The notes beneath the pieces are model-generated. The model worked only from the letters and a program-made list of their open reading frames with translations. It was not told the DNA's origin and did not search any database. This document shows positions 1 to 64,000 of a stretch of DNA of 64,000 bases, in pieces. Origin of the DNA: a virus. The stretch is taken from positions 434,001 to 498,000 of the IMG/VR virus record IMGVR_UViG_3300028654_000001; one strand, written 5' to 3'. Numbering within the stretch: the stretch's first letter is position 1; every line of letters begins with the position of its first letter. Made by a program: the position numbers and the translations under genes.

Positions 1-1350
1 GTGACCATCCCCAAGCAGCCAGCCAACTAAGAACTCTAAGCGATCTATAGCTGATCTATTCCAGATCCAAGACGATAGACTCTTCTGATCAGAAAAACGC
101 CCACTGTGTTCGAGGAAGAAATCAGAAACTTCTTTTCCATAAGCGCATACTTGAACACAAGACCCACTAGTCTTATGGGTATGAGTTTCAAGACCAAAGT
201 GTTCACTCACTAATAGACGAACATCCTCATGTAGGTCTACTTCATCCTCATGAAAACTCCAAGCCACTCCAGCTACAGGAACCTTTTCTCTATTCTCTAT
301 GATGTGCCCCTCTGCTGCGTAGTAACCCAAAAGCCTAGCTAACCCTGAGTATGAAGCTGAATCATTCGGAATCTGTGGAACAGGAATTGCCAGATAATCA
401 CCAATACTAACACTTCCCGCTCTAACCCAAGAAGCTCTAACCTCAGGAGCATTAGGACATACCGAACATGGGTATGAAGAGACTGGCTTATCAGGATGAC
501 ACCTACGTGTAGATCGAGAGGGTACTAAACACCGCATACCCGTAGCAACCCAGTAAGGGTGTTCAGAGGTTACCCCTAAGACTACAGGTGGGACTCCTTC
601 CACATCAAAAGATATAAGATCTTCGTCTACCAATCTAGAAGGGTGGACACACTCAACACTATTACTTGGGTCTCTTCCAACAACAATAGTACCCCCCACA
701 ACCTTCTCAATCAATATAGGCCGATACAGAGAATCTAATACGGGGGTACCTGATGGAAAGCACCACACATCGGGACCATTACGGCTCACGAGGGACTCGT
801 AAGAGAAAACAGGCTCGTTCCAGAAGTCCTCAACAGCAGAGGGTGGAGTCTTGCAGGCTAGGGCGTGCACAATAGCAACAAGATGAGTGTCACCCTTCTG
901 CTTCTGGATGCTCAGGAGATCAGCCAAAGAGCGGGTTGAACTGTATGGAACCCCAACCACTCGAACCCGAAGGTCCCCATCCTCAAAGACTTGCTCCCGG
1001 AGAAGCTTAAAGGCGTCACTCGCATAGATCACCCCCAGAGGCTGCTTGGCTAAGCTCTCCAAGTTGTTGTATGCTAAGTCATGATTACCCTCAACTCCGA
1101 AGGTTGGGCACCGGTAACCTCTATGGATTCGTATTGTTCTTTCAACAAGGTGATGCGGATTCTTAGAGGAAGCCTTGACGTGAAAGTAGTCTCCTCCATC
1201 AAGAACTGCATTCACCTCATACTTGGCTGCCAGACCACCGATCTGCTCTAGGTTAGAGAATATCTCTGCTGTATAATCCCCCTTCCACGAAATTGGGCTG
1301 TGAGCTGCCAAGTGAGTGTCTGTTCTGAACAAGAATGAGATCCTAGGCAT
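1..1350 (-). CDS. SbcD/Mre11-like DNA repair nuclease interrupted by a LAGLIDADG intein (partial)
   Basis: The gene starts at an ATG at 1350, overlaps the stop of the SbcC-like gene by 8 bases, and is open to the window edge. Residues 1-196 are a metallophosphoesterase: DTH near residue 11, GGDYFH, EGNHD and VHALA are the metal-binding motifs of Mre11/SbcD, which trims DNA ends with SbcC/Rad50. At the next expected motif (family pattern DVxxxGHxH) the sequence reads PDVW and then Cys197-FPSGTPV, a typical intein block A. Block B follows (GVTSEHPYWVA), then two LAGLIDADG motifs (LARLLGYYAAEG and FLVGWLLGDGH). So a bifunctional intein with homing endonuclease sits in the catalytic site. Its C-terminal splice site and the rest of the nuclease lie outside the window. 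Confidence 0.85.
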   Translation of the reverse strand, partial: MPRISFLFRTDTHLAAHSPISWKGDYTAEIFSNLEQIGGLAAKYEVNAVLDGGDYFHVKASSKNPHHLVERTIRIHRGYRCPTFGVEGNHDLAYNNLESLAKQPLGVIYASDAFKLLREQVFEDGDLRVRVVGVPYSSTRSLADLLSIQKQKGDTHLVAIVHALACKTPPSAVEDFWNEPVFSYESLVSRNGPDVWCFPSGTPVLDSLYRPILIEKVVGGTIVVGRDPSNSVECVHPSRLVDEDLISFDVEGVPPVVLGVTSEHPYWVATGMRCLVPSRSTRRCHPDKPVSSYPCSVCPNAPEVRASWVRAGSVSIGDYLAIPVPQIPNDSASYSGLARLLGYYAAEGHIIENREKVPVAGVAWSFHEDEVDLHEDVRLLVSEHFGLETHTHKTSGSCVQVCAYGKEVSDFFLEHSGRFSDQKSLSSWIWNRSAIDRLEFLVGWLLGDGH

Positions 1351-2584
1351 ACTTTCTCTCTGATGTGTGCTGATGCCCCAAGCTCAATGGCTGGACGCAA
1401 GTAGGACAAACACCAAGAGAAGTAGCCTCCTTCTCTAATTCCCTCTCCTGTAGCTCGTAGGTAGTAATTTCAGCAGTAAGGTCATCGACAAGACTCTTCA
1501 GAGCCGTCAATCGTTGACTGAACTTAGACAAGTTCAGGATCTGGATGTGCAATCGATTCAAGTCATCGATAGGTGGGGGTCTGGACTTGCTAGCCGCGTC
1601 CAGTAATTTGAACTTCTCCTTTAGAACTCGAGCTCTTACAATTAACCCATCGAGTAATCGAATCACGTTAAGATTCTCCTTGATTGGATCAATCTCGGGT
1701 ACAGCCGATGAAAAGGTCTCAACCCAACTGAGATCCTCACAGTCTTCCTCACGTCGTCCAAGGTCATCAGATAACCTTGTGAGTACCCTTACCTTCTCGT
1801 ACGGGGTCTTCACCGCAGTTACTTCTGGCACAGCTACAGAACTAACTGCGGTAAGTGAGCGTACCTGTATAGCTATTGAACGAGTAGACCCTATGAATCC
1901 ATTCAATGCCGAGACAGATGACTCAACAGCGTCAACACTCTCACTTCTATGTGCTAAAGACTCAACCTTCTGTATTGCTTCATCGATCCCATCATACTTT
2001 TGGAGTCGAAGTTTAATAGAAAGAGAGTCCTCCTCACGAAGTTTCCTAGTGGATACAGCTTCCTTTCGATCTTTCTCTACAGCTTTTGAAGCTCGGTTGA
2101 TTCGATCCAACCTGGATACATCAGAGATGGCTTCCGCGATAGCGGGCCCTGACTGGTTCAGCATGAAAATAGGGAAGAACTGGTCTGCAATCTGAATAGA
2201 TCCAGATGTATCCCCTATCCTGACTTGGGAGAACCCACTTGTGACTAAGAATTCAGGGATACCAGTTCCTGGTTTGTCATACTCTTTCTTGTTGAATGTG
2301 TATTTGTTGACAGAGTCACCTTTTTCCCAGAGGAGGTCAAACCCATCCATTACGATGTGAACTGACGCTTGACACTTGCAGGTCTTGTGACCCCTGAGGT
2401 TACGCGCACAATACTCACCGTGACGAACGAATGAGGTTCCAGAGCTATTAGTGAGAGCGCATTTGATCGCTCTCACTACAGAACTCTTCCCGATATTACT
2501 GCCTCCAACAATGGCAGTGAACCTATCGATGTCCAGTTCAACGTTCTCGATAGCCTGGAACCCTTTGACCTCAATCTTGATCAT
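1343..2584 (-). CDS. N-terminal half of an SbcC/Rad50-like ATPase
   Basis: 413 residues. The N-terminus carries a P-loop (GGSNIGKSS, residues 27-35) as in SMC/Rad50 ATPases. A long charged helical, probably coiled-coil stretch follows (about 170-395), and near the C-terminus a CPTC motif like the Rad50 zinc hook. The protein ends about 20 residues after the hook. The returning coiled coil and the C-terminal Walker B/signature half of a normal Rad50 are absent, so this is a half-protein. Its ATG overlaps the RecA stop (ATGA) and its stop overlaps the SbcD-like start, so the three genes are probably translated together. Likely role: DNA end processing with the nuclease. The missing half could lie left of the window or be dispensable. 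Confidence 0.75.
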   Translation of the reverse strand: MIKIEVKGFQAIENVELDIDRFTAIVGGSNIGKSSVVRAIKCALTNSSGTSFVRHGEYCARNLRGHKTCKCQASVHIVMDGFDLLWEKGDSVNKYTFNKKEYDKPGTGIPEFLVTSGFSQVRIGDTSGSIQIADQFFPIFMLNQSGPAIAEAISDVSRLDRINRASKAVEKDRKEAVSTRKLREEDSLSIKLRLQKYDGIDEAIQKVESLAHRSESVDAVESSVSALNGFIGSTRSIAIQVRSLTAVSSVAVPEVTAVKTPYEKVRVLTRLSDDLGRREEDCEDLSWVETFSSAVPEIDPIKENLNVIRLLDGLIVRARVLKEKFKLLDAASKSRPPPIDDLNRLHIQILNLSKFSQRLTALKSLVDDLTAEITTYELQERELEKEATSLGVCPTCVQPLSLGHQHTSERKYA

Positions 2585-3816
2585 GGATCCTCTATAATCT
2601 CTTCCAGAGCCGACTCTTCACCGGATGACTCAATTATGTCGTCATCTCCAATATCATGACGCATATCAGACAGGATATCCTCGTCTTCTACATCACCCTC
2701 TATAGCTTTTGGAGCTTCTGATAGAATAGCTGCAGTGACTCTCTCTCGCATTGATTCAAAAGCAGCTGGGTTACCCACAAGGTAACTTCGAAGACGATCT
2801 CGACCTTTGAAGTTCTCACCTCCAAACTCGTAACTAGCCCCCTTCTGAACAACAATCTTCCTAGGTATAGCCCCTTGGATAACGGAGAGGTACTCATCAA
2901 CTCCATAACCATACCGAATGAAAATCTCACCACTATGCCCTTGCTTGCCGTCCATTTTATTCTTGACGGCCTTGACCTGAACCACGTTACCGAAGGGCAT
3001 CTTCTTCTTCCTCATCGTAACTGGATCGGGACGTTCAACGAACTCAGACTTGATTCTAGTGAGCTTGAGGCGAACACTCGCGTAGAACTTGACTGCCTTG
3101 CCACCAGCCGTGTTGTCATCCCCTGGCCCGTGTCCGCCTGTAGAGATAGTAGCTCTAACCTGGTTGATCAAGATGAGGGCTGATTTGTTAGGCTTGAGCC
3201 ATTGAGTCATCTTGGGTAGGTTTGTACTCATCGCCCTGGCTAAAGCTCCAATAGCCGCAGCATCCCCGAGCTTCTTTTCTAGCTCAGCAGCCGGAACCAT
3301 AGCCGCAACCGAGTCAACGACAATTAGACCAACATTCTGCTTGATGGCAACGTAGAGCATCCTGAGACCCTCCTCAAAGGTGCTCGGAGCAAAGTACATC
3401 AAACGTCGAGGGTCAAAGTCAACACCTACAGCTTTCGCGTAACCATGGTGGAGGGAGTTTTCAAAGTCGAGGAACAGAACAGCCTCACTTGCCTTCTGAG
3501 CTTGTACAATGGCAGCAAGGGCCAGCGTTGTCTTACCACTTGACTCAGGGCCATAGATCTCAACTATCCTGCCCTTGGGGAACCCAGGGCACACTAAGCC
3601 AGTCCCATCCGCTAACGGTGTGCCACCAATTAGGTCGTCGACTGCCAAAGCTCCTGATCGAATGTGTGGCCAAGTTTTGATATCTGATCCTAAGGGCTTC
3701 TGCCCAGTAGCTTTCTCAATGAAAGCCCGGGTGGCTTCCATTATCTTGTCTCGCTCGAGATCCTTCTCATTAGAAGGTGTGGCAGATTGCTTCTTACTGG
3801 TGGCTGCTTTGCTCAT
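2581..3816 (-). CDS. recA: RecA recombinase
   Basis: 411 residues with all RecA landmarks: Walker A GPESSGKTT (about residue 89), Walker B region LIVVDSVAAMVP, the NQVRATIS segment of loop L1 and the GGKAVKFYAS region near L2. An acidic C-terminal tail (many D/E, ending EEIIEDP) resembles that of bacterial RecA. It would form the ATP-dependent filament for homologous pairing during recombination-dependent replication. It lies between the RuvC-like resolvase and the SbcC-like ATPase, consistent with a recombination operon. The N-terminal 35 residues are low in family similarity and may be flexible. Confidence 0.95.
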   Translation of the reverse strand: MSKAATSKKQSATPSNEKDLERDKIMEATRAFIEKATGQKPLGSDIKTWPHIRSGALAVDDLIGGTPLADGTGLVCPGFPKGRIVEIYGPESSGKTTLALAAIVQAQKASEAVLFLDFENSLHHGYAKAVGVDFDPRRLMYFAPSTFEEGLRMLYVAIKQNVGLIVVDSVAAMVPAAELEKKLGDAAAIGALARAMSTNLPKMTQWLKPNKSALILINQVRATISTGGHGPGDDNTAGGKAVKFYASVRLKLTRIKSEFVERPDPVTMRKKKMPFGNVVQVKAVKNKMDGKQGHSGEIFIRYGYGVDEYLSVIQGAIPRKIVVQKGASYEFGGENFKGRDRLRSYLVGNPAAFESMRERVTAAILSEAPKAIEGDVEDEDILSDMRHDIGDDDIIESSGEESALEEIIEDP

Positions 3817-3823
3817 GGGTGGG

Positions 3824-4465
3824 TTATCCTAACTTTGAAAATCTGAAGAACCTGTCATTCTCGCGGAACAACGTTCCATCCTGATGGGTCTCGCCTTCGT
3901 GCTTTCCTTTTACGAAAGTGTGTGTTCTCAAAAAAGTGTGTGCCTCAGAGGGTAATAGAACGTCCTCAGTAATCTCCCCCTCAAGAAGTAATAAGAACCG
4001 TGCGGCAAATCTAGCTACATGGTAAGCATCAGCCTCATCGTTATTCCACTTGGAGATCCCGGTATCAGCATGGGCCATGGCTATCATGTCAGCCTTGAAC
4101 ATCTTGCCTTTTCGTATGTTGGGGTCTTCCTTGGCAAGGGACTTAACGGTAGAGGGATCAAAGTACACCACATCCTTGCGGTGAGTGTAAATTGCCTCAT
4201 TTACGTATAAAAATAGGCCGTAGAGACCCTCAGACCAACCCTCACCAAAAGGTGGAGACTCGACCCCCACAATTGAAACCTCTGGGTAGTCGGTGAGTAA
4301 GTCATTAAGACATGCTCGGAGACCCATATACCTAGCAATGAAGATTTCATTGCTAGGGCTAGAAAACCGACCCTTATCAATGACACGTTTTTTACCAACA
4401 GCCCAAGGGTCGTGTATGCACCACCCCATGTCAGACATAGAGGGGTCTATTCCTAAAGACAGCAT
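3824..4465 (-). CDS. RuvC-like Holliday junction resolvase
   Basis: 213 residues. The start LSLGIDPSMSDMGW matches the RNase H-fold opening strand of RuvC, with the first catalytic Asp in GIDPS. VGVESPPFGE supplies the glutamate and NDEADAYHVARFA the C-terminal acidic residues. These are the expected metal ligands of RuvC. The last 40 residues (after LLEGEITED) are unlike RuvC. It sits next to recA, so cleavage of recombination or packaging junctions is the likely job. The exact substrate is inference. Confidence 0.8.
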   Translation of the reverse strand: MLSLGIDPSMSDMGWCIHDPWAVGKKRVIDKGRFSSPSNEIFIARYMGLRACLNDLLTDYPEVSIVGVESPPFGEGWSEGLYGLFLYVNEAIYTHRKDVVYFDPSTVKSLAKEDPNIRKGKMFKADMIAMAHADTGISKWNNDEADAYHVARFAARFLLLLEGEITEDVLLPSEAHTFLRTHTFVKGKHEGETHQDGTLFRENDRFFRFSKLG

Positions 4466-4504
4466 GATCCACCTGGAGAACGCGGTGTCCCACAGTTAGA
4501 AGTG

Positions 4505-4530
4505 GGGAGGGTGTGTATAACCACCCTCCC
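4505..4530 (-). terminator. GC-rich hairpin between the possible ssDNA-binding gene and the resolvase gene
   Basis: A 9-bp perfect inverted repeat (GGGAGGGTG / CACCCTCCC) around an 8-base loop. On the minus transcript it follows the 288-residue gene and precedes the RuvC-like gene. No clear U-run follows, so it could be an attenuator, an RNA-stability element or a weak terminator. Confidence 0.45.
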
Positions 4531-4549
4531 TAACCCTAGACCTAGCCGC

Positions 4550-5416
4550 TCAAACGCCGTTTAGTACGTTAGAGAAGTCTTCACCAGAGAAGTCAGCACC
4601 AGAGTTGGATCCTCCCCCAACAGGAGGCATCCCAAGCTTCTCACGAAGCTCATCAATGGTAATCTCCTTGAAGGGATTCAACTTCGAGTACAAGGCAACT
4701 GCCTTATCCAAAACAGCCCTCTTCAATTGAGGGTTCTTCAGGTATATAGCCGGCCCTGCAGGGGTGATTGTGATCTTCTGATACTGAGTGTCAATACACG
4801 AGAAGTTTAGGTCAATATGAGAGATCGAAGAACCACTCTCCAGTAGTCCCTTGTTGATCTTCCGGAAGTTGTCGTACTTCTCGGGAGCGAACCTCCAAGG
4901 CATAACCCTGAAGTGCTTCAAGCGCTCTTTCTCAACCTCACCATCACGGTCTGTGGGGTACCACAGAAGAACGGAGATGACATAGTCCTTACGCTCACCG
5001 GCCTTGGCCCAGATTTTCTCCTCAGCAGGAGGGATGTTCTTCGGCCAAGCAACATAACCAATCTCCTTTTTGAAGGAGGCCGTCACGGTCTTGAACCTAG
5101 CCTCTGAGGTGTCTAGCAGGTCAACTTGATCAAGAGCATCTACCGTCTTGCTGAGCTTTTCTGCAAGCTGGGTTCGAACCTTTGCGATCACAGACTTTTG
5201 TTGGTCTATGCTGATATCTGGCTTCTGCTGCAGGATCTTGCGCCGAGCCGTAGCATCAAGGGTATTGAAGTAAACGAGAGCTACACGATCAGTGCGGCCC
5301 TTCTCACCCTTATACCACTCGAGCTGGTTGGTTTGGACTTTGCCCTTGTCCTCATCCCCTAGCCCAATATCAGTATCGACTTCAGGTAACTCATCGAGAT
5401 CAATTTCAGTACTCAT
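4550..5416 (-). CDS. Hypothetical protein, possible ssDNA-binding protein
   Basis: 288 residues, not recognised by family motifs. The middle is a mixed alpha/beta, aromatic- and lysine-containing domain (for example YVISVLLWYPT, HFRVMPWRFAPEKYDNFRK). The C-terminus is flexible and acidic-hydrophobic (GADFSGEDFSNVLNGV). Phage and bacterial ssDNA-binding proteins commonly end in such a tail, and the gene lies in the recombination block beside RuvC/RecA. It shares the DFS-type tail with the next gene upstream. An SSB role is inference only. Confidence 0.5.
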   Translation of the reverse strand: MSTEIDLDELPEVDTDIGLGDEDKGKVQTNQLEWYKGEKGRTDRVALVYFNTLDATARRKILQQKPDISIDQQKSVIAKVRTQLAEKLSKTVDALDQVDLLDTSEARFKTVTASFKKEIGYVAWPKNIPPAEEKIWAKAGERKDYVISVLLWYPTDRDGEVEKERLKHFRVMPWRFAPEKYDNFRKINKGLLESGSSISHIDLNFSCIDTQYQKITITPAGPAIYLKNPQLKRAVLDKAVALYSKLNPFKEITIDELREKLGMPPVGGGSNSGADFSGEDFSNVLNGV

Positions 5417-5600
5417 TGTTGTTGTCTCCGTGCAATTGACGTGGCCCCAGATACGTGGAAGGTAGAGCTGGGTGACCTGGTCGGTGCTTTGGTTTACTGC
5501 GGCGCACTACATAGACAGGACAGGGATGGCACTAAGGCCGAGGTCTGGTCTGGTAATGCACCGCTATGATCAGTACACCAATAAGTTATTGAGTTTTGGA
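5417..5600 (-). other. 184-base leader with no gene
   Basis: Between the coiled-coil gene stop and the 288-residue gene start. On the minus strand it holds a GGTGTA motif at about 5573-5578 and no credible reading frame. Probably a long 5' leader or promoter region for the 288-residue gene. Confidence 0.4.
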
Positions 5601-6554
5601 TCAGAGATTGCTGAGAATATCCGAAAAGTCAAAATCAGAGCTATCCGCAGGTTGAGTCTTTGGTGAGGTCTTATTAGCTTTGGTTTTCTTTGGCTCAACC
5701 GGAGACTGCTCTGGCTCTGTCTCGATAAATCTAACAAGATCTGGATCACTTGGGTCCACAAGATCCCCCTCAACACCGGCGGCAGCTGCTACCTTAGCAG
5801 GTTCTGATTTAGAGGCTGCTTGGGCTGTTTCCTCTATAATAGAAGAAAGTTCGACATCCGAGTCAACTTCGGGGTTAGGTACCTCTAAGTCAAAAGATGC
5901 GATTGCCGCTTGTAGATCAGGGTCTATATCCTCATCAACTACTTTTGGTATTGCTACCGAAGCGGGCTTCTGGGTAGAGATTGCAACAAGAGGAACCTCA
6001 TTCTTCATGAGGTTATTTAGTTCATCCTCATCAATAGTTGACGAACTCGGAGGCGGGTTACTACTCCCGTTTGACTCATCTCCATACCCAGCCCCGGTCA
6101 CACGATCAGCAAACAGCATCTGCCGTTGAGTCTTTATCTCACCAGAAGTGCGTATTAACTCATCATGAACCATTTTCACAGACTTCTCGACAGTCTCCAA
6201 ATCAAGAATCTCGCTCTTAAAAGCTGATATTGAGTTAACCCGATCTCGAAGAAGGGTGTTTACCAAAGCTTCGCGGTCTCGGATATTGGGCTGCCGCTTT
6301 ACATCCTCATTCTCTGATAGCAACCGATCCTTCTCTACACTGAAGAGGGTCTCCTCCCCTCCAAGCTTGCTCATCAGGTCTCGACGCATTCTGCTGAGGT
6401 TCAACCGAATACTCGATATCCTGTTCAAGTAGTTACGGCATTGAGCCATAATACTGTTGATGTAATTGGGGCCGAGTACCGTCGGATCCCGTTCCAACTC
6501 TAGGTGAAGGCCACCTACTTCGTTGAAGATCTTATCTACGAAGGCCTGATCCAT
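5601..6554 (-). CDS. Coiled-coil protein with acidic tail, possible recombination mediator
   Basis: 317 residues. The first 150 are predicted helical and basic (INSIMAQCRNYLNRISSIR, then LSRMRRDLMSKLGGEETLF), a composition seen in UvsY-type mediators. A long acidic disordered region follows (about 170-300) and the tail DSSDFDFSDILSNL resembles the tail of the 288-residue neighbour. It lies between the RecD2-like helicase and the possible SSB. A GGTGTA motif precedes its start by 12 bases. No catalytic motif is visible. The mediator role is inference from position and composition. Confidence 0.45.
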   Translation of the reverse strand: MDQAFVDKIFNEVGGLHLELERDPTVLGPNYINSIMAQCRNYLNRISSIRLNLSRMRRDLMSKLGGEETLFSVEKDRLLSENEDVKRQPNIRDREALVNTLLRDRVNSISAFKSEILDLETVEKSVKMVHDELIRTSGEIKTQRQMLFADRVTGAGYGDESNGSSNPPPSSSTIDEDELNNLMKNEVPLVAISTQKPASVAIPKVVDEDIDPDLQAAIASFDLEVPNPEVDSDVELSSIIEETAQAASKSEPAKVAAAAGVEGDLVDPSDPDLVRFIETEPEQSPVEPKKTKANKTSPKTQPADSSDFDFSDILSNL

Positions 6555-6577
6555 ATGGAAGGTTAGTACACCAGTGC

Positions 6578-8761
6578 CTACTCAGTTTTCGGCATCAGCT
6601 CTTGGATTGCTTTACCGAAGCCTGTATTCCTATGAATCACGTGATCGTTATTAATGGCCTTCTGAATTGAACCCCGGTCACCCAACAACCAAACCTTCTT
6701 CTTCGCCCTAGTAACAGCAGTGTAAAACAGGTTTCGTTGTAGCATTCTCCCGTGATTACGGACCATAGGAAGAATTACTGTGTCAAATTCACTACCCTGG
6801 CTCTTATGAACCGTTATGGCGTAAGCCAGCCGTAGCTTCTGGACAACATCATTGCGCGGGATCTCAACCTGAACATCAAGGCCCCCCTCGCCTATTCCGT
6901 GAATCCTAACCGTGAAGGAATCTGAACGAATAGTTATGAGTTTACCCATGTCCCCGTTGTAGATTCCTAAGGTGTAGTCATTCTTGATCACCATCAACCG
7001 ATCACCCTCACGAAATCGCAAGGTACCCATGGTAACCTCTTTTTTACCAGTGGTTGGTGGGTTCAAGACCTCACGAAGTTTGTCGTTCAGGTTGATTACC
7101 CCAACTGTCCCCTCATGTTTAGGTGAAAGAACCTGAAAGTTCTCATCACGACCCTTGAGCTTTTGAGCCATCATTACTACCAACTCAAGTATTTTAGTAT
7201 CCTCGAGTATGGGTACAAATCTGAAGTCTGAGGTGTCGCTCCCTATTACAATAGAATCACCCCTATTTATACGGTGAGAATTTAGAATGATCTCACTCTG
7301 CTGAGCCTGCCTGAAAATCTGAGTCAACCTGACCGTAGGGATTGAAGGGCAACGTACCAGCTCACGTAGGACATTCCCAGGCCCTACTGAGGGTAGTTGG
7401 GCATCATCCCCAACCAGAACCAAGATAGTACCTTCCTCGAGTGCGTCCAGAGTCCTGAAGAATAACTCTTGATCAACCATCGAACACTCGTCAATGATCA
7501 CAACCCCAATCGGATACTTGTTGAAAGCGTGGTACCCCCAGGTATCCCCGTTATACCTGAACGTCCTGTGTATAGTAGCCGCTGGACGACCCGTTACCGA
7601 AGCCATACGCTTCGCAGCAATCCCCGTTGGAGCCATCAAGGAGTAGGTCACCCCAGCTCGCTCAAACAGCTCCACAAAGGCTCTAGTAACCGTTGTCTTG
7701 CCTGTCCCTGGGCCACCCGTCAAAACCAAGACTCGGTTGTTGACTAATTTCTCCACAGCATCTTGTTGAGCATCGGACAGTTTGATCTGTCGTAGTGTCT
7801 CATAGGTCTCAAGAAATGCCTTGTAGTCAACATCAATCTTCAAAGGAGTTATGAATCTGACTAGGTATCTAGCTGAACCGCGCTCGTACTCATACAGACT
7901 AGGGAGGTAAACTCCAACCTCTGGATCAATACGAACCCCCTCACGTTCTTCCAACCGAGCAGTAGCCTTCATGAGGTCTTCGGACAGAGTGTCTCCATCA
8001 AACGGACAAATCTCAGTTGACTTGAGCATCTCGTTGAGTTGAGTTGCCATATCCCCACGTCGAACATACAAGTTTCCTGACTTAGAAGATTCGCGCAGTA
8101 CCCAAAGAACTGCACCCTCAAACCGCCGTGGATCATCCATCTCAAGTCCATTGGCTTGAGCTACTGAATCAGCCTTATCAAATGTAAAACCATCGACTTC
8201 GAGGAGTCGATAGGGGTTCTCAGAGATAATTCGCTTAGAATCAACCCCAAAGGTGCTGAAGAGGGCTGACATCTGCTCAGACGTAACATCGTGATCCGAA
8301 AGGAATGCCGATAAGTCTGAACTGGTCAATAACCCAGCCCAAGCAGTCACAACCCTCTGAATCAATTCTGGATCAAATCCAGGTAACTCAGCGAGTCTGT
8401 TTGGATCCTCACTTATAACCTTGAAGGTATCAATGCCAAAGGTATCAACCAGAGAGGCAGCTTGGAACTCATCAAGGACTTTGAAGCACCCATGTAGGAA
8501 GTTGTCTACTCCAACAACCGACGCCGCCCACGGTGCCCAACCATTGAAGTCAAACTGCCACCCATACTTGGCATTACGAACCCACTTTCCAAACAGCTCT
8601 ATCGGAATACCAGGGGCTATGCCTTCGAGTCCAAACAACCTGCCTTTACAGGTGATCTTACTACTACCATAGGTATCGGCTTCGCTCCGCTCAGCTGATA
8701 TAATGTAGAAATCATCCGTGTTATGGATGATACTATACACCAAGACACGGACAGATCCCAT
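6578..8761 (-). CDS. RecD2-like superfamily 1 DNA helicase
   Basis: 727 residues in RecD2 order. An N-terminal OB-like region (about 1-75) is followed by helix-hairpin-helix repeats (EDPNRLAELPGFDPE, ENPYRLLEVDGF, about 125-200). Then come Walker A LTGGPGTGKTT (about 350), Walker B VVIIDECSMVD, motif III LVGDDAQLPSVG, and motif VI AITVHKSQGSEFD plus FYTAVTRAKKKV. These are 5'-3' SF1B helicases acting without RecBC. The stop is 3 bases before the gene that encodes the C-terminal half of the ligase on the transcript side, indicating an operon. Likely role: DNA unwinding in replication or recombination. Confidence 0.92.
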   Translation of the reverse strand: MGSVRVLVYSIIHNTDDFYIISAERSEADTYGSSKITCKGRLFGLEGIAPGIPIELFGKWVRNAKYGWQFDFNGWAPWAASVVGVDNFLHGCFKVLDEFQAASLVDTFGIDTFKVISEDPNRLAELPGFDPELIQRVVTAWAGLLTSSDLSAFLSDHDVTSEQMSALFSTFGVDSKRIISENPYRLLEVDGFTFDKADSVAQANGLEMDDPRRFEGAVLWVLRESSKSGNLYVRRGDMATQLNEMLKSTEICPFDGDTLSEDLMKATARLEEREGVRIDPEVGVYLPSLYEYERGSARYLVRFITPLKIDVDYKAFLETYETLRQIKLSDAQQDAVEKLVNNRVLVLTGGPGTGKTTVTRAFVELFERAGVTYSLMAPTGIAAKRMASVTGRPAATIHRTFRYNGDTWGYHAFNKYPIGVVIIDECSMVDQELFFRTLDALEEGTILVLVGDDAQLPSVGPGNVLRELVRCPSIPTVRLTQIFRQAQQSEIILNSHRINRGDSIVIGSDTSDFRFVPILEDTKILELVVMMAQKLKGRDENFQVLSPKHEGTVGVINLNDKLREVLNPPTTGKKEVTMGTLRFREGDRLMVIKNDYTLGIYNGDMGKLITIRSDSFTVRIHGIGEGGLDVQVEIPRNDVVQKLRLAYAITVHKSQGSEFDTVILPMVRNHGRMLQRNLFYTAVTRAKKKVWLLGDRGSIQKAINNDHVIHRNTGFGKAIQELMPKTE

Positions 8762-8763
8762 AG

Positions 8764-9555
8764 TTAGCCCCGTGCAAGTTCAAGGAACTCTTCTTCTGAC
8801 AAGCACTTGGTGCCATACTTCCTAGCAGTGGCAGCCTTATTCGTAGAAGTGTCAGACATAACAAGATAACTCAACTTTTTGGTGACTCCGGACTTTACCT
8901 CTCCGCCTTGGGACGTCACCATGTCTTCTAAGTCACCACGACTGTTAACCATCTCACCAGTGAAACAGAAGCTCTTCCCGGACAGCTTACCACGAATAGG
9001 TCCCTGTACTTTGACACCTACCGAAAGCAGTTCCTCTACCACACCACTCTGAGTCTTGATCCATTGGAAGATTGTCTCCGCCTTCACAACTCCTATACCG
9101 TTGATTTTACCTAGATCACTAGCGGTAGCAGACCGAAGCCTATCTAGATCATCATAACCATCAACCATCACAGTCTTTATGGTTGATACAGCAATTCCAG
9201 GAATACAAAGTGATCCGAGCATGGTATCGAGGGTGAGTACCTTCTTTTCATGCAGGAGATCTAAAGCCTTGGTGGCCGACGTATCACCCATTCGATCCAA
9301 ACCAGAGAGCTGCTCAACAGTAAGACGATACAAATCTGGAACCGATCTCACCAAACCAGTGGTTACTAGTTTCTCAATTAAAACGTCACCCCACTCGAGG
9401 ACCCCGAGGTTTGCGAGCCATTGGGATACCCGACCAATGATCTGGGCTGGACACCCTTCCTTGTTTGGGCAGATGTGGAACTCCCCATCTTGGATGACAG
9501 TAGATCCACAAGATAGACAGTTAACTGGGGGATAAAAGAACAAGTCAGTGCTCAT
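8764..9555 (-). CDS. ligA: NAD-dependent DNA ligase, C-terminal half (zinc finger, HhH, BRCT)
   Basis: 263 residues equal to the second half of a bacterial LigA. It begins PPVNCLSCGSTV and continues CPNKEGCPAQ, the four-Cys zinc finger. The helix-hairpin-helix domain follows (for example GLDRMGDTSA, LGKINGIGVVKAETI) and a C-terminal BRCT domain (GKSFCFTGEM, SYLVMSDTS). The N-terminal half is a separate gene at 10341-11462, with a homing endonuclease gene between them. The ATG at 9555 overlaps the endonuclease stop by 11 bases. The break falls exactly at the junction of OB fold and zinc finger, so the two chains could reassemble. Confidence 0.9.
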   Translation of the reverse strand: MSTDLFFYPPVNCLSCGSTVIQDGEFHICPNKEGCPAQIIGRVSQWLANLGVLEWGDVLIEKLVTTGLVRSVPDLYRLTVEQLSGLDRMGDTSATKALDLLHEKKVLTLDTMLGSLCIPGIAVSTIKTVMVDGYDDLDRLRSATASDLGKINGIGVVKAETIFQWIKTQSGVVEELLSVGVKVQGPIRGKLSGKSFCFTGEMVNSRGDLEDMVTSQGGEVKSGVTKKLSYLVMSDTSTNKAATARKYGTKCLSEEEFLELARG

Positions 9556-10348
9556 AATGGGTTATCTCCTTAGTTGACATTACGGGAGGGGTTTTATATG
9601 GATCGCTTAGATCCACCCAAGGTTCACCCGGTCCAACCCAAGGATGAATACCAACCTGCATCTCCATCCCATAGAGAACCCAAGAGGTTACTAAACAGGA
9701 GTTGAATCCTTTAACCGATACAAGATCATTGAGTGCCTTTTGTTTGGCTAGAGTCTTTGAATCCCACAACAAATAGTCAGCCTTAACTTCCCAAACTTCC
9801 TTGACCCCACCTACCAGAGTAACCAAAAAGTCTGGGATATAGATACGAGTAAACCCTTCGAACGAGTAGGGAATCTGGAAAGGCTCTACCTCTACTTTAG
9901 TAACCTGCGGGTGCAAGTCGAGTACTCTAACCAACCTAAGCTCCCAAGATGAACGTACCCAGGCTTTACCCCCAGGAAGCTTATCGCTTTTGGCGATAGC
10001 CCCATGACCAATAGATTTGACTCTTCCTTCCAAGTAGGCTCTGGAAACACCTATCGAGATCTTCTCTCGAATCTCAATAGTCCGGTCATACTTACCAGCA
10101 ACTCCAATACCCTTACCAGTTCTAGCAAGTTTCATCTTGACTATAGACATTGAGGAATGCCCAACCCCTCGAGTTGGGTTAGATCTAGTCATAAATCTGG
10201 ACTGTCTCAACCTCATCTCATCTGACTTCAAGAAAGTCAATTTGAAAGTAGATTTGAAGTCATCTACGGTATACCCGTGAAGTCTAATATGGTTAGTACT
10301 CAAGAAGTCTGTTACTTTGCCGCAGATAGGACAGGTTAGTTTAGCCAT
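9545..10348 (-). CDS. PD-(D/E)XK-type homing endonuclease inserted between the ligA halves
   Basis: The best start is ATG at 10348 (MAKLTCPICGK); an upstream GTG at 10360 is possible. It has an N-terminal zinc finger (CPIC...NHIRLHG), then basic repeats of the kind seen in DNA-binding parts of phage homing nucleases (GHSSMSIVKMKLARTGKG, REKISIGVSRAYLEG). The C-terminal nuclease core has SSWELRLV, YIPDFLV and EVWEVKA, fitting the E...PD...ExK pattern. It overlaps the N-half ligase stop by 8 bases and the C-half start by 11. There is no space for a group I ribozyme, so it is a free-standing element that fractured ligA. Confidence 0.8.
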   Translation of the reverse strand: MAKLTCPICGKVTDFLSTNHIRLHGYTVDDFKSTFKLTFLKSDEMRLRQSRFMTRSNPTRGVGHSSMSIVKMKLARTGKGIGVAGKYDRTIEIREKISIGVSRAYLEGRVKSIGHGAIAKSDKLPGGKAWVRSSWELRLVRVLDLHPQVTKVEVEPFQIPYSFEGFTRIYIPDFLVTLVGGVKEVWEVKADYLLWDSKTLAKQKALNDLVSVKGFNSCLVTSWVLYGMEMQVGIHPWVGPGEPWVDLSDPYKTPPVMSTKEITHYEH

Positions 10349-11462
10349 TGGGGTCCTCACTGAGATTGGCTATAACCTTTGGAATAACATCTCCAGCTCG
10401 TACAACAAGGATCTTGCAACCTTTGAATAACCCAAGTTTTTGAATGTACCTCCAATTGTAAAGACTTGCATTCACTACTTTCACCCCAAGGAGATTAACT
10501 TCATCAAAGTTGGCAACAGGAGTAATCCTTCCAGTGCTACCAGTCTGCCAAGTGATCCCTCTAAGAGTACTCTCCCTGGATACAGGAGCGAATTTAAAGG
10601 CTATGGCTCCAATAGGGCGCATGTCCTTCTCGCCTAGAGCAAATTGCTTGTTCAGATCGTTGACCCCTATTACCAACCCGTCAATATCGTAGTCAATCTG
10701 ATCTCTCTTGGTCTTCTGGTACTCAACCCAAACATCCTGAGGGGTACGCGAAGACGTCCACCAGGGAGTCGACAACCCAAGACTCTCGATGAACTGGTAT
10801 TGCTGCTCTTCGGTAAGAGGGGTCGCTAATGAGTAGGTAGGGGGGACCTTCCCATGAATAGTAAGCTTGTAGAACAAAACTGTGAGGTGTTCACACCCGC
10901 GGCCGTCATACCGCTTGGCAAGCCCAGAAGCAGCATTCCTTGTATTGGCATAGACATCCTTGAAGTGGGCCGCAAGGTCACTTCTTCGAAGTATGACCTC
11001 CCCACGGACTGAACAAGAGATCTTCCCAGGAATCTGGTCTGGGACCCCCTTCATCCTCTTTGCATTGACCGTAATGTCCTCACCAATTTTACCATCCCCA
11101 CGGGTCACAGCTTGAGTCAACTTGCCATTGACGTACTTGACCTTGAGAGAGATCCCATCCAGCTTCTCGGAGATGACAACCTTCCCGTCGGGAGCGTAGG
11201 TCTGAAGCCAATCAGCTATCTCCTCTGGGGTGTTCACCTTGTTGAGGGACCCCATGGGGGTGTCGTGCTTGACCTTCAGCCACTCGGAGACAGGGGGAGA
11301 CCCGACTTCAGCTAGAATGGAGCTGAAGGCGTCTAGATCGTTTAGCTCATCCACCCAAGCATCGAAGACCTCATCGGAAACTGTAGGGGTCTTATTGTAG
11401 TAGTCATCACGGGCTTTCTTGATGAGCCCCTGGAGCTCAATAATCCGATCTTCATCAGCCAT
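10341..11462 (-). CDS. ligA: NAD-dependent DNA ligase, N-terminal half (adenylation and OB domains)
   Basis: 373 residues: the Ia/adenylation domain with the KxDG nucleotidyl-lysine motif (VISEKLDGISLKVKY, about residue 92), further ligase motifs (SVRGEVILRR, FKFAPVSRESTL) and the OB fold ending ILVVRAGDVIPKVI. Intact LigA proteins continue after this point into the zinc finger. Here the chain stops after NLSEDPNG and the remainder is encoded at 8764-9555. It would seal nicks with NAD+ if it pairs with the other half. Confidence 0.92.
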   Translation of the reverse strand: MADEDRIIELQGLIKKARDDYYNKTPTVSDEVFDAWVDELNDLDAFSSILAEVGSPPVSEWLKVKHDTPMGSLNKVNTPEEIADWLQTYAPDGKVVISEKLDGISLKVKYVNGKLTQAVTRGDGKIGEDITVNAKRMKGVPDQIPGKISCSVRGEVILRRSDLAAHFKDVYANTRNAASGLAKRYDGRGCEHLTVLFYKLTIHGKVPPTYSLATPLTEEQQYQFIESLGLSTPWWTSSRTPQDVWVEYQKTKRDQIDYDIDGLVIGVNDLNKQFALGEKDMRPIGAIAFKFAPVSRESTLRGITWQTGSTGRITPVANFDEVNLLGVKVVNASLYNWRYIQKLGLFKGCKILVVRAGDVIPKVIANLSEDPNG

Positions 11463-11465
11463 GGC

Positions 11466-11756
11466 TTAGTTGGCCTCAGACTTACGTGGGTCAAGTACAA
11501 CAACCGGACTCGGCGAGGTCTCAAGCTTATTTGCATACTCCTCTAGGGTTGTCACAGAAGCCAGCGGAGTAATGATCAACCTAACCTCTTGACCCTTGAG
11601 GTGGGCAATAGCTGGAATTGGGTCGAACGAGAGTGGGTTTCCTTGTTGGTCAACAGTTCTAATCGTGACCCTGTCGTCCATGGGATCGATCTCGACAATT
11701 CCTTCTACGAGATGAATGTTGAGCGCCTTGAAGTCCAGCTTGTTTTCATCAGCCAC
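11466..11756 (-). CDS. Hypothetical small acidic protein
   Basis: About 96 residues from a GTG at 11756, chosen because GGAG lies 6 bases upstream; a TTG at 11768 would add four residues. It lies between the ribonucleotide reductase and the ligase N-half, 3 bases from the ligase gene, so it is probably co-transcribed. The sequence alternates beta-prone segments (GIVEIDPMDDRVTIRTVD, EVRLIITPLASVTTLEEY) and ends PVVVLDPRKSEAN. No family is recognised. Confidence 0.6.
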   Translation of the reverse strand: MADENKLDFKALNIHLVEGIVEIDPMDDRVTIRTVDQQGNPLSFDPIPAIAHLKGQEVRLIITPLASVTTLEEYANKLETSPSPVVVLDPRKSEAN

Positions 11757-11780
11757 GGATGTCTCCAAAATGAGGAAAGC

Positions 11781-11805
11781 CCCCTCCTAGTAACACCGGG
11801 AGGGG
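11781..11805 (-). terminator. Hairpin after the ribonucleotide reductase gene
   Basis: 7-bp inverted repeat (CCCCTCC / GGAGGGG) with an 11-base loop, followed on the minus transcript by CTTTCCTCATTTT. It would act as a weak terminator or attenuator between the reductase and the 96-residue gene. Confidence 0.5.
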
Positions 11806-11826
11806 ACTTTACCTGAGATAAATTCG

Positions 11827-13770
11827 TCATCTTATCGGGCATACACCCGAACTGCACTCCTCAGCTTCCATATCTCCGCCACGTACCAGCGGATGGTCAT
11901 GTTGGATCTGAGCGTAGAGTTCTTCATATATATCTTTGCTTACGCTTTCATAGGGTGGCTGTGCATAACCATGAACTTTTGGCAAAGTCGAAGTACTCTT
12001 GAGATAAGGCACATACTCTTTAAGACAAGTGGCAAGTTCACCCCTCTCACTCTCCCCGAATGACAGAGTAGCCGAGACAGCATTGTCTGCCCAGGACTCT
12101 TGAACAGCCTTCTGTCGGTCGAACTGATCCCGAATGGTCTCAGTCTGAACAGTTACCTTTGCATCTGACTTCATTGGAAATGCAAAGGCCCAAGTATGCC
12201 CGCTATTGTCGTAGATGTCATCTTCGAAGGGAACACCTGCTTCCATCATGGCAAGCGCCATTGGGTCATTCTTGGCAATCCTAGTTCTACGAATGTAATA
12301 AGGGGCGTAGGCAGCATGGATGCCTGGACTCGAGCCATTGAGAAGAGATATAGTTCCGGAAGGCTTAACAGTGGTGACCGCAATCGGGTCACTAACCCCA
12401 AGCTCCTTCGAGTATGAAGTTGCCTCATCCCTGCAGAGTTGGTACCAACGGCTGAGTTGGTTGTTGGTCCAATCGAAGTCACAGAGACCCCCGAGACCAA
12501 CCCCAACACGCATGTTCTGCTTTTGAACTGTGTCAGCCTTTAGGTCAGACAACGGAGTTAGCCTCTGCCGTAGGCAGTATCTGGTGATCAGTCGGAACAC
12601 CAAGTCTGAATCAGTCGAATCTTCGAACTTAGCTGGGAAAACTTCAGCAAGGTTACAAGCTTCACGATCATGAAGTGGAACCTCACCACAGGGGTTAACG
12701 CCTTTCGCACCAGGATCAGTTTTCCATACCAATGGTAGATTCAGTATACCTGGCTCACCACTGCCATTCTCGGCCATATCAGCAACAAGTGAATCCCAAT
12801 CGAAGTTCTGTAGCTGTTCCCAAGATCTGAAAGCAATCGAGTTGTTCGAAGTATGGCGGTGAGAGATCACCATATCCATATCCTTCTTAGCATCACGGAA
12901 AGCTTGGTCATAAGCATCTCCGATTGTAATCAAAGCAGATCTACGAACGTTACCAGCCTTAATGCAAAGACCGATATAGTTGGTGATGTCGAGAGCTTCA
13001 ACACTATTAACCCGTCGACCAGCTGCTCCACGTACAATCGACCATGCATTGCGTAGAAGCTTAGTAAGTGGTCCAGGGCCGCAAGCAATTCCACCGAAGG
13101 TTCTAATTGGTAGCCCTCGAGCTCTAACTTCAGATACATCAATTATTAAGTCTTTTGCGTTGAAAGCAGAGGACAGGACTGTTCGAAGAGCCTCTACCCA
13201 ACCCTCACGTGAGTCAGGAACCTTGAATATGGGTGTTTGCCCGTTGAGAAACTCTTTTGGTTCAGGGCTTACTTCAGAGATATTTTCGTGAGTCTCTGAA
13301 CAATGAACTGCAAAACGAACTGCTGGTGTTCGCTGAACTACTGGTAGAGCGTCGACCTCATTCAGCCCAACCCCTACCCCGCCTCCGAGCATTAGTTGAT
13401 TGGCAGTCCAGCACCAATCATCGATCCCGTAGAGGGTTGTGTACCAGCAGTTGTACCGAGCATCCGCCGGAATACCCTCGACCCCACCAGTCCATAAACC
13501 ACGCCCAGGAGGAAGAGCCTGACCCGTCCAGAATAGATGAAAGAGACTCTTGGCTTCACTCTCATTTGTGGAAGCTGCCAACGAGAGATTGGACTCAACA
13601 ACTCTCCGAATGGTATCCGTCCAGGTCTCGTTATCCCTGCAGTACTTCGTCAGGTATGTTGACCTAGCGAGCAGACTCTGAAATGGATCCCCTTTTCTAT
13701 AGTAAGGGCTCAGAAAGTCTACAGAAAAGTGATACCTGGTTGGTTTCAGAGTGGCATTTACGATCAACAT
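11827..13770 (-). CDS. nrdJ: Class II (adenosylcobalamin) ribonucleoside-triphosphate reductase
   Basis: 647 residues. It has the RGLWTGG...RYNCWYTT segment with the first redox Cys, the loop motif NPCGE (NxCxE) with the radical-site Cys and Glu, and REACNLAEV with the partner Cys. TVKPSGTISLL is the phosphate-binding stretch near the C-terminus. The tail EAEECSSGVCPIR holds the CxxxxC pair that re-reduces the active site. This is the monomeric Lactobacillus-type RTPR layout. It makes dNTPs for phage DNA and needs host B12. AAGGAG lies upstream of ATG 13770. Confidence 0.92.
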   Translation of the reverse strand: MLIVNATLKPTRYHFSVDFLSPYYRKGDPFQSLLARSTYLTKYCRDNETWTDTIRRVVESNLSLAASTNESEAKSLFHLFWTGQALPPGRGLWTGGVEGIPADARYNCWYTTLYGIDDWCWTANQLMLGGGVGVGLNEVDALPVVQRTPAVRFAVHCSETHENISEVSPEPKEFLNGQTPIFKVPDSREGWVEALRTVLSSAFNAKDLIIDVSEVRARGLPIRTFGGIACGPGPLTKLLRNAWSIVRGAAGRRVNSVEALDITNYIGLCIKAGNVRRSALITIGDAYDQAFRDAKKDMDMVISHRHTSNNSIAFRSWEQLQNFDWDSLVADMAENGSGEPGILNLPLVWKTDPGAKGVNPCGEVPLHDREACNLAEVFPAKFEDSTDSDLVFRLITRYCLRQRLTPLSDLKADTVQKQNMRVGVGLGGLCDFDWTNNQLSRWYQLCRDEATSYSKELGVSDPIAVTTVKPSGTISLLNGSSPGIHAAYAPYYIRRTRIAKNDPMALAMMEAGVPFEDDIYDNSGHTWAFAFPMKSDAKVTVQTETIRDQFDRQKAVQESWADNAVSATLSFGESERGELATCLKEYVPYLKSTSTLPKVHGYAQPPYESVSKDIYEELYAQIQHDHPLVRGGDMEAEECSSGVCPIR

Positions 13771-13786
13771 CTTTGGCCGAGCTCCT

Positions 13787-14764
13787 TCAAGAGGCGAGAT
13801 CCAGTACAGCTAGCTCAATCAAAGTTCTTCGATGGCTAGTCCGCTTCAGGTCTACATCTAATTTACATAGGTTCTGCATTGCTTTGAGTAATCGAGCCAC
13901 AGTCTGCCTCTCAACTTGAGGAAGGAGTGACTTCTTGAATCGATATGGGTGCATACCAATACCGGCTGCAGCTTCATCGGGTGTGGCACCTTTATCTATC
14001 ATTGACCGAGCCACAAATATTCTCTCTACACCCTTGATGAGAGCCCCAAGAATCATTAGAGATGGATCGTCCACTGCATACCGATACAGATCAGACAGCA
14101 TGGATAGTGCCTTCTTAGGGGATCTCATGAAAGCAGCTTCAGCAACATCCCAGGATTCAACAGTGCTAGTTGGTGTCATCACCAACCTAAGGTGATCAAC
14201 TGTAACAGTACCCTTACCAACTAGTAACTTCAGCTTACCTAGCTCACTCGAAAGTCTGTATAGATCACCACCATCAACTTGAAACATTGCTTTGGCAAGT
14301 TGAATATTCAGGTCAAGTCTGATCCGACTAGCCTCTTCCGAGATCCACTTCACTACTTCGTTCTTATCGTCCCAGGTTTTGAACTTCTTGTGCTCAAGGA
14401 GTGTAACCCTAGATCCAAGTTTAGTCCAAAAGGCTGGTACAGACGCGGCTCTCACCACAACTGCCAACACAGATGAAACGTCAGTAGCATCCCGGCCTTC
14501 TAAGTAAGACTTGAGATACTTGTCTGGCTTGATCTTGTGACCGTTATCCAACACAACAACACGAGGTTGAATGTTAGTAGGATCATCATAGTCAATGTGG
14601 TAAGTCTCACACGCTCCGACAACTGTTGCTTCATTTACTAAGGCACCATCCAACCTAGTAATTGCATAACCCTTCTGGTCACGGAACGCATTCAAATCTC
14701 GGTCTAATAGAAAGGGCTCCTCTCCAAAAGACACGACTACTGGGGTTGTGAACCTATATCCCAT
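13787..14764 (-). CDS. holA: DNA polymerase III delta subunit-like clamp-loader protein
   Basis: 325 residues resembling HolA. The N-terminal region keeps the GEEPFLLDRDL opening (family: GxexxLxxxxl). A DGGDLYRLSSELGKLKLL segment follows, matching the delta 'D...L..El.Kl.ly' signature, then TVDHLRLVMTPTSTVESWDVAEA. A C-terminal helical collar domain ends the protein. It is adjacent to and 3 bases from the delta'-like gene, so the pair probably forms a phage clamp loader. Confidence 0.75.
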   Translation of the reverse strand: MGYRFTTPVVVSFGEEPFLLDRDLNAFRDQKGYAITRLDGALVNEATVVGACETYHIDYDDPTNIQPRVVVLDNGHKIKPDKYLKSYLEGRDATDVSSVLAVVVRAASVPAFWTKLGSRVTLLEHKKFKTWDDKNEVVKWISEEASRIRLDLNIQLAKAMFQVDGGDLYRLSSELGKLKLLVGKGTVTVDHLRLVMTPTSTVESWDVAEAAFMRSPKKALSMLSDLYRYAVDDPSLMILGALIKGVERIFVARSMIDKGATPDEAAAGIGMHPYRFKKSLLPQVERQTVARLLKAMQNLCKLDVDLKRTSHRRTLIELAVLDLAS

Positions 14765-14767
14765 GAT

Positions 14768-15718
14768 TCACTTCCCGCAAAACGTAGTTGCAAGAGCCGT
14801 TTTGAGCTGAAACCCTAAGTTTATGTAGGCAGACTCATTACGTTCAATCACACTACGGACAGCCACCCATAATTTGATCCAAGTACTCTGGGGGGCTCTA
14901 GCTCTCATAGTTGTTAGGTCTTCTTCTATATCCTGATTGACTACTCGAGACTTATCGACCTCTCCTATGAGCACATCGTGTATGAGGAAGGTCAGAAAAA
15001 GAAGAGCAAGAGATAGCTCTTTAGCTAACTCATCGATTGCAGAAAATGCAGAAGGAACGTCTCCTTGGACGCTGCTGTCCAACATATTGAACACACGATC
15101 TCTAACTGTGAGGCGGCTCGAACCCCAGTACCTAGTGGCCCGGCCTACCGAACCTTCTCCTAGTCTTGAGTAGACAAGGGCTTTACCGGGATCACTCTCG
15201 AACTTGGAGAGTCTCTCGAAAATGAAGGATTCTGGCAATCTACTATAATTGACTCTGCCACACCGTGACCGAATAGTAGGGATCACTCGATCAAAGGATT
15301 CTGCCAGCATGAAAAACCTGGATTGCGCTGGTGGCTCCTCTAACTTCTTGAGAATTGCGTTAGAAGCCGCTGGTGTCATCCTATCTACACCATCAACAAT
15401 GAAAAATCTGTATGGAGCTGAAACTGGGTAGCTTGTAGTCTTGAGCAATAATTCTCGAATCGGCTCAACTCCTATTTCTTTGTCTTCAACAGCAGATACT
15501 ACTAGTACATCAGGGTGACACCCATTATCCAGTTGTAATAGGTCAGGACTCGAAGCCCCGCGTTGAGCTATTAGGAGTTCTCTGATGGTCTCCACCACAG
15601 AAAACTTACGACCTACGCCCTCATCACCCACAAGAAGTAAGGGTTTCTGTGCGGAGCCCTCAATGAACTTCCTGAGATAGATAACGGCCGATTCCTGTCC
15701 AACTACGTCACTTAACAC
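14768..15718 (-). CDS. holB: DNA polymerase III delta'/gamma-like clamp-loader ATPase homologue
   Basis: About 316 residues from a GTG at 15718, chosen because the alignable part starts VLSDVVGQESAV and the upstream zinc-ribbon gene ends at 15708. An ATG at 15781 would overlap that gene by 74 bases. AAA+ landmarks are DVVGQE, a P-loop-like GDEGVGRKFS in which the usual GK[ST] is altered, FIVDGVDRMTPAASNAILKKLEEPP (Walker B/sensor region) and IRSRC (the SRC arginine-finger motif of delta'/gamma). The altered P-loop suggests a delta'-like subunit with weak or no ATPase. Confidence 0.78.
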   Translation of the reverse strand: MLSDVVGQESAVIYLRKFIEGSAQKPLLLVGDEGVGRKFSVVETIRELLIAQRGASSPDLLQLDNGCHPDVLVVSAVEDKEIGVEPIRELLLKTTSYPVSAPYRFFIVDGVDRMTPAASNAILKKLEEPPAQSRFFMLAESFDRVIPTIRSRCGRVNYSRLPESFIFERLSKFESDPGKALVYSRLGEGSVGRATRYWGSSRLTVRDRVFNMLDSSVQGDVPSAFSAIDELAKELSLALLFLTFLIHDVLIGEVDKSRVVNQDIEEDLTTMRARAPQSTWIKLWVAVRSVIERNESAYINLGFQLKTALATTFCGK

Positions 15719-15905
15719 AGTCTTCCGGTGCTGGGAGGAGTGATTCGGGCTTGTCTGGTTCAACTGGATGCAAGACAACACGGACTTGATAGTTCTGACC
15801 GCACTTCACACAAACTAACCGTGTTACTTCCTGACCACTTGACCCGAGACTGCCTCCACAACCATCACGAGTACACCGCATCACGCCAGCTGCAGGATTC
15901 ATCAC
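15708..15905 (-). CDS. Small zinc-ribbon protein
   Basis: 65 residues with CTRDGCGG and CVKCGQNY, a two-knuckle zinc ribbon, followed by a beta-strand (YQVRVVLHP) and a proline-rich tail. Overlaps the start of the delta'-like gene and the stop of the membrane HExxH gene, so it is in an operon. Small zinc ribbons of this type are often nucleic-acid or protein adaptors; the role is unknown. Confidence 0.65.
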   Translation of the reverse strand: MMNPAAGVMRCTRDGCGGSLGSSGQEVTRLVCVKCGQNYQVRVVLHPVEPDKPESLLPAPEDCVK

Positions 15906-16582
15906 GTCTTCAGTAACCCGCGATTGACCAAAAACTGAAGTACATCCCCATAAATAGGATTATCAATGAGGGTACCAGACCTGACGGATTGCTCAGTAGT
16001 GGCCAACCAAGTATCGATATCAGCTGAGTTCCAGGACATCTTGTAATAAGACCACCCGACAAAGTAGCTCTTGATATTCTGCTTAAACTCAGTAGGTATC
16101 TCATTCGTCAACCAATACCGGACAGCTATAGTCATCGCATACCCACGCTTTTCAAGCTTAGTACGCCAGAAGCTTGGCCAAGGTAGCGCGGAGAGAATAG
16201 TCAGACCCAGTAAGATCAGCGATGACTTACAGGAGATGAAAGATGTAATGAGGGTTAGAATCAAGAAGGGGACAACCAACACTTGAGGTAATAGGTAGGA
16301 AATCCTGAACCATAGGGGTTGTCGTTTAGTGTCTAAGAGATGGACCCTTTCATGAGCCAATACCGAAAAGGATCCAGTAGGATCCTTTTCATACCCGATC
16401 TTTGTCGGAAAATAGACTATAGGGTAATAGGTACTAAAATACTTGGTCATGTAGGTTGGGTTGAAGAATAGCAACTTACCTAATAGTCTTTGACTCCAAG
16501 AATCAGACTTCCAGGCAATTTGAAAGTCGGGGATGAATCGTTTAGTATCTTCCTCAAAAGCTTGGAGATTAGATTGGTCCAT
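15902..16582 (-). CDS. Membrane protein with HExxH motif, putative metallopeptidase
   Basis: 226 residues. AHERVHLLD (about residues 78-86) matches the zinc-binding HExxH signature. Two hydrophobic segments follow (about 97-118 and 122-138), with EKRGYAMT after them, giving a possible third ligand (Glu). This order (HExxH, membrane hairpin, E) resembles integral-membrane gluzincin-like proteases, but no close family is recognised. It may act on host or phage membrane proteins. The active-site assignment is inference from the motif. Confidence 0.6.
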   Translation of the reverse strand: MDQSNLQAFEEDTKRFIPDFQIAWKSDSWSQRLLGKLLFFNPTYMTKYFSTYYPIVYFPTKIGYEKDPTGSFSVLAHERVHLLDTKRQPLWFRISYLLPQVLVVPFLILTLITSFISCKSSLILLGLTILSALPWPSFWRTKLEKRGYAMTIAVRYWLTNEIPTEFKQNIKSYFVGWSYYKMSWNSADIDTWLATTEQSVRSGTLIDNPIYGDVLQFLVNRGLLKT

Positions 16583-16592
16583 TTGTACCTAC

Positions 16593-16838
16593 TCAGAATC
16601 CTGCGTATCCGCCCGTGTTTACTGTCCAGGTATGCAGACACTTAATGCACTGGTAAGTCCTGTGATGGGGCTTTCCCATCACAGGGTTGTTAGCCCCACC
16701 AATCACAACTTCAATAGCTTGAACTGAATCACATTGCATCTCCGAGCGACACTTCATGTGAATGATGTTCTGCTTATTGACTTCAGCTTTGTTTGCTAGC
16801 CCGGGAGATGTACCTGCTGGGTCGAATCGATCTGCCAT
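16593..16838 (-). CDS. Small zinc-binding protein
   Basis: 81 residues with CRSEMQC, then HH and CIKC, giving a plausible zinc-binding fold; the N-terminal part is polar. Located between the membrane HExxH gene and a hypothetical gene with 10-base gaps. Function unknown. Confidence 0.6.
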   Translation of the reverse strand: MADRFDPAGTSPGLANKAEVNKQNIIHMKCRSEMQCDSVQAIEVVIGGANNPVMGKPHHRTYQCIKCLHTWTVNTGGYAGF

Positions 16839-16849
16839 TTGATCTAATC

Positions 16850-17236
16850 CTAGTATGATGTTGGAAACTCTACAGTGAAGATCCCATTCAATGTATCCAA
16901 GATACGCTTATAGAGGGGATCCGTGATGTCAACGATTGATGCATCAAACACCTGATTAGAGGGGGTGAAGCACCAACTTGACTCAGGAACAATAGTGGTA
17001 TCAAAACTACCATCACTCAAGTAAGGAATGATCTTTACCCAATCATCCCACCTGACTATTACACTGAACAGACCAGGGTTGAATACCCGGACATAGGGAA
17101 CATCATTGAGTACACCTTTGGTAACCGAAGCCTGACGGCGGAAGTATGCCGTCATGGCTTTTGCTAACTCAGGAGTCTCTCGACGAGTCAGCCTCTCTGG
17201 GCGTTGTCCTGCAATGTAGAACAGCCTTTGATCCAC
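16850..17236 (-). CDS. Hypothetical protein
   Basis: 128 residues, upstream of the zinc-binding gene and downstream of groEL in the same transcript. No motif is recognised. The sequence alternates beta strands and turns (VRVFNPGLFSVIVRWDDWV) and reads as a compact globular domain. Confidence 0.6.
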   Translation of the reverse strand: MDQRLFYIAGQRPERLTRRETPELAKAMTAYFRRQASVTKGVLNDVPYVRVFNPGLFSVIVRWDDWVKIIPYLSDGSFDTTIVPESSWCFTPSNQVFDASIVDITDPLYKRILDTLNGIFTVEFPTSY

Positions 17237-17266
17237 ATCGTGGTGGATAGATAACTAATTTCGTAC

Positions 17267-18913
<1,647 letters not shown>

Positions 18914-18926
18914 TTAATCCTCAGAG

Positions 18927-19310
18927 CTACGTTTTATGAGACTTGTACACCGCTTCAATTTCCGCGGGGTCGAGATCAGGAATCTCTTCTGTCACGTAAG
19001 TTTTCGAGTAAACTAAATCGTGAACCCGTTGAGGGTTCAGGTCCCCTCGTCTTCGAATCCAAGGGCTAGAATCAGAAAGATTGCTGGTACGAACCTCCAA
19101 CCAACCAAGAAGATTCAGTAAAGCTAATTGGGTGGTTAGTGCAACACTTGACCATAATTCGACTTGTTGATCATCAATTATTGACACAACCCATTGTTTT
19201 TGGTCTTCGGTTGAGTTTACCTTGAAACCCCAGCCGGCTGGCAATCTGATAGTAATCTCTTGCTGAAGACGATCAGCATCCCAACTTGAAGCATCAAAGC
19301 CTAGCGACAT
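18927..19310 (-). CDS. Hypothetical protein
   Basis: 127 residues between groEL and kptA, 13 and 3 bases from its neighbours. No motif recognised. It ends with an acidic helix (LDPAEIEAVYKSHKT). Confidence 0.55.
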   Translation of the reverse strand: MSLGFDASSWDADRLQQEITIRLPAGWGFKVNSTEDQKQWVVSIIDDQQVELWSSVALTTQLALLNLLGWLEVRTSNLSDSSPWIRRRGDLNPQRVHDLVYSKTYVTEEIPDLDPAEIEAVYKSHKT

Positions 19311-19313
19311 CAG

Positions 19314-19868
19314 CTAGGCTTTAATACACCAGAAGTCTAGCCCCAGAATGTACTTCGGGGGCACTGTTTCAACAAGCCAGACTTGGTTAGTGGATACGCG
19401 AAACAAGTATCCTTCCAGAACCATCTCTCGAGCTTGAACAGTGAGAACCGCTGGCTTGGGTCGCCGCTTGGTGGCTATTTCTAGGGCTTTGTCCTTGTTA
19501 GCAAAGAGATGAACATCGTGACGGTCCATCTTCAGAAGGCCCTTCTCCCTTATAGAATCGAAGTGATTCTTGGAGGTCCCATGATACAGAAACTCTGGGG
19601 GCTCTGAAGCTTCGTACTCGAGGTCTACCTCGATCGAGTGACCCTGACTTGCACGAATCCTCTTCTGATCTTCGCTGAACTCGAACCTTTTCTTGTCGTT
19701 CTTCGAGACTACCTCAGTCAAATCGAAGAACGACCAGCCCACTGCCTTCAGGAGCTCATTCACTGAGGCCCAGCCGGCCGAGTCCAGAGCAAGCCCAACT
19801 TTACCAGGGTTGTGCCGGAGGATTAGGCTCAAGTACTTGCTCTTCTTGACTAATGACTTAGCATCCAT
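19314..19868 (-). CDS. kptA: RNA 2'-phosphotransferase (Tpt1/KptA)
   Basis: 184 residues with the full family pattern: SKYLSLILRHNP near the N-terminus (catalytic Arg-His), GWASVNELL, RIRASQGHS (RAxxGHS), LYHGTS, LFANKDKALE, and the substrate-binding VLTVQA stretch. KptA removes an internal RNA 2'-phosphate using NAD+, giving ADP-ribose 1'',2''-cyclic phosphate. In eukaryotes it finishes tRNA splicing; in bacteria and phages its substrate is unclear. Here it lies in a genome with a large tRNA array and Y-RNA-like elements. No RNA ligase was found in the window. Confidence 0.93.
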   Translation of the reverse strand: MDAKSLVKKSKYLSLILRHNPGKVGLALDSAGWASVNELLKAVGWSFFDLTEVVSKNDKKRFEFSEDQKRIRASQGHSIEVDLEYEASEPPEFLYHGTSKNHFDSIREKGLLKMDRHDVHLFANKDKALEIATKRRPKPAVLTVQAREMVLEGYLFRVSTNQVWLVETVPPKYILGLDFWCIKA

Positions 19869-19902
19869 AGGATCTCAGACATTCTTATTCCTTGGGCCTA
19901 AC

Positions 19903-20145
19903 TTAACTCCAAGCTTTCAACCTATGAAAGACAAACGACTCTTCTCCATACTTGTTCCAAGCGGATTGAAGATGAGGTGAGTGATGCCTCCCACTCCTGA
20001 GTAGATGAACATGTAAAACCCATCTTTTCCTGAAGTTACTAGTGCTACTTACATAAAAGTTGTGATTCACCTTATTGTGAATCACGTACACACCACCAAG
20101 AGGTAGAGGATCTTCTTGGTACGTCTTGTAGCACTCACAGGTCAT
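19903..20145 (-). CDS. Short GIY-YIG nuclease domain, probably truncated
   Basis: 80 residues. [19 protein letters not shown] is a GIY-YIG-like core in which YIG reads [18 protein letters not shown] and [11 protein letters not shown] follow as in phage Seg/Mob homing nucleases. It stops just after [10 protein letters not shown], before the usual DNA-binding part, so it is likely a remnant or minimal nuclease. It overlaps the exonuclease stop by 4 bases. Confidence 0.65.
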
Positions 20146-20705
20146 CGATTACGGGACTCCTGAAGCATTCTAATGAATAAAGCCCCTTGTTCTACGGCAT
20201 CATCCAATGCAACATGAGTGTGCGGAGGAAGCCCCTCAAACCACCTTCGAGGCATGGTCTTCTTCGTGGTTCCTCTAAAGTTGGTCTTTAGTAGTGCCAT
20301 AGCGAAGGTTTTCATATCCAAAGCTGAGAAGCTGAAGATACTAGTACCTAGGAATCGCACCAAATACCAGTGGACGAACTCAAAGTCAAACCCAGCCGGA
20401 TATCCGACAAAAACAGGACTCAACTTAATACGTTTTACCCAATCAGCATACATGCTCATAGCCTCCCTTGGGGGAACAATAGCCTTCCGGCATTCAGCCC
20501 ATTGCTTCGGACGCTCGCTCCACCATTTCATAGTGTCAGGGTGTCCAGAAGCTTCAGGGAGGGTTTCAAGGTTTACAGTGAAAGTACTCACTAAGTCCCC
20601 GTTAGCCCTGTAAGCTGCTGCCCCAAGACTAAGCATTGAATGTGGACCTGGGATAGGCCCGTCGGTTTCCACATCGGTGGAAACATAGATTTCGTCATTA
20701 TACAT
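20142..20705 (-). CDS. DEDDh 3'-5' exonuclease (DnaQ/RNase T fold)
   Basis: 187 residues. [12 protein letters not shown] supplies the first Dx[12 protein letters not shown] the second acidic site, and [14 protein letters not shown] the H-x4-D of the DEDDh class. Members trim DNA or RNA 3' ends. Its place beside kptA makes an RNA-processing role possible, but DNA repair is equally allowed. It starts at ATG 20705 shortly after the hairpin that ends the VWA transcript. Confidence 0.85.
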
Positions 20706-20723
20706 TTTCCCCTCAAATACACC

Positions 20724-20751
20724 AAGGGCTCCGATTCACACCGGAGCCCTT
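20724..20751 (-). terminator. Strong hairpin between VWA gene and exonuclease gene
   Basis: A perfect 10-bp inverted repeat (AAGGGCTCCG / CGGAGCCCTT) around 8 bases, just after the VWA stop on the minus strand. The right arm is followed by GGTGTATTTG, a recurrent pre-start motif, so this may combine termination with the start signal of the next gene. Confidence 0.6.
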
Positions 20752-20764
20752 GACTATCACCTTA

Positions 20765-22204
20765 CTACCACTGATTAATTCGACGCTTTGATAGGCTACC
20801 CTTACTCTCCACCTTGATAGGTTCAGGAGGGGTGATCACCGGAGTATTCACTACTGGATCCGGAGCCACGAAGTTGGATACCATGGCTTCCTGAACGTAG
20901 TTCATCCCGCCACCATAACCAGCATCCTTCAGTACAGCTGAATCCTCCACAGCCAGACCAGAGGTACCAACCCGACGGCGCATGGCATTATGTAAACCCA
21001 ATCGATTACCACCACTGGAAGAATACTGATGGGAATCCACGTACATGCCTTGAACGTGAGCTGCAACCGCTGCAACCCCAACGTGACCTCGGTCAGTCAA
21101 ACCAAGCCCGTCGAACATACCTCTGGCCGCAGAGAAGTCACCTCGAGTAGCAGCTTCTTCCGCTCGAGTCTGAACCTTGACCAACTGGGCTCGTGCCACC
21201 AACTCGTCAACAGCTTTGGTTGGAGTCGTCTGCTCCTCCCCAGGCTTCACGAACTGAATCTTGGCGTTAACCTCTTCGTTCTTCTGCTCAAACTGACCAT
21301 CATAACCTAGAACCTTATAGGCCAGCTTCAGACCAATAGCATTAACCTGACGCGGACCCGGTTGCTTCTGAGTAGCCAGCTTCACCGCGATTACGACGTC
21401 CATAGTCTCCTCAGAAAGGATCTGAGGGATCTTAATCAGGGCTTCGCCAGTGGTCTCTTCCTCCACCTCGAGGTCAGAGACGACCTCGATAACCTGGTTG
21501 CCATTATGAGGGGCTACCTCGATGGTCAGGTTCTGAGCATAGCTGCTCAGCAGCCCACCAAGCTCCTTACCGAAGGCCGCGAGGGCATCATCTGGGTTCT
21601 GAACCCAGGCAAAGTTACCCTTACCCTTCTCAGCGAGGTTGGACAGCAGGGAGTGCACAACATCCTGACCGTAACCAAAAGCGGAGACAGTTGCTCGACC
21701 CGCTTGCTTCTCAACCAACGTACAGATTCCATCTGCGTTGGTCACCCCGTGCGTGGGTTGCCCGTCGGTGAACATGATCACTCGAACGAGGGTGGTAGTC
21801 GACACATCGAGCTCATTGGCAGTCTTAAACCCAAGGAGCATCCCATCTGAGAAATTGGTGCACCCTTGTACCTGGTACTGATTGATGATGCTCTTAGCCT
21901 TAGCTTTGAACTCAGCTGTCACCTTTTCAGGTGGAAGATCGACCTTGGCCGTATCAGAAAAGCTCACCAAGCCAAAAGTATCTTCACTAGTCAGATTCTC
22001 AACCATCTTGTGGAGAGAACGCTTTGCATACTCGAGCTTGCTACCCCTCATCGAGGTTGAAGTATCGAGGACTGGGATTATGCAGAGTGGGGGCCGTTTA
22101 GCCTGCCAATCACTTCGCGGGGCCGTAAGGCTCAAAACGAGGTGAAGGTTATTGTCTTGGTCAAAACGGACTTTTTCAAATGTAAATTGGGGATTTAGTT
22201 TCAT
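20765..22204 (-). CDS. von Willebrand factor A domain protein
   Basis: 479 residues. The MIDAS motif DTSTSMRG is near residue 48, CTNFSDGM gives the second metal site and MFTDGQPTHG the third. The C-terminal half has a beta-rich region and helical segments. This resembles bacterial secreted or cytosolic VWA proteins (U-box/VIT-like layout) but no partner domain is recognised. A second VWA protein in the window is the TROVE/Ro protein. Role unknown; metal-dependent protein binding is the family property. Confidence 0.85.
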   Translation of the reverse strand: MKLNPQFTFEKVRFDQDNNLHLVLSLTAPRSDWQAKRPPLCIIPVLDTSTSMRGSKLEYAKRSLHKMVENLTSEDTFGLVSFSDTAKVDLPPEKVTAEFKAKAKSIINQYQVQGCTNFSDGMLLGFKTANELDVSTTTLVRVIMFTDGQPTHGVTNADGICTLVEKQAGRATVSAFGYGQDVVHSLLSNLAEKGKGNFAWVQNPDDALAAFGKELGGLLSSYAQNLTIEVAPHNGNQVIEVVSDLEVEEETTGEALIKIPQILSEETMDVVIAVKLATQKQPGPRQVNAIGLKLAYKVLGYDGQFEQKNEEVNAKIQFVKPGEEQTTPTKAVDELVARAQLVKVQTRAEEAATRGDFSAARGMFDGLGLTDRGHVGVAAVAAHVQGMYVDSHQYSSSGGNRLGLHNAMRRRVGTSGLAVEDSAVLKDAGYGGGMNYVQEAMVSNFVAPDPVVNTPVITPPEPIKVESKGSLSKRRINQW

Positions 22205-22224
22205 GGGGCACTTTCGCTAATGCA

Positions 22225-22350
22225 ATGGGTTTTGCTTCAGATGTGGAACCTGGACAGTGGTTCCCAAATCCAAAACGATCCGATTACGTCCGCGACTTTG
22301 CCCAAACCCCTCAGGGTGCGACTAGGTCGATTCAAGAGACCCAAGCGTGA
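22225..22350 (+). CDS. Possible small plus-strand ORF
   Basis: 41 codons (starts MGFASDVEPGQW, includes PNPKRSDYVRDFAQTPQG). It sits in the otherwise empty 22205-22380 gap and reads as a natural protein sequence, but it opposes all neighbours and has no visible Shine-Dalgarno. Could be a small protein or chance. Confidence 0.3.
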   Translation: MGFASDVEPGQWFPNPKRSDYVRDFAQTPQGATRSIQETQA

Positions 22351-22380
22351 GCGCGGTCTCGGTACTGACTATTACACCAA

Positions 22381-22584
22381 TCATGTCTTTGGCAAGACCA
22401 GAATTAGCTCTTCAGCTTCAAGAATAGCTTTGGCCACACAGCCAATGCAATAAGGTTCCATGGCTGATGACTCATTGGTAACTTGAAGGAGAAGAAATTT
22501 CTCACCCTTTCGAATGTGAATACCACACTCGTGACAACTTGTGTCCCAAGCTATGACTTCAGTAAGACCTCTTCTAGTAAGCAT
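22381..22584 (-). CDS. Small zinc-finger protein
   Basis: The likely start is ATG 22584 (MLTRRGLTEV), because an upstream ATG at 22659 lies within a hairpin terminator. It has two CxxC pairs (CHEC and CIGC) bracketing a beta-hairpin, a treble-clef-like arrangement. About 67 residues. Function unknown. Confidence 0.55.
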   Translation of the reverse strand: MLTRRGLTEVIAWDTSCHECGIHIRKGEKFLLLQVTNESSAMEPYCIGCVAKAILEAEELILVLPKT

Positions 22585-22610
22585 GAGGTACCTACTAGGA
22601 AGAGTCTTAG

Positions 22611-22650
22611 AAAAGAAAAGGTGGGCTCCCCACCCATGGGAAACCCCACC
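22611..22650 (-). terminator. Rho-independent terminator after the HNH gene
   Basis: On the minus strand GGTGGG... pairs with ...CCCACC and is followed by TTTTCTTTTC. It lies immediately after the HNH endonuclease stop at 22659. Confidence 0.65.
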
Positions 22651-22658
22651 TACTTGCA

Positions 22659-23222
22659 TTATGCCGCGTTAGAAGTCACTAGGTAGTAACCATTGCCATG
22701 AGGTTGAGCTTTTGCCCAATCAAGGTAAGGCTCCCACACGGGCGGGATTTTACCTGCTTCGATAAAGACCGCATGAAGGGGGAGAGCGTGTGGTCGAGCC
22801 GGCTTCCTAAGAAGCTTCATACCGGCTTGCTCAGGTGTCCTGCCTGCTTTTCTCTCATTGCAAGGATAGCAGCACGTGGCAATATTATCCCAAGTAGTGA
22901 CCCCACCTTGCTTCCGAGGGATTACGTGGTCGTAGTTCAGTTCACGCATGGTGAACCTCTCACCACAGTACTGACACTTGAAGCCATCACGGGTGAAGAT
23001 ATTGATACGTGAAAACTTGACACCCTTCTTCATCGTGGCAACCGCGTGTTTAAGCTGAGCTACCGCTGGAATGAAGTATGATATCGATGGGGAGCTGATG
23101 ATCTCATCATACTCCTCCATGACTGTTACTTTACCTTGGTAGGCCAGGCAGATCGCGTCCTGCCAACAGAGGATTGCATGAGGCAAACCCCAAGAATTCA
23201 AGAGAAGTGTTCGAGTTTCCAT
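22659..23222 (-). CDS. HNH endonuclease
   Basis: 187 residues of the common stand-alone HNH type. It opens LLLNSWGLPHAILCWQDAI, then has FKCQYCGERF, the NYDHVIPRKQGG catalytic His and CYPCNERKAGRTP. The four Cys would bind structural zinc. Many such genes are mobile; host homologues also occur. It lies between a terminator and another nuclease gene, suggesting a homing-element cluster before tmRNA. Confidence 0.85.
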   Translation of the reverse strand: METRTLLLNSWGLPHAILCWQDAICLAYQGKVTVMEEYDEIISSPSISYFIPAVAQLKHAVATMKKGVKFSRINIFTRDGFKCQYCGERFTMRELNYDHVIPRKQGGVTTWDNIATCCYPCNERKAGRTPEQAGMKLLRKPARPHALPLHAVFIEAGKIPPVWEPYLDWAKAQPHGNGYYLVTSNAA

Positions 23223-23274
23223 TGTGCACCTTTACCTTCGCCGTCTCTTTTTCATGGCTTTCTCCACTAACAGT

Positions 23275-23889
23275 TTACAAACCATCGATAGCACTGGGTT
23301 CAATAACCGAAGCAGGCCTAACTGCACGGCGAACCACTACAAATCCGTGTCTTTGTGCAACTAGATCCTTAGCTTGATCCACTATACACTGTTGGCTCCC
23401 AGAATGGTAGGGGCCGTCGAACTCCACGAGGATGTTAGCATCAAGTAGAGCCAGATCAAAAACATAAGACTCAAGTTCATATTCGAACTGATGAGGCCTA
23501 CCCACAAGATACCCCTGAAGAGCCAGATACTTCCAGCCTTCCCTCCTACGAAGGACTTCTTCTTGGCTCAGCAAATTACCAACTTGTTGGAGTCCGCCTT
23601 GACGTTGAGCCTCACGTCGCTCTTCGCTCATGCTGTACCTACTGGAACAAGAGGGCGAACAATGCCGAGCAGCTTTCTCTTTGAGTGTAGTAGTGAACCT
23701 ATTACCACAGGGGCAAGTCAGAACTACCTCAGCCTTTCTGGTCCTCAAAGCCGCATACAACCCAGAACAAGTAAGGTTGCAGAAGTGTCCTGACCCCTTC
23801 TTGTTGGACCGGTTGATCTCTCGATTCTCTTTAGGGAATGGTTTTCCGCAGTAGGTACAACTAACAATACTCGTCGCCATCGTCCCCAC
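23275..23889 (-). CDS. VSR/EDxHD-type homing endonuclease with zinc fingers
   Basis: 204 residues. Three Cys-rich knuckles (CTYCGKPF, CPCGNRF, CSPSCSSRY) are followed by a nuclease core. FEYELESYVFDLALLDANI, VEFDGPYH and a later DQAKD with HGFVVVRR fit the DUF559/Vsr-like pattern of phage EDxHD homing nucleases. It lies directly upstream of the tmRNA gene on the same strand, so tmRNA or a neighbouring site could be its target. A GGTGTA motif precedes the start. Confidence 0.75.
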   Translation of the reverse strand: MGTMATSIVSCTYCGKPFPKENREINRSNKKGSGHFCNLTCSGLYAALRTRKAEVVLTCPCGNRFTTTLKEKAARHCSPSCSSRYSMSEERREAQRQGGLQQVGNLLSQEEVLRRREGWKYLALQGYLVGRPHQFEYELESYVFDLALLDANILVEFDGPYHSGSQQCIVDQAKDLVAQRHGFVVVRRAVRPASVIEPSAIDGL

Positions 23890-23930
23890 TACACCAAGGT
23901 GGAGACGATGGGACTTGCTAATTGTGGAGG

Positions 23931-24281
23931 TGGTTGGAAGTGCGGGGAATCGAACCCCGGTCCTTCAGTCGTCTGAGATCTCTTTCATTCACGTGCGTAG
24001 TTGCCACATCCCTGGCAACTGAGTTCGTGGATTCGGCCTACGACCTATTCTCCTGTTGATTTCATCAGAGGCTCCGGTGACCCGAGCCCCAAACTATCCC
24101 TAGTGGTTGGCAATCTTACCCGCTACCAAGACTATCTCGCGGAAGATCGGCCACAGTTACTCACGCAACCGCAGCATATGCGTTATCGTTCGCAATCACG
24201 TTTGCTTGATTGATCAAAGCGGGTCAAGCACCGCTTACACGCAAAAGATCCTTCCTTCCAAAGTCGAAACCTATCACTCCC
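23931..24281 (-). ncRNA. ssrA: Transfer-messenger RNA (tmRNA)
   Basis: The 5' end GGGAGTG pairs with 3' CACTTCC to form the acceptor stem. GATAGGTTTCGAC follows the 5' strand as in all tmRNAs, and the T arm GGGG-TTCGATT-CCCC precedes the 3' strand. After it comes AACCA, so CCA is nearly in register. The tag frame at 24193-24161 reads ANDNAYAAVA and a TGA stop. Its GCG resume codon lies about 89 bases from the 5' end, the usual spacing. An in-frame GCA at 24205 would give a 14-residue tag. About 350 nt, the usual length. It would rescue stalled ribosomes with a phage-specified tag. Confidence 0.95.
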
Positions 24282-24565
24282 ATACAATGACACGTATACA
24301 CCTGCTTTCTCCTAGGGTCAACAAAAAGGTCAAGCACCCAAGCTTTTGACCAGGGTGCCTGATAACGGTGAGGGAGATCAGATTCGAGATATGGCTTCAG
24401 TCTAAACTGGTAGTCGACTTAGCGGCCCTTCAACTCGAGCAAAAGTTGCCCTGATCCAGGTTTGAGTGCAATTAGTGGACTCCACGCAGAACTGATTCCG
24501 TACCAATGCCTCTCAGCATAAATTTTGTGGGGCCTCTCTCACCAACAAGGTCTCGCGACCTTGCT
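24282..24565 (-). other. 284-base intergenic stretch upstream of tmRNA
   Basis: No credible gene. It holds an inverted repeat GGTCAA...TTGACC followed by TTTTTG at about 24318-24350, and a hairpin near 24546. It probably contains the tmRNA promoter. Confidence 0.4.
24546..24563 (-). terminator. Hairpin after the 192-residue gene
   Basis: Perfect 7-bp stem (CAAGGTC / GACCTTG) with a 4-base loop, just past the stop at 24566 on the minus strand. Confidence 0.45.
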
Positions 24566-25144
24566 CTAATCCGACACCTCAGTGATGAGGGTCGAATCAA
24601 AGTCCAATTCGATCTCCGTAGCATTAGCCGTAGCTATCGCCGCCCGGAGACGTCCAGCCTTCCTCGCCAGTTTTGACGAGAGAGTGGCTGCATCCTTCTG
24701 GCTGATCTGAGCCTCAGCCCGTTCCTTAGTCGGGTCTCGCTCCCGATCTGAGTCATCGTAGCCGTACCGATCCTTCTTCGGGGAAGCGACCGACCGCCAC
24801 ATCTTCTCGGCTCGAGCCAGACCCCCAATCATCTTGACCGCTTGGGTCAAAGAGATCTGGGAGCCGTCAACAGTCAGGAATACCTTAAGGTTATACTCGG
24901 CTTGGACGGTTTGAAGCCTGGCAACAGCCAACTCAGAGGCCAGGAAACGGTCAACCACTTCCTGGGGCTTGTCCTTCAACCCCTTCTCGATCTCACTCGG
25001 GAAAGCTCGGAGGGTTCGATCAAAGCCGGTTGCCGCCGCACTTGACCGAAGTTCGTACTCTTTGATCGCTTCTCGAAGAGTGTATCCTGAAACTTTCATC
25101 TTCATACCATCCGATTGTCGGTGCTTTACACCGGAAATAATCAA
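24566..25144 (-). CDS. Hypothetical helical protein
   Basis: Up to 192 residues; MKMKVSGYTLREAIKEY at about 25102 is the more likely start, giving roughly 178. Mostly helical with a charged middle (PKKDRYGYDDSDRERDPTKE). No family recognised. A GGTGTA motif lies before the long start. It is the last protein gene before the tRNA array on the transcript side. Confidence 0.6.
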   Translation of the reverse strand: MIISGVKHRQSDGMKMKVSGYTLREAIKEYELRSSAAATGFDRTLRAFPSEIEKGLKDKPQEVVDRFLASELAVARLQTVQAEYNLKVFLTVDGSQISLTQAVKMIGGLARAEKMWRSVASPKKDRYGYDDSDRERDPTKERAEAQISQKDAATLSSKLARKAGRLRAAIATANATEIELDFDSTLITEVSD

Positions 25145-25160
25145 AGGTCAATACATTTTG

Positions 25161-25233
25161 TGAGAGACATGGGACTCGAACCCATCATCAACGCCGTGTC
25201 ACAGCGTGCTCAACACCCGTAGAGAGGTCTCCC
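25161..25233 (-). tRNA. tRNA-Val(GAC)
   Basis: Acceptor GGGAGAC/GTCTCTC, D stem CTC/GAG, anticodon loop GTGACAC on an ACGCT/GGCGT stem, T arm ATGGG-TTCGAGT-CCCAT. CCA not encoded. Confidence 0.8.
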
Positions 25234-25243
25234 ATAATGAGCA

Positions 25244-25320
25244 TGGTAGGTTCACTCGGGTTCGAACCGAGAACAACCCGGTTATGAGCCGGGGGCTCTG
25301 ACCAATTGAGCTATGAACCT
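25244..25320 (-). tRNA. tRNA-Met(CAT), elongator type or tRNA-Ile2
   Basis: Acceptor AGGTTCA/TGAACCT, anticodon CCCGG-CTCATAA-CCGGG, T arm TCGG-TTCGAAC-CCGA, CCA encoded. CAT could be lysidine-modified to read AUA. Confidence 0.9.
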
Positions 25321-25325
25321 GCTAG

Positions 25326-25396
25326 TCCGAGTGCCCGGGATTGAACCGGGAGCAGAGATTTATAAGAACTCCTGTGGCTACCAGCCCCACACCCGG
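25326..25396 (-). tRNA. tRNA-like gene, anticodon probably TAT (Ile)
   Basis: Acceptor CCGGGTG/CACTCGG and T arm CCCGG-TTCAATC-CCGGG are clear. The anticodon stem GAGTT/ATCTC has one mismatch with loop CTTATAA. The D arm is short. Only 71 bases, so identity is tentative. Confidence 0.5.
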
Positions 25397-25453
25397 AGAG
25401 GTGTTTGATGGTAGCCATCGTATCTTGAACATAACACTAACTCCTTGTTGAGT

Positions 25454-25541
25454 TGGTGCACCAGAAAGGAATCGAACCTTCACGAGTGTAACCTCTCCAG
25501 ATCCTAAATCTGGCGCGTCTGCCTAGTTCCGCCACTGGTGC
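25454..25541 (-). tRNA. tRNA-Leu(TAG)
   Basis: Acceptor GCACCAG/CTGGTGC, anticodon CCAGA-TTTAGGA-TCTGG, long class II variable arm, CCA encoded. Confidence 0.93.
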
Positions 25542-25543
25542 AT

Positions 25544-25620
25544 TGGTAGCCCCGATACGACTTGAACGTACAAAACCTCCCGCTTGTAGGGCGGGCGCTC
25601 TACCCTTGAGCTACGGGGCC
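25544..25620 (-). tRNA. tRNA-Val(TAC)
   Basis: Anticodon CCCGC-CCTACAA-GCGGG, D stem GCTC/GAGC, T arm GTACG-TTCAAGT-CGTAT, CCA encoded. The HNH gene upstream ends 10 bases inside its 5' end. Confidence 0.92.
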
Positions 25621-26399
25621 GTAAGTGATTGAGCTTGATTTGGTAAATGGTGTCTACCCCCTGACCAGTACCCGCGAGGTGGGGTCTTTATATTAAACCG
25701 CGTACACATGCGCTTCACAGCAACACCTGAAACACCAATAAGTTTTGAAACTTTAGCTACTGGATTTGACCAGACCAAGTTCCGGAGAACTTCAGGACTC
25801 GGCCAACTTCCCTTTCTTGGACGTCTAGGTGATCCATTAGAGTTCCTACAAGAAGACGAGCAGTACTCAGTAGTAACTTGACCGTTCTGCCTCTGCTTGG
25901 CCTGAAACTCAGAATGGCATACAACACAACCTATCGTAATATACTTAGAATTACTAGAAGTTGGCATCTGAGAGTGGCAGTTAGGGCATAGGAACCTGAG
26001 GTTAGAAGGAACATTATTAGCCCAAATCCCATCAATATGATCAACCTCCAGAGTCAACTTCTTCCCTTTCCAAACAGGAGAGCAGTTACACTCACTACAA
26101 ATGTAGGGAACCCCAGATTCAATCAGAGCGTTCCGTAACCTACGCCCACTCTGGCGATACTTGGCGTTGTAGACCAAGATGGCTTTCCAGTCTTTCCGGG
26201 CATGGAGTCCTCTTTCACAATAACGATTACCAACGAAATGTGAATGGTCTATCTCAAACAAATCAAGTCTACCACGTAAGTAGGTGCTCATCCCCCCTGA
26301 GTAAGATCCAATACCCAGATAACGAAGAACATCTGCCATATTATGAGACCTCAGAGCCGCTTCAGTTAGTAACTCTTTGGTGTACTGGGATCGTTTCAT
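25611..26399 (-). CDS. HNH homing endonuclease upstream of tRNA-Val
   Basis: 262 residues. The N-terminal part is helix-turn-helix-like (NMADVLRYLGIGSYSGG). The nuclease core reads YICSEC, LTLEVDHIDGIWANN, NLRFLCPNCHSQ. A second zinc pair follows (CVVC...CSSSC) and a C-terminal HTH (AKVSKLIGVSGVAVKRMC). Its stop lies 10 bases inside tRNA-Val(TAC). This geometry recurs with other HNH genes of the array and suggests tRNA genes are the homing targets. Confidence 0.85.
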   Translation of the reverse strand: MKRSQYTKELLTEAALRSHNMADVLRYLGIGSYSGGMSTYLRGRLDLFEIDHSHFVGNRYCERGLHARKDWKAILVYNAKYRQSGRRLRNALIESGVPYICSECNCSPVWKGKKLTLEVDHIDGIWANNVPSNLRFLCPNCHSQMPTSSNSKYITIGCVVCHSEFQAKQRQNGQVTTEYCSSSCRNSNGSPRRPRKGSWPSPEVLRNLVWSNPVAKVSKLIGVSGVAVKRMCTRFNIKTPPRGYWSGGRHHLPNQAQSLTAP

Positions 26400-26463
26400 A
26401 GTAGAGATCCTAGCACAAGAGAAGATATGTTTCTACTCTCAGAAGTTAGCAGTATTAGTGTAG

Positions 26464-26537
26464 TGCTGAAAGAGGGACTCGAACCCTCAACCTACGGCTT
26501 ATGAAACCGTCGCTCTAGCCTGTTGAGCTACATCAGC
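26464..26537 (-). tRNA. tRNA-Met(CAT)
   Basis: Anticodon ACGGT-TTCATAA-GCCGT, D stem GCTC/GAGC, T arm GAGGG-TTCGAGT-CCCTC. One mismatch in the acceptor; CCA not encoded. Second non-initiator CAT tRNA, so one of the two may be tRNA-Ile2. Confidence 0.88.
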
Positions 26538-26548
26538 ATGAAGAGAGG

Positions 26549-26737
26549 TTACGCCAAACCTCTACTCTTTAGCTTGAATATCACCTGCATGACAGCAGGG
26601 TCATCCTTGCTTGGTAACTTGATCTTGTGCAGGATCTTGTACTTACCACTAGAATCAGTGGTATCTTGACGTTCGTCACTAGGACTCGACTGGCCTCGCA
26701 GCCAAGAGTCATTCTTTGGGTCAAACTTAATGTTCAT
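26549..26737 (-). CDS. Small hypothetical protein
   Basis: 62 residues; starts by overlapping the stop of the ADP-ribosyltransferase-like gene by 4 bases, so it is translationally linked to it. Polar N-terminus, lysine-rich beta-prone C-terminus (KYKILHKIKLPSKDD). It might be an immunity or partner protein of that enzyme, but this is only positional inference. Confidence 0.55.
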   Translation of the reverse strand: MNIKFDPKNDSWLRGQSSPSDERQDTTDSSGKYKILHKIKLPSKDDPAVMQVIFKLKSRGLA

Positions 26738-27924
26738 ATAACCCGCCCCTCATGAGCCCCACCCACAACCAATATTTCAGCCTCAGTCTCGAGCTCTGGG
26801 TGTGTGATATTTGACATCAAGACTTTTTCTACTGGGATCTTAAATTCAAGTGCGGTGCCAAAGGCGGATGCACGAGAAGAATCGTAACTGAAAGACGAGA
26901 TGGACCTTGTGTCCAAACTGGCTTCCTGCCCTTTTTTAGACTTCTCGAGCCCTTGACCTTGAACCCCTCTGAACAGAGTTAGCTCTTTGATCCCCAAGTG
27001 CTTGTAGTAGGCCTGAGAGAAGTCATAGGCATCTTGTAGGTACTTCTTGAGTTCTTTGCTTTTAGCCCCATCCTCACGGAATCCCTTAGCTTCATCCTCA
27101 TCCTCTTTTGGAGTACGAGATCCACTAACCCCCCAGGATTCAACCGCTCCAACCATATTCTGAACAGACTCTGAATCAGCAAAGTCTCCCGCGATCCTCC
27201 ACCCAGCAACAGCACCCCTACCGACTTTTTGAGCCTCAGCATCCTTTTTCGACAGGTATTGCTGGAAGTACTCGCCGAGTTTATCGCCACCAGCCCATAG
27301 AGCTTGTTCCTGAGGGCTGAGACGATCAAAGGCCTTCTTAAACTTGTTAGGATACTGATCCCCAGGAGATCTCTTCTTCATATGGGCACTCTTGAAGGAC
27401 TTGACTGCCTTAGTCATCTCAGCAGTGATCCTATCAAAGTGCTCCTTGTTTTCTGCTATGATCGCATCAAGTTTTTTGGCATCAGGCTTAAATGGATTGG
27501 TTGATACCTCTTCGTCGGAGTCACCCTTTGGTTTTGCCTCTGAAACTGGTTCCTTAGTTTCAGGCTTTTTATCATCCTGATCTTCAGGATCCTTTGACCT
27601 GCCACCAGAGGTGTCCTCTTCCTTCTGCTTGCCAAGCCACTCATAGTACTCTTTTATGGCCTTAGAGTAGAAGCTAGGGTTCTTCAAAGCAGTACTAAAG
27701 GAGACTTCCTTGTTCTTCTTACGAGAATCAGAATCGGAGCTCGGGTTGGGTACTCTTCGCTTACCACCCTCTTGAGTGGAATCTAACCACTCTTTCCACC
27801 TAGGAGGGATCTTACCCTTCTTTGAAGACTCTTCACCTTCCTCCTCACCAGTGCTAAACGCAAGCTTGGTTTGGGCTCGAGCGTATCGAGCGGCAACACG
27901 AAGGATCAGGGCAGCTTCTGACAC
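26734..27924 (-). CDS. Mono-ADP-ribosyltransferase-like protein with N-terminal RVAARY tag
   Basis: 396 residues. The N-terminus SEAALILRVAARYARAQ carries a motif shared with other proteins of this phage. A long charged low-complexity region follows (about 25-150), then a helical domain. The C-terminal 90 residues show the ART order R-S-E: LTLFRGVQGQG (Arg), SISSFSYDSSRASAFG (STS-like), and ETEAEILVVGG (ExE). Phage ARTs such as T4 Alt/ModA modify host RNA polymerase and ribosomal proteins, and Alt is injected with DNA. Catalytic assignment rests on motif order. Confidence 0.7.
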   Translation of the reverse strand: MSEAALILRVAARYARAQTKLAFSTGEEEGEESSKKGKIPPRWKEWLDSTQEGGKRRVPNPSSDSDSRKKNKEVSFSTALKNPSFYSKAIKEYYEWLGKQKEEDTSGGRSKDPEDQDDKKPETKEPVSEAKPKGDSDEEVSTNPFKPDAKKLDAIIAENKEHFDRITAEMTKAVKSFKSAHMKKRSPGDQYPNKFKKAFDRLSPQEQALWAGGDKLGEYFQQYLSKKDAEAQKVGRGAVAGWRIAGDFADSESVQNMVGAVESWGVSGSRTPKEDEDEAKGFREDGAKSKELKKYLQDAYDFSQAYYKHLGIKELTLFRGVQGQGLEKSKKGQEASLDTRSISSFSYDSSRASAFGTALEFKIPVEKVLMSNITHPELETEAEILVVGGAHEGRVI

Positions 27925-27953
27925 ACAAGTTCAACCCTATAAGTCAATTAGAT

Positions 27954-28030
27954 TGGCACCCCCAGAAGAACTCGAATCTTCAACCTCTGGCTTCGAAGGC
28001 CAACGCTCTATCCAATTGAGCTATAGGGGC
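27954..28030 (-). tRNA. tRNA-Arg(TCG)
   Basis: Anticodon TTGGC-CTTCGAA-GCCAG, D stem GCTC/GAGC, T arm GAAGA-TTCGAGT-TCTTC, CCA encoded. Confidence 0.93.
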
Positions 28031-28034
28031 ATGA

Positions 28035-28367
28035 CTAACGGGAACGATTACTACAGTGGATGCTACCACCGGCATTGGCATTCCCATGAATATCTTGACA
28101 GTTGACGCTACCACCCGCGCTAGCTGATCCCTGGATGTTCTCAGCATGAACACTCCCTCCAGCACTCACGTTACCCGCGACATCTCCACAAGTGACAGAC
28201 CCGTCAGCACGAAGGTTGACGAGAGGGGCTTCCCAGTTGATGTTGACAACACCTTGAAGACCACCCTCTACCACCACCCCATCGATAGAGACTACCCCGT
28301 CGATTACCGAAAGGTTGGAGCCAGAGGGGCTTTCTATACGCTTACCGTTGATTACAATTACAGGCAT
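28035..28367 (-). CDS. Bactofilin-like repeat protein
   Basis: About 110 residues from ATG 28367 (MPVIVINGKRIE); a longer reading frame would run into the upstream tRNA gene. The C-terminal half has three imperfect repeats of about 16 residues built on AGGSV/AGGSI (SAGGSVHAENIQG, SAGGSVNCQDIHG, NAGGSIHC). This pattern fits a beta-helix such as bactofilin or polymer-forming domains. Role unknown. Confidence 0.6.
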   Translation of the reverse strand: MPVIVINGKRIESPSGSNLSVIDGVVSIDGVVVEGGLQGVVNINWEAPLVNLRADGSVTCGDVAGNVSAGGSVHAENIQGSASAGGSVNCQDIHGNANAGGSIHCSNRSR

Positions 28368-28387
28368 AGCCAGTAATACACCGTAGT

Positions 28388-28464
28388 TGGCGATCCTGGG
28401 GAGACTCGAACTCCCGACGTTTTGATTCGGAATCAAAGACTCTATCCAACTGAGCTACAGGATC
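28388..28464 (-). tRNA. tRNA-Arg(CCG)
   Basis: Acceptor GATCCTG/CAGGATC, anticodon TTTGA-TTCCGAA-TCAAA, T arm GGGAG-TTCGAGT-CTCCC, CCA encoded. Confidence 0.93.
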
Positions 28465-28466
28465 AT

Positions 28467-28542
28467 TGGTGTCCACAGGTGGGATCGAACCACCGGCCTC
28501 TCGGTTCGCAGCCGAACGCTCTATCCTCTGAGCTATGCGGAC
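28467..28542 (-). tRNA. tRNA-Arg(GCG)
   Basis: Acceptor GTCCGCA/TGTGGAC, anticodon TTCGG-CTGCGAA-CCGAG, T arm GGTGG-TTCGATC-CCACC, CCA encoded. Confidence 0.93.
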
Positions 28543-28579
28543 ATGTTAGTAACGGGGTACCGCTACTAACTTGACCTAG

Positions 28580-29089
28580 CTAGTAGCGGTAGAGTTGAGC
28601 CTCTAGGGGAACAGTATCCTTACTGAAGGTTCCCTCTTGACCCTCAGGAATCAGTACAATACTGAGATCTGGAATACTCCTCGAGAGGAACACCTCGGTA
28701 CTCCAAAGGAGACCTTGCAGACCAGACCTCAGGAACTCTATCTTCGTCTCTGGGGTGAAGATATCCCTACAATGCTTACGAACATTGCAGAAAGTACTTG
28801 CAGTCATCCAAACCCGGCTCACTCTCTTATCTAACCGCTCAACTGAAAGGAAAGCGTCAGCAATTAAGTCAGGAGTGAGTAGGGTAGGAGTTGTAAGAGA
28901 TCTCTCGAAACAATGAAGGGCTTCCTTCAAGTGTTCGAGACCCTTATCTTGCATCGGGTTCTTGTTGGTCTTCTTACCAACATTAGTAGCCAGCAAGAGG
29001 AAGTCCCCTCTCATCTGATTGATGATCTCGAGCTGGCTGTCAGTGAATAACTTCTTCGGGCCAAAAACAGACTGAATATCTAAAGGCAT
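28580..29089 (-). CDS. Hypothetical protein
   Basis: 169 residues, mostly helical (GLEHLKEALHCFERSL, DLIADAFLSVERLDKRVSRVW). No motif recognised. SD-like GGAGG lies before ATG 29089 with a GGTGTA motif about 20 bases upstream. Confidence 0.6.
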   Translation of the reverse strand: MPLDIQSVFGPKKLFTDSQLEIINQMRGDFLLLATNVGKKTNKNPMQDKGLEHLKEALHCFERSLTTPTLLTPDLIADAFLSVERLDKRVSRVWMTASTFCNVRKHCRDIFTPETKIEFLRSGLQGLLWSTEVFLSRSIPDLSIVLIPEGQEGTFSKDTVPLEAQLYRY

Positions 29090-29116
29090 GATAACCTCCA
29101 GAACTCAAATACACCA

Positions 29117-29192
29117 TGGTACCTCCGGCAGGATTCGAACCTGCAATAAACAGTTTAGAAAACTGCGAGTCTATCCGTTGACCTACGGAGGC
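29117..29192 (-). tRNA. tRNA-Arg(TCT)
   Basis: Acceptor GCCTCCG/CGGAGGT, anticodon GCAGT-TTTCTAA-ACTGT, T arm GCAGG-TTCGAAT-CCTGC, CCA encoded. Confidence 0.92.
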
Positions 29193-29198
29193 ATGAAC

Positions 29199-29756
29199 TC
29201 AAACAACGAATCCGCCCAGGTTCCCAGCCATGAGCTCTTCATAGTCATACGTCTTTCCAAGACAATCCTTGATGGTAACATCCTTGGTTCCGAACCCCAT
29301 GAGATGCCCATCGTAGATTAGGATCTTGTCCGGTACCTTGGACTCACACCGAACGAACTTCTGACCTCTCTCGGTGATTCGGTACCGACCCGTCATGTCG
29401 ACAACGGGCTTGTTACTCAAGACCGACTTCTTCACCGGCTGGTGCTCTTCAATGAGCTTCCAGCACTTGAGCTTGGACCACTCTCCGCCACGGACCTCAG
29501 ACCCGACTGCAGCCATGTTCTCGAGGTACTTGGACACGTGAAGCCAATCCTCCGGAGTGTCCAGGAAGTGTCGGTACATCAAGATGAGTACGTAGGCCAT
29601 CGTTGGGGATAAGTCCTTCTCGAGCACCCTCACCAACTGCTTGCAACAAGGGCAGATGACTCCAGAGCCCCGGACCCTTTGCTGCATCTGCTCCTGAGCT
29701 TTTGCAACCGTAGTGGTCTTAGGGTCAAGGTTGATCTCGAAGGGCTTCTTCGGCAT
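29199..29756 (-). CDS. Hypothetical zinc-ribbon / winged-helix-like protein
   Basis: 185 residues. CPCC near residue 36 is the only Cys pair of a possible zinc knuckle. The middle (AYVLILMYRHFLDTPEDW, WSKLKCWKLIEEHQ) and GRYRITERGQKFVR look like a winged-helix domain of the type in phage transcription or replication adaptors. A GGTGTA motif lies 12 bases before the start. Role unknown. Confidence 0.6.
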   Translation of the reverse strand: MPKKPFEINLDPKTTTVAKAQEQMQQRVRGSGVICPCCKQLVRVLEKDLSPTMAYVLILMYRHFLDTPEDWLHVSKYLENMAAVGSEVRGGEWSKLKCWKLIEEHQPVKKSVLSNKPVVDMTGRYRITERGQKFVRCESKVPDKILIYDGHLMGFGTKDVTIKDCLGKTYDYEELMAGNLGGFVV

Positions 29757-29782
29757 GCGATGTGATTACACCTAAAAGATCA

Positions 29783-29882
29783 GGAGAGACAAGAAGAGCG
29801 AAAAGAGTGCTCACCTAATGAGCTACCCACCCGAAGGCGGCTACGGAGTTGAACCATTGTACTTCTCGCGGGCATTCTCCCC
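29783..29882 (-). ncRNA. Y-RNA-like element A (tRNA-like, UUCG-closed)
   Basis: Ends pair as GGGGAGA/TCTCTCC. The 5' side continues ATGC and the 3' side TTG, forming the conserved internal loop. Helix P2 is GCGAGAAG/CTTTTCGC, followed by TACAAT. Inside lies a T-arm-like hairpin (ATGG-TTCAACT-CCGT), an acceptor-like helix closed by TTCG (CCGCC-TTCG-GGTGG), and a D-arm (GCTC...GAGC). T arm before D arm is the permuted order of bacterial YrlA RNAs. 100 nt. Confidence 0.75.
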
Positions 29883-29887
29883 TTTAG

Positions 29888-29959
29888 AGCGGGTAACCAG
29901 ACTCGAACTGGTGACATTCAACTTGGAAGGATGACGTTCTACCACTGAACTATACCCGC
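29888..29959 (-). tRNA. tRNA-Gly(TCC)
   Basis: Acceptor GCGGGTA/TACCCGC, anticodon TCATC-CTTCCAA-GTTGA, D arm GTTCAGTGGTAGAAC, T loop TTCGAGT. CCA not encoded. Confidence 0.92.
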
Positions 29960-29964
29960 ATTAG

Positions 29965-30036
29965 AGTCGAGGATGAGATTCGAACTCACATACAACGGTT
30001 TTGCAAACCGCCCCCTGACCATTCGGGCACCTCGAC
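29965..30036 (-). tRNA. tRNA-Cys(GCA)
   Basis: Acceptor GTCGAGG/CCTCGAC, anticodon GCGGT-TTGCAAA-ACCGT, T arm TGAG-TTCGAAT-CTCA. CCA not encoded. Confidence 0.9.
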
Positions 30037-30047
30037 GTAATGTATAG

Positions 30048-30120
30048 AGCGGGCGATCGGGATCGAACCGACCAGATCCTGATTGGCAACCAGGTACCTC
30101 ACCGTTGAGGAGTCACCCGC
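30048..30120 (-). tRNA. tRNA-Gly(GCC)
   Basis: Acceptor GCGGGTG/CGCCCGC, anticodon CCTGG-TTGCCAA-TCAGG, T arm TCGG-TTCGATC-CCGA. CCA not encoded. Confidence 0.92.
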
Positions 30121-30121
30121 A

Positions 30122-30156
30122 CAAAAAGAAGGAAGCCCGGTTCTCACTAGGCTTCC
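30122..30156 (-). terminator. Rho-independent terminator inside the tRNA array
   Basis: Stem GGAAGCC/GGCTTCC with a 12-base loop followed on the minus strand by TTCTTTTT. It lies between tRNA-Thr(GGT) and tRNA-Gly(GCC). Confidence 0.75.
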
Positions 30157-30228
30157 TACAGGGGCGAACCGGTTTCCCAGTTTTGCCCTCCACCACGGAT
30201 TACCCACGTTTTACGGGGTTATCTCCGG

Positions 30229-30301
30229 AGCCCACACCCGGACTTGAACCGGGCACCCCGTCCTTACCAAGGACGTGCTCTACCAAATGAGCTATGCGGG
30301 C
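30229..30301 (-). tRNA. tRNA-Thr(GGT)
   Basis: Acceptor GCCCGCA/TGTGGGC, anticodon CGTCC-TTGGTAA-GGACG, T arm CCCGG-TTCAAGT-CCGGG. CCA not exactly encoded. Confidence 0.92.
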
Positions 30302-30302
30302 A

Positions 30303-30617
30303 TTATGACTTACGGTTAGGGAACTTTGACTTGGGGTTGACTGAGAACCCCAAAAGAAGGTTGTGGTCATTATCATCGTAGTTCCCGCAAAGGTACCCAA
30401 CCTCGGTACCCGGGATGGTCCCTATGACCCCATTGAGGAGGCCTAGGATGCTAAGAGTGGTTCGGTTAGCCACCCGAACTTGAACCGTAGGGTGATCTGC
30501 TAGGACCTCATTCGCCGGAACTCGATGGGCGAACAAGGCCTTGATGGCCTCAGGATCAATCTGAAAGTATTCATTGAGGCACTTCACAATGTGCTCTGCT
30601 AGCTCTATCTGATCCAT
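30303..30617 (-). CDS. Hypothetical protein
   Basis: 104 residues from ATG 30617, chosen because a longer frame would enter the upstream tRNA-Gly gene and because a GGTGTA motif lies 10 bases before it. Helical N-terminus (IELAEHIVKCLNEYFQ), beta-rich remainder ending in a basic tail. No family recognised. Confidence 0.6.
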   Translation of the reverse strand: MDQIELAEHIVKCLNEYFQIDPEAIKALFAHRVPANEVLADHPTVQVRVANRTTLSILGLLNGVIGTIPGTEVGYLCGNYDDNDHNLLLGFSVNPKSKFPNRKS

Positions 30618-30635
30618 GATAACCAGATACACCAG

Positions 30636-30708
30636 AGCGGGAAAAGGGACTCGAACCCTCGACATTTTGGTTGGGAACCAAGTACTCTACCAACTGAGTT
30701 ACTCCCGC
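30636..30708 (-). tRNA. tRNA-Gly(CCC)
   Basis: Acceptor GCGGGAG/TTCCCGC, loop TTCCCAA with one mismatch at the base of the anticodon stem, T loop TTCGAGT. CCA not encoded. Confidence 0.85.
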
Positions 30709-30712
30709 AAAA

Positions 30713-31264
30713 TCAGATCTTCTTCTCGATCTCTTCCCACACCTCGAGTGCGGCCTGAGTCCTCTTCATATCAGCTTCTGACTCAGGCCTAGGTATGCCA
30801 TTGATCTCAAAGACAGCGGTAGCGGAGATCAATGCTTTGAGCAACTTGATTTTCTGCTTGGTGAAAGCCTTGAGAACCTTGAAGTCAGCTTTGGGGAAAG
30901 CTTCTACGAAGTCCAGGACATCCGTCTCGTCCGTGTACTCAGTGATGGCTGCCCAAGTCACATGCTCCTGATTGTCCAAGTACATGCACGCGGCTATCAT
31001 CACGTAGGTACTTGCCTTGGGCTTGTTCCACGTACCAGGACGAGCCTTCGGATTCATTGTCTGACTACAGAATCGCCACCCTTTCTTTGGAGCATACTCG
31101 AGCCAGTAACGAATGGTTGTTCGAAGCTTGAACCCATAGGGGTAGTCATTGACGAAGTACCCATTCTCCTTGCTGTCGTAGCCATACAGGGGCTTGCCAA
31201 ACTTGTTGGCAAGCTTGACTGTTTGCAGATACCCCTTTATGACCCGAGCAACTAGAAGATCCAT
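30713..31264 (-). CDS. Hypothetical protein with LVARVIKGY N-terminus
   Basis: 183 residues. The start MDLLVARVIKGYLQTVKLA resembles the N-terminal tag seen in several unrelated proteins of this phage. The body is mixed alpha/beta with no recognised motif; the C-terminal 40 residues are helical and acidic/basic. Confidence 0.6.
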   Translation of the reverse strand: MDLLVARVIKGYLQTVKLANKFGKPLYGYDSKENGYFVNDYPYGFKLRTTIRYWLEYAPKKGWRFCSQTMNPKARPGTWNKPKASTYVMIAACMYLDNQEHVTWAAITEYTDETDVLDFVEAFPKADFKVLKAFTKQKIKLLKALISATAVFEINGIPRPESEADMKRTQAALEVWEEIEKKI

Positions 31265-31292
31265 ACCTGATTGATTGAGATAAGAGGATTAG

Positions 31293-31366
31293 AGCTGACG
31301 AGGAGAATCGAACTCCTAACCCCTGGTTTACAAAACCAGAGCTCTACCGGATTGAGCTACATCAGC
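31293..31366 (-). tRNA. tRNA-Thr(TGT)
   Basis: Acceptor GCTGATG/CGTCAGC, anticodon CTGGT-TTTGTAA-ACCAG, T arm AGGAG-TTCGATT-CTCCT. CCA not encoded. Confidence 0.92.
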
Positions 31367-31370
31367 ATTG

Positions 31371-31500
31371 GGTTACTATTGCCAGTGGATTATCCCCGTT
31401 CTGGCCCGGAGTAACCACCGGTATTGGCAGCGATTGTACATTACTCTCTAGGTTCACGCGTAGTACCCAGATCATCTGGCCTAAGGCATTGCCAGATCCA
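31371..31500 (-). other. Structured spacer, possible decayed Y-RNA-like element
   Basis: No gene. It contains inverted repeats GGTTACT/AGTAACC and GCCAG/CTGGC. A GTACAAT motif is preceded by GAGTAAT, which pairs with a downstream GTTACTC. The conserved terminal helix and AUGC/UUG loop of the other Y-RNA-like elements are not found, so only a remnant is possible. Confidence 0.3.
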
Positions 31501-31501
31501 G

Positions 31502-31574
31502 TGGATCGGAGGAGAGTTGAACTCCTGCTCTCTCCCGTGCGAGGGGAGCGTTTTCCCAATTAAACTACCGACCC
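31502..31574 (-). tRNA. tRNA-Ala(CGC)
   Basis: Acceptor GGGTCGG/CCGATCC including the G3-U70 alanine identity pair, anticodon CTCCC-CTCGCAC-GGGAG, T loop TTCAACT. CCA not encoded. Confidence 0.85.
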
Positions 31575-31687
31575 CATGAAGTTTAGTGCCGAGTGCATTG
31601 CCGAGTCGAACGGCTTCTCAATCCAGAGCGAGGGAGGAAATGAACCTCCACAGGGCGTCCCCTGCACGACCAATCATACACTCGACA

Positions 31688-31764
31688 TGGTGGAAGTGAA
31701 GGGACTCGAACCCTCAACCTTTGGCTTGCAAAGCCACTGCTCTCCCAAATTGAGCTACACCCCC
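31688..31764 (-). tRNA. tRNA-Ala(TGC)
   Basis: Acceptor GGGGGTG/CACTTCC with G3-U70, D arm GCTC/GAGC, CCA encoded. The anticodon hairpin TGGC-TTTGCAAA-GCCA is irregular (8-base loop), so TGC is assigned with help of the alanine identity pair; GCA is the alternative. Confidence 0.75.
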
Positions 31765-31767
31765 ATA

Positions 31768-31977
31768 TTACTGGTCAACAATCTCTACTTCACTCTCTTT
31801 CCACCAGTAGAGTGGAAAGTCCAACATCACATACCCTATGTAAGGTGGGTGATTTGGCATACTTGTAACAACTCGTGTACTGGGTAATGGCTTTTCGATA
31901 TCAAGCCCATTACGTAACAGGTAGTTATTCCAGGCCTCGGGTTTAATCTTTACGAGTGTACCTACTGAAAGATCCAT
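31768..31977 (-). CDS. Small hypothetical protein
   Basis: 69 residues with an SH3-like beta pattern (VGTLVKIKPEAW, YIGYVMLDFPLYW, SEVEIVDQ). It stands alone between tRNA-Ala(TGC) and a small zinc protein; GGTGTA lies 9 bases upstream of the ATG. Confidence 0.55.
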   Translation of the reverse strand: MDLSVGTLVKIKPEAWNNYLLRNGLDIEKPLPSTRVVTSMPNHPPYIGYVMLDFPLYWWKESEVEIVDQ

Positions 31978-31995
31978 ACGGATCTATACACCATA

Positions 31996-32142
31996 TCAGT
32001 GATAATTATCAGGACGCTGACAACTACTATCATGATGAAGATACTCACCTTGATAGCACCAAGAATCACAGTAACCACAGACTTGAACGGTGGGTTCCTT
32101 TTTGGGTTCCGACTTATGTTCCTTCAAAATCTCTGCTTCCAT
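31996..32142 (-). CDS. Very small zinc-finger protein
   Basis: 48 residues from ATG 32142. CGYCDSWC...HHDSSC has four Cys/His ligands. Lysine/glutamate-rich N-terminus. Role unknown. Confidence 0.5.
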   Translation of the reverse strand: MEAEILKEHKSEPKKEPTVQVCGYCDSWCYQGEYLHHDSSCQRPDNYH

Positions 32143-32175
32143 GGTAACCTCAACTGAGTCACAAAAAAAGAAGAT

Positions 32176-32253
32176 TGGTGGACAGGATCGGAATCGAACC
32201 GACAATCAACACATTGACCTCTTAGGACAACACGCTTCCCTAGCGACCTGGGG
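32176..32253 (-). tRNA. Degenerate tRNA-like gene (loop CTAAGAG; possible Leu AAG)
   Basis: T arm GTCGG-TTCGATT-CCGAT and the 3' end with encoded CCA are intact. The 5' acceptor strand CCCCAGG pairs only in four positions with CCTGTCC, and the anticodon stem has a mismatch. Probably a damaged or recombinant tRNA gene. Confidence 0.45.
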
Positions 32254-32403
32254 TCTCCATGCCATTCGGTGCTTCTGAAACCTTGGTCAAACCTTCCAGA
32301 GTTGTCAAGGCCCGAGCCGCGCCCTGCCTCGCTCCCCTCTTTCCAGCTATGCGTTGGGGAGTCAACCCAATCACAACCTTGTTTTTAGTGGTGCCTTCCC
32401 AAT

Positions 32404-32901
32404 TTAGGCTATCCAGCCCATAGTGGAACATGCCGGACTCGAACCGGCCACCTCTTGCCTGCCAGGCAAGCGCTCTCCCAGATGAGCTAATGCCCCATTC
32501 TTTCTACCGTGACCTACGTTAAGAGACCCAAATGTTGGGGTAAGCGAGTGACAGTTTGGACATAAGAAGGTCAGGTTGGTTTCGATTGAGTTGTGAGGAT
32601 TTCCGTCTAGGTGCTCAACATTCACAGGGACCTTACCTGTTACCGGGTTCTTCTCAGCCCAATCACACCTAGTACAGTTTTCTCCGTACTTACTTATGAG
32701 GTACCTGCGAACATGACTTGAGACCCTAAGGTCTCGGCCATGACTGATGTTACCTGTTTCAAGACCCGACTTCCATCGATCAATGTACTCAAGGTACTGT
32801 TGCTCAAGCTGGCAGTAGTTCGAACAGTACTTGCTCCTGAGGTTGGTGACAGATTTGCCGCATATTGGGCATGGTTTTCTATCCCTACGGGGTCTAGCCA
32901 T
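32404..32901 (-). CDS. HNH endonuclease whose frame reads through tRNA-Ala
   Basis: 165 residues. CPICGKSV...CSNYC and CTRCDW are zinc pairs; VNVEHLDGNPHNSIETNLTFLCPNCHSLT is given here as its HNH region, with His in VEHLDG and the CPNCHS knuckle. The last 30 codons are the translation of the entire tRNA-Ala(GGC) gene, and the stop is 20 bases beyond it. A natural protein end near FGSLNVGHGRKNG would be enough, so the read-through may be tolerated rather than needed. Confidence 0.8.
   Translation of the reverse strand: MARPRRDRKPCPICGKSVTNLRSKYCSNYCQLEQQYLEYIDRWKSGLETGNISHGRDLRVSSHVRRYLISKYGENCTRCDWAEKNPVTGKVPVNVEHLDGNPHNSIETNLTFLCPNCHSLTPTFGSLNVGHGRKNGALAHLGERLPGRQEVAGSSPACSTMGWIA
32424..32496 (-). 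tRNA. tRNA-Ala(GGC)
   Basis: Acceptor GGGGCAT/ATGTTCC with G3-U70, anticodon CTTGC-CTGGCAG-GCAAG, T arm GCCGG-TTCGAGT-CCGGC. It lies wholly inside the 3' part of an HNH reading frame on the same strand. Confidence 0.9.
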
Positions 32902-32943
32902 GCTTTATGGAGAGCATAGGTGAATTACCAGACCGCTCTCACA

Positions 32944-33432
32944 TTACTTACGAATCTTGGACATGAGCTTTCGACCCATGTTCATCATGTGCATACCTAC
33001 AACCTCTGGATCAGCTACAATCTCTTTCAATTCAACTAGCTTTGAAAAGTCTGGCTTACCACTGATTGTGAATGGTATGTATGACATGCTGATAGTTGTC
33101 ATCTCTCCACGAATCCCTAGGTGCATCGCTATTGAGTCAACGGGTTGGGGTGGGGCAAAAAAGTAATAGATCTCATGTAAACGCGCTGAAGCGTTCACTG
33201 AGTATTTATCCCCAAGAGTCTTCCGAAACAAGTTCAGCAAATTAGGTAGGAGTAAGTTTACGGACTCCTTAGCCAGAGCAAAAATAGGTTTATCACCAGA
33301 GGGGGCAAAAGCTAGCTTGTCCTGAAACCTAGAGAAAACCCAATCAGGGATTGGTGGGTTCCACCCTGACATGGCTACCCGGAAGTTCCAGCTGGCGACA
33401 ACTCTTCTAACTAGAGGATCCATTCTAGCCAA
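32944..33432 (-). CDS. Hypothetical protein with RRVVASW N-terminus
   Basis: 162 residues. The N-terminus MARMDPLVRRVVASWNFRVA matches the tag motif of other proteins here. The middle is a helix followed by beta strands (HLGIRGEMTTISMSYIPFTI). No family recognised. Confidence 0.55.
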   Translation of the reverse strand: MARMDPLVRRVVASWNFRVAMSGWNPPIPDWVFSRFQDKLAFAPSGDKPIFALAKESVNLLLPNLLNLFRKTLGDKYSVNASARLHEIYYFFAPPQPVDSIAMHLGIRGEMTTISMSYIPFTISGKPDFSKLVELKEIVADPEVVGMHMMNMGRKLMSKIRK

Positions 33433-33451
33433 GGAAGGCTATAGATAGTTC

Positions 33452-33667
33452 CTACTTGCTGTACTTCCGGATGTGATGCACAACCCCTTGAGGGTCATAT
33501 TGATCAAAGTAATCAGCAACTTGCTCACGCTCCGTGTGAAGTTCAGCAAGCTCTTTGATTGTCAACTTGCGGTGATTGCGAATGCCATCCGTTGTTTGGA
33601 GCATACACATTCCACAGCAGCCCTTGATTCCAGCTCTACGCCGGTGATTCCGTTTGAAGTTTGCCAT
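33452..33667 (-). CDS. Small basic Cys-containing protein
   Basis: 71 residues, basic N-terminus (FKRNHRRRAGIKGCCGMC), then an acidic helix (LAELHTEREQVADYF). Similar short proteins are common in phages; role unknown. Confidence 0.55.
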   Translation of the reverse strand: MANFKRNHRRRAGIKGCCGMCMLQTTDGIRNHRKLTIKELAELHTEREQVADYFDQYDPQGVVHHIRKYSK

Positions 33668-33713
33668 GAGATCTCCGTGCCGCCGTCAGCGGCTTGAACG
33701 TGATCTCAGACAA

Positions 33714-33789
33714 TGGTTGGGATGCAGGGATTCGAACCCCGATACACGGCACCAGAAACCGCGGCCCTAGCCAGTTAGACGACATCCCA
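33714..33789 (-). tRNA. tRNA-Gln(CTG)
   Basis: Acceptor TGGGATG/CATCCCA, anticodon GCGGT-TTCTGGT-GCCGT, T arm GGGG-TTCGAAT-CCCT, CCA encoded. Confidence 0.9.
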
Positions 33790-33794
33790 ATGCG

Positions 33795-34031
33795 TTATGA
33801 ACCTTGAAGGAAGCCAGCGAGTAAGTCAAGTTGATTTGTTCTAGGTAGTGGCTTGAGTAACTCGAGCTCCGCCTCGAACTCCCTCAAGGGGGCTAGAGCT
33901 GCTTCTAGATCCACATCCACTACATCTTCGGACACTGCCCTTAGTGAAGAGGCCCAGCAGGCATAGCTGCAGTATTCGGCTCTAGGATAGACAACCGGTC
34001 TGACACCACACCACGGACAAGGTCTCTTCAT
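33795..34031 (-). CDS. Small zinc-finger protein
   Basis: 78 residues: CPWCGVRP...CSYACW gives two Cys pairs, followed by an acidic helix (VDLEAALAPLREFEAELELL). Function unknown. Confidence 0.6.
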   Translation of the reverse strand: MKRPCPWCGVRPVVYPRAEYCSYACWASSLRAVSEDVVDVDLEAALAPLREFEAELELLKPLPRTNQLDLLAGFLQGS

Positions 34032-34041
34032 AGGACATTAG

Positions 34042-34114
34042 CAGGGGCACAGAGACTCGAACTCATGATTGGCGGTTTTGGAGACCGCTTTCCTACCAAT
34101 TGAAAGATACCCCT
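34042..34114 (-). tRNA. tRNA-Trp(CCA)
   Basis: Acceptor AGGGGTA/TGCCCCT, anticodon GCGGT-CTCCAAA-ACCGC, discriminator G, T loop TTCGAGT. CCA tail not encoded. Confidence 0.93.
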
Positions 34115-34150
34115 AGAGTTACACCAAGTAATTGAAACAAGTAAAAAGGT

Positions 34151-34229
34151 TGGCGGAGCTGATGGGATTCGAACCCACGATCTATACCTTGACAGGGTAC
34201 TGGGGACGGCCGGACTCCCCTACAGCTCC
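34151..34229 (-). tRNA. tRNA-Asp(GTC)
   Basis: Acceptor GGAGCTG/CAGCTCC, anticodon GTACC-CTGTCAA-GGTAT, T arm GTGGG-TTCGAAT-CCCAT, discriminator G, CCA encoded. The D arm is long. Confidence 0.9.
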
Positions 34230-34283
34230 GTAGTATCACCACAATCGCCAGAATCGCTATCCATAAAGCATCTCCTTTCGTTT

Positions 34284-34742
34284 TCAGTAATCGTAATAGG
34301 AACTCTCCCTAGGGAGTTCCAGGTGGTAAAGCTTCAACTTCGCAACATTAGAGGGTGCGTGAGTGTACTTCGAGAACAGGTCCCAGGCATGAGTAAGCCC
34401 GCAACCAGGACGTTTCTCTGGCCAGGGTTGGATATTATCCCAGATCCTCTCGAGACGAGTAGGTGGAGGGATATGTTCCTCGTGGAACAATAGAAGGAAC
34501 TCTGGCTTGAGCAAAGGATCACTTGGCTCATTGTAGATCTTCATCCCGTAGCCGCCGAACATCCCAGTGCAGGTCATCTCGATGGGAGGGTCATACTCTT
34601 CAATGAGTCGGATCACCCTCTCGAACTCTGCGGTCTCGTAGGCCTGAACAACAGGCTTGGAGAACCCACCCTTCTCGTAAGGGTAGTACTTGTTGTGAAG
34701 CTCTTTGAGCCACACCACAGCTTCATCAGGGAAGGTGCTCAA
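34284..34742 (-). CDS. Hypothetical protein
   Basis: About 152 residues from a TTG at 34742 that overlaps the upstream stop (TTGA); a longer frame reaches 34820. It is globular, with YYPYEKGGFSKPVVQAYETA and GGYGMKIYNEPSDP. No family recognised. Co-transcribed with the zinc-ribbon gene upstream. Confidence 0.55.
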   Translation of the reverse strand: MSTFPDEAVVWLKELHNKYYPYEKGGFSKPVVQAYETAEFERVIRLIEEYDPPIEMTCTGMFGGYGMKIYNEPSDPLLKPEFLLLFHEEHIPPPTRLERIWDNIQPWPEKRPGCGLTHAWDLFSKYTHAPSNVAKLKLYHLELPRESSYYDY

Positions 34743-35008
34743 TACAGAGTGTCCATTGAGAAAAGGTCTCCGTACTTTGAGTCCCTCACCATACAGTAAG
34801 GAGGCGTAGGGTGCCCGCAATTGCAGATTGGAGCAACCAAGCCCCTCATTGTACCCTGTACGAAAGGGATCGTAGTCTCAGTCATCTTTCCACATTTGTA
34901 ACAGGGGTAGCTAAATGGTTCTAGGTCATAACGCTTTGCCCAGAGCTTAGGGTCTACCCCGTAGCAGATCAACCGATGAGGTATTGGAGGGTAGCGTCTA
35001 CGTGCCAT
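34739..35008 (-). CDS. Small zinc-ribbon protein
   Basis: 89 residues from ATG 35008, which lies 10 bases after the 3' end of Y-RNA-like element B. CYKCGKM...CNCG gives two Cys pairs; the N-terminus is basic. A longer frame would run through element B and a tRNA gene and is rejected. Confidence 0.6.
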   Translation of the reverse strand: MARRRYPPIPHRLICYGVDPKLWAKRYDLEPFSYPCYKCGKMTETTIPFVQGTMRGLVAPICNCGHPTPPYCMVRDSKYGDLFSMDTLY

Positions 35009-35017
35009 AAGAGTTAC

Positions 35018-35148
35018 GCGGAGACAAGAAGTGCAGGGACTGTTTTGGGACCATTGCTCTGCCAGTTGAGCTACGCCTGCCAAAGCTGACGACGGGAATC
35101 GAACCCGCAACCCACGGTTTAGATTGTAGTCTCTACGATATTCTCCGC
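35018..35148 (-). ncRNA. Y-RNA-like element B (with tRNA-like 3' half then 5' half)
   Basis: Terminal helix GCGGAGA/TCTCCGC, loop ATATC/TTG, P2 GTAGAGACT/AGTCCCTGC with one mismatch, then ACAATC. The inside has a canonical T arm GCGGG-TTCGATT-CCCGT (about 35084-35121). It is followed by a standard 5' tRNA half with D arm GCTC...GAGC. The segments ATGGT/ACCGT can pair as an anticodon stem. The acceptor-like strands are joined instead of being the ends. 131 nt. Confidence 0.75.
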
Positions 35149-35152
35149 ATAG

Positions 35153-35224
35153 TACCCCCGACAGGAGTCGAACCTGTGACCTTGAACTTAGGAAGTTCCT
35201 GCTCTTCCTCTGAGCTACGAGGGC
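35153..35224 (-). tRNA. tRNA-Arg(CCT)
   Basis: Acceptor GCCCTCG/CGGGGGT, loop TTCCTAA on a GGAAC/GTTCA stem with one mismatch, T arm ACAGG-TTCGACT-CCTGT. CCA not encoded. Confidence 0.87.
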
Positions 35225-35225
35225 G

Positions 35226-35363
35226 TTATTTAAGTGAGTAGAAAGAATTAAGCCACCTCGAAGATGGTGGTTCTTGAACTTTACCAAAAGGTTTGGCGGT
35301 CACCCAGATAGAGGCTGACTTTTTACCATCAACCTCAGAATAAGGTACTACATATACACCGTC
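35226..35363 (-). CDS. Very small hypothetical protein
   Basis: About 45 residues from a GTG near 35363 overlapping the stop of the next gene upstream (35348). Sequence VYVVPYSEVDGKKSASIWV is beta-rich. Low size makes it uncertain. Confidence 0.4.
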   Translation of the reverse strand, partial: DGVYVVPYSEVDGKKSASIWVTAKPFGKVQEPPSSRWLNSFYSLK

Positions 35364-35662
35364 GTTTCGAGGCAAGGGTTTTTGTAAAGAACCGCAGGGA
35401 TAGCCTCTAACCACCCGTGCATGATAGCAGGCCTCAATCTCTTTAGGTCTAATCGACGGGCAAAGTGCTTTTCATCAACGTAGATAAACTCATCATCACC
35501 ACCCGTTCTATAAAGGATGGCTCCCTGCTCCAAGGTTGTGTCCTCATGCCCAACATGGAAGGTTTTCGTAACACGAAAGGCTGCAGTCTTGGACAACCTA
35601 ATGCCCCATGTTGGGTCGAGTCCTGGGACTCGATTCACATCAGGTGGGATGAAACTAGGCAT
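35348..35662 (-). CDS. Hypothetical protein
   Basis: About 104 residues from ATG 35662 (MPSFIPPDVNRVPG), overlapping the upstream stop by 8 bases. Beta-rich with GAILYRTGGDDEFIYVDEKHF. No family recognised. Confidence 0.55.
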   Translation of the reverse strand: MPSFIPPDVNRVPGLDPTWGIRLSKTAAFRVTKTFHVGHEDTTLEQGAILYRTGGDDEFIYVDEKHFARRLDLKRLRPAIMHGWLEAIPAVLYKNPCLETTVYM

Positions 35663-36008
35663 CGTAGGCAGTTTGAATCTTATCAAACCGATCCCAATCA
35701 GTCCAGGGGAGATACCCTTTTGCGAGAGCCCAGCCTATTTTGGCTCGGCCTAAGACCTCCCTCGTCACGAGGGATAGTCGATCAAGGTCTTCCTTCGGAA
35801 GGGTTCCCTTGGAGATTGACTCCCTGAGATCTTTGAGCTTGATCACCCACCACGGGTACGGGTCCTCCTCGTTGTCAGTGACGTACCCAATCTCTAGGAG
35901 CTTGGGGTCATCATTGAGGAGGATGTTACCACCGTGCTGCTTGACATACTCCAAGATGGAGTTGCACATCTCGAAGAAGTCAGTGCATCTAGTCTGAGTC
36001 ATTGGCAT
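35655..36008 (-). CDS. Hypothetical protein
   Basis: About 117 residues from ATG 36008 (MPMTQTRCTDFFEM), chosen because GGTGTA precedes it by 12 bases. Acidic helical protein with a loop NEEDPYPWW. No family recognised. Confidence 0.55.
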   Translation of the reverse strand: MPMTQTRCTDFFEMCNSILEYVKQHGGNILLNDDPKLLEIGYVTDNEEDPYPWWVIKLKDLRESISKGTLPKEDLDRLSLVTREVLGRAKIGWALAKGYLPWTDWDRFDKIQTAYDA

Positions 36009-36129
36009 ACCTAGAACCAGTACACCAAAAGAAGTATGTGGATTGAACCCCACGACGCATCTCAAGCCACCCCTCACCACTCTTCACCCAGACCCTGATG
36101 ATGTCTCCTTTGGCTAGAGGACTTTTAGG

Positions 36130-36420
36130 TTACCTATTAGGCTTACTCTTGAACTTTGCAGCAAGTCTTCGAGCTGCATCCAAGAAAGAATTATCGTTAT
36201 TGTCTGAAGTCTCTGTTTTACCTTTACACTCTAATAGATAACCATCAGTAACTGAGGTGACTTTGGTTGGTCCAATAACGATTTGAAGTGCTTGCTTGGC
36301 CGCCTCCCGGATCCCCTTGCTCCGTCGAATAACCTCATACTCCTGATCGAACGTTGTCTCTAGGTTATGCTTAGCTGCAAACCTAGAGACAACGTTGGAG
36401 ATACTAACCACGTCTTCCAT
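36130..36420 (-). CDS. Hypothetical protein with VVSRFAA N-terminus
   Basis: 96 residues. MEDVVSISNVVSRFAAKHNL matches the shared N-terminal tag. The body has a beta segment (IVIGPTKVTSVTDGYLLEC) and the C-terminus DAARRLAAKFKS repeats a similar motif. Confidence 0.55.
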   Translation of the reverse strand: MEDVVSISNVVSRFAAKHNLETTFDQEYEVIRRSKGIREAAKQALQIVIGPTKVTSVTDGYLLECKGKTETSDNNDNSFLDAARRLAAKFKSKPNR

Positions 36421-36465
36421 AACAAGGAAATCCTATAAGTGAGAAATTGACTGAACCATAAGTTG

Positions 36466-36541
36466 GGGTGATGTACGGGTATCGAACCCGCCAATATAAG
36501 GGCCACGACCTTACCCCGTCACCATGCTGGGTCACACCACC
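36466..36541 (-). tRNA. tRNA-His(GTG)
   Basis: Acceptor GGTGGTG/CATCACC, discriminator C as in tRNA-His, anticodon TAAGG-TCGTGGC-CCTTA, T arm GCGGG-TTCGATA-CCCGT. Position 33 is C instead of U. CCA not encoded. Confidence 0.85.
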
Positions 36542-36563
36542 ATAAAGTTGTTAGGGATTAATC

Positions 36564-37433
36564 TCAGGGGTTGAGCCCAAGACGTTCTGGATGAGGTTCC
36601 CAAGAAGTTAGTTTACTGCTAACCAAAGCACGGACACTGGATACCTCTCGAATCTGAGCTTTTTCATGGCTTATAACCATCTCCCGGTAGCGTTCCCAAT
36701 CTACAGGAGAGGTATCTTTTCTAGTGTAGGCCTTCAGGAATCCGATGACTAAAGTGTCTTCCTCATCTCGTTCAAGTCTGCCGAGTCGAACATTGAGATC
36801 CTTCAGAAAAGAGTCCAATTGGATGAGGTACTCTTTGGTTCCTTCAGCACTAAGCTCGAAAGGTGGCCACCCGTTACCGAAACACTCCCCTTGAAGGTAC
36901 CCTGTCCCAGGACGTTTGTATCCGTGAAGAACGACCCCGGGCATTGACCGATCACCCTTCTTGGCTCTTGGAAGCAGCATGAAGGGTCTGAAACAACACG
37001 GACAGGTTGCCCTGCCAACTCGAGCCCTCTCCTCACGCTCTTGCTTCTTCCTCTCGGTCTCAGCTTCGTAGGACTCCATCTGCAGAGCTTCGAGTACTTG
37101 ATCCTGGAAGTGATTCTTCGTCAACCACTTCTCTAGGGTCTCACCCTCAGCGTTTCGAATGATGAATAGGTACTCCCTCCCGATGTAATCGAAGAAGACT
37201 CCAGTCTCGAATACAGCTCCGTTTGGGGCAGTGAACTTGGTTCCTCCCCTGAGGGGCTCGATTGTCCAACCAAGATAGTCGAAGACTGGCCATAGCTCCT
37301 TGAGTGTTTTCCCTAGCTTTGGATTCTTTCGAACCCAGAGTAAGAGCTTTGTCATCTTCTCTGGATCCAGAGGTCTCTTACGAGCAGCCGCTTGAAAACG
37401 ACGGGCCACTCTCTGGACAATAGGATCTTCCAC
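36564..37433 (-). CDS. Hypothetical protein with RVARRF N-terminus
   Basis: 289 residues. N-terminus MEDPIVQRVARRFQAAARKR carries the shared tag. CPCC in the middle (ATCPCCFRPF) and a coiled segment (AETERKKQEREERARV) are visible. No enzyme motif recognised. Confidence 0.6.
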   Translation of the reverse strand: MEDPIVQRVARRFQAAARKRPLDPEKMTKLLLWVRKNPKLGKTLKELWPVFDYLGWTIEPLRGGTKFTAPNGAVFETGVFFDYIGREYLFIIRNAEGETLEKWLTKNHFQDQVLEALQMESYEAETERKKQEREERARVGRATCPCCFRPFMLLPRAKKGDRSMPGVVLHGYKRPGTGYLQGECFGNGWPPFELSAEGTKEYLIQLDSFLKDLNVRLGRLERDEEDTLVIGFLKAYTRKDTSPVDWERYREMVISHEKAQIREVSSVRALVSSKLTSWEPHPERLGLNP

Positions 37434-37471
37434 ACCAAGAAGTACCCTATAAGTGAAACTTGATCAAGTAG

Positions 37472-37554
37472 CGGAAGAGAGCAGAGTCGAACTGCGGTCC
37501 TTACGGGCATCCAGGTTTCCAAGCTGGCGGGCGACCACTCACCCCATCCCTTCC
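37472..37554 (-). tRNA. tRNA-Ser(GGA)
   Basis: Acceptor GGAAGGG/CTCTTCC, loop TTGGAAA, long variable arm, T arm GCAG-TTCGACT-CTGC. CCA not encoded. The upstream HNH gene ends 54 bases inside it. Confidence 0.9.
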
Positions 37555-38061
37555 ATTTGTCCGATTACCCACACCACAAGTCCAAGAACCAAATAAACCA
37601 GACTCTCGAACTAATCGAAGAAATGGACTCAATAGAATCCAAGCCTCATAAGGCATATCTCTTCTTATGTAGTTACATCGTATACAACACGGTATTACAT
37701 TGGACTCAAGATGCCCAAGTGAGTTACCTCTACGATCCAAAGTCATTTTAAGTGAGGTCTCACCACAATACTGACACTCTTGTGAGATTAACTTCTCGAT
37801 AATCTCTTTGGTCAAGTCATTTGACCGCCCTGCCCTCCTATCTGACTGTTTAGAGTCCTTGAGTATGAACCCGGATCTGAATCTAGGATTAGCTCTTCGA
37901 TCCCGATCAAGTCTATTATACATATCCCTAATTCGTTGGTTATCTCGATAGATCTTAGCAGTACCCTCCTTCTTCAAGTAGTAGCACTTCCTACAGACAG
38001 CACTCTTATCGTAAAAAGGCTCATCTGGGGTTTCTTCTTTACCACAAGAGCAGACTCGCAT
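37501..38061 (-). CDS. HNH endonuclease ending inside tRNA-Ser
   Basis: 186 residues from ATG 38061 (MRVCSCGKEETP). N-terminal zinc pairs (CSCG, CRKC); basic linker. The core is CQYCGE with TLDRRGNSLGHLESNVIPCCIRCNY. In this HNH variant the Asp-Arg and His of the core are LDRRGN and GHLESN. The last 18 codons are tRNA-Ser(GGA) sequence. It starts just after tRNA-Ser(GCT), so it sits between two serine tRNA genes. Confidence 0.8.
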   Translation of the reverse strand: MRVCSCGKEETPDEPFYDKSAVCRKCYYLKKEGTAKIYRDNQRIRDMYNRLDRDRRANPRFRSGFILKDSKQSDRRAGRSNDLTKEIIEKLISQECQYCGETSLKMTLDRRGNSLGHLESNVIPCCIRCNYIRRDMPYEAWILLSPFLRLVRESGLFGSWTCGVGNRTNGRDGVSGRPPAWKPGCP

Positions 38062-38077
38062 ACTAAAGTTACACCAG

Positions 38078-38162
38078 CGGAAGGCAGACGATTCGAACGC
38101 CATAGTGTTACCTACGCACCGCTCAGCAGGCGGGCTCCAGACCAGATCCAGATTTACCTTCC
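38078..38162 (-). tRNA. tRNA-Ser(GCT)
   Basis: Acceptor GGAAGGT/GCCTTCC, anticodon stem CCGC/GCGG with loop CTGCTGA, variable arm, T loop TTCGAAT with one stem mismatch. CCA not encoded. D arm irregular. Confidence 0.75.
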
Positions 38163-38335
38163 ATAAAGTTTGGCAGGATCTCATTATTGGGTGCGCACCC
38201 TCAGAAATCTTGCTGGATCGGACCCTCAAGACCGACTGCCATTCAGCTTCCGCTTCCCTCATCTTACAAGAGTTCAGCAGCTTCAGCCCAAGTCAGGTAA
38301 CAGAGGTAAGATGATCCCTGATGATTCGGGCTTAG
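38163..38335 (-). other. 173-base spacer between two serine tRNA genes
   Basis: No credible gene or RNA recognised. A GGTGTA motif is not present. The frame extending the HNH gene upstream through tRNA-Ser is judged spurious. Confidence 0.3.
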
Positions 38336-38423
38336 CGGAAAGTGTAGGAATCGAACCCTTACCCCTTACGAGGTACCCACCAGTTTTCGAAGCTGGTTGC
38401 CATCCGGTTAGCTGGCACCTTCC
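38336..38423 (-). tRNA. tRNA-Ser(CGA)
   Basis: Acceptor GGAAGGT/ACTTTCC, loop TTCGAAA on CCAGC/ACTGG, long variable arm, T arm AGGG-TTCGATT-CCTA. CCA not encoded. Confidence 0.9.
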
Positions 38424-38436
38424 GTAAAATTGTGAT

Positions 38437-39207
38437 CTAAATCTCGAGATCATCTAAAAGAGACTCTAGGTCACCTTGGATGTACTCGAAGATCGACTGG
38501 TTGCCATCAAAGTACTTAGTCACACCCTGACCAACCTTGGTCTCTACTACATCAGTGCTAATCTCTTCAAAGTTAGATGGAAGTGCATCCTCCCACTCAT
38601 CATAGTTAGTAGGAAGGTTGTGTATCCACTCCTTGAAGAAAGCGAAACTACCGTAATCATGGTCAGAAGGTGAGAAGTCTGGGATGTAGCTATGAACCTG
38701 ATCCAGAGCCCTCTGTTGTTTAGAGAAGTCTAATGACTTCAACCAACTTAGATCCTCCTCTGTAGGAGCATCCTCAGGGAATGACCCAATACGATCTATC
38801 AGATCGTTCCGATCAAAATCAACAAGTACTTTGGCTATAGGAGAATCATCAATATCACTGTAGATATCGTCAGCATTGAAGTCATATCGTTGAAGAAGAA
38901 GCCCGATTAGCTTAAGTTCTCGCTTGAGTTCTTTTTGTAGGTTGGGTAAGTCAGAGGGATCATCTATTAAAGACTTGAATCGATGAGTGTATTCCTTGTC
39001 TAACTTCTTCAACCTAGAATCAATGTCCAGGAGTTTTCTGGTCTTATCACTCAAGGGTTTCGAGTCGAACGCTTTACTCATGGTATCTAATAAAGAGAGA
39101 GGCCCCGATAGATTCCACTCCTTGAATGTATACCAAGCTAGATTGAGTCTTCGGACATCAACCGCAGCTTTATACCTAGCAACCACCCGAGAAACTAGAG
39201 AACTCAT
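38437..39207 (-). CDS. Hypothetical protein with RVVARY N-terminus
   Basis: 256 residues. Begins MSSLVSRVVARYKAA, the clearest copy of the shared tag. The rest is acidic and helical (SRLKKLDKEYTHRFKSLIDD, LPNLQKELKRELKLIGLLLQ). No family recognised. Confidence 0.6.
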   Translation of the reverse strand: MSSLVSRVVARYKAAVDVRRLNLAWYTFKEWNLSGPLSLLDTMSKAFDSKPLSDKTRKLLDIDSRLKKLDKEYTHRFKSLIDDPSDLPNLQKELKRELKLIGLLLQRYDFNADDIYSDIDDSPIAKVLVDFDRNDLIDRIGSFPEDAPTEEDLSWLKSLDFSKQQRALDQVHSYIPDFSPSDHDYGSFAFFKEWIHNLPTNYDEWEDALPSNFEEISTDVVETKVGQGVTKYFDGNQSIFEYIQGDLESLLDDLEI

Positions 39208-39235
39208 ATTGTAGATCTGAATACGAAAAGAATAG

Positions 39236-39307
39236 TCGGGGTGGTCAGACTTGAACTGACGGCCTCATGCTCCCAAAGCACGCGATCTACCACTGATCTA
39301 CACCCCG
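39236..39307 (-). tRNA. tRNA-Pro(TGG)
   Basis: Acceptor CGGGGTG/CACCCCG with the C1-G72 pair typical of proline tRNA, anticodon CGTGC-TTTGGGA-GCATG, T loop TTCAAGT. CCA not encoded. Confidence 0.92.
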
Positions 39308-39370
39308 GTAACGATTACTCTTCTAGCACTTGGAGGGCAGGGTACCACATTACCCATCAAGTGGTATTAG

Positions 39371-39454
39371 TGCATCAGAGAGGACTTGAACCTCCACGGG
39401 TATTACCCCACTTGCACCTCAAGCAAGCGTGTTTGCCAGTTACACCACTGATGC
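39371..39454 (-). tRNA. tRNA-Leu(GAG)
   Basis: Acceptor GCATCAG/CTGATGC, anticodon CTTGC-TTGAGGT-GCAAG, long variable arm, T loop TTCAAGT. CCA not encoded. Confidence 0.92.
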
Positions 39455-39514
39455 ATATGTTAGTAAGATATGTCTAGGAAACCAAAGGTTTAACCCAAAC
39501 AAAAAAAATTCAAG

Positions 39515-39612
39515 GAAAAAGCCGCTAAGTCACCCCTGACAAGGGGTGCATAAGACTCGTTTTCAACCATAGAATGTAGTCCCACACAGTATTCAGGGGC
39601 TACTTAGCGGCT
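39515..39612 (-). terminator. Extended hairpin with U-tract around element H
   Basis: The arms AGCCGCTAAGT and ACTTAGCGGCT flank element H. On the minus strand the right arm is followed by TTTTTCC. Together they form a long stem that could stop transcription coming from element G and the tRNA genes upstream. Confidence 0.5.
39533..39599 (-). ncRNA. Y-RNA-like element H (minimal)
   Basis: Terminal helix CCCCTGA/TCAGGGG extended outward by GCCGCTAAGT/ACTTAGCGGC. Loop ATAC/CTTG, P2 TGTGTGGGAC/GTCTTATGCA (10 pairs), then TACATT and a short apical loop. 67 nt, the same size as elements C and D. The outer helix is followed by TTTTT on the minus strand, so element H may also terminate the transcript of element G. 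Confidence 0.7.
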
Positions 39613-39629
39613 ATTTCCTTAAAAGTTTG

Positions 39630-39855
39630 ACCTCGACAAGTGGTGACAGAGAGGGTTTTTGTGGCCTACACATTGATGGCCCATCTTTCGATGGGTGACA
39701 TCCGTTCGTCCCGAGCCTTCGGCTCCCGACTAGTCTAAGTAGACGAGAGTCTCTGAGCCCTTGTTAAAGGGGCTACTGGCTCCATCGCTAGTCCCTCACG
39801 GGGCATCGCTACCTTAGGACCGTTATCGATTGTACTCCTTGTCGGTATTCGAGGT
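39630..39855 (-). ncRNA. Y-RNA-like element G (large, with 23S rRNA-like segment)
   Basis: Terminal helix ACCTCGA/TCGAGGT, loop ATACC/ACTTG, P2 GACAAGGAG/CTCTCTGTC with one mismatch, then TACAAT. The 190-base insert contains several hairpins: AGCCC...GGGCT, GAGCC-GAA-GGCTC and CCCATC-GAAA-GATGGG. At 39806-39826 it contains 21 bases that read as the highly conserved 23S rRNA segment around the I-CeuI homing site (core GGTCCTAAGGTAGC). 226 nt, the largest member. Confidence 0.65.
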
Positions 39856-39940
39856 CGAACGAGATATACACCGATCTGATACCCAAGTGCAATAGGGAAA
39901 GTTGTCGGGGTGAAAGGATCTTCAACCTAGGTCAGCTAAT

Positions 39941-40017
39941 TGGTCAGGGCAGCCAGAGTTGAACTGGCGATCTTGTGTTCCCGAAACACACGCTTTACCA
40001 GGCTAAGCTATACCCTG
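39941..40017 (-). tRNA. tRNA-Pro(CGG)
   Basis: Acceptor CAGGGTA/TGCCCTG, anticodon TGTGT-TTCGGGA-ACACA, T arm GCCAG-TTCAACT-CTGGC, CCA encoded. The upstream HNH gene ends 15 bases inside it. Confidence 0.93.
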
Positions 40018-40527
40018 AAGAGATAATTTCCCCTCGTGCACCCCAGCGTGACAGTTTCTACATAAGAGCACACAATTTTGAAGTTCTTGCTCTATCCGTT
40101 GCCAAGACCAACCCCTCCAACCTGAAAAGTTTGGGTCTTTCTTGCTAGGATCAAGGTGGTGCATATCTAGAGCTGACTTAAAAACATCAAACCCACAAAT
40201 ACGACAGTTACCACCGAGGTAAGCTATAACCTTACCCTTCTTTTCTTGACCCTTAGTTATGCAGTAATTATTGTGACACCTACCGCACACTTTTAGCTTA
40301 TGCCCATAAAACTTGGTGAGGTCGTCTTCACCACAGTATATACACTTGCGGGGTTTCCCATTAGGGTTTGGATCATTCGGAAGTTTTCCATATGGGCCTC
40401 GTTTGGTATGAAGCTCATACTTATTAAGCCAATATCTAACATTTGTGAAAGAGGTGTTTAGATCTATGGCAATCTGCCTTACACTCTTCCATTGCTGAAG
40501 ATGTAGGATAAGAACTTCTTTTTCCAT
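40003..40527 (-). CDS. HNH homing endonuclease upstream of tRNA-Pro
   Basis: 174 residues. N-terminal HTH-like part (SVRQIAIDLNTSFTNVRYWL), zinc pairs CIYCGE/CGRC, then the core CRICGFD...LDMHHLDPSKKDPNF...CVLLCRNCHAGVHEG (H-N-H with zinc). The stop lies 15 bases inside tRNA-Pro(CGG). Its start is preceded by an inverted repeat built from tRNA-Pro 5' sequence. Confidence 0.87.
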   Translation of the reverse strand: MEKEVLILHLQQWKSVRQIAIDLNTSFTNVRYWLNKYELHTKRGPYGKLPNDPNPNGKPRKCIYCGEDDLTKFYGHKLKVCGRCHNNYCITKGQEKKGKVIAYLGGNCRICGFDVFKSALDMHHLDPSKKDPNFSGWRGWSWQRIEQELQNCVLLCRNCHAGVHEGKLSLQGIA

Positions 40528-40529
40528 TA

Positions 40530-40580
40530 TTCAGAGTGTAGCTCAGATTAGTAAAGGTACCAGATTGAGCTATACCCTGA
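40530..40580 (-). repeat. Inverted repeat made of tRNA-Pro 5'-half sequence
   Basis: CAGGGTATAGCTCAATCTGG (40558-40579 on the minus strand) closely matches the first 22 bases of tRNA-Pro(CGG). After 13 bases an inverted, slightly diverged copy follows (ATCTGAGCTACACTCTGA), forming an 18-bp hairpin just before the HNH start codon. Looks like a scar of tRNA disruption. Confidence 0.7.
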
Positions 40581-40584
40581 TGAA

Positions 40585-40745
40585 AGTTGGCCGCTACTGG
40601 CGGGTTTCCCCGGCCAGTTACCAGAGCTTGCCTCTATCCGCTGCTTGCAACGGGGTCTACGGCAAGATGCCCAAGCCCGCGGTCTTTGCCAGGCTTGGAG
40701 ATTCAGCTAGCCCGGTCCTTGTAGAGGCCCGGATGATCATTGCTA
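40585..40745 (-). other. GC-rich stretch with an amber-interrupted small frame
   Basis: On the minus strand, AAGG then 7 bases then ATG (about 40743) starts a 27-codon frame (IIRASTRTGLAESPSLAKTA). It ends in TAG and stays open for 12 more codons. On the plus strand a 98-codon frame is also open. Base composition is richer in GC than the neighbours. Could be a decayed gene or imported fragment. Confidence 0.3.
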
Positions 40746-40748
40746 GCC

Positions 40749-41112
40749 TTATGAAAGTTCTTTGGAATCGTGTAGTCGACGCATCTGAATCTCGGCAGTA
40801 TTCAGGGCGGCTTGGTAAACTGTGGATTCCCAGGGACTCAAGGACGCTTTATTTGGCTTGAACAAAGCCTTCTTCAAGAAGATCCCATCCATGCGGCCAC
40901 ATCTCTTGAGCTCGATTGGATTATCGATGATGAGGCCCAGAATGCCCATCGAGGCGTCCGAGGCCCCGCACCAAGAGTCATCCCCACTGTTATTGAAGAT
41001 GGCCCCAGAGAGGGCTATCTTACCGCACTGGAGGATGGTCAGGTGCCTCACCACAGGGGCGGGCATCCTAGCCAGGGTATCACCGATGAGGGTTCCTCGT
41101 TTGAGTGACATG
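40749..41112 (-). CDS. Hypothetical protein
   Basis: About 120 residues from ATG 41112 (MSLKRGTLIGDTLARM); a longer frame would enter tRNA-Pro(GGG). GGTGTA lies 9 bases upstream. A regular hydrophobic pattern (SGAIFNNSGDD, GASDASMGILGLII) suggests a beta-rich, right-handed-helix-like fold. No family recognised. Confidence 0.5.
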
Positions 41113-41128
41113 CTGAATAATACACCAG

Positions 41129-41202
41129 TCAGGGTAAATGGACTCGAACCATCGACCTCTTGCTCCCCGAGCAAGCGCTCTACCAAACTGAGCTACACCC
41201 TG
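41129..41202 (-). tRNA. tRNA-Pro(GGG)
   Basis: Acceptor CAGGGTG/TACCCTG, anticodon CTTGC-TCGGGGA-GCAAG (C at position 33), T arm GATGG-TTCGAGT-CCATT. CCA not encoded. Confidence 0.87.
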
Positions 41203-41207
41203 ATAGT

Positions 41208-41347
41208 CACGAAGACAAGAATTCGAAAGAGAAACGTACGGCGTCTTGACCGCTAGACGACCCCCGCATAGGCTTGAGCGGAGGGAGGGATTCGAACCCC
41301 CGATATCCGGCTTGGATGGCAATGTACTCCTTCAGGCATTCTTCGTG
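41208..41347 (-). ncRNA. Y-RNA-like element E (with tRNA-Gly-like halves in reverse order)
   Basis: Terminal helix CACGAAGA/TCTTCGTG, loop ATGC/TTG, P2 TGAAGGAG/CTCTTTCG, then TACATT. Inside, a glycine-tRNA-like 3' half (TCCAA-GCCGG, T arm GGGGG-TTCGAAT-CCCTC, acceptor strand CCTCCGC) comes first. After 10 bases the 5' half follows (GCGGGGG, D arm GTCT...AGAC). The two acceptor strands pair in all 7 positions. It is the most tRNA-like member. 140 nt. Confidence 0.78.
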
Positions 41348-41937
41348 GTGGTTGGAGGCGGAGTTGAACCGCCGACACCTTGATTTTCAGTCAAGTGCTC
41401 TACCGACTGAGCTATCCAACCGTTAGGCAAATCAAAGTCAAGAAGATCTCCTTCATACCTCTCTGCCTCAGCAATAAGCAATGAGTCCTCTCTGGTTGAA
41501 TGCTCTATTCTGTGGCAACAAGAGCAGAGCAACTCACACTTCTCAAGTTCTTTCTTCAGTACACTCCAACTCTTGTTAGCTAAACCACCAAAGTTGAAGT
41601 CCTTATCACGTAGGTGGTGGAACTCAAAGGCTGACTGATGCCCAGACCACCCACACCTAATACATTTCCCACCCAGCATCTTGATCCCAGTAGCTTTAGC
41701 TCGATATCTACGGATCTTGGTGTTGCAAGAGTTGCATCTACGTCTACGACTACTCCCATTAAGTCTACCGCAAATCACACATGAGTCATACGTTGGTGAT
41801 TGAATCAACTCGACCCTAAGACCTGACTTGAATGGGACACAAGTAAGGCAAGCTCTTCTCCTGTTGAGAACCCTAATGGTACCATCAACAATGACCCGAT
41901 TAGGGAAGTTTACCTTGCATACTCGACAGGTAGGCAT
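41332..41937 (-). CDS. HNH endonuclease whose frame reads through tRNA-Phe
   Basis: 201 residues from ATG 41937 (MPTCRVCKVNFPN). Three zinc pairs (CRVC, CLTC, CVIC...CNSC), a basic region (SRRRRCNSCNTKIRRYRAK), then the core CIRCGWSG...FEFHHLRDKDFNFGG...CELLCSCCHRIEH. The final 29 codons are tRNA-Phe sequence and the stop lies in element E. Protein function probably ends near LIAEAERYEGDLLDF. Confidence 0.82.
   Translation of the reverse strand: MPTCRVCKVNFPNRVIVDGTIRVLNRRRACLTCVPFKSGLRVELIQSPTYDSCVICGRLNGSSRRRRCNSCNTKIRRYRAKATGIKMLGGKCIRCGWSGHQSAFEFHHLRDKDFNFGGLANKSWSVLKKELEKCELLCSCCHRIEHSTREDSLLIAEAERYEGDLLDFDLPNGWIAQSVEHLTENQGVGGSTPPPTTTKNA
41346..41421 (-). tRNA. tRNA-Phe(GAA)
   Basis: Acceptor GGTTGGA/TCCAACC, anticodon CTTGA-CTGAAAA-TCAAG, T arm GGCGG-TTCAACT-CCGCC, CCA encoded and touching element E. 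Lies inside the 3' part of an HNH frame. Confidence 0.95.
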
Positions 41938-41956
41938 ACCAAAAATATAGCACAAT

Positions 41957-42042
41957 TGGTATCGGAGGAGGGACTCGAACCCTCAAGGGATTTCTCCCAG
42001 CAGTATTTGAAGCTGCCGCGTTTGCCTTTTCGCCACTCCGGC
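41957..42042 (-). tRNA. tRNA-Leu(CAA)
   Basis: Acceptor GCCGGAG/CTCCGAT (one mismatch), loop TTCAAAT, long variable arm, T arm GAGGG-TTCGAGT-CCCTC, CCA encoded. Confidence 0.87.
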
Positions 42043-42048
42043 ATGTAG

Positions 42049-42130
42049 TACCCAAGGAGAGACTTGAACTCTCACGTCACAAGGACCACCGGTTCTGAGC
42101 CGGCGCTGTACGCCATTCCAGCACTTGGGC
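42049..42130 (-). tRNA. tRNA-Leu(CAG)
   Basis: Acceptor GCCCAAG/CTTGGGT, anticodon GCCGG-CTCAGAA-CCGGT, long variable arm, T loop TTCAAGT. CCA not encoded. Confidence 0.92.
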
Positions 42131-42135
42131 ATGGA

Positions 42136-42203
42136 CCAGAGACAAGAAGTGCAGAGAGGGTGTTTTCTCCAATTGAATTGTACTCCCCACGAGCATTCTC
42201 TGG
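42136..42203 (-). ncRNA. Y-RNA-like element C (minimal)
   Basis: Terminal helix CCAGAGA/TCTCTGG, loop ATGC/TTCTTG, P2 GTG-GGGAG / CTCTCT-CAC, then TACAAT with a mini-hairpin CAAT/ATTG and an A-rich segment. No tRNA-like arms. 68 nt. Confidence 0.72.
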
Positions 42204-42205
42204 TT

Positions 42206-42280
42206 TGGTCGGCCGAGGTGGACTTGAACCACCGTTACACGCGTATCAGGCGTAGATCCTAACCATTAGAAGACCGGCCG
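42206..42280 (-). tRNA. tRNA-Ile(GAT)
   Basis: Acceptor CGGCCGG/TCGGCCG, anticodon TACGC-CTGATAC-GCGTG, T arm GGTGG-TTCAAGT-CCACC, CCA encoded. HNH gene upstream ends 15 bases inside it. Confidence 0.9.
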
Positions 42281-42664
42281 TCGTCGCATCCCATTGGTTC
42301 GATACCTGTGACAGAGAGCGCAAACAAGCTCACACTTGGCGATCTCCTCAAGTAATCTTTCAACGGAGGTGCATTTTGAATTTGCACGAGCTATCTCAAA
42401 AGACTTTGTTGTTGGGTCAAGATGATCAAAGTCCATAGCCCAGTAAGGGTGTGGCTCTCCACAATCTGTACAAGGCTTGCCACTCTTGGCCTCCTGGATG
42501 ACCCTCTTGATTTCAGCTCTGATCTTTACCTTATCCTTTCTAACTCTGGCACATTGACACAACTTGCAGTACCCCATGAGGTACTTACCCCTCCCGTGAA
42601 ACTCACGTTCGGACTTAGTTTGAGTGCAAGCCGGGCAATACTTGGTGCGCTTAGCTTTCGGTAT
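42266..42664 (-). CDS. HNH homing endonuclease upstream of tRNA-Ile, apparent ATA start
   Basis: From the first ATG (42577) the frame is 103 residues. Upstream codons stay open and read PKAKRTKYCPACTQTKSERE, a clear N-terminal zinc knuckle, back to an ATA at 42664. A GGTGTA motif lies 12 bases before that ATA. The core is CTDCGEPHPYWAMDFDHLDPTTKSF...CELVCALCHR (HNH). Either ATA is used as start or the ATG has mutated and the gene is damaged. A 9-bp inverted repeat (GGTGATAAC/GTTATCACC) overlaps the leader. Confidence 0.75.
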   Translation of the reverse strand: MPKAKRTKYCPACTQTKSEREFHGRGKYLMGYCKLCQCARVRKDKVKIRAEIKRVIQEAKSGKPCTDCGEPHPYWAMDFDHLDPTTKSFEIARANSKCTSVERLLEEIAKCELVCALCHRYRTNGMRRRPVF

Positions 42665-42703
42665 ACTGGTGATAACTACACCAATGAGTTATCACCGAAA
42701 GTG

Positions 42704-42842
42704 AGCGAAGACAAGAGAGTGAAAGACAAGGGAACCCTTCTAAATACCACTCGTGAAGCTTTCACTTCACGGCAGGATCTGCCCCTGCAAAGCTCCCGGG
42801 CGTAAGCCCCCGGATAATGAAGTCCTTCTTGCATTCTTCGCT
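42704..42842 (-). ncRNA. Y-RNA-like element F (tRNA-like, closed acceptor, long variable arm)
   Basis: Terminal helix AGCGAAGA/TCTTCGCT, loop ATGC/TTG, P2 GAAGGAC/GTCTTTC, then TTCATT. The insert has a GC hairpin in the variable-arm position, a 7-base-loop arm GCAGG-GGCAGAT-CCTGC in the T-arm position, and a perfect 7-bp helix CGTGAAG/CTTCACG closed by 6 bases in the acceptor position. 139 nt. Confidence 0.68.
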
Positions 42843-42929
42843 TGGTAGCCCCTCCCGGACTCGAACCGGGACGTCACGAAGGACAGGAGGGTTTAAGCCT
42901 CCCCCGTCTGCCAGTTCCAGCAAGGAGCC
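42843..42929 (-). tRNA. tRNA-Leu(TAA)
   Basis: Acceptor GGCTCCT/AGGGGCT, anticodon GGAGG-CTTAAAC-CCTCC, long variable arm, T arm CCCGG-TTCGAGT-CCGGG, CCA encoded directly next to element F. Confidence 0.92.
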
Positions 42930-42932
42930 ATG

Positions 42933-43121
42933 TTAGTCTTTGGTCTTCCAGATCTCGTCTGTAATTGGAGGGAGCAGCTCGCCAGCCTCAAGGGCTCTTC
43001 GACGGTCTTCCTCCATACGAATCTTCATCTCTTCATAACGGAGGCGATCCTCCTCCGTCTCCTCGGGCTCTGGGATGATCCCACCCTCTTCAGCTATCAC
43101 CCTAGTCTGAACTATAACCAT
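42933..43121 (-). CDS. Small acidic hypothetical protein
   Basis: 62 residues, nearly all charged helix (PEETEEDRLRYEEMKIRMEE). Overlaps the FmdB-like gene's end by 20 bases. Function unknown. Confidence 0.55.
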   Translation of the reverse strand: MVIVQTRVIAEEGGIIPEPEETEEDRLRYEEMKIRMEEDRRRALEAGELLPPITDEIWKTKD

Positions 43122-43290
43122 CGGAGGCCCAACCCTTCCCTTGAAGTTGAAAACCTGTGCCGCCGCTTATGAGCCTCTTGGCTTCTGGCTTGTCGCACTT
43201 GGGGCAATCCGTCAACGGAGGCTCCGTAATCTTCTGGTCAGCCTCCCAGGTGTGTTGGCAGGCCTTGCATTGGTACTCGTAAGTCGGCAC
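43102..43290 (-). CDS. FmdB-type zinc-ribbon protein
   Basis: 62 residues from a GTG at 43290. VPTYEYQCKACQHTWE and CPKCDKPEAKRLISGG match the FmdB regulatory-protein zinc ribbon (MPxYEYxCxxCxxxFE...CPxCG). A longer upstream frame lacks similarity. Such small ribbons are widespread in phages; role unknown. Confidence 0.75.
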   Translation of the reverse strand: MPTYEYQCKACQHTWEADQKITEPPLTDCPKCDKPEAKRLISGGTGFQLQGKGWASDGYSSD

Positions 43291-43300
43291 TTGATTACCC

Positions 43301-43762
43301 TTAGGATGGCATTGGGCCTGGGCCAATGTTGACTTCGTGTTTGACCCGGGTGAACCTATCGAACAGCGGCTTACCACCAAGGAGTTTGATGAGTCGGCAC
43401 CGGGTCTTGAAGATGATCCTATGAAGACGGTTTGGATCTGGAGGTGGTGGTGGCTCATACTTGTGCCAATGATTTCTTGCAGAACTCAAAGATGCTATTA
43501 GACATTGAACACCACCAGGGTCAGGTATCGCATCCGGGTACCCAGCTTCGACCTTGGTAGTACTAATCACCGAGGTTCCCCAAAGGTGCCCTACTAAATT
43601 ACCACCCCACTCTGGTCTGGGTTCTGACTTACCAAGTAACTCATAGTCACCATGAGCAGCAAGAACTGGTACATCTTCTGGGTGAACAAGAAGTACTGCT
43701 ACTCGCAGATCTTCACATTCAACCCTAGACAAGGTATCAGAAACATCATGAAGCGTGATCAT
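43301..43762 (-). CDS. Hypothetical protein
   Basis: 153 residues from ATG 43762 (MITLHDVSDTLSRVE), with GGTGTA 9 bases upstream. Globular N-terminal half, proline stretch (EPPPPPDPNR) near residue 110, basic C-terminus. No family recognised. Confidence 0.55.
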   Translation of the reverse strand: MITLHDVSDTLSRVECEDLRVAVLLVHPEDVPVLAAHGDYELLGKSEPRPEWGGNLVGHLWGTSVISTTKVEAGYPDAIPDPGGVQCLIASLSSARNHWHKYEPPPPPDPNRLHRIIFKTRCRLIKLLGGKPLFDRFTRVKHEVNIGPGPMPS

Positions 43763-43781
43763 AAAGATCACTACACCGAAG

Positions 43782-44291
43782 CTATCGAATACTAGAACCA
43801 AGGAACCTGAACGCCACCCGTGTTTCAACAGAAGCCTCTTTGGCCTTCTGCACGAATTGACGCATCTTTCCCTTGAGGATATCTATGTCGTCTTGAGTAG
43901 CTGGACGTCCAAGTTGAGTACTCAGAGCCTTACTCCACTGTTGAACGAATGGATCCTTGGGGTCAGGCTTCGGAGCATCCTTGGGCTTCTTATCGAAGAC
44001 TGGGGCATCTTTGGCCTTCTCCTTTTGGACAAACTGCTTCATCTGTCCTTTGAGAATGTCGATATCGGCCTCCGTTGCAGGCCTACCAAGATTATCACTA
44101 AGCGCCTTCTGCCACTGATTCTTAAAGTGGTCATCCTTGCCACCTTCAGACTTAGGAGCTGGAGGCTTACCCTTGTTCTCAACCACCCGGTGCTTGTGCT
44201 TGTCAGCTTTCGGGTGAGCTTTCAGATAGGTATCCAAAGCCTCTTGAGTTGGGAACTCCTTAGCAAGTTTGGTATCTTCCATAATGACCAC
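43782..44291 (-). CDS. Hypothetical protein with two tandem 40-residue repeats
   Basis: 169 residues. Two copies of a helical module, QWQKALSDNLGRPATEADID... (about 58-96) and QWSKALSTQLGRPATQDDID... (about 115-152), each ending KxxMxQFVQKxK and linked by a proline/lysine-rich segment. The C-terminus RVAFRFLGSSIR resembles the tag found at N-termini elsewhere. Confidence 0.6.
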   Translation of the reverse strand: MVIMEDTKLAKEFPTQEALDTYLKAHPKADKHKHRVVENKGKPPAPKSEGGKDDHFKNQWQKALSDNLGRPATEADIDILKGQMKQFVQKEKAKDAPVFDKKPKDAPKPDPKDPFVQQWSKALSTQLGRPATQDDIDILKGKMRQFVQKAKEASVETRVAFRFLGSSIR

Positions 44292-44338
44292 ACTCAGGAC
44301 AAGAATAAGAACTATACCGTGATCTCAAAGAAGAGTTT

Positions 44339-44412
44339 TGGTGACCCCACCGGAATTTGAATCCGGACCACGGCCTTGAAAGGGCCGTCACCTACCGTTA
44401 GTGTATGGGGCC
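44339..44412 (-). tRNA. tRNA-Glu(TTC)
   Basis: Acceptor GGCCCCA/TGGGGTC, anticodon CGGCC-CTTTCAA-GGCCG, T arm CCGGA-TTCAAAT-TCCGG, CCA encoded. Confidence 0.93.
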
Positions 44413-44417
44413 GTTAG

Positions 44418-44492
44418 CGTCCCTGAGGGGCGATGATCCCCTTTCAGCAGCTTGAGAGGCTACTATCCTAACCAAACGTAGACGACAGGGAC
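44418..44492 (-). tRNA. tRNA-Glu(CTC) with unusual T loop
   Basis: Acceptor GTCCCTG/CAGGGAC, D arm GTCTACGTTTGGTTAGGA, anticodon GTAGC-CTCTCAA-GCTGC, discriminator G. The T stem AGGGG/CCCCT closes a loop ATCATCG instead of TTCGAAT, so tertiary D-T contacts would be lost. CCA not encoded. Confidence 0.75.
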
Positions 44493-44498
44493 ATGATA

Positions 44499-44565
44499 GG
44501 TGAGACAAGGGACAAACTAGAGAGGTTCAATTATCGAGATTGTACTCCAGTTCAGCATTCTCACC
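44499..44565 (-). ncRNA. Y-RNA-like element D (minimal)
   Basis: Terminal helix GGTGAGA/TCTCACC, loop ATGC/CCCTTG, P2 GAAC-TGGAG / CTCTA-GTTT, then TACAAT with hairpin CAAT-CTCGATA-ATTG. No tRNA arms. 67 nt. Confidence 0.72.
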
Positions 44566-44651
44566 GGCGGAAGGAGCGGGATTCGAACTCGCAGAGCTGT
44601 TACGCTCGATTGTTTTCAGGACAATTCCCCTCACCAATAGGGAGCCCTTCC
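44566..44651 (-). tRNA. tRNA-Ser(TGA)
   Basis: Acceptor GGAAGGG/TCCTTCC, anticodon ATTGT-CCTGAAA-ACAAT, long variable arm, T loop TTCGAAT. Discriminator G followed by CCG. Confidence 0.88.
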
Positions 44652-44662
44652 GTAAAGTAGAG

Positions 44663-44739
44663 TGGATGCAGGAATTGGATTTGAACCAATGACCTCCAGC
44701 TTATGAGGCTGGCAAGCTACCGGGCTGCTCTATCCTGCG
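44663..44739 (-). tRNA. Initiator-like tRNA-Met(CAT), copy 1
   Basis: C1-A72 mismatch as in bacterial initiators, D arm with GAGCAGCCCGGTAGCTT, loop CTCATAA, T loop TTCAAAT, CCA encoded. The anticodon stem is CCAGC/GCTGG, so the three stacked G-C pairs of a true initiator are not complete. Discriminator is U. Confidence 0.8.
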
Positions 44740-44740
44740 G

Positions 44741-44812
44741 AGCTGATGAGGGGACTTGAACCCGCAACCGCTGGTTTACGAAACCAGTGCTCTACCATTG
44801 AGCTACATCAGC
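44741..44812 (-). tRNA. tRNA-Thr(CGT)
   Basis: Acceptor GCTGATG/CATCAGC, anticodon CTGGT-TTCGTAA-ACCAG, T loop TTCAAGT with a weakened stem. CCA not exactly encoded. Confidence 0.88.
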
Positions 44813-44893
44813 ATGGGGCACTCCCGGCTGTGCCAGGCGCCCAGGGGATCTCTACTTCCCCCACTCGTCTCCCGTAGAGATGAGGAAAACGAG

Positions 44894-44972
44894 TTGGTTG
44901 CGGAGCCTTGGATTTGAACCAAGAACCTTCGGGTTATGAGCCCGACGCGCTACCGGGTTGCGCCAGCCCGCA
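44894..44972 (-). tRNA. Initiator-type tRNA-Met(CAT), copy 2
   Basis: Anticodon TCGGG-CTCATAA-CCCGA has the three G-C pairs of initiator tRNA, with D arm AACCCGGTAGCGCG and T loop TTCAAAT. The 3' end is AACCA as in initiator tRNAs. The 3' acceptor strand is one base longer than expected, implying a bulge, and position 1 would be U. Confidence 0.8.
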
Positions 44973-45016
44973 ATGCTGACCCTACCAGAGTGACTTGGAA
45001 GGGTCAAGAGACTTTG

Positions 45017-45089
45017 CTCCAGAGAAGGGACTCGAACCCCTAACACCGCGGTTAACAGCCGCGTGCTCTACCAATTGAGCTACACTGGA
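45017..45089 (-). tRNA. tRNA-Asn(GTT)
   Basis: Acceptor TCCAGTG/CTCTGGA, anticodon CGCGG-CTGTTAA-CCGCG, discriminator G, T loop TTCGAGT. CCA not encoded. Confidence 0.92.
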
Positions 45090-45355
45090 ATATGGAGGCT
45101 GTTTCAAGCCTCCCCCGACACGAGTTGGTGCTCGCGCCGTCGGCACTGTGCTTGCCCCTACGGGGCTTGCCAATGCCTTACTTCATTACGGTCAGGAATG
45201 AACAACTACCCCACAGGCACGGTCGCTGCAGCCCTCGGTTTACTTGAGGTCGATCACGGCACGTCTGCTACCCTGGCCCACAACAGACCAGTAGAATCAG
45301 AATTCATTCACTGTTTAGATTGTCAAGGATCTAGAAAGCAAGGTGCCTTCTTGAT
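45090..45355 (-). other. 266-base spacer with hairpins
   Basis: No confident gene. Contains a perfect hairpin GGAGGCT-GTTTCA-AGCCTCC next to tRNA-Asn and GCCCC-GTA-GGGGC further along. A plus-strand frame (MNNYPTGTVAAALG) is too short and unsupported. Confidence 0.35.
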
Positions 45356-45430
45356 TGGTTCCGACACCTGGACTCGAACCAGGATAACGGGATTCAAAGT
45401 CCCGTGCCCTAACCATTGGACGATATCGGA
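45356..45430 (-). tRNA. tRNA-Gln(TTG)
   Basis: Acceptor TCCGATA/TGTCGGA, anticodon CGGGA-CTTTGAA-TCCCG, T arm CCTGG-TTCGAGT-CCAGG, CCA encoded. Confidence 0.93.
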
Positions 45431-45442
45431 TCAATTACTTAG

Positions 45443-45513
45443 TGGGACATCACAGATTCGAACTGAAATCTACGGTTTAAGAGACCGCTGCTCTACCATT
45501 GAGCTAATATCCC
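45443..45513 (-). tRNA. tRNA-Lys(CTT)
   Basis: Acceptor GGGATAT/ATGTCCC, anticodon GCGGT-CTCTTAA-ACCGT, T loop TTCGAAT. CCA not encoded. Confidence 0.92.
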
Positions 45514-45519
45514 ATTGAG

Positions 45520-45593
45520 TGGTAGAGGCAGAGAGATTCGAACTCACATTAACGGGTTAAAAGCCCGCTGGTCTACCGTTGACCTATACCTCC
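45520..45593 (-). tRNA. tRNA-Lys(TTT)
   Basis: Acceptor GGAGGTA/TGCCTCT, anticodon GCGGG-CTTTTAA-CCCGT, T arm GTGAG-TTCGAAT-CTCTC, CCA encoded. Confidence 0.93.
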
Positions 45594-45676
45594 ATATCGT
45601 TTTGGCCCGTCTTCCACGGGCTTGTTCTTGCGTTTCATTCTGGCCTTCTTCTTTCTCATCTCATCTAGTGTCTTTG

Positions 45677-45759
45677 TGGGGCATGGTGGAGTTGAACCAC
45701 TTAACCTGAGGCGACAGTTTTACAGACTGCTACTACTTCCGCGTAGTTAATCACACCCC
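45677..45759 (-). tRNA. tRNA-Tyr(GTA)
   Basis: Acceptor GGGGTGT/ATGCCCC, anticodon GCAGT-CTGTAAA-ACTGT, class II variable arm, T arm GTGG-TTCAACT-CCAC. It is the first gene of the array in transcription order. Confidence 0.92.
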
Positions 45760-46325
45760 ATAGAGATTGGGTCTAGCTGCGGTTACGAGTCGATAGCGAT
45801 CTGTGATTCCCATTGTCCTTTGCTTTCCTAACGAACTGACAAACCTATCCTGATGCCACTGTGTGTGGCAGACGAAACTCTAGTTTGCACACAGTCTCTG
45901 TGTGGTGTGTTTTATTGGAAAAAGAGCCCTAAAACGACTGAAGCCACCGTGGGTTCTCCCAGGGCGGCTTCTGTTTACGGACATTCCGTATGTTCAGTCT
46001 AGCCGCCCTATTTTCCCACCTCTTCTGGACGCATTGTATGATAAGAGGTGGGTGCCCAAGGCTTTGCAATAAAAAGTCCACTATTACCCTGGGCGCACGT
46101 ATCCAATAGCGATAATCTCGCTGATTTGGATTGTGATATGAGCCTGGATAGAGAGGACACGTTTACCTACCTGTGGGGCACACCTAAACGATGCGCCAAC
46201 TCAAGAACCATACACCGAAGGAACAAGGGGGTCAAGGGGGTCAAGCACTTTTTTGAAAATTCTTTTTTTTGACCACATGCCCGCCCCTCGGGGACAGAAA
46301 GTTCTTATCCAACTTCCTAGAAAGG
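45760..46325. other. 566-base divergent intergenic region
   Basis: No gene seen. It separates the leftward tRNA array from rightward genes. A GAAGCC...GGCTTC hairpin near 45940-45972, a repeat pair around GTGTGTGG/CACACAG (45860-45915) and T-rich tracts at 46241-46270 are present. Promoters for both directions are expected here but none could be assigned with confidence. Confidence 0.5.
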
Positions 46326-46931
46326 ATGCTCACTCCGATCACACCCAAGACGGCTTCTGTAAAGGCTAGCTCAGAAAACACCAAGAAATTCAAAAGCTTG
46401 GTGTTCAATTCTGATTGGGACAAGTTCGTCGAAGAGTGGACACCCAAGATCTACTACTACCTTATAGGGGCTCTAGGCCCCTTTGGACGCGAACCTCTTC
46501 CCACAATCCTCCCCATGAGTGATGGTCCACACATGAGTGGGGCGACCGCCTCCTTCAACATGGATACGGGTCAGGTGAGGCTTTGTCCTTCTGTTGAGGG
46601 TAACCCAGGGCAAACTCTCGAGAAGCTTACTCATGAGTTTACACACGGAAGTTATGCTCTCTTTCCTTCCAATGACGAGTTCTATGACGAGGGTTATGTC
46701 GACTTCTCGACCTGGGTTTTAGTGCACGCACCTACCTATGGTGAATACCGACAACAAGCTATTGATGCTGCTGCTTACAATATCAAGATGCGCCGAGAGA
46801 GGGCAATGAAGAACCTCTCCAACTATGATCGGAAAAGGTGGGCAGGAGGGTGTTATGCCTCTATGTTCCTAGGGCCTATGATCCTACATCGAATGAGAAT
46901 GAAAAAGTCTGAGGGTGACTACACTTGGTAG
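46326..46931 (+). CDS. Putative zinc metallopeptidase (HExxH)
   Basis: About 201 residues from ATG 46326, preceded by AAAGG; an upstream in-frame ATG at 46269 lies in a T-rich leader. LEKLTHEFTHGSY carries HExxH and EFYDEGYVDFSTWVL offers the downstream Glu of a gluzincin. No signal peptide. Likely cytosolic or virion-associated; substrate unknown. First gene of the rightward cluster. Confidence 0.65.
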   Translation: MLTPITPKTASVKASSENTKKFKSLVFNSDWDKFVEEWTPKIYYYLIGALGPFGREPLPTILPMSDGPHMSGATASFNMDTGQVRLCPSVEGNPGQTLEKLTHEFTHGSYALFPSNDEFYDEGYVDFSTWVLVHAPTYGEYRQQAIDAAAYNIKMRRERAMKNLSNYDRKRWAGGCYASMFLGPMILHRMRMKKSEGDYTW

Positions 46932-46935
46932 TTCT

Positions 46936-47214
46936 ATGTCAAGTCTAACCATAATATCCAATGTTGTTAGAAGATATTCGAATAAGTCAAAGGATCAGGA
47001 CGAGGATTACATACCATTCGGCCCTGTTGCACGTGGAAAACTGAACAATCAAGCTCAATATGCCAGGCACTGGTTAAAAGACCCTGAAGTGAATGATGGT
47101 ATTCGATGGAGGGGTGACTTCTCTAATTACCATACCCTTGAGATTCACAGGGATGATGTAGAGGATCTAGTAAAACGAGTCAAAGATAAAGAGAAGGAAC
47201 GAGGGATTAGGTAG
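46936..47214 (+). CDS. Hypothetical protein with VVRRYS N-terminus
   Basis: 92 residues from ATG 46936 (MSSLTIISNVVRRYSNKSK), a copy of the shared N-terminal tag. The C-terminus is charged helix (DDVEDLVKRVKDKEKERG). No family recognised. Confidence 0.55.
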   Translation: MSSLTIISNVVRRYSNKSKDQDEDYIPFGPVARGKLNNQAQYARHWLKDPEVNDGIRWRGDFSNYHTLEIHRDDVEDLVKRVKDKEKERGIR

Positions 47215-47227
47215 TACCTAGGGTAGT

Positions 47228-47806
47228 TCACATCTCGAGCATCATTCTAAATGCATCCGTGTACTCAGGTCTAGACCCCAAGAATATCTTCTTCTGATCC
47301 GGATTCCCATCGAGTCCAGCGAGTACCCCTCTCCACAGACCGTCTTCGGAATCGAAGGCTAGTGATTTGATCCCATGCATCACACTAGTTGACTCCCAAA
47401 TGGATAACTTCTCAGATGGGTAGTTGTCCATTAAGTAAGCTAGTTTTCTCAGGTCAAAACCAACCTTGAACATCTTACCCTGCAGCTTACTAACAGGGTC
47501 ATCATCAAACCCAATCAATCCAGGGTTAGATACTCCAGCCCACTCAAGAAGCTCTTTTCGAGAAGCTTGAATGCCGTTAGAGTCTCTAGTAACCCATAAG
47601 AATGGGAGTTTTGGGGAGCCTAACATTGGCTCAGCCACTCTCCCCTTATAGGCCATCAGTGTATGACCACAGGTGCCAACTGACCAAAAGACATCAGCAT
47701 CTTGTAATGGAAACTCAGGTTCGGCCAAGAAAGGTCTGTCCCTCCAAGGATCTGAGAATCCCTTGAAGATTCCAACAAACTTGCTGAGTACTTCAATTGG
47801 TTCCAT
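47228..47806 (-). CDS. Hypothetical protein
   Basis: 192 residues. Alternating strands and loops (LPFLWVTRDSNGIQASRKEL, GKMFKVGFDLRKLAYLMDNY) suggest a globular fold; no motif recognised. Its start codon overlaps the presumed start of the GIY-YIG gene on the other strand. Confidence 0.55.
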   Translation of the reverse strand: MEPIEVLSKFVGIFKGFSDPWRDRPFLAEPEFPLQDADVFWSVGTCGHTLMAYKGRVAEPMLGSPKLPFLWVTRDSNGIQASRKELLEWAGVSNPGLIGFDDDPVSKLQGKMFKVGFDLRKLAYLMDNYPSEKLSIWESTSVMHGIKSLAFDSEDGLWRGVLAGLDGNPDQKKIFLGSRPEYTDAFRMMLEM

Positions 47807-48098
47807 ATGGAATGTCTACATTATTCAGAGCGAGATCTCTGGTAAGCTTTACACCGGAATCACCAACAACCCACAAAAAAGGCTTAAAGCCCATAACCAA
47901 GGGACTGGAGCCAAGGCTACCCGATCTGGAAGGCCCTGGCACTTCGTTTACCTCGAGGTTGTTCCAGATAAGGGGTCTGCCCTTCGAAGGGAACTAGCAA
48001 TCAAGAAGCTTACTCGTCTGAAGAAGCTTACTCTGATTCAAGCTCAAGCATCAAGTCAAAAGCTTCCCGTTGAAGCTCTTCTTCGTTGCGTTCCTTAA
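47805..48098 (+). CDS. GIY-YIG nuclease (YhbQ/UvrC-like domain)
   Basis: The domain begins IWNVYIIQSEISGKLYTGIT, then RLKAHNQGTGAKATRSGRPW and ALRRELAIKKLTRLKKLTLI, matching the small stand-alone GIY-YIG family that normally starts MWxVYI. In this frame the codon before TGG is ATA (47805), not ATG; in-frame upstream TTG codons exist. The 3' end overlaps the methyltransferase gene on the other strand by 71 bases. Confidence 0.7.
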   Translation: MWNVYIIQSEISGKLYTGITNNPQKRLKAHNQGTGAKATRSGRPWHFVYLEVVPDKGSALRRELAIKKLTRLKKLTLIQAQASSQKLPVEALLRCVP

Positions 48099-49419
48099 GG
48101 GCATGATCAACCCTCACTTGGGCGGTATAAGCTGAAGCAGATTCCTTTTCGATCCCAATGAAGTCGAAGCCCTTATGGACAGCAGCCACGCACGTAGTAC
48201 CTGATCCACAATAAGGGTCGAGTATCAAACCCTTCACAGGAGTAGCCATGGTGACCAAGTACTCCATTAACCTAACGGGCTTTACCGTCGCATGCTCGTT
48301 CTCATCATCCTGTTCAAGACCCTCATTCTTTTCAGCCTGACTCGGCTTTGGAACATAGAAGAAAGTTGACTCAGGGTCGATGTTGACGAAGTACTTTGAG
48401 GCACCATTAGGAGACTTAGTAGGAGCTATAGATTTGGACCCCTTCCTAGCTCTAGTAGGCTTCCCAATAGCTCCACTATGAAAGTGAAGCCAACGGATCG
48501 GACAGGAGTGGTGACAATCCCAGATCTCTATCTCTTCATCGTCTCTCGTAATGGTCGTATACTTGTGTCCAGCTCCACCACCAAATGGTTTAGCACCATC
48601 ATCAAATCGATTGATGGGTGGCATAGCAACCATCTCGGACCCGACTTTACGACACAAATCGGAGTGAACCATGATGAGGTTTGGGGGAAACCTACCAGAC
48701 GTCTTTACGTCATTGGCTCCAGAGAGATCTGAACTATTCTTCCAACTATTGCCCATCTTCCCCCCGCGGGCCTTGATAGCATCTACGCCTGCTTTATGCT
48801 TCTCAAAGTCCTCTGGGGATGAGTGCTTAACTCGAGAAGACTCGATGTTGATCCCGCCGGTACCCGTCTTCTTGATCTGCTCAATCACTGAGCTCTCTTT
48901 GACTGGCTTGCGGAACATCAAGATGGGTTCCCAGTAAGGCTTCAAAGCTGTACCAAAACCATCCCATTGCTCAAGAAGATCATCGAGATTGAGTTCTCGC
49001 ATCTTCTTTCCAATGTCTGAACTCTTCGGCATCCCTTGAGCTCGAATCCACCTCAAGATAGGCGGACCCATCTCAGCTGGAATCACATCCCTGTTCTCAA
49101 ACCCTGCAGCTCGAATCCCAATCGACAAGATGTCTTGGGTACGAGTACCGGCGAAGCAGAAGAGAAAAGCTCCTGGTTTGAGTACTCGGAAGCATTCCTT
49201 CCAAACCGCAACAGAAGGTAAATCCCAATCCTTGTGCATGAACTCGCCCATATCGAGTTCTGAACCCAATAGGTAAGCAACAATCTCCTCAATTGTTGGG
49301 TCTCGGTCACCTAGGCCATAAGGAGGGTCTGTGACAATAGAGTCAACCGACTCATTAGGGATCAGCTTGAGAGTGGGTAGACAAAGGCCATGGACGATGG
49401 TGTTGTTTGGTACTGTCAC
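48028..49419 (-). CDS. DNA adenine/cytosine-N4 methyltransferase (DPPY type)
   Basis: 463 residues. Motif IV TDPPYGLGD is near residue 31 and the SAM-binding motif I DPYCGSGTT near 405, i.e. the beta-class order. The 200-residue middle probably recognises DNA. FIGIEKE follows motif I as in this family. It could protect phage DNA from host restriction or mark it. A GGTGTA motif lies just upstream at about 49434. Confidence 0.88.
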   Translation of the reverse strand: MTVPNNTIVHGLCLPTLKLIPNESVDSIVTDPPYGLGDRDPTIEEIVAYLLGSELDMGEFMHKDWDLPSVAVWKECFRVLKPGAFLFCFAGTRTQDILSIGIRAAGFENRDVIPAEMGPPILRWIRAQGMPKSSDIGKKMRELNLDDLLEQWDGFGTALKPYWEPILMFRKPVKESSVIEQIKKTGTGGINIESSRVKHSSPEDFEKHKAGVDAIKARGGKMGNSWKNSSDLSGANDVKTSGRFPPNLIMVHSDLCRKVGSEMVAMPPINRFDDGAKPFGGGAGHKYTTITRDDEEIEIWDCHHSCPIRWLHFHSGAIGKPTRARKGSKSIAPTKSPNGASKYFVNIDPESTFFYVPKPSQAEKNEGLEQDDENEHATVKPVRLMEYLVTMATPVKGLILDPYCGSGTTCVAAVHKGFDFIGIEKESASAYTAQVRVDHALKERNEEELQREAFDLMLELESE

Positions 49420-49439
49420 AAGGTTGACTTACACCAGAG

Positions 49440-50243
49440 TCACAAGTCAAAGTGCTGTTCTAAGACGTTTTTGATAGTTCGCTTGTATTTGTCCAATCGG
49501 CTATCAGCCCTGTTATCAGGAAACTCTTTACCCTCTAGGTAGGGAAGCATTCTACCACGTGTAATCTCGACATCACTATACCCATCTAGAATCAACTTGA
49601 AGTAAAGGCCAATGTCTTCCGCGTAATCAGAACTAACCGAACTCTCGAGCTCAGTTATGATCTGCTGCTGTTCTGATTGAGGTATCAAATCCCCAAGGTT
49701 ATCCCAAGCTGACGGTTGCTCAACAACGTCGTCGAGGGTGTCGTGTTCCCTAAGCTTCTCACGCCTAAGTGTGTTGATGGTCTCATTCTTTACAGCGCTC
49801 AATGTGTAGTTCTCGGCATAGCTCAAGGACTGCCCTTGAATCTTGTTCTTGAAGTTCTTGTCCGAATAGAGCTTGAGAGACACTCTCGAGAGTACATCCT
49901 CGATAGCATCGTCCCTGGTAAAGGAGTTCTGGGATCTGGTTCGGAAGTCATTCTTCAAGTACCTGAACGCGGCTCCTCTGGCTCTCTTACCAAAGTCTAG
50001 ACCGTAACCCTTTAGCCGAGTGATCTCCCTTGTATTCTTCGGCATGAATGGAGCCGGTGGCATATCCGTCACGCCATACAACAAGAAAAGTCCATACATG
50101 AGCTGACCGAACTCAGCTGGCTCAGTAGCAAACTTGACTCGATGAAGTAGTCTGGCTACTCGCAGCCCCCAAGGTAGAGAGGCAGCAACCTTTGCCCGAA
50201 GATCTCTGGTAGCTCGCACTAAACGAGGAAGGGTGTCCATCAC
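49440..50243 (-). CDS. Sigma-factor-like protein (region 2-like)
   Basis: 267 residues. The segment DDAIEDVLSRVSLKLY...SYAENYTLSAVKNETINTLRREKLREHDTLDD resembles sigma70 region 2 (helix pair, then N-x3-D/N and Rxx[R/K]). A C-terminal helix-rich part could be a region 4 relative. The N-terminus LVRATRDLRAKVAASL is basic. With the neighbouring gene it may redirect RNA polymerase to phage promoters. Weak similarity, so moderate confidence. Confidence 0.5.
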   Translation of the reverse strand: MMDTLPRLVRATRDLRAKVAASLPWGLRVARLLHRVKFATEPAEFGQLMYGLFLLYGVTDMPPAPFMPKNTREITRLKGYGLDFGKRARGAAFRYLKNDFRTRSQNSFTRDDAIEDVLSRVSLKLYSDKNFKNKIQGQSLSYAENYTLSAVKNETINTLRREKLREHDTLDDVVEQPSAWDNLGDLIPQSEQQQIITELESSVSSDYAEDIGLYFKLILDGYSDVEITRGRMLPYLEGKEFPDNRADSRLDKYKRTIKNVLEQHFDL

Positions 50244-50267
50244 ACCAGATTTCGAATAAAGAGATCC

Positions 50268-51422
50268 TCAATTCAAGTGAGCGAGTACTTTGAGTACTCG
50301 CTTCGGAAGCCTCATCCTGCTAACAATCTCTTCTGCAGTAAGCCCTCGAGCGACAAGTGACAGGATCTCCTCATGCTTTGCAGCAATTAGGTCTTCTTTC
50401 CCGTTGAAAAAGAACCCTAGTGCTTCATGTAGGGCATACATATTCTCTTGGCGAGGCCCATAGTTGTCAACCAGAGTGTCTTCCCAGGACTTGCCAGTAT
50501 CCAAGTCCATACCTGGGAAGTGCTCCTTGTACTTCCGATCTCTAGTGCGGCACCAATTAGCGTAAATGTTGTGAACTGACCTAGCTAAGTACAACTTGAA
50601 GTAAGGTTTTGGTTGAAGCTTGAGAGGTTGGACACTTGGATTACTCTTGCAACGAGGGTTGGTGTCCCGCTCACTCTTGAGCCGTTCAACGTCAGCCGTG
50701 TGGTAAGTGGCCACTCTGGAGCCATAAGTACCGCTAGCTGGAGTCAAGCACGGGCGCTCAGGAGGGCTATTTACAATTAGCAGTTCCTCTGGAACACCTC
50801 CGAACACCTTCACCACACAAGATGGGCAGAACACCTTGTATCTGACCTTGAAGGTATCGCCTTTCTTAAAGGAGATGGTCTCATCTAGGCCGACGTAACA
50901 GAATACTCGGTGGTTGCTTGGAACCCACATCCTGGCCATGACCTTTGCGTACTTGGCTCTATCGGAATACAACCAATGGTCATCGAGGACGTGTTGAAGT
51001 TTCTTAGTGCTGTTCCCGCAGCAGTGACAATCAGGACCATCTCTCAGGAGTACTTCGTCTTTTAGGGTAGGGGAGGCTTGTCTAAAATACCCATTACTCT
51101 TACTTCGCGGATCGCCGTTCATACCTCTAATCTGCATGTACTTGAAACCCTCCCAGGTCATACCCAGAAAGGAGCAAGTTTGATCCGTGGTCAGAACTTT
51201 AGGGATTGAACCTGTAGACGAATTATACTTTGTTATTAAATCTACCCTGAGTATCTCGAGCCAGACATGTTGGAGTAGGTCATCGAAGTTGGCCGACACA
51301 CGATTGTAACGAGTTACCAAACGAGTCACAAACGGTGCATATGACTTGTAAAGATCATCCCCGTTCTTAGGCACATAGTCGTCAGGTAAGCCAAAAGTAG
51401 CCTGATTAGCAGAATTAACCAC
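50268..51422 (-). CDS. Sigma-like protein with a zinc/HNH-like insertion
   Basis: 384 residues. The N-terminus YAPFVTRLVTRYNRVSANFD and DLLQHVWLEILR match sigma region 2.1-2.2. The matching 2.3-2.4 part (FKLYLARSVHNIYANWCRTR) comes only about 200 residues later. Between them lies a domain with CHCCGNS, LQHVLDDHW, NHRVFCYVG and VFCPSC, a zinc-bound HNH-like module. The C-terminus EEILSLVARGLTAEEIVSRM is a region 4-like HTH. So it looks like a sigma factor invaded by a nuclease-like domain that stays in frame. Confidence 0.55.
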   Translation of the reverse strand: MVNSANQATFGLPDDYVPKNGDDLYKSYAPFVTRLVTRYNRVSANFDDLLQHVWLEILRVDLITKYNSSTGSIPKVLTTDQTCSFLGMTWEGFKYMQIRGMNGDPRSKSNGYFRQASPTLKDEVLLRDGPDCHCCGNSTKKLQHVLDDHWLYSDRAKYAKVMARMWVPSNHRVFCYVGLDETISFKKGDTFKVRYKVFCPSCVVKVFGGVPEELLIVNSPPERPCLTPASGTYGSRVATYHTADVERLKSERDTNPRCKSNPSVQPLKLQPKPYFKLYLARSVHNIYANWCRTRDRKYKEHFPGMDLDTGKSWEDTLVDNYGPRQENMYALHEALGFFFNGKEDLIAAKHEEILSLVARGLTAEEIVSRMRLPKRVLKVLAHLN

Positions 51423-51553
51423 AAGACCTCTGTTGGTTTCTACACTAGAAGTTGTTTCTTGAATTAGGTACCAAGCCTAACCCCACATTGGTACACATAG
51501 GTGGTGAGGGGCTTAGTGTAATAACCCACTGGGTCGACCGGTGTCAATACTAA

Positions 51554-52246
51554 ATGAGAGAGCCAATGCACGAAAATATTCTCCCTGGAGGTAGGAGGAA
51601 AACCCCTACCAAAATATTTGGATCTCACTCAAAGAGTAGTAGCTCTAACCCGATTAGTTCTACATATAAAATCACTGAGAGCGGAGAGTATGACCTTGAT
51701 TTACCGGATGATTCTGAAAATGTAGAGTCAATTCTTGCTGAAATGGAGGCTCAAAGATCTTTGTTCGATGTTGCCTTCCAAAGAGGATCACTTGAAAGAG
51801 CCATCTCTCTAGTGAGGGATGCTTTGAACCTTCAATCAGAGAACCCAGAGAAGTTCGAAACCAAACTTCTGGTTTTCTGTTTGAATCATTGCCTAGGTAA
51901 CATCAGAAGTGAGTTAATCCCACATTCCCCAAGAGGAGCCAGTTGGTCCCAACTGGCTTTTGAGTCTTTAGCAATTGGTTGGATGCGCTGGATGTCTAAT
52001 GGAGACAAAGGGGTCCTTAACTACATCAACCACATGAGCGAAGATGAACCCGAAGAGGGTGACAAGGCTGTCGAGACCCTCAGCTTGAACTTCTGGGCTA
52101 AAGCGATCGAGATGCTTGTGATTGGACGATCTGAAGATTCTCGAAGATTCTTCGAACGAGCTAATGAAGTTGGAGCCAACTACGGTACTCGAACCAATCC
52201 TTCTATCTGTTGGACTTATGCTACAAGCTTCTTTATGACTATCTGA
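51554..52246 (+). CDS. Hypothetical protein
   Basis: 230 residues (possible start at the second ATG, 51566). Disordered basic N-terminus, acidic stretch (YDLDLPDDSENVES), then a helical repeat-like body. GGTGTC lies 9 bases before the first ATG. No family recognised. Confidence 0.6.
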   Translation: MREPMHENILPGGRRKTPTKIFGSHSKSSSSNPISSTYKITESGEYDLDLPDDSENVESILAEMEAQRSLFDVAFQRGSLERAISLVRDALNLQSENPEKFETKLLVFCLNHCLGNIRSELIPHSPRGASWSQLAFESLAIGWMRWMSNGDKGVLNYINHMSEDEPEEGDKAVETLSLNFWAKAIEMLVIGRSEDSRRFFERANEVGANYGTRTNPSICWTYATSFFMTI

Positions 52247-52380
52247 CTCGGGATTACTGATACTACTAAGAGGGGTGATTACTACTGATACAGTTGCGAC
52301 TGGGGTTGCGATTAGGATTGTGATTGAGATTAGGATTCAGATATTAGTGATTGTTTGAGTTCTCAACTTCACTACTACAT

Positions 52381-52402
52381 ACATACTCTATATAGAGTAT
52401 GT
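52381..52402. repeat. 22-bp perfect palindrome
   Basis: Reads ACATACTCTA then its complement with TATA at the centre. It lies in a 240-base gene-free stretch just before tandem GATC-rich repeats; could be an operator or part of an origin. Confidence 0.8.
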
Positions 52403-52416
52403 TAAGAAGGATCTTA

Positions 52417-52468
52417 ATCGATCGATCAATAATTCTGATCGATCGATCAATAGTTCTGATCGATCTTG
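52417..52468. repeat. Tandem 21-bp GATC-rich iterons
   Basis: Two and a half copies of a 21-base unit beginning ATCGATCGATCAATA and ending TTCTG. Each full unit has three GATC sites. Iterons beside a palindrome in a gene-free stretch are typical of origins or regulatory sites. Confidence 0.8.
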
Positions 52469-52487
52469 AGCTACTTGGGTCATAGGA

Positions 52488-52694
52488 TTGGACAAGGTAG
52501 AACGAATACCAAACCAATCTTCCCTAGGGATACCATTCGAGGTCACTAACTCCCTCTCAAATGGAAGAGCAACTTCTGAAGCCAACAAACTTCTGAAGCC
52601 TAGGGTACAATCCCGAGAGACCATTCTTGAGGAATGGGTGTCCAGTTCTCGAGTTGAGACACGGAAGTTTTTCAAGAGCTGGCCTGAGGAGTAA
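52488..52694 (+). CDS. Possible small protein
   Basis: 68 residues from a TTG start preceded by AGGA; charged helical sequence (SRETILEEWVSSSRVETRKFFK). Opposed by a frame on the other strand that includes the iterons and is judged spurious. Confidence 0.4.
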   Translation: MDKVERIPNQSSLGIPFEVTNSLSNGRATSEANKLLKPRVQSRETILEEWVSSSRVETRKFFKSWPEE

Positions 52695-52871
52695 TTCAGG
52701 GTCTCTTGTACCTTCTTCAGCTCAATGTTATGTGCGCTGATTACGGTCATGGAGCAGGGAACCAACCTCAACGGACACGTGAGGGTCTGTTGATATACAC
52801 CGCTCAGATCACTCTGTCCAGTGTATTGTGAATGAAGTAATTTGACCAGCCACCTCGTAGGTAACTGTTAC

Positions 52872-53198
52872 ATGAACCACCCCACACTTCTCAAATTAGA
52901 AGACTTCGATGACCTAGCACCAATTAGAATTAGTCTTCCAGCGCCTCTTCACATCGGAACCAAATTGAAACTTAGATTTCCAGTTCAACGAAAGAATGGA
53001 GGCAGAACAGAAGTGTTGAATGTCGACGGTGAGTTCAAGGTGACCGCGGTTGTAATCGATGCTCGTGGGAATGCAAAGCAATTGATCTCGGTTGCTGCTG
53101 TCGGAGCTGCACCCACCTGGAAGTCGATCAAGAATCCTGCTACACGGAAGTTGAATCCAACTTCCCGAGCTAAGATCAAAAAGACAGAAGTCACATGA
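52872..53198 (+). CDS. Hypothetical protein
   Basis: 108 residues from ATG 52872 (MNHPTLLKLED). Beta-rich (IRISLPAPLHIGTKLKLRFPV) with a basic tail. ATGA overlap with the next gene shows co-translation. Confidence 0.55.
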   Translation: MNHPTLLKLEDFDDLAPIRISLPAPLHIGTKLKLRFPVQRKNGGRTEVLNVDGEFKVTAVVIDARGNAKQLISVAAVGAAPTWKSIKNPATRKLNPTSRAKIKKTEVT

Positions 53199-53494
53199 AC
53201 GACGTCAACCACTTCATTGATGGGAAGCAAGTGCTACCGATATCTGTCTGGTCACAATTTAGTGACTTCAACATCTATCGGGGCACCCCTTCCGAGATGG
53301 TTCTGGAGATGATTGGCAGGGGACACCAGGGATCTGTGCGGGAAGCTCTTGAGCAGCTGGTGAATCATGTCTCTCAAACACGGAACATTCAGATTCAACT
53401 TCCTTGGCAGGTCCCCGATGACGAGATCTTAGCCAACTTGTTCATCTACACACTTCTGCAGGCCGGAATAGTTCACCCGACCCCACTCGCCTAG
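53195..53494 (+). CDS. Hypothetical protein
   Basis: 99 residues, starts inside the stop of the previous gene. Helical (SEMVLEMIGRGHQGSVREALEQL). No family recognised. Confidence 0.55.
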   Translation: MNDVNHFIDGKQVLPISVWSQFSDFNIYRGTPSEMVLEMIGRGHQGSVREALEQLVNHVSQTRNIQIQLPWQVPDDEILANLFIYTLLQAGIVHPTPLA

Positions 53495-54141
53495 GACCAT
53501 CGCCGGCACAATTCTTTGGCCCAGGAATTCATCCAACCGCCCTTATCCAGATAGGTTCGGAATCGGCGCTCGAGTTTTGTCATCTGGTTCCGGTTGCTTA
53601 GACAGATGTTCGGCCAAATGTCGAAGTATATGGTCTGAAACTTAGCACCCTTGGCAGGCTTCCAAGAGTAGATGTCTCCGCAGATGATCTGAAGACGGTC
53701 GTCTTTGAAGTTGGGTGCAATTAGGTCGACCACATCTTGATGAAGCTCAACCACGGTGACGCTTCTCACATTGGTTTTGGCCAAGATAGGCACAAGGATG
53801 AGTCCGATGCCGAGCCCAGCTATCAGAATGTCACCAGAGGCCTTCCAAACCACCGTCTGATTGGTGTCATGCTCGAGCCTGGTGTCACTCATCATTAGTT
53901 CTCCGGCAACAATGAGCTGGCAGTAATCCCCAGGTGAGGTTGCTTTCTCACGTCCGTGGGTAATCAGCTCTCGGAGAAGCATACTCTTGGCTGCCTGTTC
54001 GGTGATGGTAATGTGCCTGACTTTGGCAACACCTTTGACGCCAGGGGAAACTAGCTTGACCATTGGTTCGAACATATTTGGCTCCAAGTTACTGGTTTGT
54101 GGTTGACAGATACTACACTTGGCGAGGCTGGATCTCCCCAA
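53491..54141 (-). CDS. SAM-dependent methyltransferase-like protein
   Basis: 216 residues. DILIAGLGIGLILVPIL is the SAM-binding loop, VTVVELHQDVVDLIAP the acidic end of strand 2, and IICGDIYSWKP and YFDIWPN further motifs. The layout resembles spermidine-synthase-like small methyltransferases. Substrate unknown. N-terminal 20 residues contain CSIC. Confidence 0.7.
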   Translation of the reverse strand: MGRSSLAKCSICQPQTSNLEPNMFEPMVKLVSPGVKGVAKVRHITITEQAAKSMLLRELITHGREKATSPGDYCQLIVAGELMMSDTRLEHDTNQTVVWKASGDILIAGLGIGLILVPILAKTNVRSVTVVELHQDVVDLIAPNFKDDRLQIICGDIYSWKPAKGAKFQTIYFDIWPNICLSNRNQMTKLERRFRTYLDKGGWMNSWAKELCRRWS

Positions 54142-54356
54142 AACCTACAAGTTATCTGAGCAGTCTCCTACACGTAAGTGTTCATGAGAGGATCTGAATC
54201 TCAGATCTATTTTCGAACTGGCTTAAAATAAGCACCGGCCTTCTACTACTGAACATGGGAATTACGTCTTAAATTCAATTATTTTCTGGTATAGTTGTAG
54301 TAATCAACCTTGTCAGTAAAACCAACTCATAAGTCAGGGCGGTGTACTAATGCCTC
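54142..54356. other. 215-base divergent spacer
   Basis: Holds A/T-rich promoter-like sequence and a GGTGTA motif at 54345-54350 ahead of the dCTP deaminase-like gene. On the minus strand 54185-54258 weakly resembles a decayed tRNA (acceptor TGTTCA/TGAACA, T loop TTCAGAT) but no anticodon arm is convincing. Confidence 0.4.
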
Positions 54357-54971
54357 ATGTCGATTGGTCTGCTCTCAAAAAGCGTCACAAATTTGATCAG
54401 GTCAGCCAAGGCTGCCTGGGGTCAGAGGTCAACCGGGATACTCTCCGGTAGGGCGATAGCCGCGGCCATCGACGATGGGTCGATCATCATCGACCCATAC
54501 GACCGGAAGCATTTGAACCCAGCCTCCTACGACTTGACTTTAGGTGATGAGGTTAAGATTTACGACATAAACTCCATAGGAAACTGCACATTGGATTCGA
54601 AGAAGGCCAATCCGACCAGAGAGCTGAAGATCCCTCCAGAGGGGATTCGTCTCCTACCCGGTACTGGCTACTTGATGCACACGCGCGAGAGGGTAGGGAC
54701 CAAGAAGTTTGTCCCAATCATCGACGGAAAGTCAAGTATCGGTAGGCTTTTTGCTCTAATCCACTATACGGCCGGGTACGGTGACCCTGGGTTCTTCGGC
54801 CAATACACACTAGAGGTTTCGGTAGTACACTCTATCATCCTCTATGCGGGTATGCAGATTTGTCAGATTAGATTCCAAACTATTAGTGGTGAAGTTGATC
54901 TTTACAACGGGCACTACAAGGGTGAAACAGCACAAGGAGCTGTAGCCTCTCACGCATATGAGCAGTTTTAG
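54357..54971 (+). CDS. dcd: dCTP deaminase / dUTPase-fold protein
   Basis: 204 residues. LNPASYDLTLGDEV, VPIIDGKSSIGRL, HYTAGYGDPGFFGQYTLE and GMQICQIRF are the conserved Dcd blocks (trimeric dUTPase fold). DGKSSIGRL holds the phosphate-binding Ser/Arg, and the Glu of YTLE is the catalytic residue position. It would make dUMP/dUTP for thymidylate supply. An N-terminal 25-residue extension is present. First gene of a rightward pair with peptide deformylase. Confidence 0.88.
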   Translation: MSIGLLSKSVTNLIRSAKAAWGQRSTGILSGRAIAAAIDDGSIIIDPYDRKHLNPASYDLTLGDEVKIYDINSIGNCTLDSKKANPTRELKIPPEGIRLLPGTGYLMHTRERVGTKKFVPIIDGKSSIGRLFALIHYTAGYGDPGFFGQYTLEVSVVHSIILYAGMQICQIRFQTISGEVDLYNGHYKGETAQGAVASHAYEQF

Positions 54972-55011
54972 TACTCGTTGAAACAACATGGTACATGAAA
55001 GGCACAAATAA

Positions 55012-55740
55012 ATGAACTTTCGTAACCCTATCGTCGCTGACTACATGTTCCACCAACCCAAAGACCACGCTACAGAAGCGGGACCCGACGAACACACCCA
55101 CGATGTCGACTGCGCTTGTGAAGAGAAGCTCAAGATCCTAACCCTCCGATACTTTCCAGACGAGATCCTGAAGAAGAAGTGCAACCCCATCCCCGAGGTT
55201 ACTGAGGACATCGTAAGGTTGGCCAAGAACATGGTCTACACGATGATGATCGAAGGTGGTGTGGGTTTGTCTGGTCCCCAGGTGGGCAAGCTGCTCAAGA
55301 TCTTCGTAGTTGACGTCTCGTGGCACGGGAAGGCCGAGGATGCTGACCCTCAAATCTTCATCAACCCCGAGGTTGAACCCTTTACGGAAGAAGCTGACGC
55401 TCTTGGGACCGACGTGGATTACTCCAAGGCAACCCCACGGATCACTTCTACCGAAGGATGCCTATCCTTCCCCGGCGGGCGCGGGAAGGTCGAACGGTAT
55501 GAATCCATTCGGGTGAAGTACCTCGATATTGATGGGAAGCCCTGTACCATGAATGCCCAAGGGTATCTTGCCAGAGCTATCCAACACGAGAATGATCACC
55601 TAGATGGGATCACTATTCAGTCGAGTATCCCCGCTTTCGATATGCGGAATGTCCATGAGAACGTCAAGATACTCCTCCGCAAGCGGGTCCGCGATCTGAA
55701 GCCGGCACCCAAGAAAACGAAGGCTAAGACCCACCGTTAG
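55012..55740 (+). CDS. def: Peptide deformylase
   Basis: 242 residues with the three PDF motifs: GVGLSGPQVG (motif 1), EGCLSFPG (motif 2, metal Cys) and QHENDHLDG (motif 3, HExxH). The 45-residue N-terminus with a HTHDVDCACEE stretch is extra, and the lysine-rich tail (KKTKAKTHR) is unusual. It removes N-formyl groups from new proteins at the ribosome. Phage PDFs are known in marine cyanophages. Confidence 0.93.
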   Translation: MNFRNPIVADYMFHQPKDHATEAGPDEHTHDVDCACEEKLKILTLRYFPDEILKKKCNPIPEVTEDIVRLAKNMVYTMMIEGGVGLSGPQVGKLLKIFVVDVSWHGKAEDADPQIFINPEVEPFTEEADALGTDVDYSKATPRITSTEGCLSFPGGRGKVERYESIRVKYLDIDGKPCTMNAQGYLARAIQHENDHLDGITIQSSIPAFDMRNVHENVKILLRKRVRDLKPAPKKTKAKTHR

Positions 55741-56924
55741 TGTTGGTGATTCTTGTACTGATCTAAAAAGTAAAAGGCCCAAGCCAACTTATCCAGTACA
55801 CGTTGACCAGTAGGTTGACTTTTTGACCATAACTCTAAGTTATCCGGATGATTATCCAACCGGTCTCCATTTTTATGGTGGACACTCTCATGTTTTAATA
55901 GGGGTCTCCCAATAATGGCTTCCATTACAACACGGTGCTCTAGTACTTGTTTACCGCCAACAGTAACGAGCCAATAACCATCCACATGTAAGGTACCAGT
56001 TCCTTTTGCACGACGATCTTGTCTGGGTTTGATCCCACCACTCCTGGATTGATTGTAGTGGTAGCAACACATACCCTTTGCTTGGTAGGTCCCATTACAA
56101 CCAGGCATCTCACAAACACGCTTAACCCTAACCGTTAGAATACCTGCTAGTACCAGCTTACTATAGTGCTTGCGGCAAAAACCTTGTGCATGAGTAGGCC
56201 GCGAGCAAATACTCATAGCACAAAATCCATCTGGGTTTACCTTGAGGGTATAGCCTGATTCGTCCTTCACTGATGTTGGTTTATACTTTGGAAGGTTAGC
56301 GAGCCCTGTTTGAGGAAGGTTACTTCCAAATAAGTGGTTGTAAGTAACCACAAGCTCCTCAGCATACCTGATCTTGTCCTGCACTCGCTGTCCGCTTGGT
56401 TGGTAATTAGACCACAACTCTAGATTCCCTGGTCGATTATCTGATCTGTCACCATTTATGTGATGTACGGACTCACCTCTGATGAGTTTCCTGTCTAAAA
56501 TAGACTCCATCACGCAACGGTGTTCACTCTTTCCGTTGATGAGTCTATACCCGCTTGGGGTGGTATAACCGGAACCTTTTCTTGCTCGAAGCCTAACTAA
56601 CGGATCTCCGTATCGCTTCCATTGGTCATAGTGTTCTAAGCAGAACCCCTTTGAGGCATAAAGGTTGGGACAGCCCTCAACACTACATTGTTTCTTTTCT
56701 TGTACTCGTATTTTACCTAATCTCCAAAGTTCTTGGTTAAAGCAACCACAACTATAGAAGGCCCCTTTCTTAAAGTGTTCCGTGGGTAGAACCCTCTCTT
56801 GCCCACAATCACATCGACAAGCCCAAGCAGTAACAACCCTACCACCATACAAGACGTTCTCCGCTGGTTTAATAGCGGTCCAATGGTGACTCCTCAAACC
56901 TGTGATATTGATGCGAGCAGGCAT
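55737..56924 (-). CDS. HNH endonuclease with duplicated module
   Basis: 395 residues from ATG 56924 (MPARINITGLRSHHW). Two HNH_3-type cores occur: HRCVMESILDRKLIRGESVH (with HINGDRSDN after it) at about 145-180, and a parallel copy EHRVVMEAIIGRPLLKHESV (with HHKNGDRLDN) near the C-terminus. Each is followed by NLELWSxxQPxGQRV. Cys-rich fingers precede each copy (CSVEGCPNLYASKGFC; CEMPGCNGTYQAKGMC). Likely a homing nuclease made by internal duplication. It overlaps the deformylase stop by 4 bases, tail to tail. Confidence 0.85.
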   Translation of the reverse strand: MPARINITGLRSHHWTAIKPAENVLYGGRVVTAWACRCDCGQERVLPTEHFKKGAFYSCGCFNQELWRLGKIRVQEKKQCSVEGCPNLYASKGFCLEHYDQWKRYGDPLVRLRARKGSGYTTPSGYRLINGKSEHRCVMESILDRKLIRGESVHHINGDRSDNRPGNLELWSNYQPSGQRVQDKIRYAEELVVTYNHLFGSNLPQTGLANLPKYKPTSVKDESGYTLKVNPDGFCAMSICSRPTHAQGFCRKHYSKLVLAGILTVRVKRVCEMPGCNGTYQAKGMCCYHYNQSRSGGIKPRQDRRAKGTGTLHVDGYWLVTVGGKQVLEHRVVMEAIIGRPLLKHESVHHKNGDRLDNHPDNLELWSKSQPTGQRVLDKLAWAFYFLDQYKNHQH

Positions 56925-56966
56925 ACCTAAAGCAAGGCATAAGTACAATACCAAACTTTGGTTTGT

Positions 56967-57362
56967 CTACTTAAGATCTGGAAAGATTGGTTCAACCTCT
57001 TGCATTGCTTCGTTCACTGCTCGTTCTTTCACATCCGCCCTCCACAACTTGAATAAGCCGAACGTCTTTGGTTGCTTTCTTCCTAGAGGGATTGGTTCAA
57101 CCGTTACAGTGGGGTTTCCCCACTTATCCTGTCCAAAACCAAGAATCCGACCACGGTGATTCTTATACTTCCCGTAGAGAACAATATCCCCCGGTGAAAA
57201 GTAGCTAGCCCTAATGAATCGCTCAGCAACTCTTGAGATCAGAGTGCTTGTCTTCGATTCCTCAGCAAAACTACTTGCTACTTTATGGACAAGGAGATCT
57301 TGGTCAGACACGGGGTTCCACTTCACTAGGGATTGGAATATTAGAAGCTTATTGATGCTCAC
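56967..57362 (-). CDS. Hypothetical KOW-like protein with tag-like N-terminal repeats
   Basis: Up to 131 residues. The N-terminal half holds LLVHKVASSFAEE and TLISRVAERFIRAS, two copies of the shared tag pattern. The C-terminal half (SPGDIVLYGKYKNHRGRILG) is KOW/SH3-like. The true start may be downstream of 57362. Role unknown. Confidence 0.5.
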   Translation of the reverse strand: MSINKLLIFQSLVKWNPVSDQDLLVHKVASSFAEESKTSTLISRVAERFIRASYFSPGDIVLYGKYKNHRGRILGFGQDKWGNPTVTVEPIPLGRKQPKTFGLFKLWRADVKERAVNEAMQEVEPIFPDLK

Positions 57363-57398
57363 CTATCAATAAACTTTTGACGGTCACCACCTATTAGG

Positions 57399-58793
57399 AT
57401 GACTGTATCACCGCTTGTTAGAGTTCAGTTCTCTTCCGATCTCTCCCACGCTTGGAACCCTACGTCAGGAGGGGTGGATGTTACTCCTGGGGATACTGTT
57501 AGTATCCAGCTGGATGACACCCTCGGAGTTGGATCTTGGTATCTAACGGTGGTGGGTGTTGATGAAGTCACGGCTAACCCTCCAGTCCTTGTCAATGTAT
57601 TGACGAGCCCAGACACTCCTGGGCTCGTTGTCAGTCCAACCTCTATTGTATCCTTTACAGTTCCAGTTGGACGTGGTCAAGCATACATACTAAGATCTTC
57701 AGTCAATGGCCCAAGTATCACCACTACTTTCGGGATATTCGTCAGAACTGCTGCTGGTTTTAGGGTAGGAGCTGTCGGAGAAAGGTTCGAGGGGGATCCA
57801 GTCTTTGGTTGGACCACAACCCTAAACCAATTCATTCGTAATGGAGGTGGTGGGGGTGGGGGGCCTGCAGCAGCCCTCCAAACAACAACGGGGAACGTAG
57901 ATGTCTCCGGGGCAGCAGCCCCCTCTACTGGAGAGGTTCTCACAGCGGTTGATTCAACTCATGCTACCTGGCAACCAGGAGGCAGTGCACCCGCTCTGCC
58001 TTGGTCGGCAACCGGTAATAACCCAGGCGACGATATACTACCCAGTGAGATTTTTCCTGAACCTATCTACAGTCTCTTCTTTGACACCGCTGGTGATGGT
58101 AACCCGCTCGGGATAATGACGGATAGGCTAAGTGTTAGGGCTGTGGCTCTTAAATCATCCCCCGACCCAACCATCCCATCAAACTTCGATGGAGTAACTT
58201 TGGTTGACTTCGATCGGGTTCTACTAACTAGAGAGTCCTCTGGTAACAATGGTATCCGCTTCTTTTTCAGAGGTTCTTTAGTTGCTTGGACCCCACCGTG
58301 GATGACATGTGGGTTCCAAGTTTATGTAACCGATGGTGAGATCTATAAAGGAAAGACCTTCAGACAGATAACACCAGGAAATCCAGCCCCACCTTCGTCA
58401 TTTGGTGCCCAGGTTTGGGAATGCGATATTGGACCTCACATTGCACCCCCACTTTCCACGTACAATGGTTCAGGAGACGCTGTTACCTGGCACCTACTTG
58501 ACACTATTCCTGGACCTCCAGCAAATGGTTATGACCTGATTGTTGTAACAGACAGTGTTGCAACCAACACAGGTACTGGGGACAATCTCCAGAGAGAACG
58601 CGGAGCGGTCACCTACCACTTCGCAGGAGGGACTCTAACATTATCCGATGATAGTCGATCCCTCACATCAACTGACTACTTCAAACAGGTGATCAACGTT
58701 AACACTGTTCAACTCCAGGTTGGCCAACAGACAACTGGAAACAATTACAGCTTCAGAGTCCGAGCTTGGTTTGAGTATGTGAGGTCGATCTAA
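57399..58793 (+). CDS. Putative tail fibre or virion surface protein
   Basis: 464 residues, beta-rich and low in charge. A glycine linker (NGGGGGGGPAAAL) near residue 150 precedes TTTGNVDVSGAAAPSTGEVL, a pattern common between domains of phage fibres. The C-terminal region (TLTLSDDSRSLTSTDYFKQ, YSFRVRAWFEYVRS) resembles receptor-binding heads. It overlaps the beta-propeller gene by one base, so both may be assembled together. Confidence 0.6.
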   Translation: MTVSPLVRVQFSSDLSHAWNPTSGGVDVTPGDTVSIQLDDTLGVGSWYLTVVGVDEVTANPPVLVNVLTSPDTPGLVVSPTSIVSFTVPVGRGQAYILRSSVNGPSITTTFGIFVRTAAGFRVGAVGERFEGDPVFGWTTTLNQFIRNGGGGGGGPAAALQTTTGNVDVSGAAAPSTGEVLTAVDSTHATWQPGGSAPALPWSATGNNPGDDILPSEIFPEPIYSLFFDTAGDGNPLGIMTDRLSVRAVALKSSPDPTIPSNFDGVTLVDFDRVLLTRESSGNNGIRFFFRGSLVAWTPPWMTCGFQVYVTDGEIYKGKTFRQITPGNPAPPSSFGAQVWECDIGPHIAPPLSTYNGSGDAVTWHLLDTIPGPPANGYDLIVVTDSVATNTGTGDNLQRERGAVTYHFAGGTLTLSDDSRSLTSTDYFKQVINVNTVQLQVGQQTTGNNYSFRVRAWFEYVRSI

Positions 58794-60616
58794 TGCGCAC
58801 AATTGCAAGGGCCCCTGAGTGGGTTCTAGGAAGCAAACCTCCACTAAGTGGAGGTCATATGTGGGTTCCACTTGGATCGACAGATCTAGTACCGCGCATC
58901 AATACCACTACTGGAATTATTGACAGCACAATTACAGTAGTAGGTGACCCTCAAGCAATAGTATGGGATGGGGGATCCTACATGTATGTGGCTGAAAAGG
59001 ATAGTCAACTAGTCCAAAGAGTTAGTATCTTCAGATTAGCTATGGACACTACTACTAACATTGGGTCCCATCCGGTTGAACTGGCTTGTGACGCCAACTT
59101 TGTGTATGCGGTTGGCGATGAGAACACACTCACCAGAATAAATATACTATCGGGGACCATCTTAGAGTCGGCTATCAATTTTAGTGGTAGTGATGGTGTC
59201 CCCAACAAAGTGGCCTGGGGCGGCAGCGATAGCATGTATGTCACTGCCAATAATATTAACCCAAACACGAATAACCTCCTGAAAGTCTCGACGTCAAGCT
59301 GGCTTGACTTTTCTTCAATACGTTTACTGAACGCCCCCAACCCGTGGGGTGTTGCACGGGATGGATCAGATCACATATACACAGCGAATTTTGGTCAAGG
59401 AACTGTCTCGAGGATCATTGCCTCCACTGGGGTCCTTGACCTGGTCATTCCTGTTGGTCAATCTCCAATTGACCTTACATGGGATGGGGGTTCCTACATC
59501 TATGTAGTGGACCAGAGTGGGTCAGTTTACAGAATTCTGATCTCAACGGGAGTTGTTGACTCAATCATTCCTGTTGGAGAAAACTCATATAGGATCGCGT
59601 GGGATGGTGCAGATCATATGTATGTCACTAACAGTGGCACCAACACGGTATCACGTATCCTGATCTCTTCAGGAGCTGTTGATGCAACCATTAGTTTGGG
59701 TACCTCTAGCCCCTCAGGTATTGCATGGGATGGTGGTTCCTACATGTATGTTGCCTTTGAAAGCCCTGCAAACATAGTCAAAAGGATTTTGATCTCTTCC
59801 GGTGCCGTAGTAGGTGGGTCTATCCCTGTGGGTAACGAACCAGTTGTTATTGCATGGGATGGTGGTTCCTACATGTATGTTGTTAACCAAAATGACAACA
59901 CAGTTACCAGGATAGCTATATCAGACTTGAGTACCACTACGATCATTAGTGCTGAAACCAACCCCTTCGGTGTTGCATGGGATGGTGGTTCCTACATGTA
60001 TGTCGTTGGTCGTGGTGGGAATACTGCTCACCGGATTCAAGTATCGACGGGTTCTCTACTTGGCACTGCAATAACACTTGGGAACTCTCCACGTGCTATC
60101 ATGTGGGATGGTGGAACCCAGATGTTCGCTGTCAATAGTGTTGACGCTACAGTGTCCAGAATAGATATTACCGGAACACCCTCAGTTGACATGACCATCC
60201 CGCTTCTCAACGACTTTGAGGGTGTTGCATGGGATGGCTCAGATCACATTTATGTGGTTAGTTCATTAACCAACCAAGTGATCAGAATCACATTGTTAGA
60301 TAGTATTGATGCTAGGATCTCTGTAGGGAGTACTCCAAGGAAAGCCGCGTGGGATGGTGCAGATCATATGTATATTACCAACTCAGGTGACGGAACCGTT
60401 TCACGTATACTAATCTCTTCAGGAGAGGTTGACGCCACTATCACTGTTGGGACAAGCCCAGATGAGATCGCATGGGACGGAGCGGATCATATGTATGTGA
60501 ACAACAGAGGTAGTAACAATGTTTCACGTATACTAATCTCCTCTGGAACGGTTGATGCCACTATTAGTGTGGCTGGTGTCCCGAGTGGCCTCGCATGGGA
60601 TGGCCCTCTAAGGTAA
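58793..60616 (+). CDS. Large YVTN-type beta-propeller protein
   Basis: 607 residues made almost wholly of about 13 repeats of 40-45 residues. Each contains AWDGxxxMYVxN and then VxRIxxSTGxVxxxIxVG. These are YVTN/NHL-type propeller blades, which often bind surface glycans or proteins. Start overlaps the previous fibre-like gene (TAATG). Probably a virion adhesin or receptor-binding component. Confidence 0.75.
   Translation: MRTIARAPEWVLGSKPPLSGGHMWVPLGSTDLVPRINTTTGIIDSTITVVGDPQAIVWDGGSYMYVAEKDSQLVQRVSIFRLAMDTTTNIGSHPVELACDANFVYAVGDENTLTRINILSGTILESAINFSGSDGVPNKVAWGGSDSMYVTANNINPNTNNLLKVSTSSWLDFSSIRLLNAPNPWGVARDGSDHIYTANFGQGTVSRIIASTGVLDLVIPVGQSPIDLTWDGGSYIYVVDQSGSVYRILISTGVVDSIIPVGENSYRIAWDGADHMYVTNSGTNTVSRILISSGAVDATISLGTSSPSGIAWDGGSYMYVAFESPANIVKRILISSGAVVGGSIPVGNEPVVIAWDGGSYMYVVNQNDNTVTRIAISDLSTTTIISAETNPFGVAWDGGSYMYVVGRGGNTAHRIQVSTGSLLGTAITLGNSPRAIMWDGGTQMFAVNSVDATVSRIDITGTPSVDMTIPLLNDFEGVAWDGSDHIYVVSSLTNQVIRITLLDSIDARISVGSTPRKAAWDGADHMYITNSGDGTVSRILISSGEVDATITVGTSPDEIAWDGADHMYVNNRGSNNVSRILISSGTVDATISVAGVPSGLAWDGPLR
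58950..60610 (+). repeat. DNA-level tandem repeats encoding propeller blades
   Basis: Near-identical segments such as GCATGGGATGGTGGTTCCTA recur about every 120-135 bases, showing recent duplication or recombination between blades. Confidence 0.8.
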
Positions 60617-60634
60617 ACCAACCAAACTTGTGAC

Positions 60635-61102
60635 TTACTTTTGGAATGGTAGCACTCTAACTAAAACCTCTTGAAACTGTGGGTTACTTAATGCCCCAAA
60701 TCTCTTCAATCTAATGAGTCTCATACAAGTACAACCTGAGTTCCCAGTAAGAAAGTGAAGGGCGAGGGCATTTACGAGACCTGACCGGTTAAGTCCAGCC
60801 ATGCACGTTGTCAAAACATTTTTCCCACTATGAACCGCGGCAGCAATCTCTTTACTTGTACTGATAGCCCTTAGAAGCTCATTACGGGTTGGCTCTCTGA
60901 AGGGGTCATCAGCATTAGGGGAGTAGATCACCGAAACGGAATCAGGAAATAGTGATCTTGGGGGCTGCCATTCCTCAGCACACAAAACTAATACATTGAA
61001 GTTATACCTAACCAAGTATTTTGAGATGGAATGCCTGGAACCTTGCCATAGGTTTGGTACAATCTCGCTTAGGTCTTCAATCTTACCCATGCCAACTACC
61101 AT
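60635..61102 (-). CDS. Dual-specificity protein phosphatase
   Basis: 155 residues; NLWQGSRHSISKYL and an internal Asp (SPNADDPFREPTRNELL) fit the DSP fold. CMAGLNRSG is the CX5R(S) active-site loop, although the usual His before Cys is Thr. It would dephosphorylate protein Tyr/Ser/Thr or RNA 5' ends (some DSPs act on RNA). Confidence 0.82.
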   Translation of the reverse strand: MVVGMGKIEDLSEIVPNLWQGSRHSISKYLVRYNFNVLVLCAEEWQPPRSLFPDSVSVIYSPNADDPFREPTRNELLRAISTSKEIAAAVHSGKNVLTTCMAGLNRSGLVNALALHFLTGNSGCTCMRLIRLKRFGALSNPQFQEVLVRVLPFQK

Positions 61103-61183
61103 ACTAACACTCTAGATACTAGGTATCAACTGAGCCCTTGTTAAGAGAACAATTTTTCAATAAACCTTTGACATAAGGTTGTT

Positions 61184-61807
61184 GTGACAGAACCAAAAGC
61201 ACCCCCACCGCGGCCAATGAACCAGTTTAGAGCTACAGGTACCCACTATGATTTACCTAAAAGGGAACCAGATCTTGAGATTGTTGATGTAGGGGCTCGT
61301 CAGGAATTACAAGAGCTCAACAGACAACTTGAGTTAGTCAGAGAGAATAACGAAGAGCTAGAGAGAGAGAACAAGGATCTTGAGCACAAGGTTGACATAC
61401 TCACAATCCGCCTCAATAACTTTGAATTCTCTACACTTGAGCGCCTGGCTAAGCCAAGTCAAAGCTCGCTGCCGGCCTCAACCAGAATCAAGAAGTGGAC
61501 AGTAATAGGAAGTATCATTGCAGCTCTGATAGCAGCAGGCGGAGCAGTCACCTCTTCGGTCATCAATAGTAGGTCGAACACTCTAAGCAAAGCTCAATTG
61601 GCTACTCAAGCTGATGAGACCAGAAGACTCATTTCAGCCGCACAAAAAAGTACAGAAGAGTCATTCAATGCGGGTGCTCGAGAAGGTGCTCGTTTGACTG
61701 CGATTGATTATGAAAAGAACAAACCCATCCCACCCATCAAGAAACCACCAACACCTGTAAAAAAGAGAGTGGCACCAAAGCCTCCGGTAGTAATCCAGGT
61801 ACCTTGA
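61184..61807 (+). CDS. Coiled-coil membrane-anchored protein
   Basis: 207 residues from a GTG. Soluble N-terminus, coiled coil (about 40-85: ELQELNRQLELVRENNEELE), one transmembrane helix (VIGSIIAALIAAGGAVTSSV, about 107-126), then a helix and a Pro/Lys-rich tail (KPIPPIKKPPTPVKKRVAPK). Topology could suit an inner-membrane spanin-like or anchoring protein. No lysis genes are seen around it. Confidence 0.6.
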   Translation: MTEPKAPPPRPMNQFRATGTHYDLPKREPDLEIVDVGARQELQELNRQLELVRENNEELERENKDLEHKVDILTIRLNNFEFSTLERLAKPSQSSLPASTRIKKWTVIGSIIAALIAAGGAVTSSVINSRSNTLSKAQLATQADETRRLISAAQKSTEESFNAGAREGARLTAIDYEKNKPIPPIKKPPTPVKKRVAPKPPVVIQVP

Positions 61808-61832
61808 TGCCACTCGTCACTTAGTCAACTCG

Positions 61833-63482
61833 TTAGAGTTGAACTTGATTGATAGTCTCGATCCAGTGCCCATTGCCTGTACCAGTGATGAACGCGTTCA
61901 TCACTTTGAACACCTCATCGCTAAAACCCCCGATGTTGAGAACATCAACATTATCCTTCACTTGGGTGGTCGTGTGCGGGGTGATGTCAATGCAAACGAG
62001 CTTTGCATTCGGGTTACGGGTCTTGAGCTTCTCCCATTCGTCAGCCATTGAAGTCGGCTTCGGGCCTCGACTCCCCCAGTAGGATTCATAGACCCTACCC
62101 ATCCCGCCACCATGACTCCATGACTCATAATCGGAAACGAAGATCACAACATCTACCTTCCTATTATCTTTGTTCATCACCTGTAGAGGAGAGGCACAGT
62201 TCGTGGACCCACCGCCGACTGCCGCAAGAATCCCGGCGTTCTTCATGATGGTGTTGTTTGAGTTCAACTTCACATCAGTCCGAACATCACCTTCGAACGG
62301 GTACACTTGAGCACGAGGATTCTTCCTCAGCAAGCAGGAAGAGATCAAAGCTGCCACATCGACACACATTACGGTGGTTGTTGAGCCCTTTCGCTCACCC
62401 GTAACCGGGCTCCGCATTGACCCAGAGACGTCCGTGCAGATAGCTACCTCGAGACCCTCGAAGGCAGGAACGTTAACCGTTGCCACCTCCATAGCTACCT
62501 CGAGAGCATGCTCAATCTCCTTGGGCATGTTGACCGGCTTCTCATCCTTGTGCCAGGTGCTACCCTCATTGATGGCTTTGTAAGCCGTCATGATCTGGTA
62601 TGGAAAGACATTCGCCTTCCTGATGAGATCCGTATGGTTTAGCTTCTCTACCACTAGCTTCACCATCTTGGGATCAGTGAAGACACCGTGACGAGCAAAG
62701 GTGTTGAGACTCCTGAAAGTCTGGAACCAAGAAGCCTTAGTAGCCACAGCTTTCCAGTCCTCCGGGCTTAACTGGAGACCGAGCAGCATCTCGAAAGGTG
62801 CGTTCGGTATCTCACCTACCGGGGAAGCCTTGAAGGCCTCATACGAGGCAATCAGAGCTGGCACGGCCTCACTCACAGTGAAGGGCAGACCTTCGAACTT
62901 ACCCTCCTTCTTACCGATCAGGTAAGCATAGAGGGCAGACCTCTGAGCGGACGTCGGGGCTACCCGAGCCATCTTTACGATATCACCCAGGGTCGGTTTA
63001 TCACCAACTGACTGGAAGAAGATCTGCTCATCAGTCCTGGAATTAAACCAGGCCGTGACCATTCTCTTGAGCCGCTGAGCTGACAGATTATGCCGCCCAA
63101 AAGACCCAGACCGGATCATCTGCGCGAAGTTACGCAGCATCTTGCCATTATTGATGACCCTCGGGAACACCTGAGCACAGAGGTCAGGATCCCTAGCTGC
63201 TAGGTAGGAGACCAGGGCTGCCGGCATGTCCTTCATGAACCCACTCTCGCGGGCATAGACTGCCACCTTGGCCAGGAACAATGGATGTGCCTGACGTGCA
63301 AGGGTCAGAACCTGAGCCAACTGATCTTCGGCCTTCGTGTAATAAGTGTTGTTAAAACAACCAGTTACACTTAACTGTGCAAGAGCCGCTTCAGCTTCCA
63401 TGCTGTAGGCCGCCGCCCCAGCATAGTTCACTACCGTCGCATCTTGGACAGACTTACGCCCTGCTTTCTTCGACGACTTCAT
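61833..63482 (-). CDS. TROVE-domain Ro60/Rsr protein
   Basis: 549 residues from ATG 63482 (GGAG upstream). Residues 10-330 are the helical-repeat TROVE ring (NYAGAAAYSMEAEAALAQLS, then FNNTYYTKAEDQL, HPLFLAKVAVYARESGFMKD). Residues 350-549 are a VWA domain with MIDAS DVSGSMRSP. Ro proteins bind misfolded RNA in the central hole and Y RNAs on the outer surface. In bacteria they work with 3' exonucleases in RNA decay. Eight Y-RNA-like elements lie in the tRNA array of this window. Phage Ro proteins are known but rare. Confidence 0.92.
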   Translation of the reverse strand: MKSSKKAGRKSVQDATVVNYAGAAAYSMEAEAALAQLSVTGCFNNTYYTKAEDQLAQVLTLARQAHPLFLAKVAVYARESGFMKDMPAALVSYLAARDPDLCAQVFPRVINNGKMLRNFAQMIRSGSFGRHNLSAQRLKRMVTAWFNSRTDEQIFFQSVGDKPTLGDIVKMARVAPTSAQRSALYAYLIGKKEGKFEGLPFTVSEAVPALIASYEAFKASPVGEIPNAPFEMLLGLQLSPEDWKAVATKASWFQTFRSLNTFARHGVFTDPKMVKLVVEKLNHTDLIRKANVFPYQIMTAYKAINEGSTWHKDEKPVNMPKEIEHALEVAMEVATVNVPAFEGLEVAICTDVSGSMRSPVTGERKGSTTTVMCVDVAALISSCLLRKNPRAQVYPFEGDVRTDVKLNSNNTIMKNAGILAAVGGGSTNCASPLQVMNKDNRKVDVVIFVSDYESWSHGGGMGRVYESYWGSRGPKPTSMADEWEKLKTRNPNAKLVCIDITPHTTTQVKDNVDVLNIGGFSDEVFKVMNAFITGTGNGHWIETINQVQL

Positions 63483-63670
63483 GATTATCTCTCCATTTCC
63501 ACCGAAGTGGAACAAGTTGCCCCAATAATTGAGGACCGTCACTTATACACTACCTTTTGAGACGTGCAAGGTAAAATCGACAGGAACCTCAAAAAGGGTT
63601 ATCCCACAATGTGGCCAAGTTATGAAAATTACTTGACTTTTTGAGACGCCCTTCGGTGTAGAGAGTGGAC

Positions 63671-64000
63671 ATGGCTGAAGATCCGTCCACCCTGATAGGC
63701 CAGGGAGTTGCTGACGCTTTAGGAATGCCCTTCGAAACCCGGAAACCGGATGATCCTTTCCTGGTCAACTGGGATGGTACTTATCAGGCTAGTGAGTATC
63801 ATCAACTAAGACCTGGACAGTGGACTGACGATACAATGATGGCCAAGATCGTCATGGAGAGCCTATACATCTGTGGTGGGTTTTACCCAAGGGACATCGC
63901 CCAAAGGTACCAACACTGGTACCTCGCTGGTCCTCTACGAGGCATGGGGACTACCACAAAGAAGGCAATGCAGAACCTTCGAGCTGGAATGTCTTGGAGC
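63671..64000 (+). CDS. ADP-ribosylglycohydrolase-family protein (partial)
   Basis: 110 codons to the window end. GVADALGMPFE near the start and GQWTDDTMMAKIV are the metal-binding motifs of the DraG/ARH family. RGMGTTTKKAM matches the substrate loop. Start ATG 63671, with GGTGTA 10 bases upstream. Removes ADP-ribose from proteins or nucleic acids. The remaining acidic motif lies outside the window. Confidence 0.85.
   Translation, partial: MAEDPSTLIGQGVADALGMPFETRKPDDPFLVNWDGTYQASEYHQLRPGQWTDDTMMAKIVMESLYICGGFYPRDIAQRYQHWYLAGPLRGMGTTTKKAMQNLRAGMSWS

What the first reader, a model, noticed from the sequence alone, without database searches (positions are those of the whole stretch)
8764..11462. 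ligA split in two by a homing endonuclease gene
N-half (adenylation + OB) and C-half (zinc finger, HhH, BRCT) are separate overlapping genes with a PD-(D/E)XK homing nuclease between them and no intron. This parallels split nrdA genes of T4-like phages. The break at a domain junction may let the chains reassemble.
Basis: partly seen in the sequence, partly recalled or inferred. Interest (0 to 1): 0.7.

Follow-up and report, generated by a model that had tools for sequence, protein, structure and literature searches.

The report
Phage DNA ligase split by homing endonuclease
In a giant bacterial virus, a selfish DNA-cutting gene has inserted itself into the gene for the DNA-joining enzyme and turned one protein into two, and the same element has done this at the same spot in at least six separate giant-phage lineages.

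Summary
On the minus strand of a 512.6-kb phage record, ligA lies in two pieces: adenylation+OB (10341-11462) and Zn finger-HhH-BRCT (8764-9555). A 267-aa endonuclease gene sits between and overlaps both; no intron, no intein. Synteny-matched relatives have an intact ligA, so the insertion site is the OB/Zn-finger linker. New here: the same endonuclease subfamily (38-49% identical) sits at the same site in five further lineages, each beside intact relatives on the ligase tree (6 rows, 6 changes). Both lineages with a close intact relative (window, L056) carry a foreign tract of about 225 bp just upstream of the insert (excess replacements, shifted GC3), and three HE-split members of one clade lack a loop that all eight intact members keep: the footprint expected of homing with co-conversion. 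A 12-member clade has ligA split at the same place without the endonuclease and shares the N-half tail motif, probably a fossil of such an event. No second ligase was found in the record; both halves keep motifs and normal rates. Reassembly into an active two-chain ligase is likely but untested. Precedents: split nrdA of Aeh1; T5's two-chain ligase.

The parts
10341..11462 (-). ligA N-half: domain Ia, adenylation (KLDG) and OB fold, 373 aa; ends VIPKVIANLSEDPNG-stop
9545..10348 (-). homing-type endonuclease, 267 aa from the ATG: C2H2 zinc finger (C6, C9, H20, H24), GKG.GVAGKY/NUMOD3-like middle, TnsA/T7 endonuclease I-like PD-(D/E)XK (E136, D173, E187-x-K189), conserved C-terminal tail
   Evidence: alternative GTG start at 10360
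8764..9555 (-). ligA C-half: C4 zinc finger, HhH, BRCT, 263 aa, own ATG start
10355..10358 (-). GAGG, Shine-Dalgarno-like, 6 nt before the endonuclease ATG, inside the N-half tail codons
   Evidence: read from the sequence
9566..9571 (-). AAGGAG, Shine-Dalgarno-like, 10 nt before the C-half ATG, inside the endonuclease gene
   Evidence: read from the sequence
10368..10592 (-). putative co-conversion tract: last ~75 codons of the N-half, GC3 0.36 against 0.61 upstream, 12:1 excess of lineage-specific replacements

Best explanation
A free-standing homing endonuclease gene with a TnsA/T7-endonuclease-I-like PD-(D/E)XK nuclease is specialised for ligA, most likely for the conserved sequence encoding R-x-N/G-D-V-I-P at the end of the OB fold. 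It has homed repeatedly into the OB/zinc-finger linker of megaphage ligA genes. It brings its own stop and ribosome-binding site for the upstream half and a ribosome-binding site and start for the downstream half, so one mRNA makes three proteins: ligase N-chain, endonuclease, ligase C-chain. Shown by sequence: the split, the intact relatives, six separate occurrences at one site, the foreign upstream tract, normal rates in the rest of both halves, lack of another ligase in the record. Inferred: that the endonuclease cuts intact ligA and is copied together with the upstream flank by recombination repair; that the two chains form an active NAD-dependent ligase by non-covalent or DNA-templated assembly, because the break lies in a linker between domains. 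The HE-less divergent split clade is probably a later stage, with the endonuclease lost and the two subunit genes kept.
For: Intact ligA in synteny in L002 (N 67%, C 64%, RecD2 67%) and L014, L003, L004. The close endonuclease subfamily was found only in ligA, at the same site: L056, L068, L069, L071-073, L074/075. Tree of 73 ligases: HE-split needs 6 changes, all 6 forced by well-supported branches. Co-conversion: the 75 codons before the insert have replacements 12:1 (window vs L002, p 0.003) and 17:4 (L056 vs L057, p 0.007), against 27:21 and 16:11 upstream; GC3 falls 0.61 to 0.36 and 0.73 to 0.53 in carriers but not significantly in intact relatives. A 7-aa loop is present in 8/8 intact and 0/3 HE-split members of one clade. 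N-tail motif VIP..E.[NK]-[LIV]-[DEST]: HE-split 6/6, divergent split 9/12, intact 1/53. C-half rate equal to the intact relative (26:30) and dN/dS about 0.08 between L056 and L057. No ATP ligase or second NAD ligase in G000, nor in the 619-kb and 436-kb HE-split records. Catalytic residues invariant in six; TnsA fold Z 11.
Against: Neither cutting nor ligation was tested. Counts of changes do not by themselves separate gain from loss. The endonuclease tree is poorly resolved, so direct tree conflict could not be shown. The 75-codon cut was chosen on L056 and then applied unchanged to the window. Host LigA could supply ligation, and one HE-split record (497 kb) has an ATP-ligase-like gene. The endonuclease model has mean pLDDT 66.
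Confidence: 0.8

Rival explanations
1. The endonuclease insertion inactivated ligA; the halves are decaying and host ligase replaces the phage enzyme.
For: Bacterial hosts have LigA. A truncated LigN without the C-terminal domains adenylates but does not seal DNA (PMC1684257).
Against: Both halves keep all motifs and normal rates; dN/dS about 0.08 for both halves between L056 and L057; ribosome-binding sites at the C-half start in the HE-split lineages; the two-gene state persists as a 12-member clade.
Confidence: 0.08
2. The split is old and vertically inherited with the endonuclease, and intact ligA genes are restorations.
For: Parsimony cannot tell gain from loss; endonuclease and ligase identities correlate (r 0.64).
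Against: It needs many precise restorations. L056 and intact L057 are 81% (N) and 88% (C) identical at protein level. Foreign upstream tracts mark acquisition. Endonuclease identity exceeds ligase identity for most distant pairs although such nucleases usually evolve faster.
Confidence: 0.08
3. The halves are rejoined: trans-splicing split intein, RNA splicing or ribosomal bypass makes one polypeptide.
For: The same endonuclease fold sits between intein-like terminase halves in T4-like phages; L069 has a true split intein in another part of ligA.
Against: No intein ends or intein matches in the halves of the window or L056; no intron RNA; each ORF has its own start and Shine-Dalgarno-like site.
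Confidence: 0.03
4. The altered upstream tract is adaptation to being split (a remodelled OB end) and not co-conversion.
For: It lies next to the new chain end; the loop is missing in three HE-split lineages.
Against: Silent third positions shift too, in about 225 bp, towards the endonuclease's own GC3 in L056 (0.53 against 0.56).
Confidence: 0.2

Closest known systems
Split nrdA with mobE in Aeromonas phage Aeh1 (reviewed in PMC2988022)
   Same: Essential phage enzyme split by a free-standing homing endonuclease, no intron or intein; two chains reassemble
   Different: HNH endonuclease and ribonucleotide reductase there; here a TnsA-like PD-(D/E)XK enzyme and ligA, with six separate insertions at one site
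LigA/LigB two-chain NAD ligase of T5-like phages (PMC1684257, PMC4319617; L006)
   Same: NAD ligase broken between OB fold and zinc finger into two genes in the same order
   Different: No endonuclease between the genes; sequence distant (about 29%); origin of the split unknown
T4 gene 39/60 topoisomerase with mobA; gene 43 of phage 25 (PMC2988022)
   Same: Homing endonuclease associated with a gene in two pieces
   Different: Other genes and nuclease families
Fractured genes with split inteins and an endonuclease between (Dassa 2009, known from memory and citation only; examples seen in L063, L066, L069)
   Same: Order half gene - endonuclease - half gene; related nuclease fold in T4-like gene 17
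   Different: Those halves carry intein ends and are trans-spliced; the ligA halves here do not
TnsA of Tn7 and T7 endonuclease I
   Same: Catalytic fold and E...D...E-x-K residues
   Different: No transposon genes; extra zinc finger and NUMOD3-like region as in homing endonucleases

Membership tests
Homing endonuclease-split gene (Aeh1 nrdA type) | Host gene uninterrupted in relatives, endonuclease ORF exactly between the halves | tested here: met
Homing endonuclease-split gene (Aeh1 nrdA type) | No intron or intein; two separate chains | tested here: met
   (absence at library sensitivity)
Homing endonuclease-split gene (Aeh1 nrdA type) | Sporadic, site-specific distribution not following host phylogeny | tested here: met
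   6 rows, 6 changes, one site
Homing endonuclease-split gene (Aeh1 nrdA type) | Endonuclease cuts the uninterrupted allele | not testable with these tools
   catalytic residues intact; co-conversion footprints are indirect support
Homing endonuclease-split gene (Aeh1 nrdA type) | Split enzyme is active | not testable with these tools
   rates and motifs only
PD-(D/E)XK (TnsA/T7 endonuclease I-like) nuclease | Fold and catalytic residues | tested here: met
   Pfam Tn7_TnsA-like_N over cut-off; TnsA Z 11.1, rmsd 2.6 over 111 residues; E136, D173, E187, K189 invariant
NAD-dependent DNA ligase (LigA) | Domains Ia, adenylation with KxDG, OB, Zn, HhH, BRCT | tested here: met
   present, in two chains; zinc finger itself under the Pfam cut-off
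Split-intein fractured gene | Intein N- and C-terminal segments on the halves | tested here: not met
   no match for window or L056 halves, while L069's other break scores 1.7e-12 and 3.2e-4
Mobile group I/II intron | Catalytic intron RNA around the endonuclease | tested here: not met
   no room in an insert filled by the ORF

The most novel reading that the evidence does not exclude
A ligA-specific homing element is an engine of subunit evolution: it repeatedly turns single-chain NAD ligases of megaphages into two-subunit enzymes, and two-gene ligases without an endonuclease (the divergent clade here, perhaps T5's LigA/LigB) are its fossils.
Probability: 0.45. Interest if true: 0.75.

Novelty: new variant of a known kind. 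Interest (0 to 1): 0.62.

Why it matters
Homing endonucleases usually shelter in introns or inteins, or sit between genes; cases where they break an essential gene outright are few. Here one element did so at least six times at one site, leaves measurable co-conversion tracts, and seems to have a descendant clade where the split stayed after the element was lost. That makes a question directly testable: how does a selfish gene create a new protein subunit boundary, and does the T5 two-chain ligase come from the same process? L069 offers an internal control: where an element sits at the catalytic KLDG motif it uses a split intein, while at the domain linker it does without.

Tried and rejected
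Single-sequence endonuclease scan of viral contigs found nothing; the two-row alignment A4 did. Genome-contig scan with the endonuclease: no relative. Phabio's two ligase ORFs looked like a split but are two ligase genes. Pairwise dS between window and L002 is saturated, so dN/dS was not usable there. Endonuclease versus ligase tree conflict: too little support. Endonuclease remnants in HE-less split loci: none convincing. L162-164 and L173 have an N-half without a C-half within the fetched flank; left open. The apparent acceleration of the N-half (40:23 and 33:15) was first read as relaxed selection; it is confined to the last 75 codons. Rfam His_leader hit (E 0.98) is noise. Dassa 2009 is not held in the library. 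No paper on a homing endonuclease in a phage ligase gene was found.

Full report
What is there. The window is bases 434001-498000 of a 512,571-bp IMG/VR virus record. On the minus strand, between a class II (B12-dependent) ribonucleotide reductase with a small conserved ORF and a RecD2-like helicase, lie three ORFs: ligA N-half (10341-11462), an endonuclease (ATG 10348, stop 9545) and ligA C-half (8764-9555). The N-half holds domain Ia, adenylation domain and OB fold; the C-half zinc finger, HhH and BRCT. The endonuclease start overlaps the N-half stop by 8 nt and its end overlaps the C-half start by 11 nt; GAGG and AAGGAG precede the two new starts at 6 and 10 nt (sequence).

The uninterrupted gene. 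L002, from a 183.5-kb contig, has one ORF with 67% identity to the N-half and 64% to the C-half, in the same neighbourhood, and RecD2 67%. L014, L003, L004 and many more are intact as well. Comparison puts the insertion in the linker after VIPKVIA, before the zinc finger (YPPVNCLSCG): the end of the OB fold.

No intron, no intein. cmscan found no intron in the window region or in six related loci. NCBIfam intein models do not match the halves of the window or L056.

The endonuclease. Six members align with invariant C2H2 residues and E136, D173, E187-x-K189. Pfam gives Tn7_TnsA-like_N for all six and NUMOD3 for the L056 member. The model (mean pLDDT 66, most blocks of the catalytic region 80-89) matches TnsA best (Z 11, 111 residues, 2.6 A); a sequence profile finds T7 endonuclease I weakly. 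One copy per record.

Recurrence. A scan with a two-row alignment found the close subfamily in five further lineages; all sit between ligA halves at the same site: L056 (618.7-kb contig), L068 (435.8 kb), L069 (72.8 kb), L071-L073 (three contigs, up to 497 kb), L074/L075. More distant relatives sit elsewhere, among them between the halves of T4-like gene 17; terminase halves of L063, L066 and L067 carry intein-like ends (weak intein match in L066). In a 73-row ligase tree the six HE-split rows need six changes, all forced by well-supported branches, each beside intact relatives; the divergent split rows form one clade of 12. Gain and loss cannot be told apart by counting alone.

Homing footprint. 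L056 and intact L057 are 73-87% identical in DNA over the first 300 codons, but 64, 63 and 56% in the last three 25-codon blocks before the insert, where L057 and L104 stay at 72-81%. GC3 of L056 drops from 0.73 to 0.53 (endonuclease 0.56). With the same 75-codon cut, the window shows 12 against 1 lineage-specific replacements (p 0.003) and GC3 0.61 to 0.36 (p 0.0001), while the rest of the N-half is even (27:21). Eight of eight intact members of the L056 clade have a 7-residue loop ahead of KILVSRRNDVIP; the three HE-split members lack it and share L-x-L-x-x-G-C-[KR]-[IV]-L-V-S-R-R-N with other carriers. This is what homing with one-sided co-conversion leaves. The cut was chosen after seeing L056, so the window test is the cleaner one.

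Fossils. In the divergent clade (L048 and others) the halves end and start at the same place but lie on opposite strands, with no endonuclease found. Their N-half tail VIPYxExNLD matches that of the HE-split group: 6/6 HE-split, 9/12 divergent, 1/53 intact. I read this as loss of the endonuclease after an insertion; that is inference.

Function. The C-half evolves at the same rate as in the intact relative (26:30), the N-half too outside the tract; dN/dS for L056 against L057 is about 0.08 in both halves. The window's record has no other NAD ligase and no ATP ligase match; nor do the 619-kb and 436-kb HE-split records, but the 497-kb one has an ATP-ligase-like hit. Published work: the N-part of an archaeal NAD ligase alone adenylates but does not seal; the C-part was unstable, so reconstitution was not tested; it was motivated by the split T5 ligase (PMC1684257). 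Split NrdA of Aeh1 is fully active (PMC2988022). So a working two-chain ligase is likely and not shown.

L069 as internal contrast. Its ligA is in three pieces: a split intein (N-terminal model 1.7e-12, C-terminal 3.2e-4) with a Vsr-like endonuclease at the KLDG active site, and the TnsA-like endonuclease without intein at the OB/zinc-finger linker. The linker seems to tolerate a bare break; the active site does not.

Verdict. Real, explained as a homing endonuclease-split ligase; a new variant of a known kind, made more interesting by repetition, footprint and apparent fossils.

Noticed in passing
L069 1323-5607: ligA in three pieces: split intein plus Vsr-like endonuclease at the KLDG active site, and a TnsA-like endonuclease without intein at the OB/Zn linker.
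   Followed up: partly
L048, L049, L050, L054, L139, L145, L148, L149, L151-L153, L156: A clade of large phages with ligA N- and C-halves as separate genes on opposite strands, no endonuclease, same break position.
   Followed up: partly
L009, L010, L063, L066, L067: T4-like and related terminase large subunit genes in two ORFs with a related TnsA-like endonuclease between; in L063, L066 and L067 the halves carry intein-like ends.
   Followed up: partly
L172 3773-4756: Ligase-like ORF in which about 53 N-terminal residues join directly to HhH-BRCT, lacking the adenylation and OB domains.
   Followed up: no
window 11466-11768 (-): Small ORF of unknown function, conserved just upstream of ligA in L002 (57%) and L003 (38%); no Pfam or PHROG match.
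   Followed up: no
window 47808-48023 (+), 19954-20097 (-), 22848-22976 (-), 40036-40206 (-): Further GIY-YIG and HNH domains in the window, possible additional homing endonucleases.
   Followed up: no
L005 2965-5956: Pseudomonas phage Phabio has two adjacent ligase ORFs, each matching the N-half: two genes, not a split one.
   Followed up: partly
L162, L163, L164, L166, L173: Ligase N-half ORFs with no C-half detected in the fetched flank.
   Followed up: no
L007 (Bacillus phage SP-15): Distant relative of the endonuclease inside a major capsid protein gene annotated as joined from two pieces.
   Followed up: no

What the first reader, a model, noticed from the sequence alone, without database searches (positions are those of the whole stretch)
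29783..44565. Eight-member family of Y-RNA-like structured RNAs inside a phage tRNA array
Elements at 29783, 35018, 39533, 39630, 41208, 42136, 42704 and 44499 (minus strand) share one architecture despite different sequence. A 7-8 bp terminal helix is followed by an internal loop (AUGC/AUAC on the 5' side; UUG on the 3' side, visible as GACAAG on the plus strand). A second helix with compensatory changes of 7-10 bp follows, then UACAAU/UACAUU. Three are minimal (67-68 nt), four carry T-arm and D-arm-like domains, one is large. Established: Y RNAs have a Ro-binding stem made by pairing their ends, and bacterial YrlA RNAs add a tRNA-like module. Inference: these are Y RNAs for the Ro protein at 61.8-63.5 kb. 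Six to eight different Y RNAs in one phage would be unusual.
Basis: partly seen in the sequence, partly recalled or inferred. Interest (0 to 1): 0.95.

Follow-up and report, generated by a model that had tools for sequence, protein, structure and literature searches.

The report
Eight phage Y RNAs for Ro
A giant bacteriophage carries eight small structured RNAs between its tRNA genes that are, by every sequence test available here, Y RNAs (partners of the RNA-binding protein Ro, which it also encodes); several Y RNAs per genome turn out to be common in bacteria and phages, but one of these eight carries a copied piece of ribosomal RNA, which appears to be new.

Summary
All eight minus-strand elements fold as described. 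Two helices flank an asymmetric loop (AUGC-type on the 5' side, CUUG on the 3' side), followed by UACAAU. 98.3% of pair cells are standard pairs and 11 of 15 pairs vary on both sides (0/500 shuffles match). A descriptor scan finds exactly these eight, all above the best hit in 40 shuffled windows. They are Y RNAs. Loci pulled from bacterial genomes by the RNA motif alone have a Ro/TROVE gene in 51 of 57 structured cases, against 1 of 61 unstructured pattern matches; the Y RNAs always lie on the gene's strand, median 65 nt behind its stop. The window's own Ro has Ro60/Rsr domains and fold. Three elements match Rfam YrlA below its cut-off. Multiple Y RNAs are not rare: 1-7 per bacterial rsr locus, and several in other tRNA-array phages, with an orthologous ordered set in one. 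New here: most of the eight start within 5 nt of a tRNA 3' end, so tRNA processing probably cuts them out; and element 39630 carries 21 exact nt of 23S rRNA (1916-1936) behind UACAAU, as do Y RNAs of three other phages. Ro binding, transcripts and function are untested.

The parts
29783..29882 (-). Y RNA E1 (100 nt), tRNA-like module (T-loop GGTTCAACTCC, D-arm TAGCTCA..GAGC); starts 4 nt behind tRNA-Gly(TCC)
   Evidence: (YrlA 27.0 bits)
35018..35148 (-). Y RNA E2 (131 nt), YrlA-type tRNA-like module; starts 3 nt behind tRNA-Arg(CCT)
   Evidence: (YrlA 41.0 bits)
39533..39599 (-). Y RNA E3 (67 nt), minimal; lies inside a long outer hairpin followed by a T run, terminator-like
39629..39856 (-). 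Y RNA E4 (228 nt), large apical domain with a 23S rRNA segment directly behind UACAAU
39806..39826 (-). ATAACGGTCCTAAGGTAGCGA, 21/21 identical to E. coli 23S rRNA 1916-1936 (3' half of helix 69 and linker towards helix 71), inside E4
41208..41347 (-). Y RNA E5 (140 nt), tRNA-like module; directly behind tRNA-Phe, 5 nt before tRNA-Pro(GGG)
   Evidence: (YrlA 36.3 bits)
42136..42203 (-). Y RNA E6 (68 nt), minimal; 2 nt behind tRNA-Ile, 5 nt before tRNA-Leu
42705..42841 (-). Y RNA E7 (137 nt), apical hairpins without T- or D-arm motif; 1 nt behind tRNA-Leu(TAA)
44499..44565 (-). Y RNA E8 (67 nt), minimal; 3 nt behind a tRNA-like gene that scores as tRNA-Sec (44569-44651), 6 nt before tRNA-Glu
61833..63542 (-). 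Ro60/Rsr-type protein, 569 aa (TROVE + vWA_Ro60)

Best explanation
The eight elements are Y RNAs of the bacterial YrlA lineage: one shared Ro-binding stem, with different apical modules, made for the phage's own Ro/TROVE protein. Most probably they are transcribed within the tRNA operons and cut out by tRNA processing, the cut behind one tRNA making their 5' end and the cut before the next tRNA making their 3' end. Ro then holds them by the common stem. The apical modules (none, tRNA-like, hairpins, 23S-like) act as interchangeable gates or adaptors that decide which RNA, enzyme or ribosome-related factor the Ro particle meets during infection. Shown by sequence: architecture, covariation, the tie of the motif to Ro genes, abutment on tRNAs, the rRNA segment. 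Inferred: transcription and processing, binding to this Ro, the adaptor role. The confidence given is for the identity as Ro-partner Y RNAs; the adaptor role alone I would put near 0.45.
For: Covariation and no shuffle equal. Ro-gene association of motif-selected bacterial loci, 51/57 against 1/61, Fisher P 2e-25; 158/158 Y RNAs on the Ro strand, median 65 nt downstream. YrlA matches over the full model length at or near Ro genes in several Ro-encoding phages, and at gathering score in the bacterial arrays. Against the orthologous phage G001, E2, E4, E7 and E8 show 11 compensatory pair changes and none broken; order along the array is the same. 5 of 8 Y RNAs start within 5 nt of a tRNA 3' end, chance about 1.5% each, P 3.7e-8; same pattern in other phages. 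Ro: Pfam, Rsr by sequence E 9.5e-13, fold match to Ro60 including the RNA-bound 1yvp, E 6e-19. Gate/tether precedent: D. radiodurans Y RNA tethers Rsr to PNPase (PMC4726728, PMC7790460).
Against: No expression or binding data. No window element reaches the YrlA gathering score (69 bits), and the minimal ones do not match the YrlA model at all. The window's Ro gene is about 17 kb from the nearest Y RNA, unlike bacterial loci. G000 has no detectable RNase PH-domain or RtcB protein, so any PNPase partner would be the host's. 7 of 16 Y-bearing viral records show no Ro gene, though many are fragments. One ortholog comparison (E8 against L085) has one broken pair.
Confidence: 0.88

Rival explanations
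1. They are Y RNAs whose main role is decoy: tRNA-like and rRNA-like modules draw host nucleases, modification enzymes or ribosome-targeting toxins away from real tRNA and 23S rRNA, with Ro only stabilising them.
For: Large tRNA array, T- and D-arm motifs in three elements, 23S 1916-1936 in four phage Y RNAs and a 23S GTPase-centre copy in a fifth. A decoy role for the YrlA tRNA-like domain has been proposed (PMC7790460).
Against: Three elements are minimal and E7 has no tRNA-like arms, so decoy cannot be the role of all. The S. Typhimurium YrlA was not cut by the nuclease there (PMC7790460), though a competitive inhibitor need not be cut.
Confidence: 0.3
2. The elements are cis-acting spacers of the tRNA operon (processing signals or terminators) that do not act as separate RNAs with Ro.
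For: They abut tRNA genes, and E3 lies in a terminator-like hairpin.
Against: The same motif sits behind Ro genes in bacteria, often without adjacent tRNAs. Most tRNA junctions in the same array lack it. The conserved loop letters are not needed for a spacer.
Confidence: 0.06
3. Decayed tRNA genes or chance hairpins that look alike.
For: Some lie beside odd tRNA-like genes, and Rfam's cut-off is not reached.
Against: Covariation, shuffles, conserved order with compensations in another phage, Ro-gene association.
Confidence: 0.02

Closest known systems
Bacterial YrlA / Y RNA-like RNAs (Rfam RF02553; Chen et al. 2014, cited through PMC7790460 and PMC4726728)
   Same: Stem order, GAAUGC behind helix 1, UAC behind helix 2, CUUGUC before the 3' strand of helix 1; T-arm, hairpin and D-arm in E1, E2 and E5; Ro/Rsr protein in the same genome.
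   Different: Eight in one genome, scattered in a tRNA array and not behind the Ro gene; three lack any apical module, one carries a 23S-like module; all score below Rfam's cut-off.
Vertebrate Y RNAs (hY1-hY5)
   Same: Ends pair; 7-8 bp helix, asymmetric loop with CUUG on the 3' side (compared from memory with hY1 and hY5), second helix, variable loop. The described Ro60 site has a seven-pair helix, a bulged C and a three-nt bulge on the opposite strand (PMC4726728).
   Different: No Rfam Y_RNA match in the stretches searched; AUGC instead of CGAAGG, UACAAU instead of UUAUC; no poly-U La site.
Actinophage, crAss-like and Myxococcus phage Mx1 Y RNAs
   Same: Phage Ro gene with YrlA-like RNA at or near it, mostly in or beside tRNA arrays.
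   Different: One to a few per phage by the searches made; actinophage stems use CGA, UUAUC and CAU letters instead.
Bacterial rsr loci with several Y RNAs (found here, e.g. L192 Ruegeria, L163 Bryobacterales, L156 Pseudomonas)
   Same: 2-7 Y RNAs together, mixing minimal and tRNA-like forms.
   Different: Tandem behind the Ro gene, not spread between tRNA genes; no rRNA-like module of 20 nt or more seen in a locus that has its Ro gene.

Membership tests
Y RNA (general) | 5' and 3' ends pair to a terminal Ro-binding helix of about 7 bp with an asymmetric internal loop | tested here: met
Y RNA (general) | Helices supported by compensatory change | tested here: met
   (11/15 pairs, 0/500 shuffles); between orthologs
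Y RNA (general) | Genetic tie to a Ro60/Rsr protein | tested here: met
   Ro gene in the same phage; motif-selected bacterial loci 51/57 with TROVE against 1/61 controls
Y RNA (general) | Bound by Ro protein | not testable with these tools
   needs pull-down or gel shift with the phage Ro
Y RNA (general) | Expressed as a discrete small RNA | not testable with these tools
   only indirect: ends abut tRNA ends
YrlA (RF02553) | Matches the Rfam model at gathering score (69 bits) | tested here: not met
   best 41.0, 36.3 and 27.0 bits, full model length; other five no match
YrlA (RF02553) | tRNA-like apical module (T-arm and D-arm) | tested here: inconclusive
   met in E1, E2, E5; absent in E3, E4, E6, E7, E8
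Vertebrate Y_RNA (RF00019) | Matches the Rfam model | tested here: not met
   no hit at gathering or at the laxer thresholds in the stretches searched
Ro60/Rsr protein | TROVE ring plus vWA domain | tested here: met
   Pfam TROVE and vWA_Ro60 above cut-off; Foldseek 1yvp E 6e-19, 2nvo E 1e-16; model pLDDT 78

The most novel reading that the evidence does not exclude
Giant tRNA-array phages carry a kit of Y RNAs: one common Ro-binding handle with exchangeable heads, some of which are copies of ribosomal functional centres (23S helix 69/71 region in four phages, and a complete GTPase-associated centre in a related array). The Ro particle would then be steered towards, or decoyed for, ribosome- and tRNA-directed factors of the host.
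Probability: 0.4. Interest if true: 0.92.

Novelty: new variant of a known kind. Interest (0 to 1): 0.78.

Why it matters
What Y RNA heads do is a long-open question. A set of eight natural variants on one stem, spread over phages with orthologs, makes it testable. The motif found here picks out bacterial Ro loci in about nine of ten structured cases, and it also finds minimal Y RNAs that the Rfam model misses, so Y RNA families seem much larger than annotated. Y RNAs that carry exact 23S rRNA segments would link Ro particles directly to the ribosome and to phage-host conflict.

Tried and rejected
R1 covariance model: finds the minimal elements, E1 and one Mx1 RNA, but misses the long ones (window-length limit) and found nothing in 13 Ro phages in the strict-filter run; replaced by a descriptor scan. 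First own pattern contained an error (TWCATT) and found one element. The search for related loci with Ro gave no loci. Nucleotide search of phage records gave only a tRNA match. L238/L240 carry the 23S motif outside any Y RNA, resembling an I-CeuI site, and L242 looks like genuine 23S rRNA; not counted. Y RNA 3' strands such as AAATTCCTTGTCGG in L169 resemble 23S 1936-1949; probably convergence, not used. 16S rRNA screen of the Y elements: nothing convincing. The key papers Chen 2014 and Sim 2020 are not held, so what they say on Y RNA numbers per genome or in phages could not be checked.
Full report
Setting. The window is bases 434001-498000 of a 512,571-base virus record. It holds a tmRNA and 41 tRNA genes on the minus strand. 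At 61833-63542 (minus) it encodes a 569-aa protein with Pfam TROVE and vWA_Ro60 domains.

Observation. Each has a 7-8 bp terminal helix ending in GA/UC and a 5' loop of 4-6 nt beginning AU (AUGC, AUAC or AUAU). A 7-10 bp second helix follows, then UACAAU, UACAUU or UUCAUU, an apical part of about 15-180 nt, the returning strand, and a 7-9 nt 3' loop ending in CUUG. RNA folding without constraints gives the terminal helix in all eight, and the second helix in all but 42705. On a stem-only alignment registered by hand, 98.3% of cells pair, 11 of 15 pairs change on both sides, and the covariation score is 0.864 against 0.223 shuffled (0/500); slid controls stay at or below 0.234. A descriptor scan scores the eight 33.8-37.1, against a best of 32.2 in 40 dinucleotide shuffles, and finds no ninth. 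The elements were first chosen by eye for pairing and the descriptor was shaped on them, so I looked for independent tests.

Independent test 1: Ro genes. Of the 118 loci, 57 contain the full structure by the scan; 51 of these have a Ro/TROVE reading frame within the fetched stretch (at most 8 kb). Of the 61 loci that match the letters but lack the structure, one has (Fisher P 2e-25). In the 51 loci all 158 Y RNAs are on the strand of the Ro gene, with the nearest at a median of 65 nt behind its stop; numbers per locus run from 1 to 7. Rfam's YrlA model reaches its gathering score for some members of these arrays, so they are genuine Y RNA loci, and the minimal 57-90 nt members beside them are what Rfam misses.

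Independent test 2: Rfam and other phages. YrlA matches over its whole length at 35018 (41.0 bits, E 2e-6), 41208 (36.3, E 3e-5) and 29783 (27.0), below the 69-bit cut-off. 308 phage records encode Ro-like proteins. Of 13 such records searched, most have sub-threshold YrlA matches at or near the Ro gene or tRNA array, although the shorter ones among these hits are mixed with ordinary tRNAs. Myxococcus phage Mx1, whose Ro is 42.5% identical, has at least two such RNAs.

Independent test 3: orthologs. An environmental phage contig (G001, 114 kb; loci L057 and L070) holds seven elements in the same order as the window's E8 to E2. Six can be paired with window elements; across them there are 11 compensatory pair changes (E4 six, E7 two, E8 two, E2 one), ten one-sided changes that keep the pair, and no broken pair. 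G001 also encodes Ro.

Ro protein. Sequence search finds D. radiodurans Rsr (E 9.5e-13) and two further Ro60 entries. The predicted model (pLDDT 78, pTM 0.80) matches Ro60 and Rsr structures as its top 13 hits, including the RNA-bound Ro and the Ro60 of Thermus phage phiLo.

Placement. By ARAGORN, five of the eight start within 5 nt of the 3' end of a tRNA gene (chance about 1.5% each, P 3.7e-8). A sixth starts 3 nt behind a tRNA-Sec-like gene. Three end 4-6 nt before the next tRNA. The same holds in other phage arrays. The simplest reading is that tRNA maturation cuts also release the Y RNAs. E3 is instead enclosed in a long hairpin followed by a T run.

Heads. E3, E6 and E8 are minimal. E1, E2 and E5 have T-loop and D-arm motifs; E7 has neither. 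E4 has a large head that begins with ATAACGGTCCTAAGGTAGCGA, identical over 21 nt to 23S rRNA 1916-1936 in essentially every E. coli genome. The same segment, 20-21 nt with at most one change, stands directly behind the UACAAU-type motif in the E4 ortholog of G001 and in Y RNAs of two further phage contigs, G005 (L066) and L239. In a contig binned with an Acidobacterium (L127, nine Y RNAs and a tRNA array), a 281-nt Y element holds 67 nt of the GTPase-associated centre of 23S rRNA (Rfam LSU E 2e-14). Whether that contig is phage is open: none of five proteins tested matched PHROGs. Among 248 Y elements screened, only these exceed chance-level similarity to 23S (L239's element was added by hand because its 3' core reads CUAG).

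Mechanism. Shown: the structure, its conservation, its tie to Ro genes, its position behind tRNAs, the rRNA segments. Inferred: the RNAs are made, bound by this Ro, and work as gates or adaptors, as the D. radiodurans Y RNA does when it tethers Rsr to PNPase (PMC4726728; PMC7790460). The phage record itself shows no RNase PH-domain protein and no RtcB, so partners would be the host's. The decoy reading for the tRNA-like and rRNA-like heads is the main rival and may hold for part of the set.

Novelty. Phage Ro proteins are known (PMC7824862), and phage Y RNAs have, as I recall, been reported by Chen et al. 2014, which could not be read here. Several Y RNAs per genome are common by the present survey. 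What seems new is the scattered tRNA-punctuated set of eight, the abundance of minimal Y RNAs, and Y RNAs with ribosomal RNA segments; no paper on the last was found in the held library.

Noticed in passing
window 39806-39826 (-); L057 7940-7964; L066 228-256; L239 2972-2996: 23S rRNA 1916-1936 copied into the head of a Y RNA in four phages, always directly behind the UACAAU-type motif.
   Followed up: partly
L127 6650-6930 (-): Y RNA-like element that holds a 67-nt GTPase-associated-centre domain of 23S rRNA; contig from a Ca. Sulfotelmatobacter MAG with nine Y RNAs and a tRNA array.
   Followed up: partly
L120-L192 and others (genome contigs): Tandem arrays of 2-7 Y RNAs behind rsr genes in Verrucomicrobia, Acidobacteria, Planctomycetes, Roseobacter relatives and Pseudomonas; minimal members lie below Rfam's reach.
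   Followed up: partly
window 45095-45350 (-): About 250 nt between tRNA-Gln and tRNA-Asn that fold unusually well (z -2.7) with no Rfam match: a possible further structured RNA.
   Followed up: no
window 36467-36541, 38337-38423, 44569-44651 (-): tRNA-like genes missed by ARAGORN that score as tRNA-Sec below cut-off; at least one looks like a tRNA-Ser with a long variable arm.
   Followed up: no
window 26734-27924 (-): Protein with a C-terminal match to DRAT, dinitrogenase reductase ADP-ribosyltransferase (E 1e-10), inside the tRNA array.
   Followed up: no
window 23935-24281 (-): Phage-encoded tmRNA with tag VADLPRDSLGSG, next to HNH endonuclease and DUF559 genes.
   Followed up: no
L019 1269-1325 (-), Gordonia phage GMA2: Pistol ribozyme above its cut-off (56.8 bits) beside a tRNA and tmRNA cluster close to the Ro gene.
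   Followed up: no
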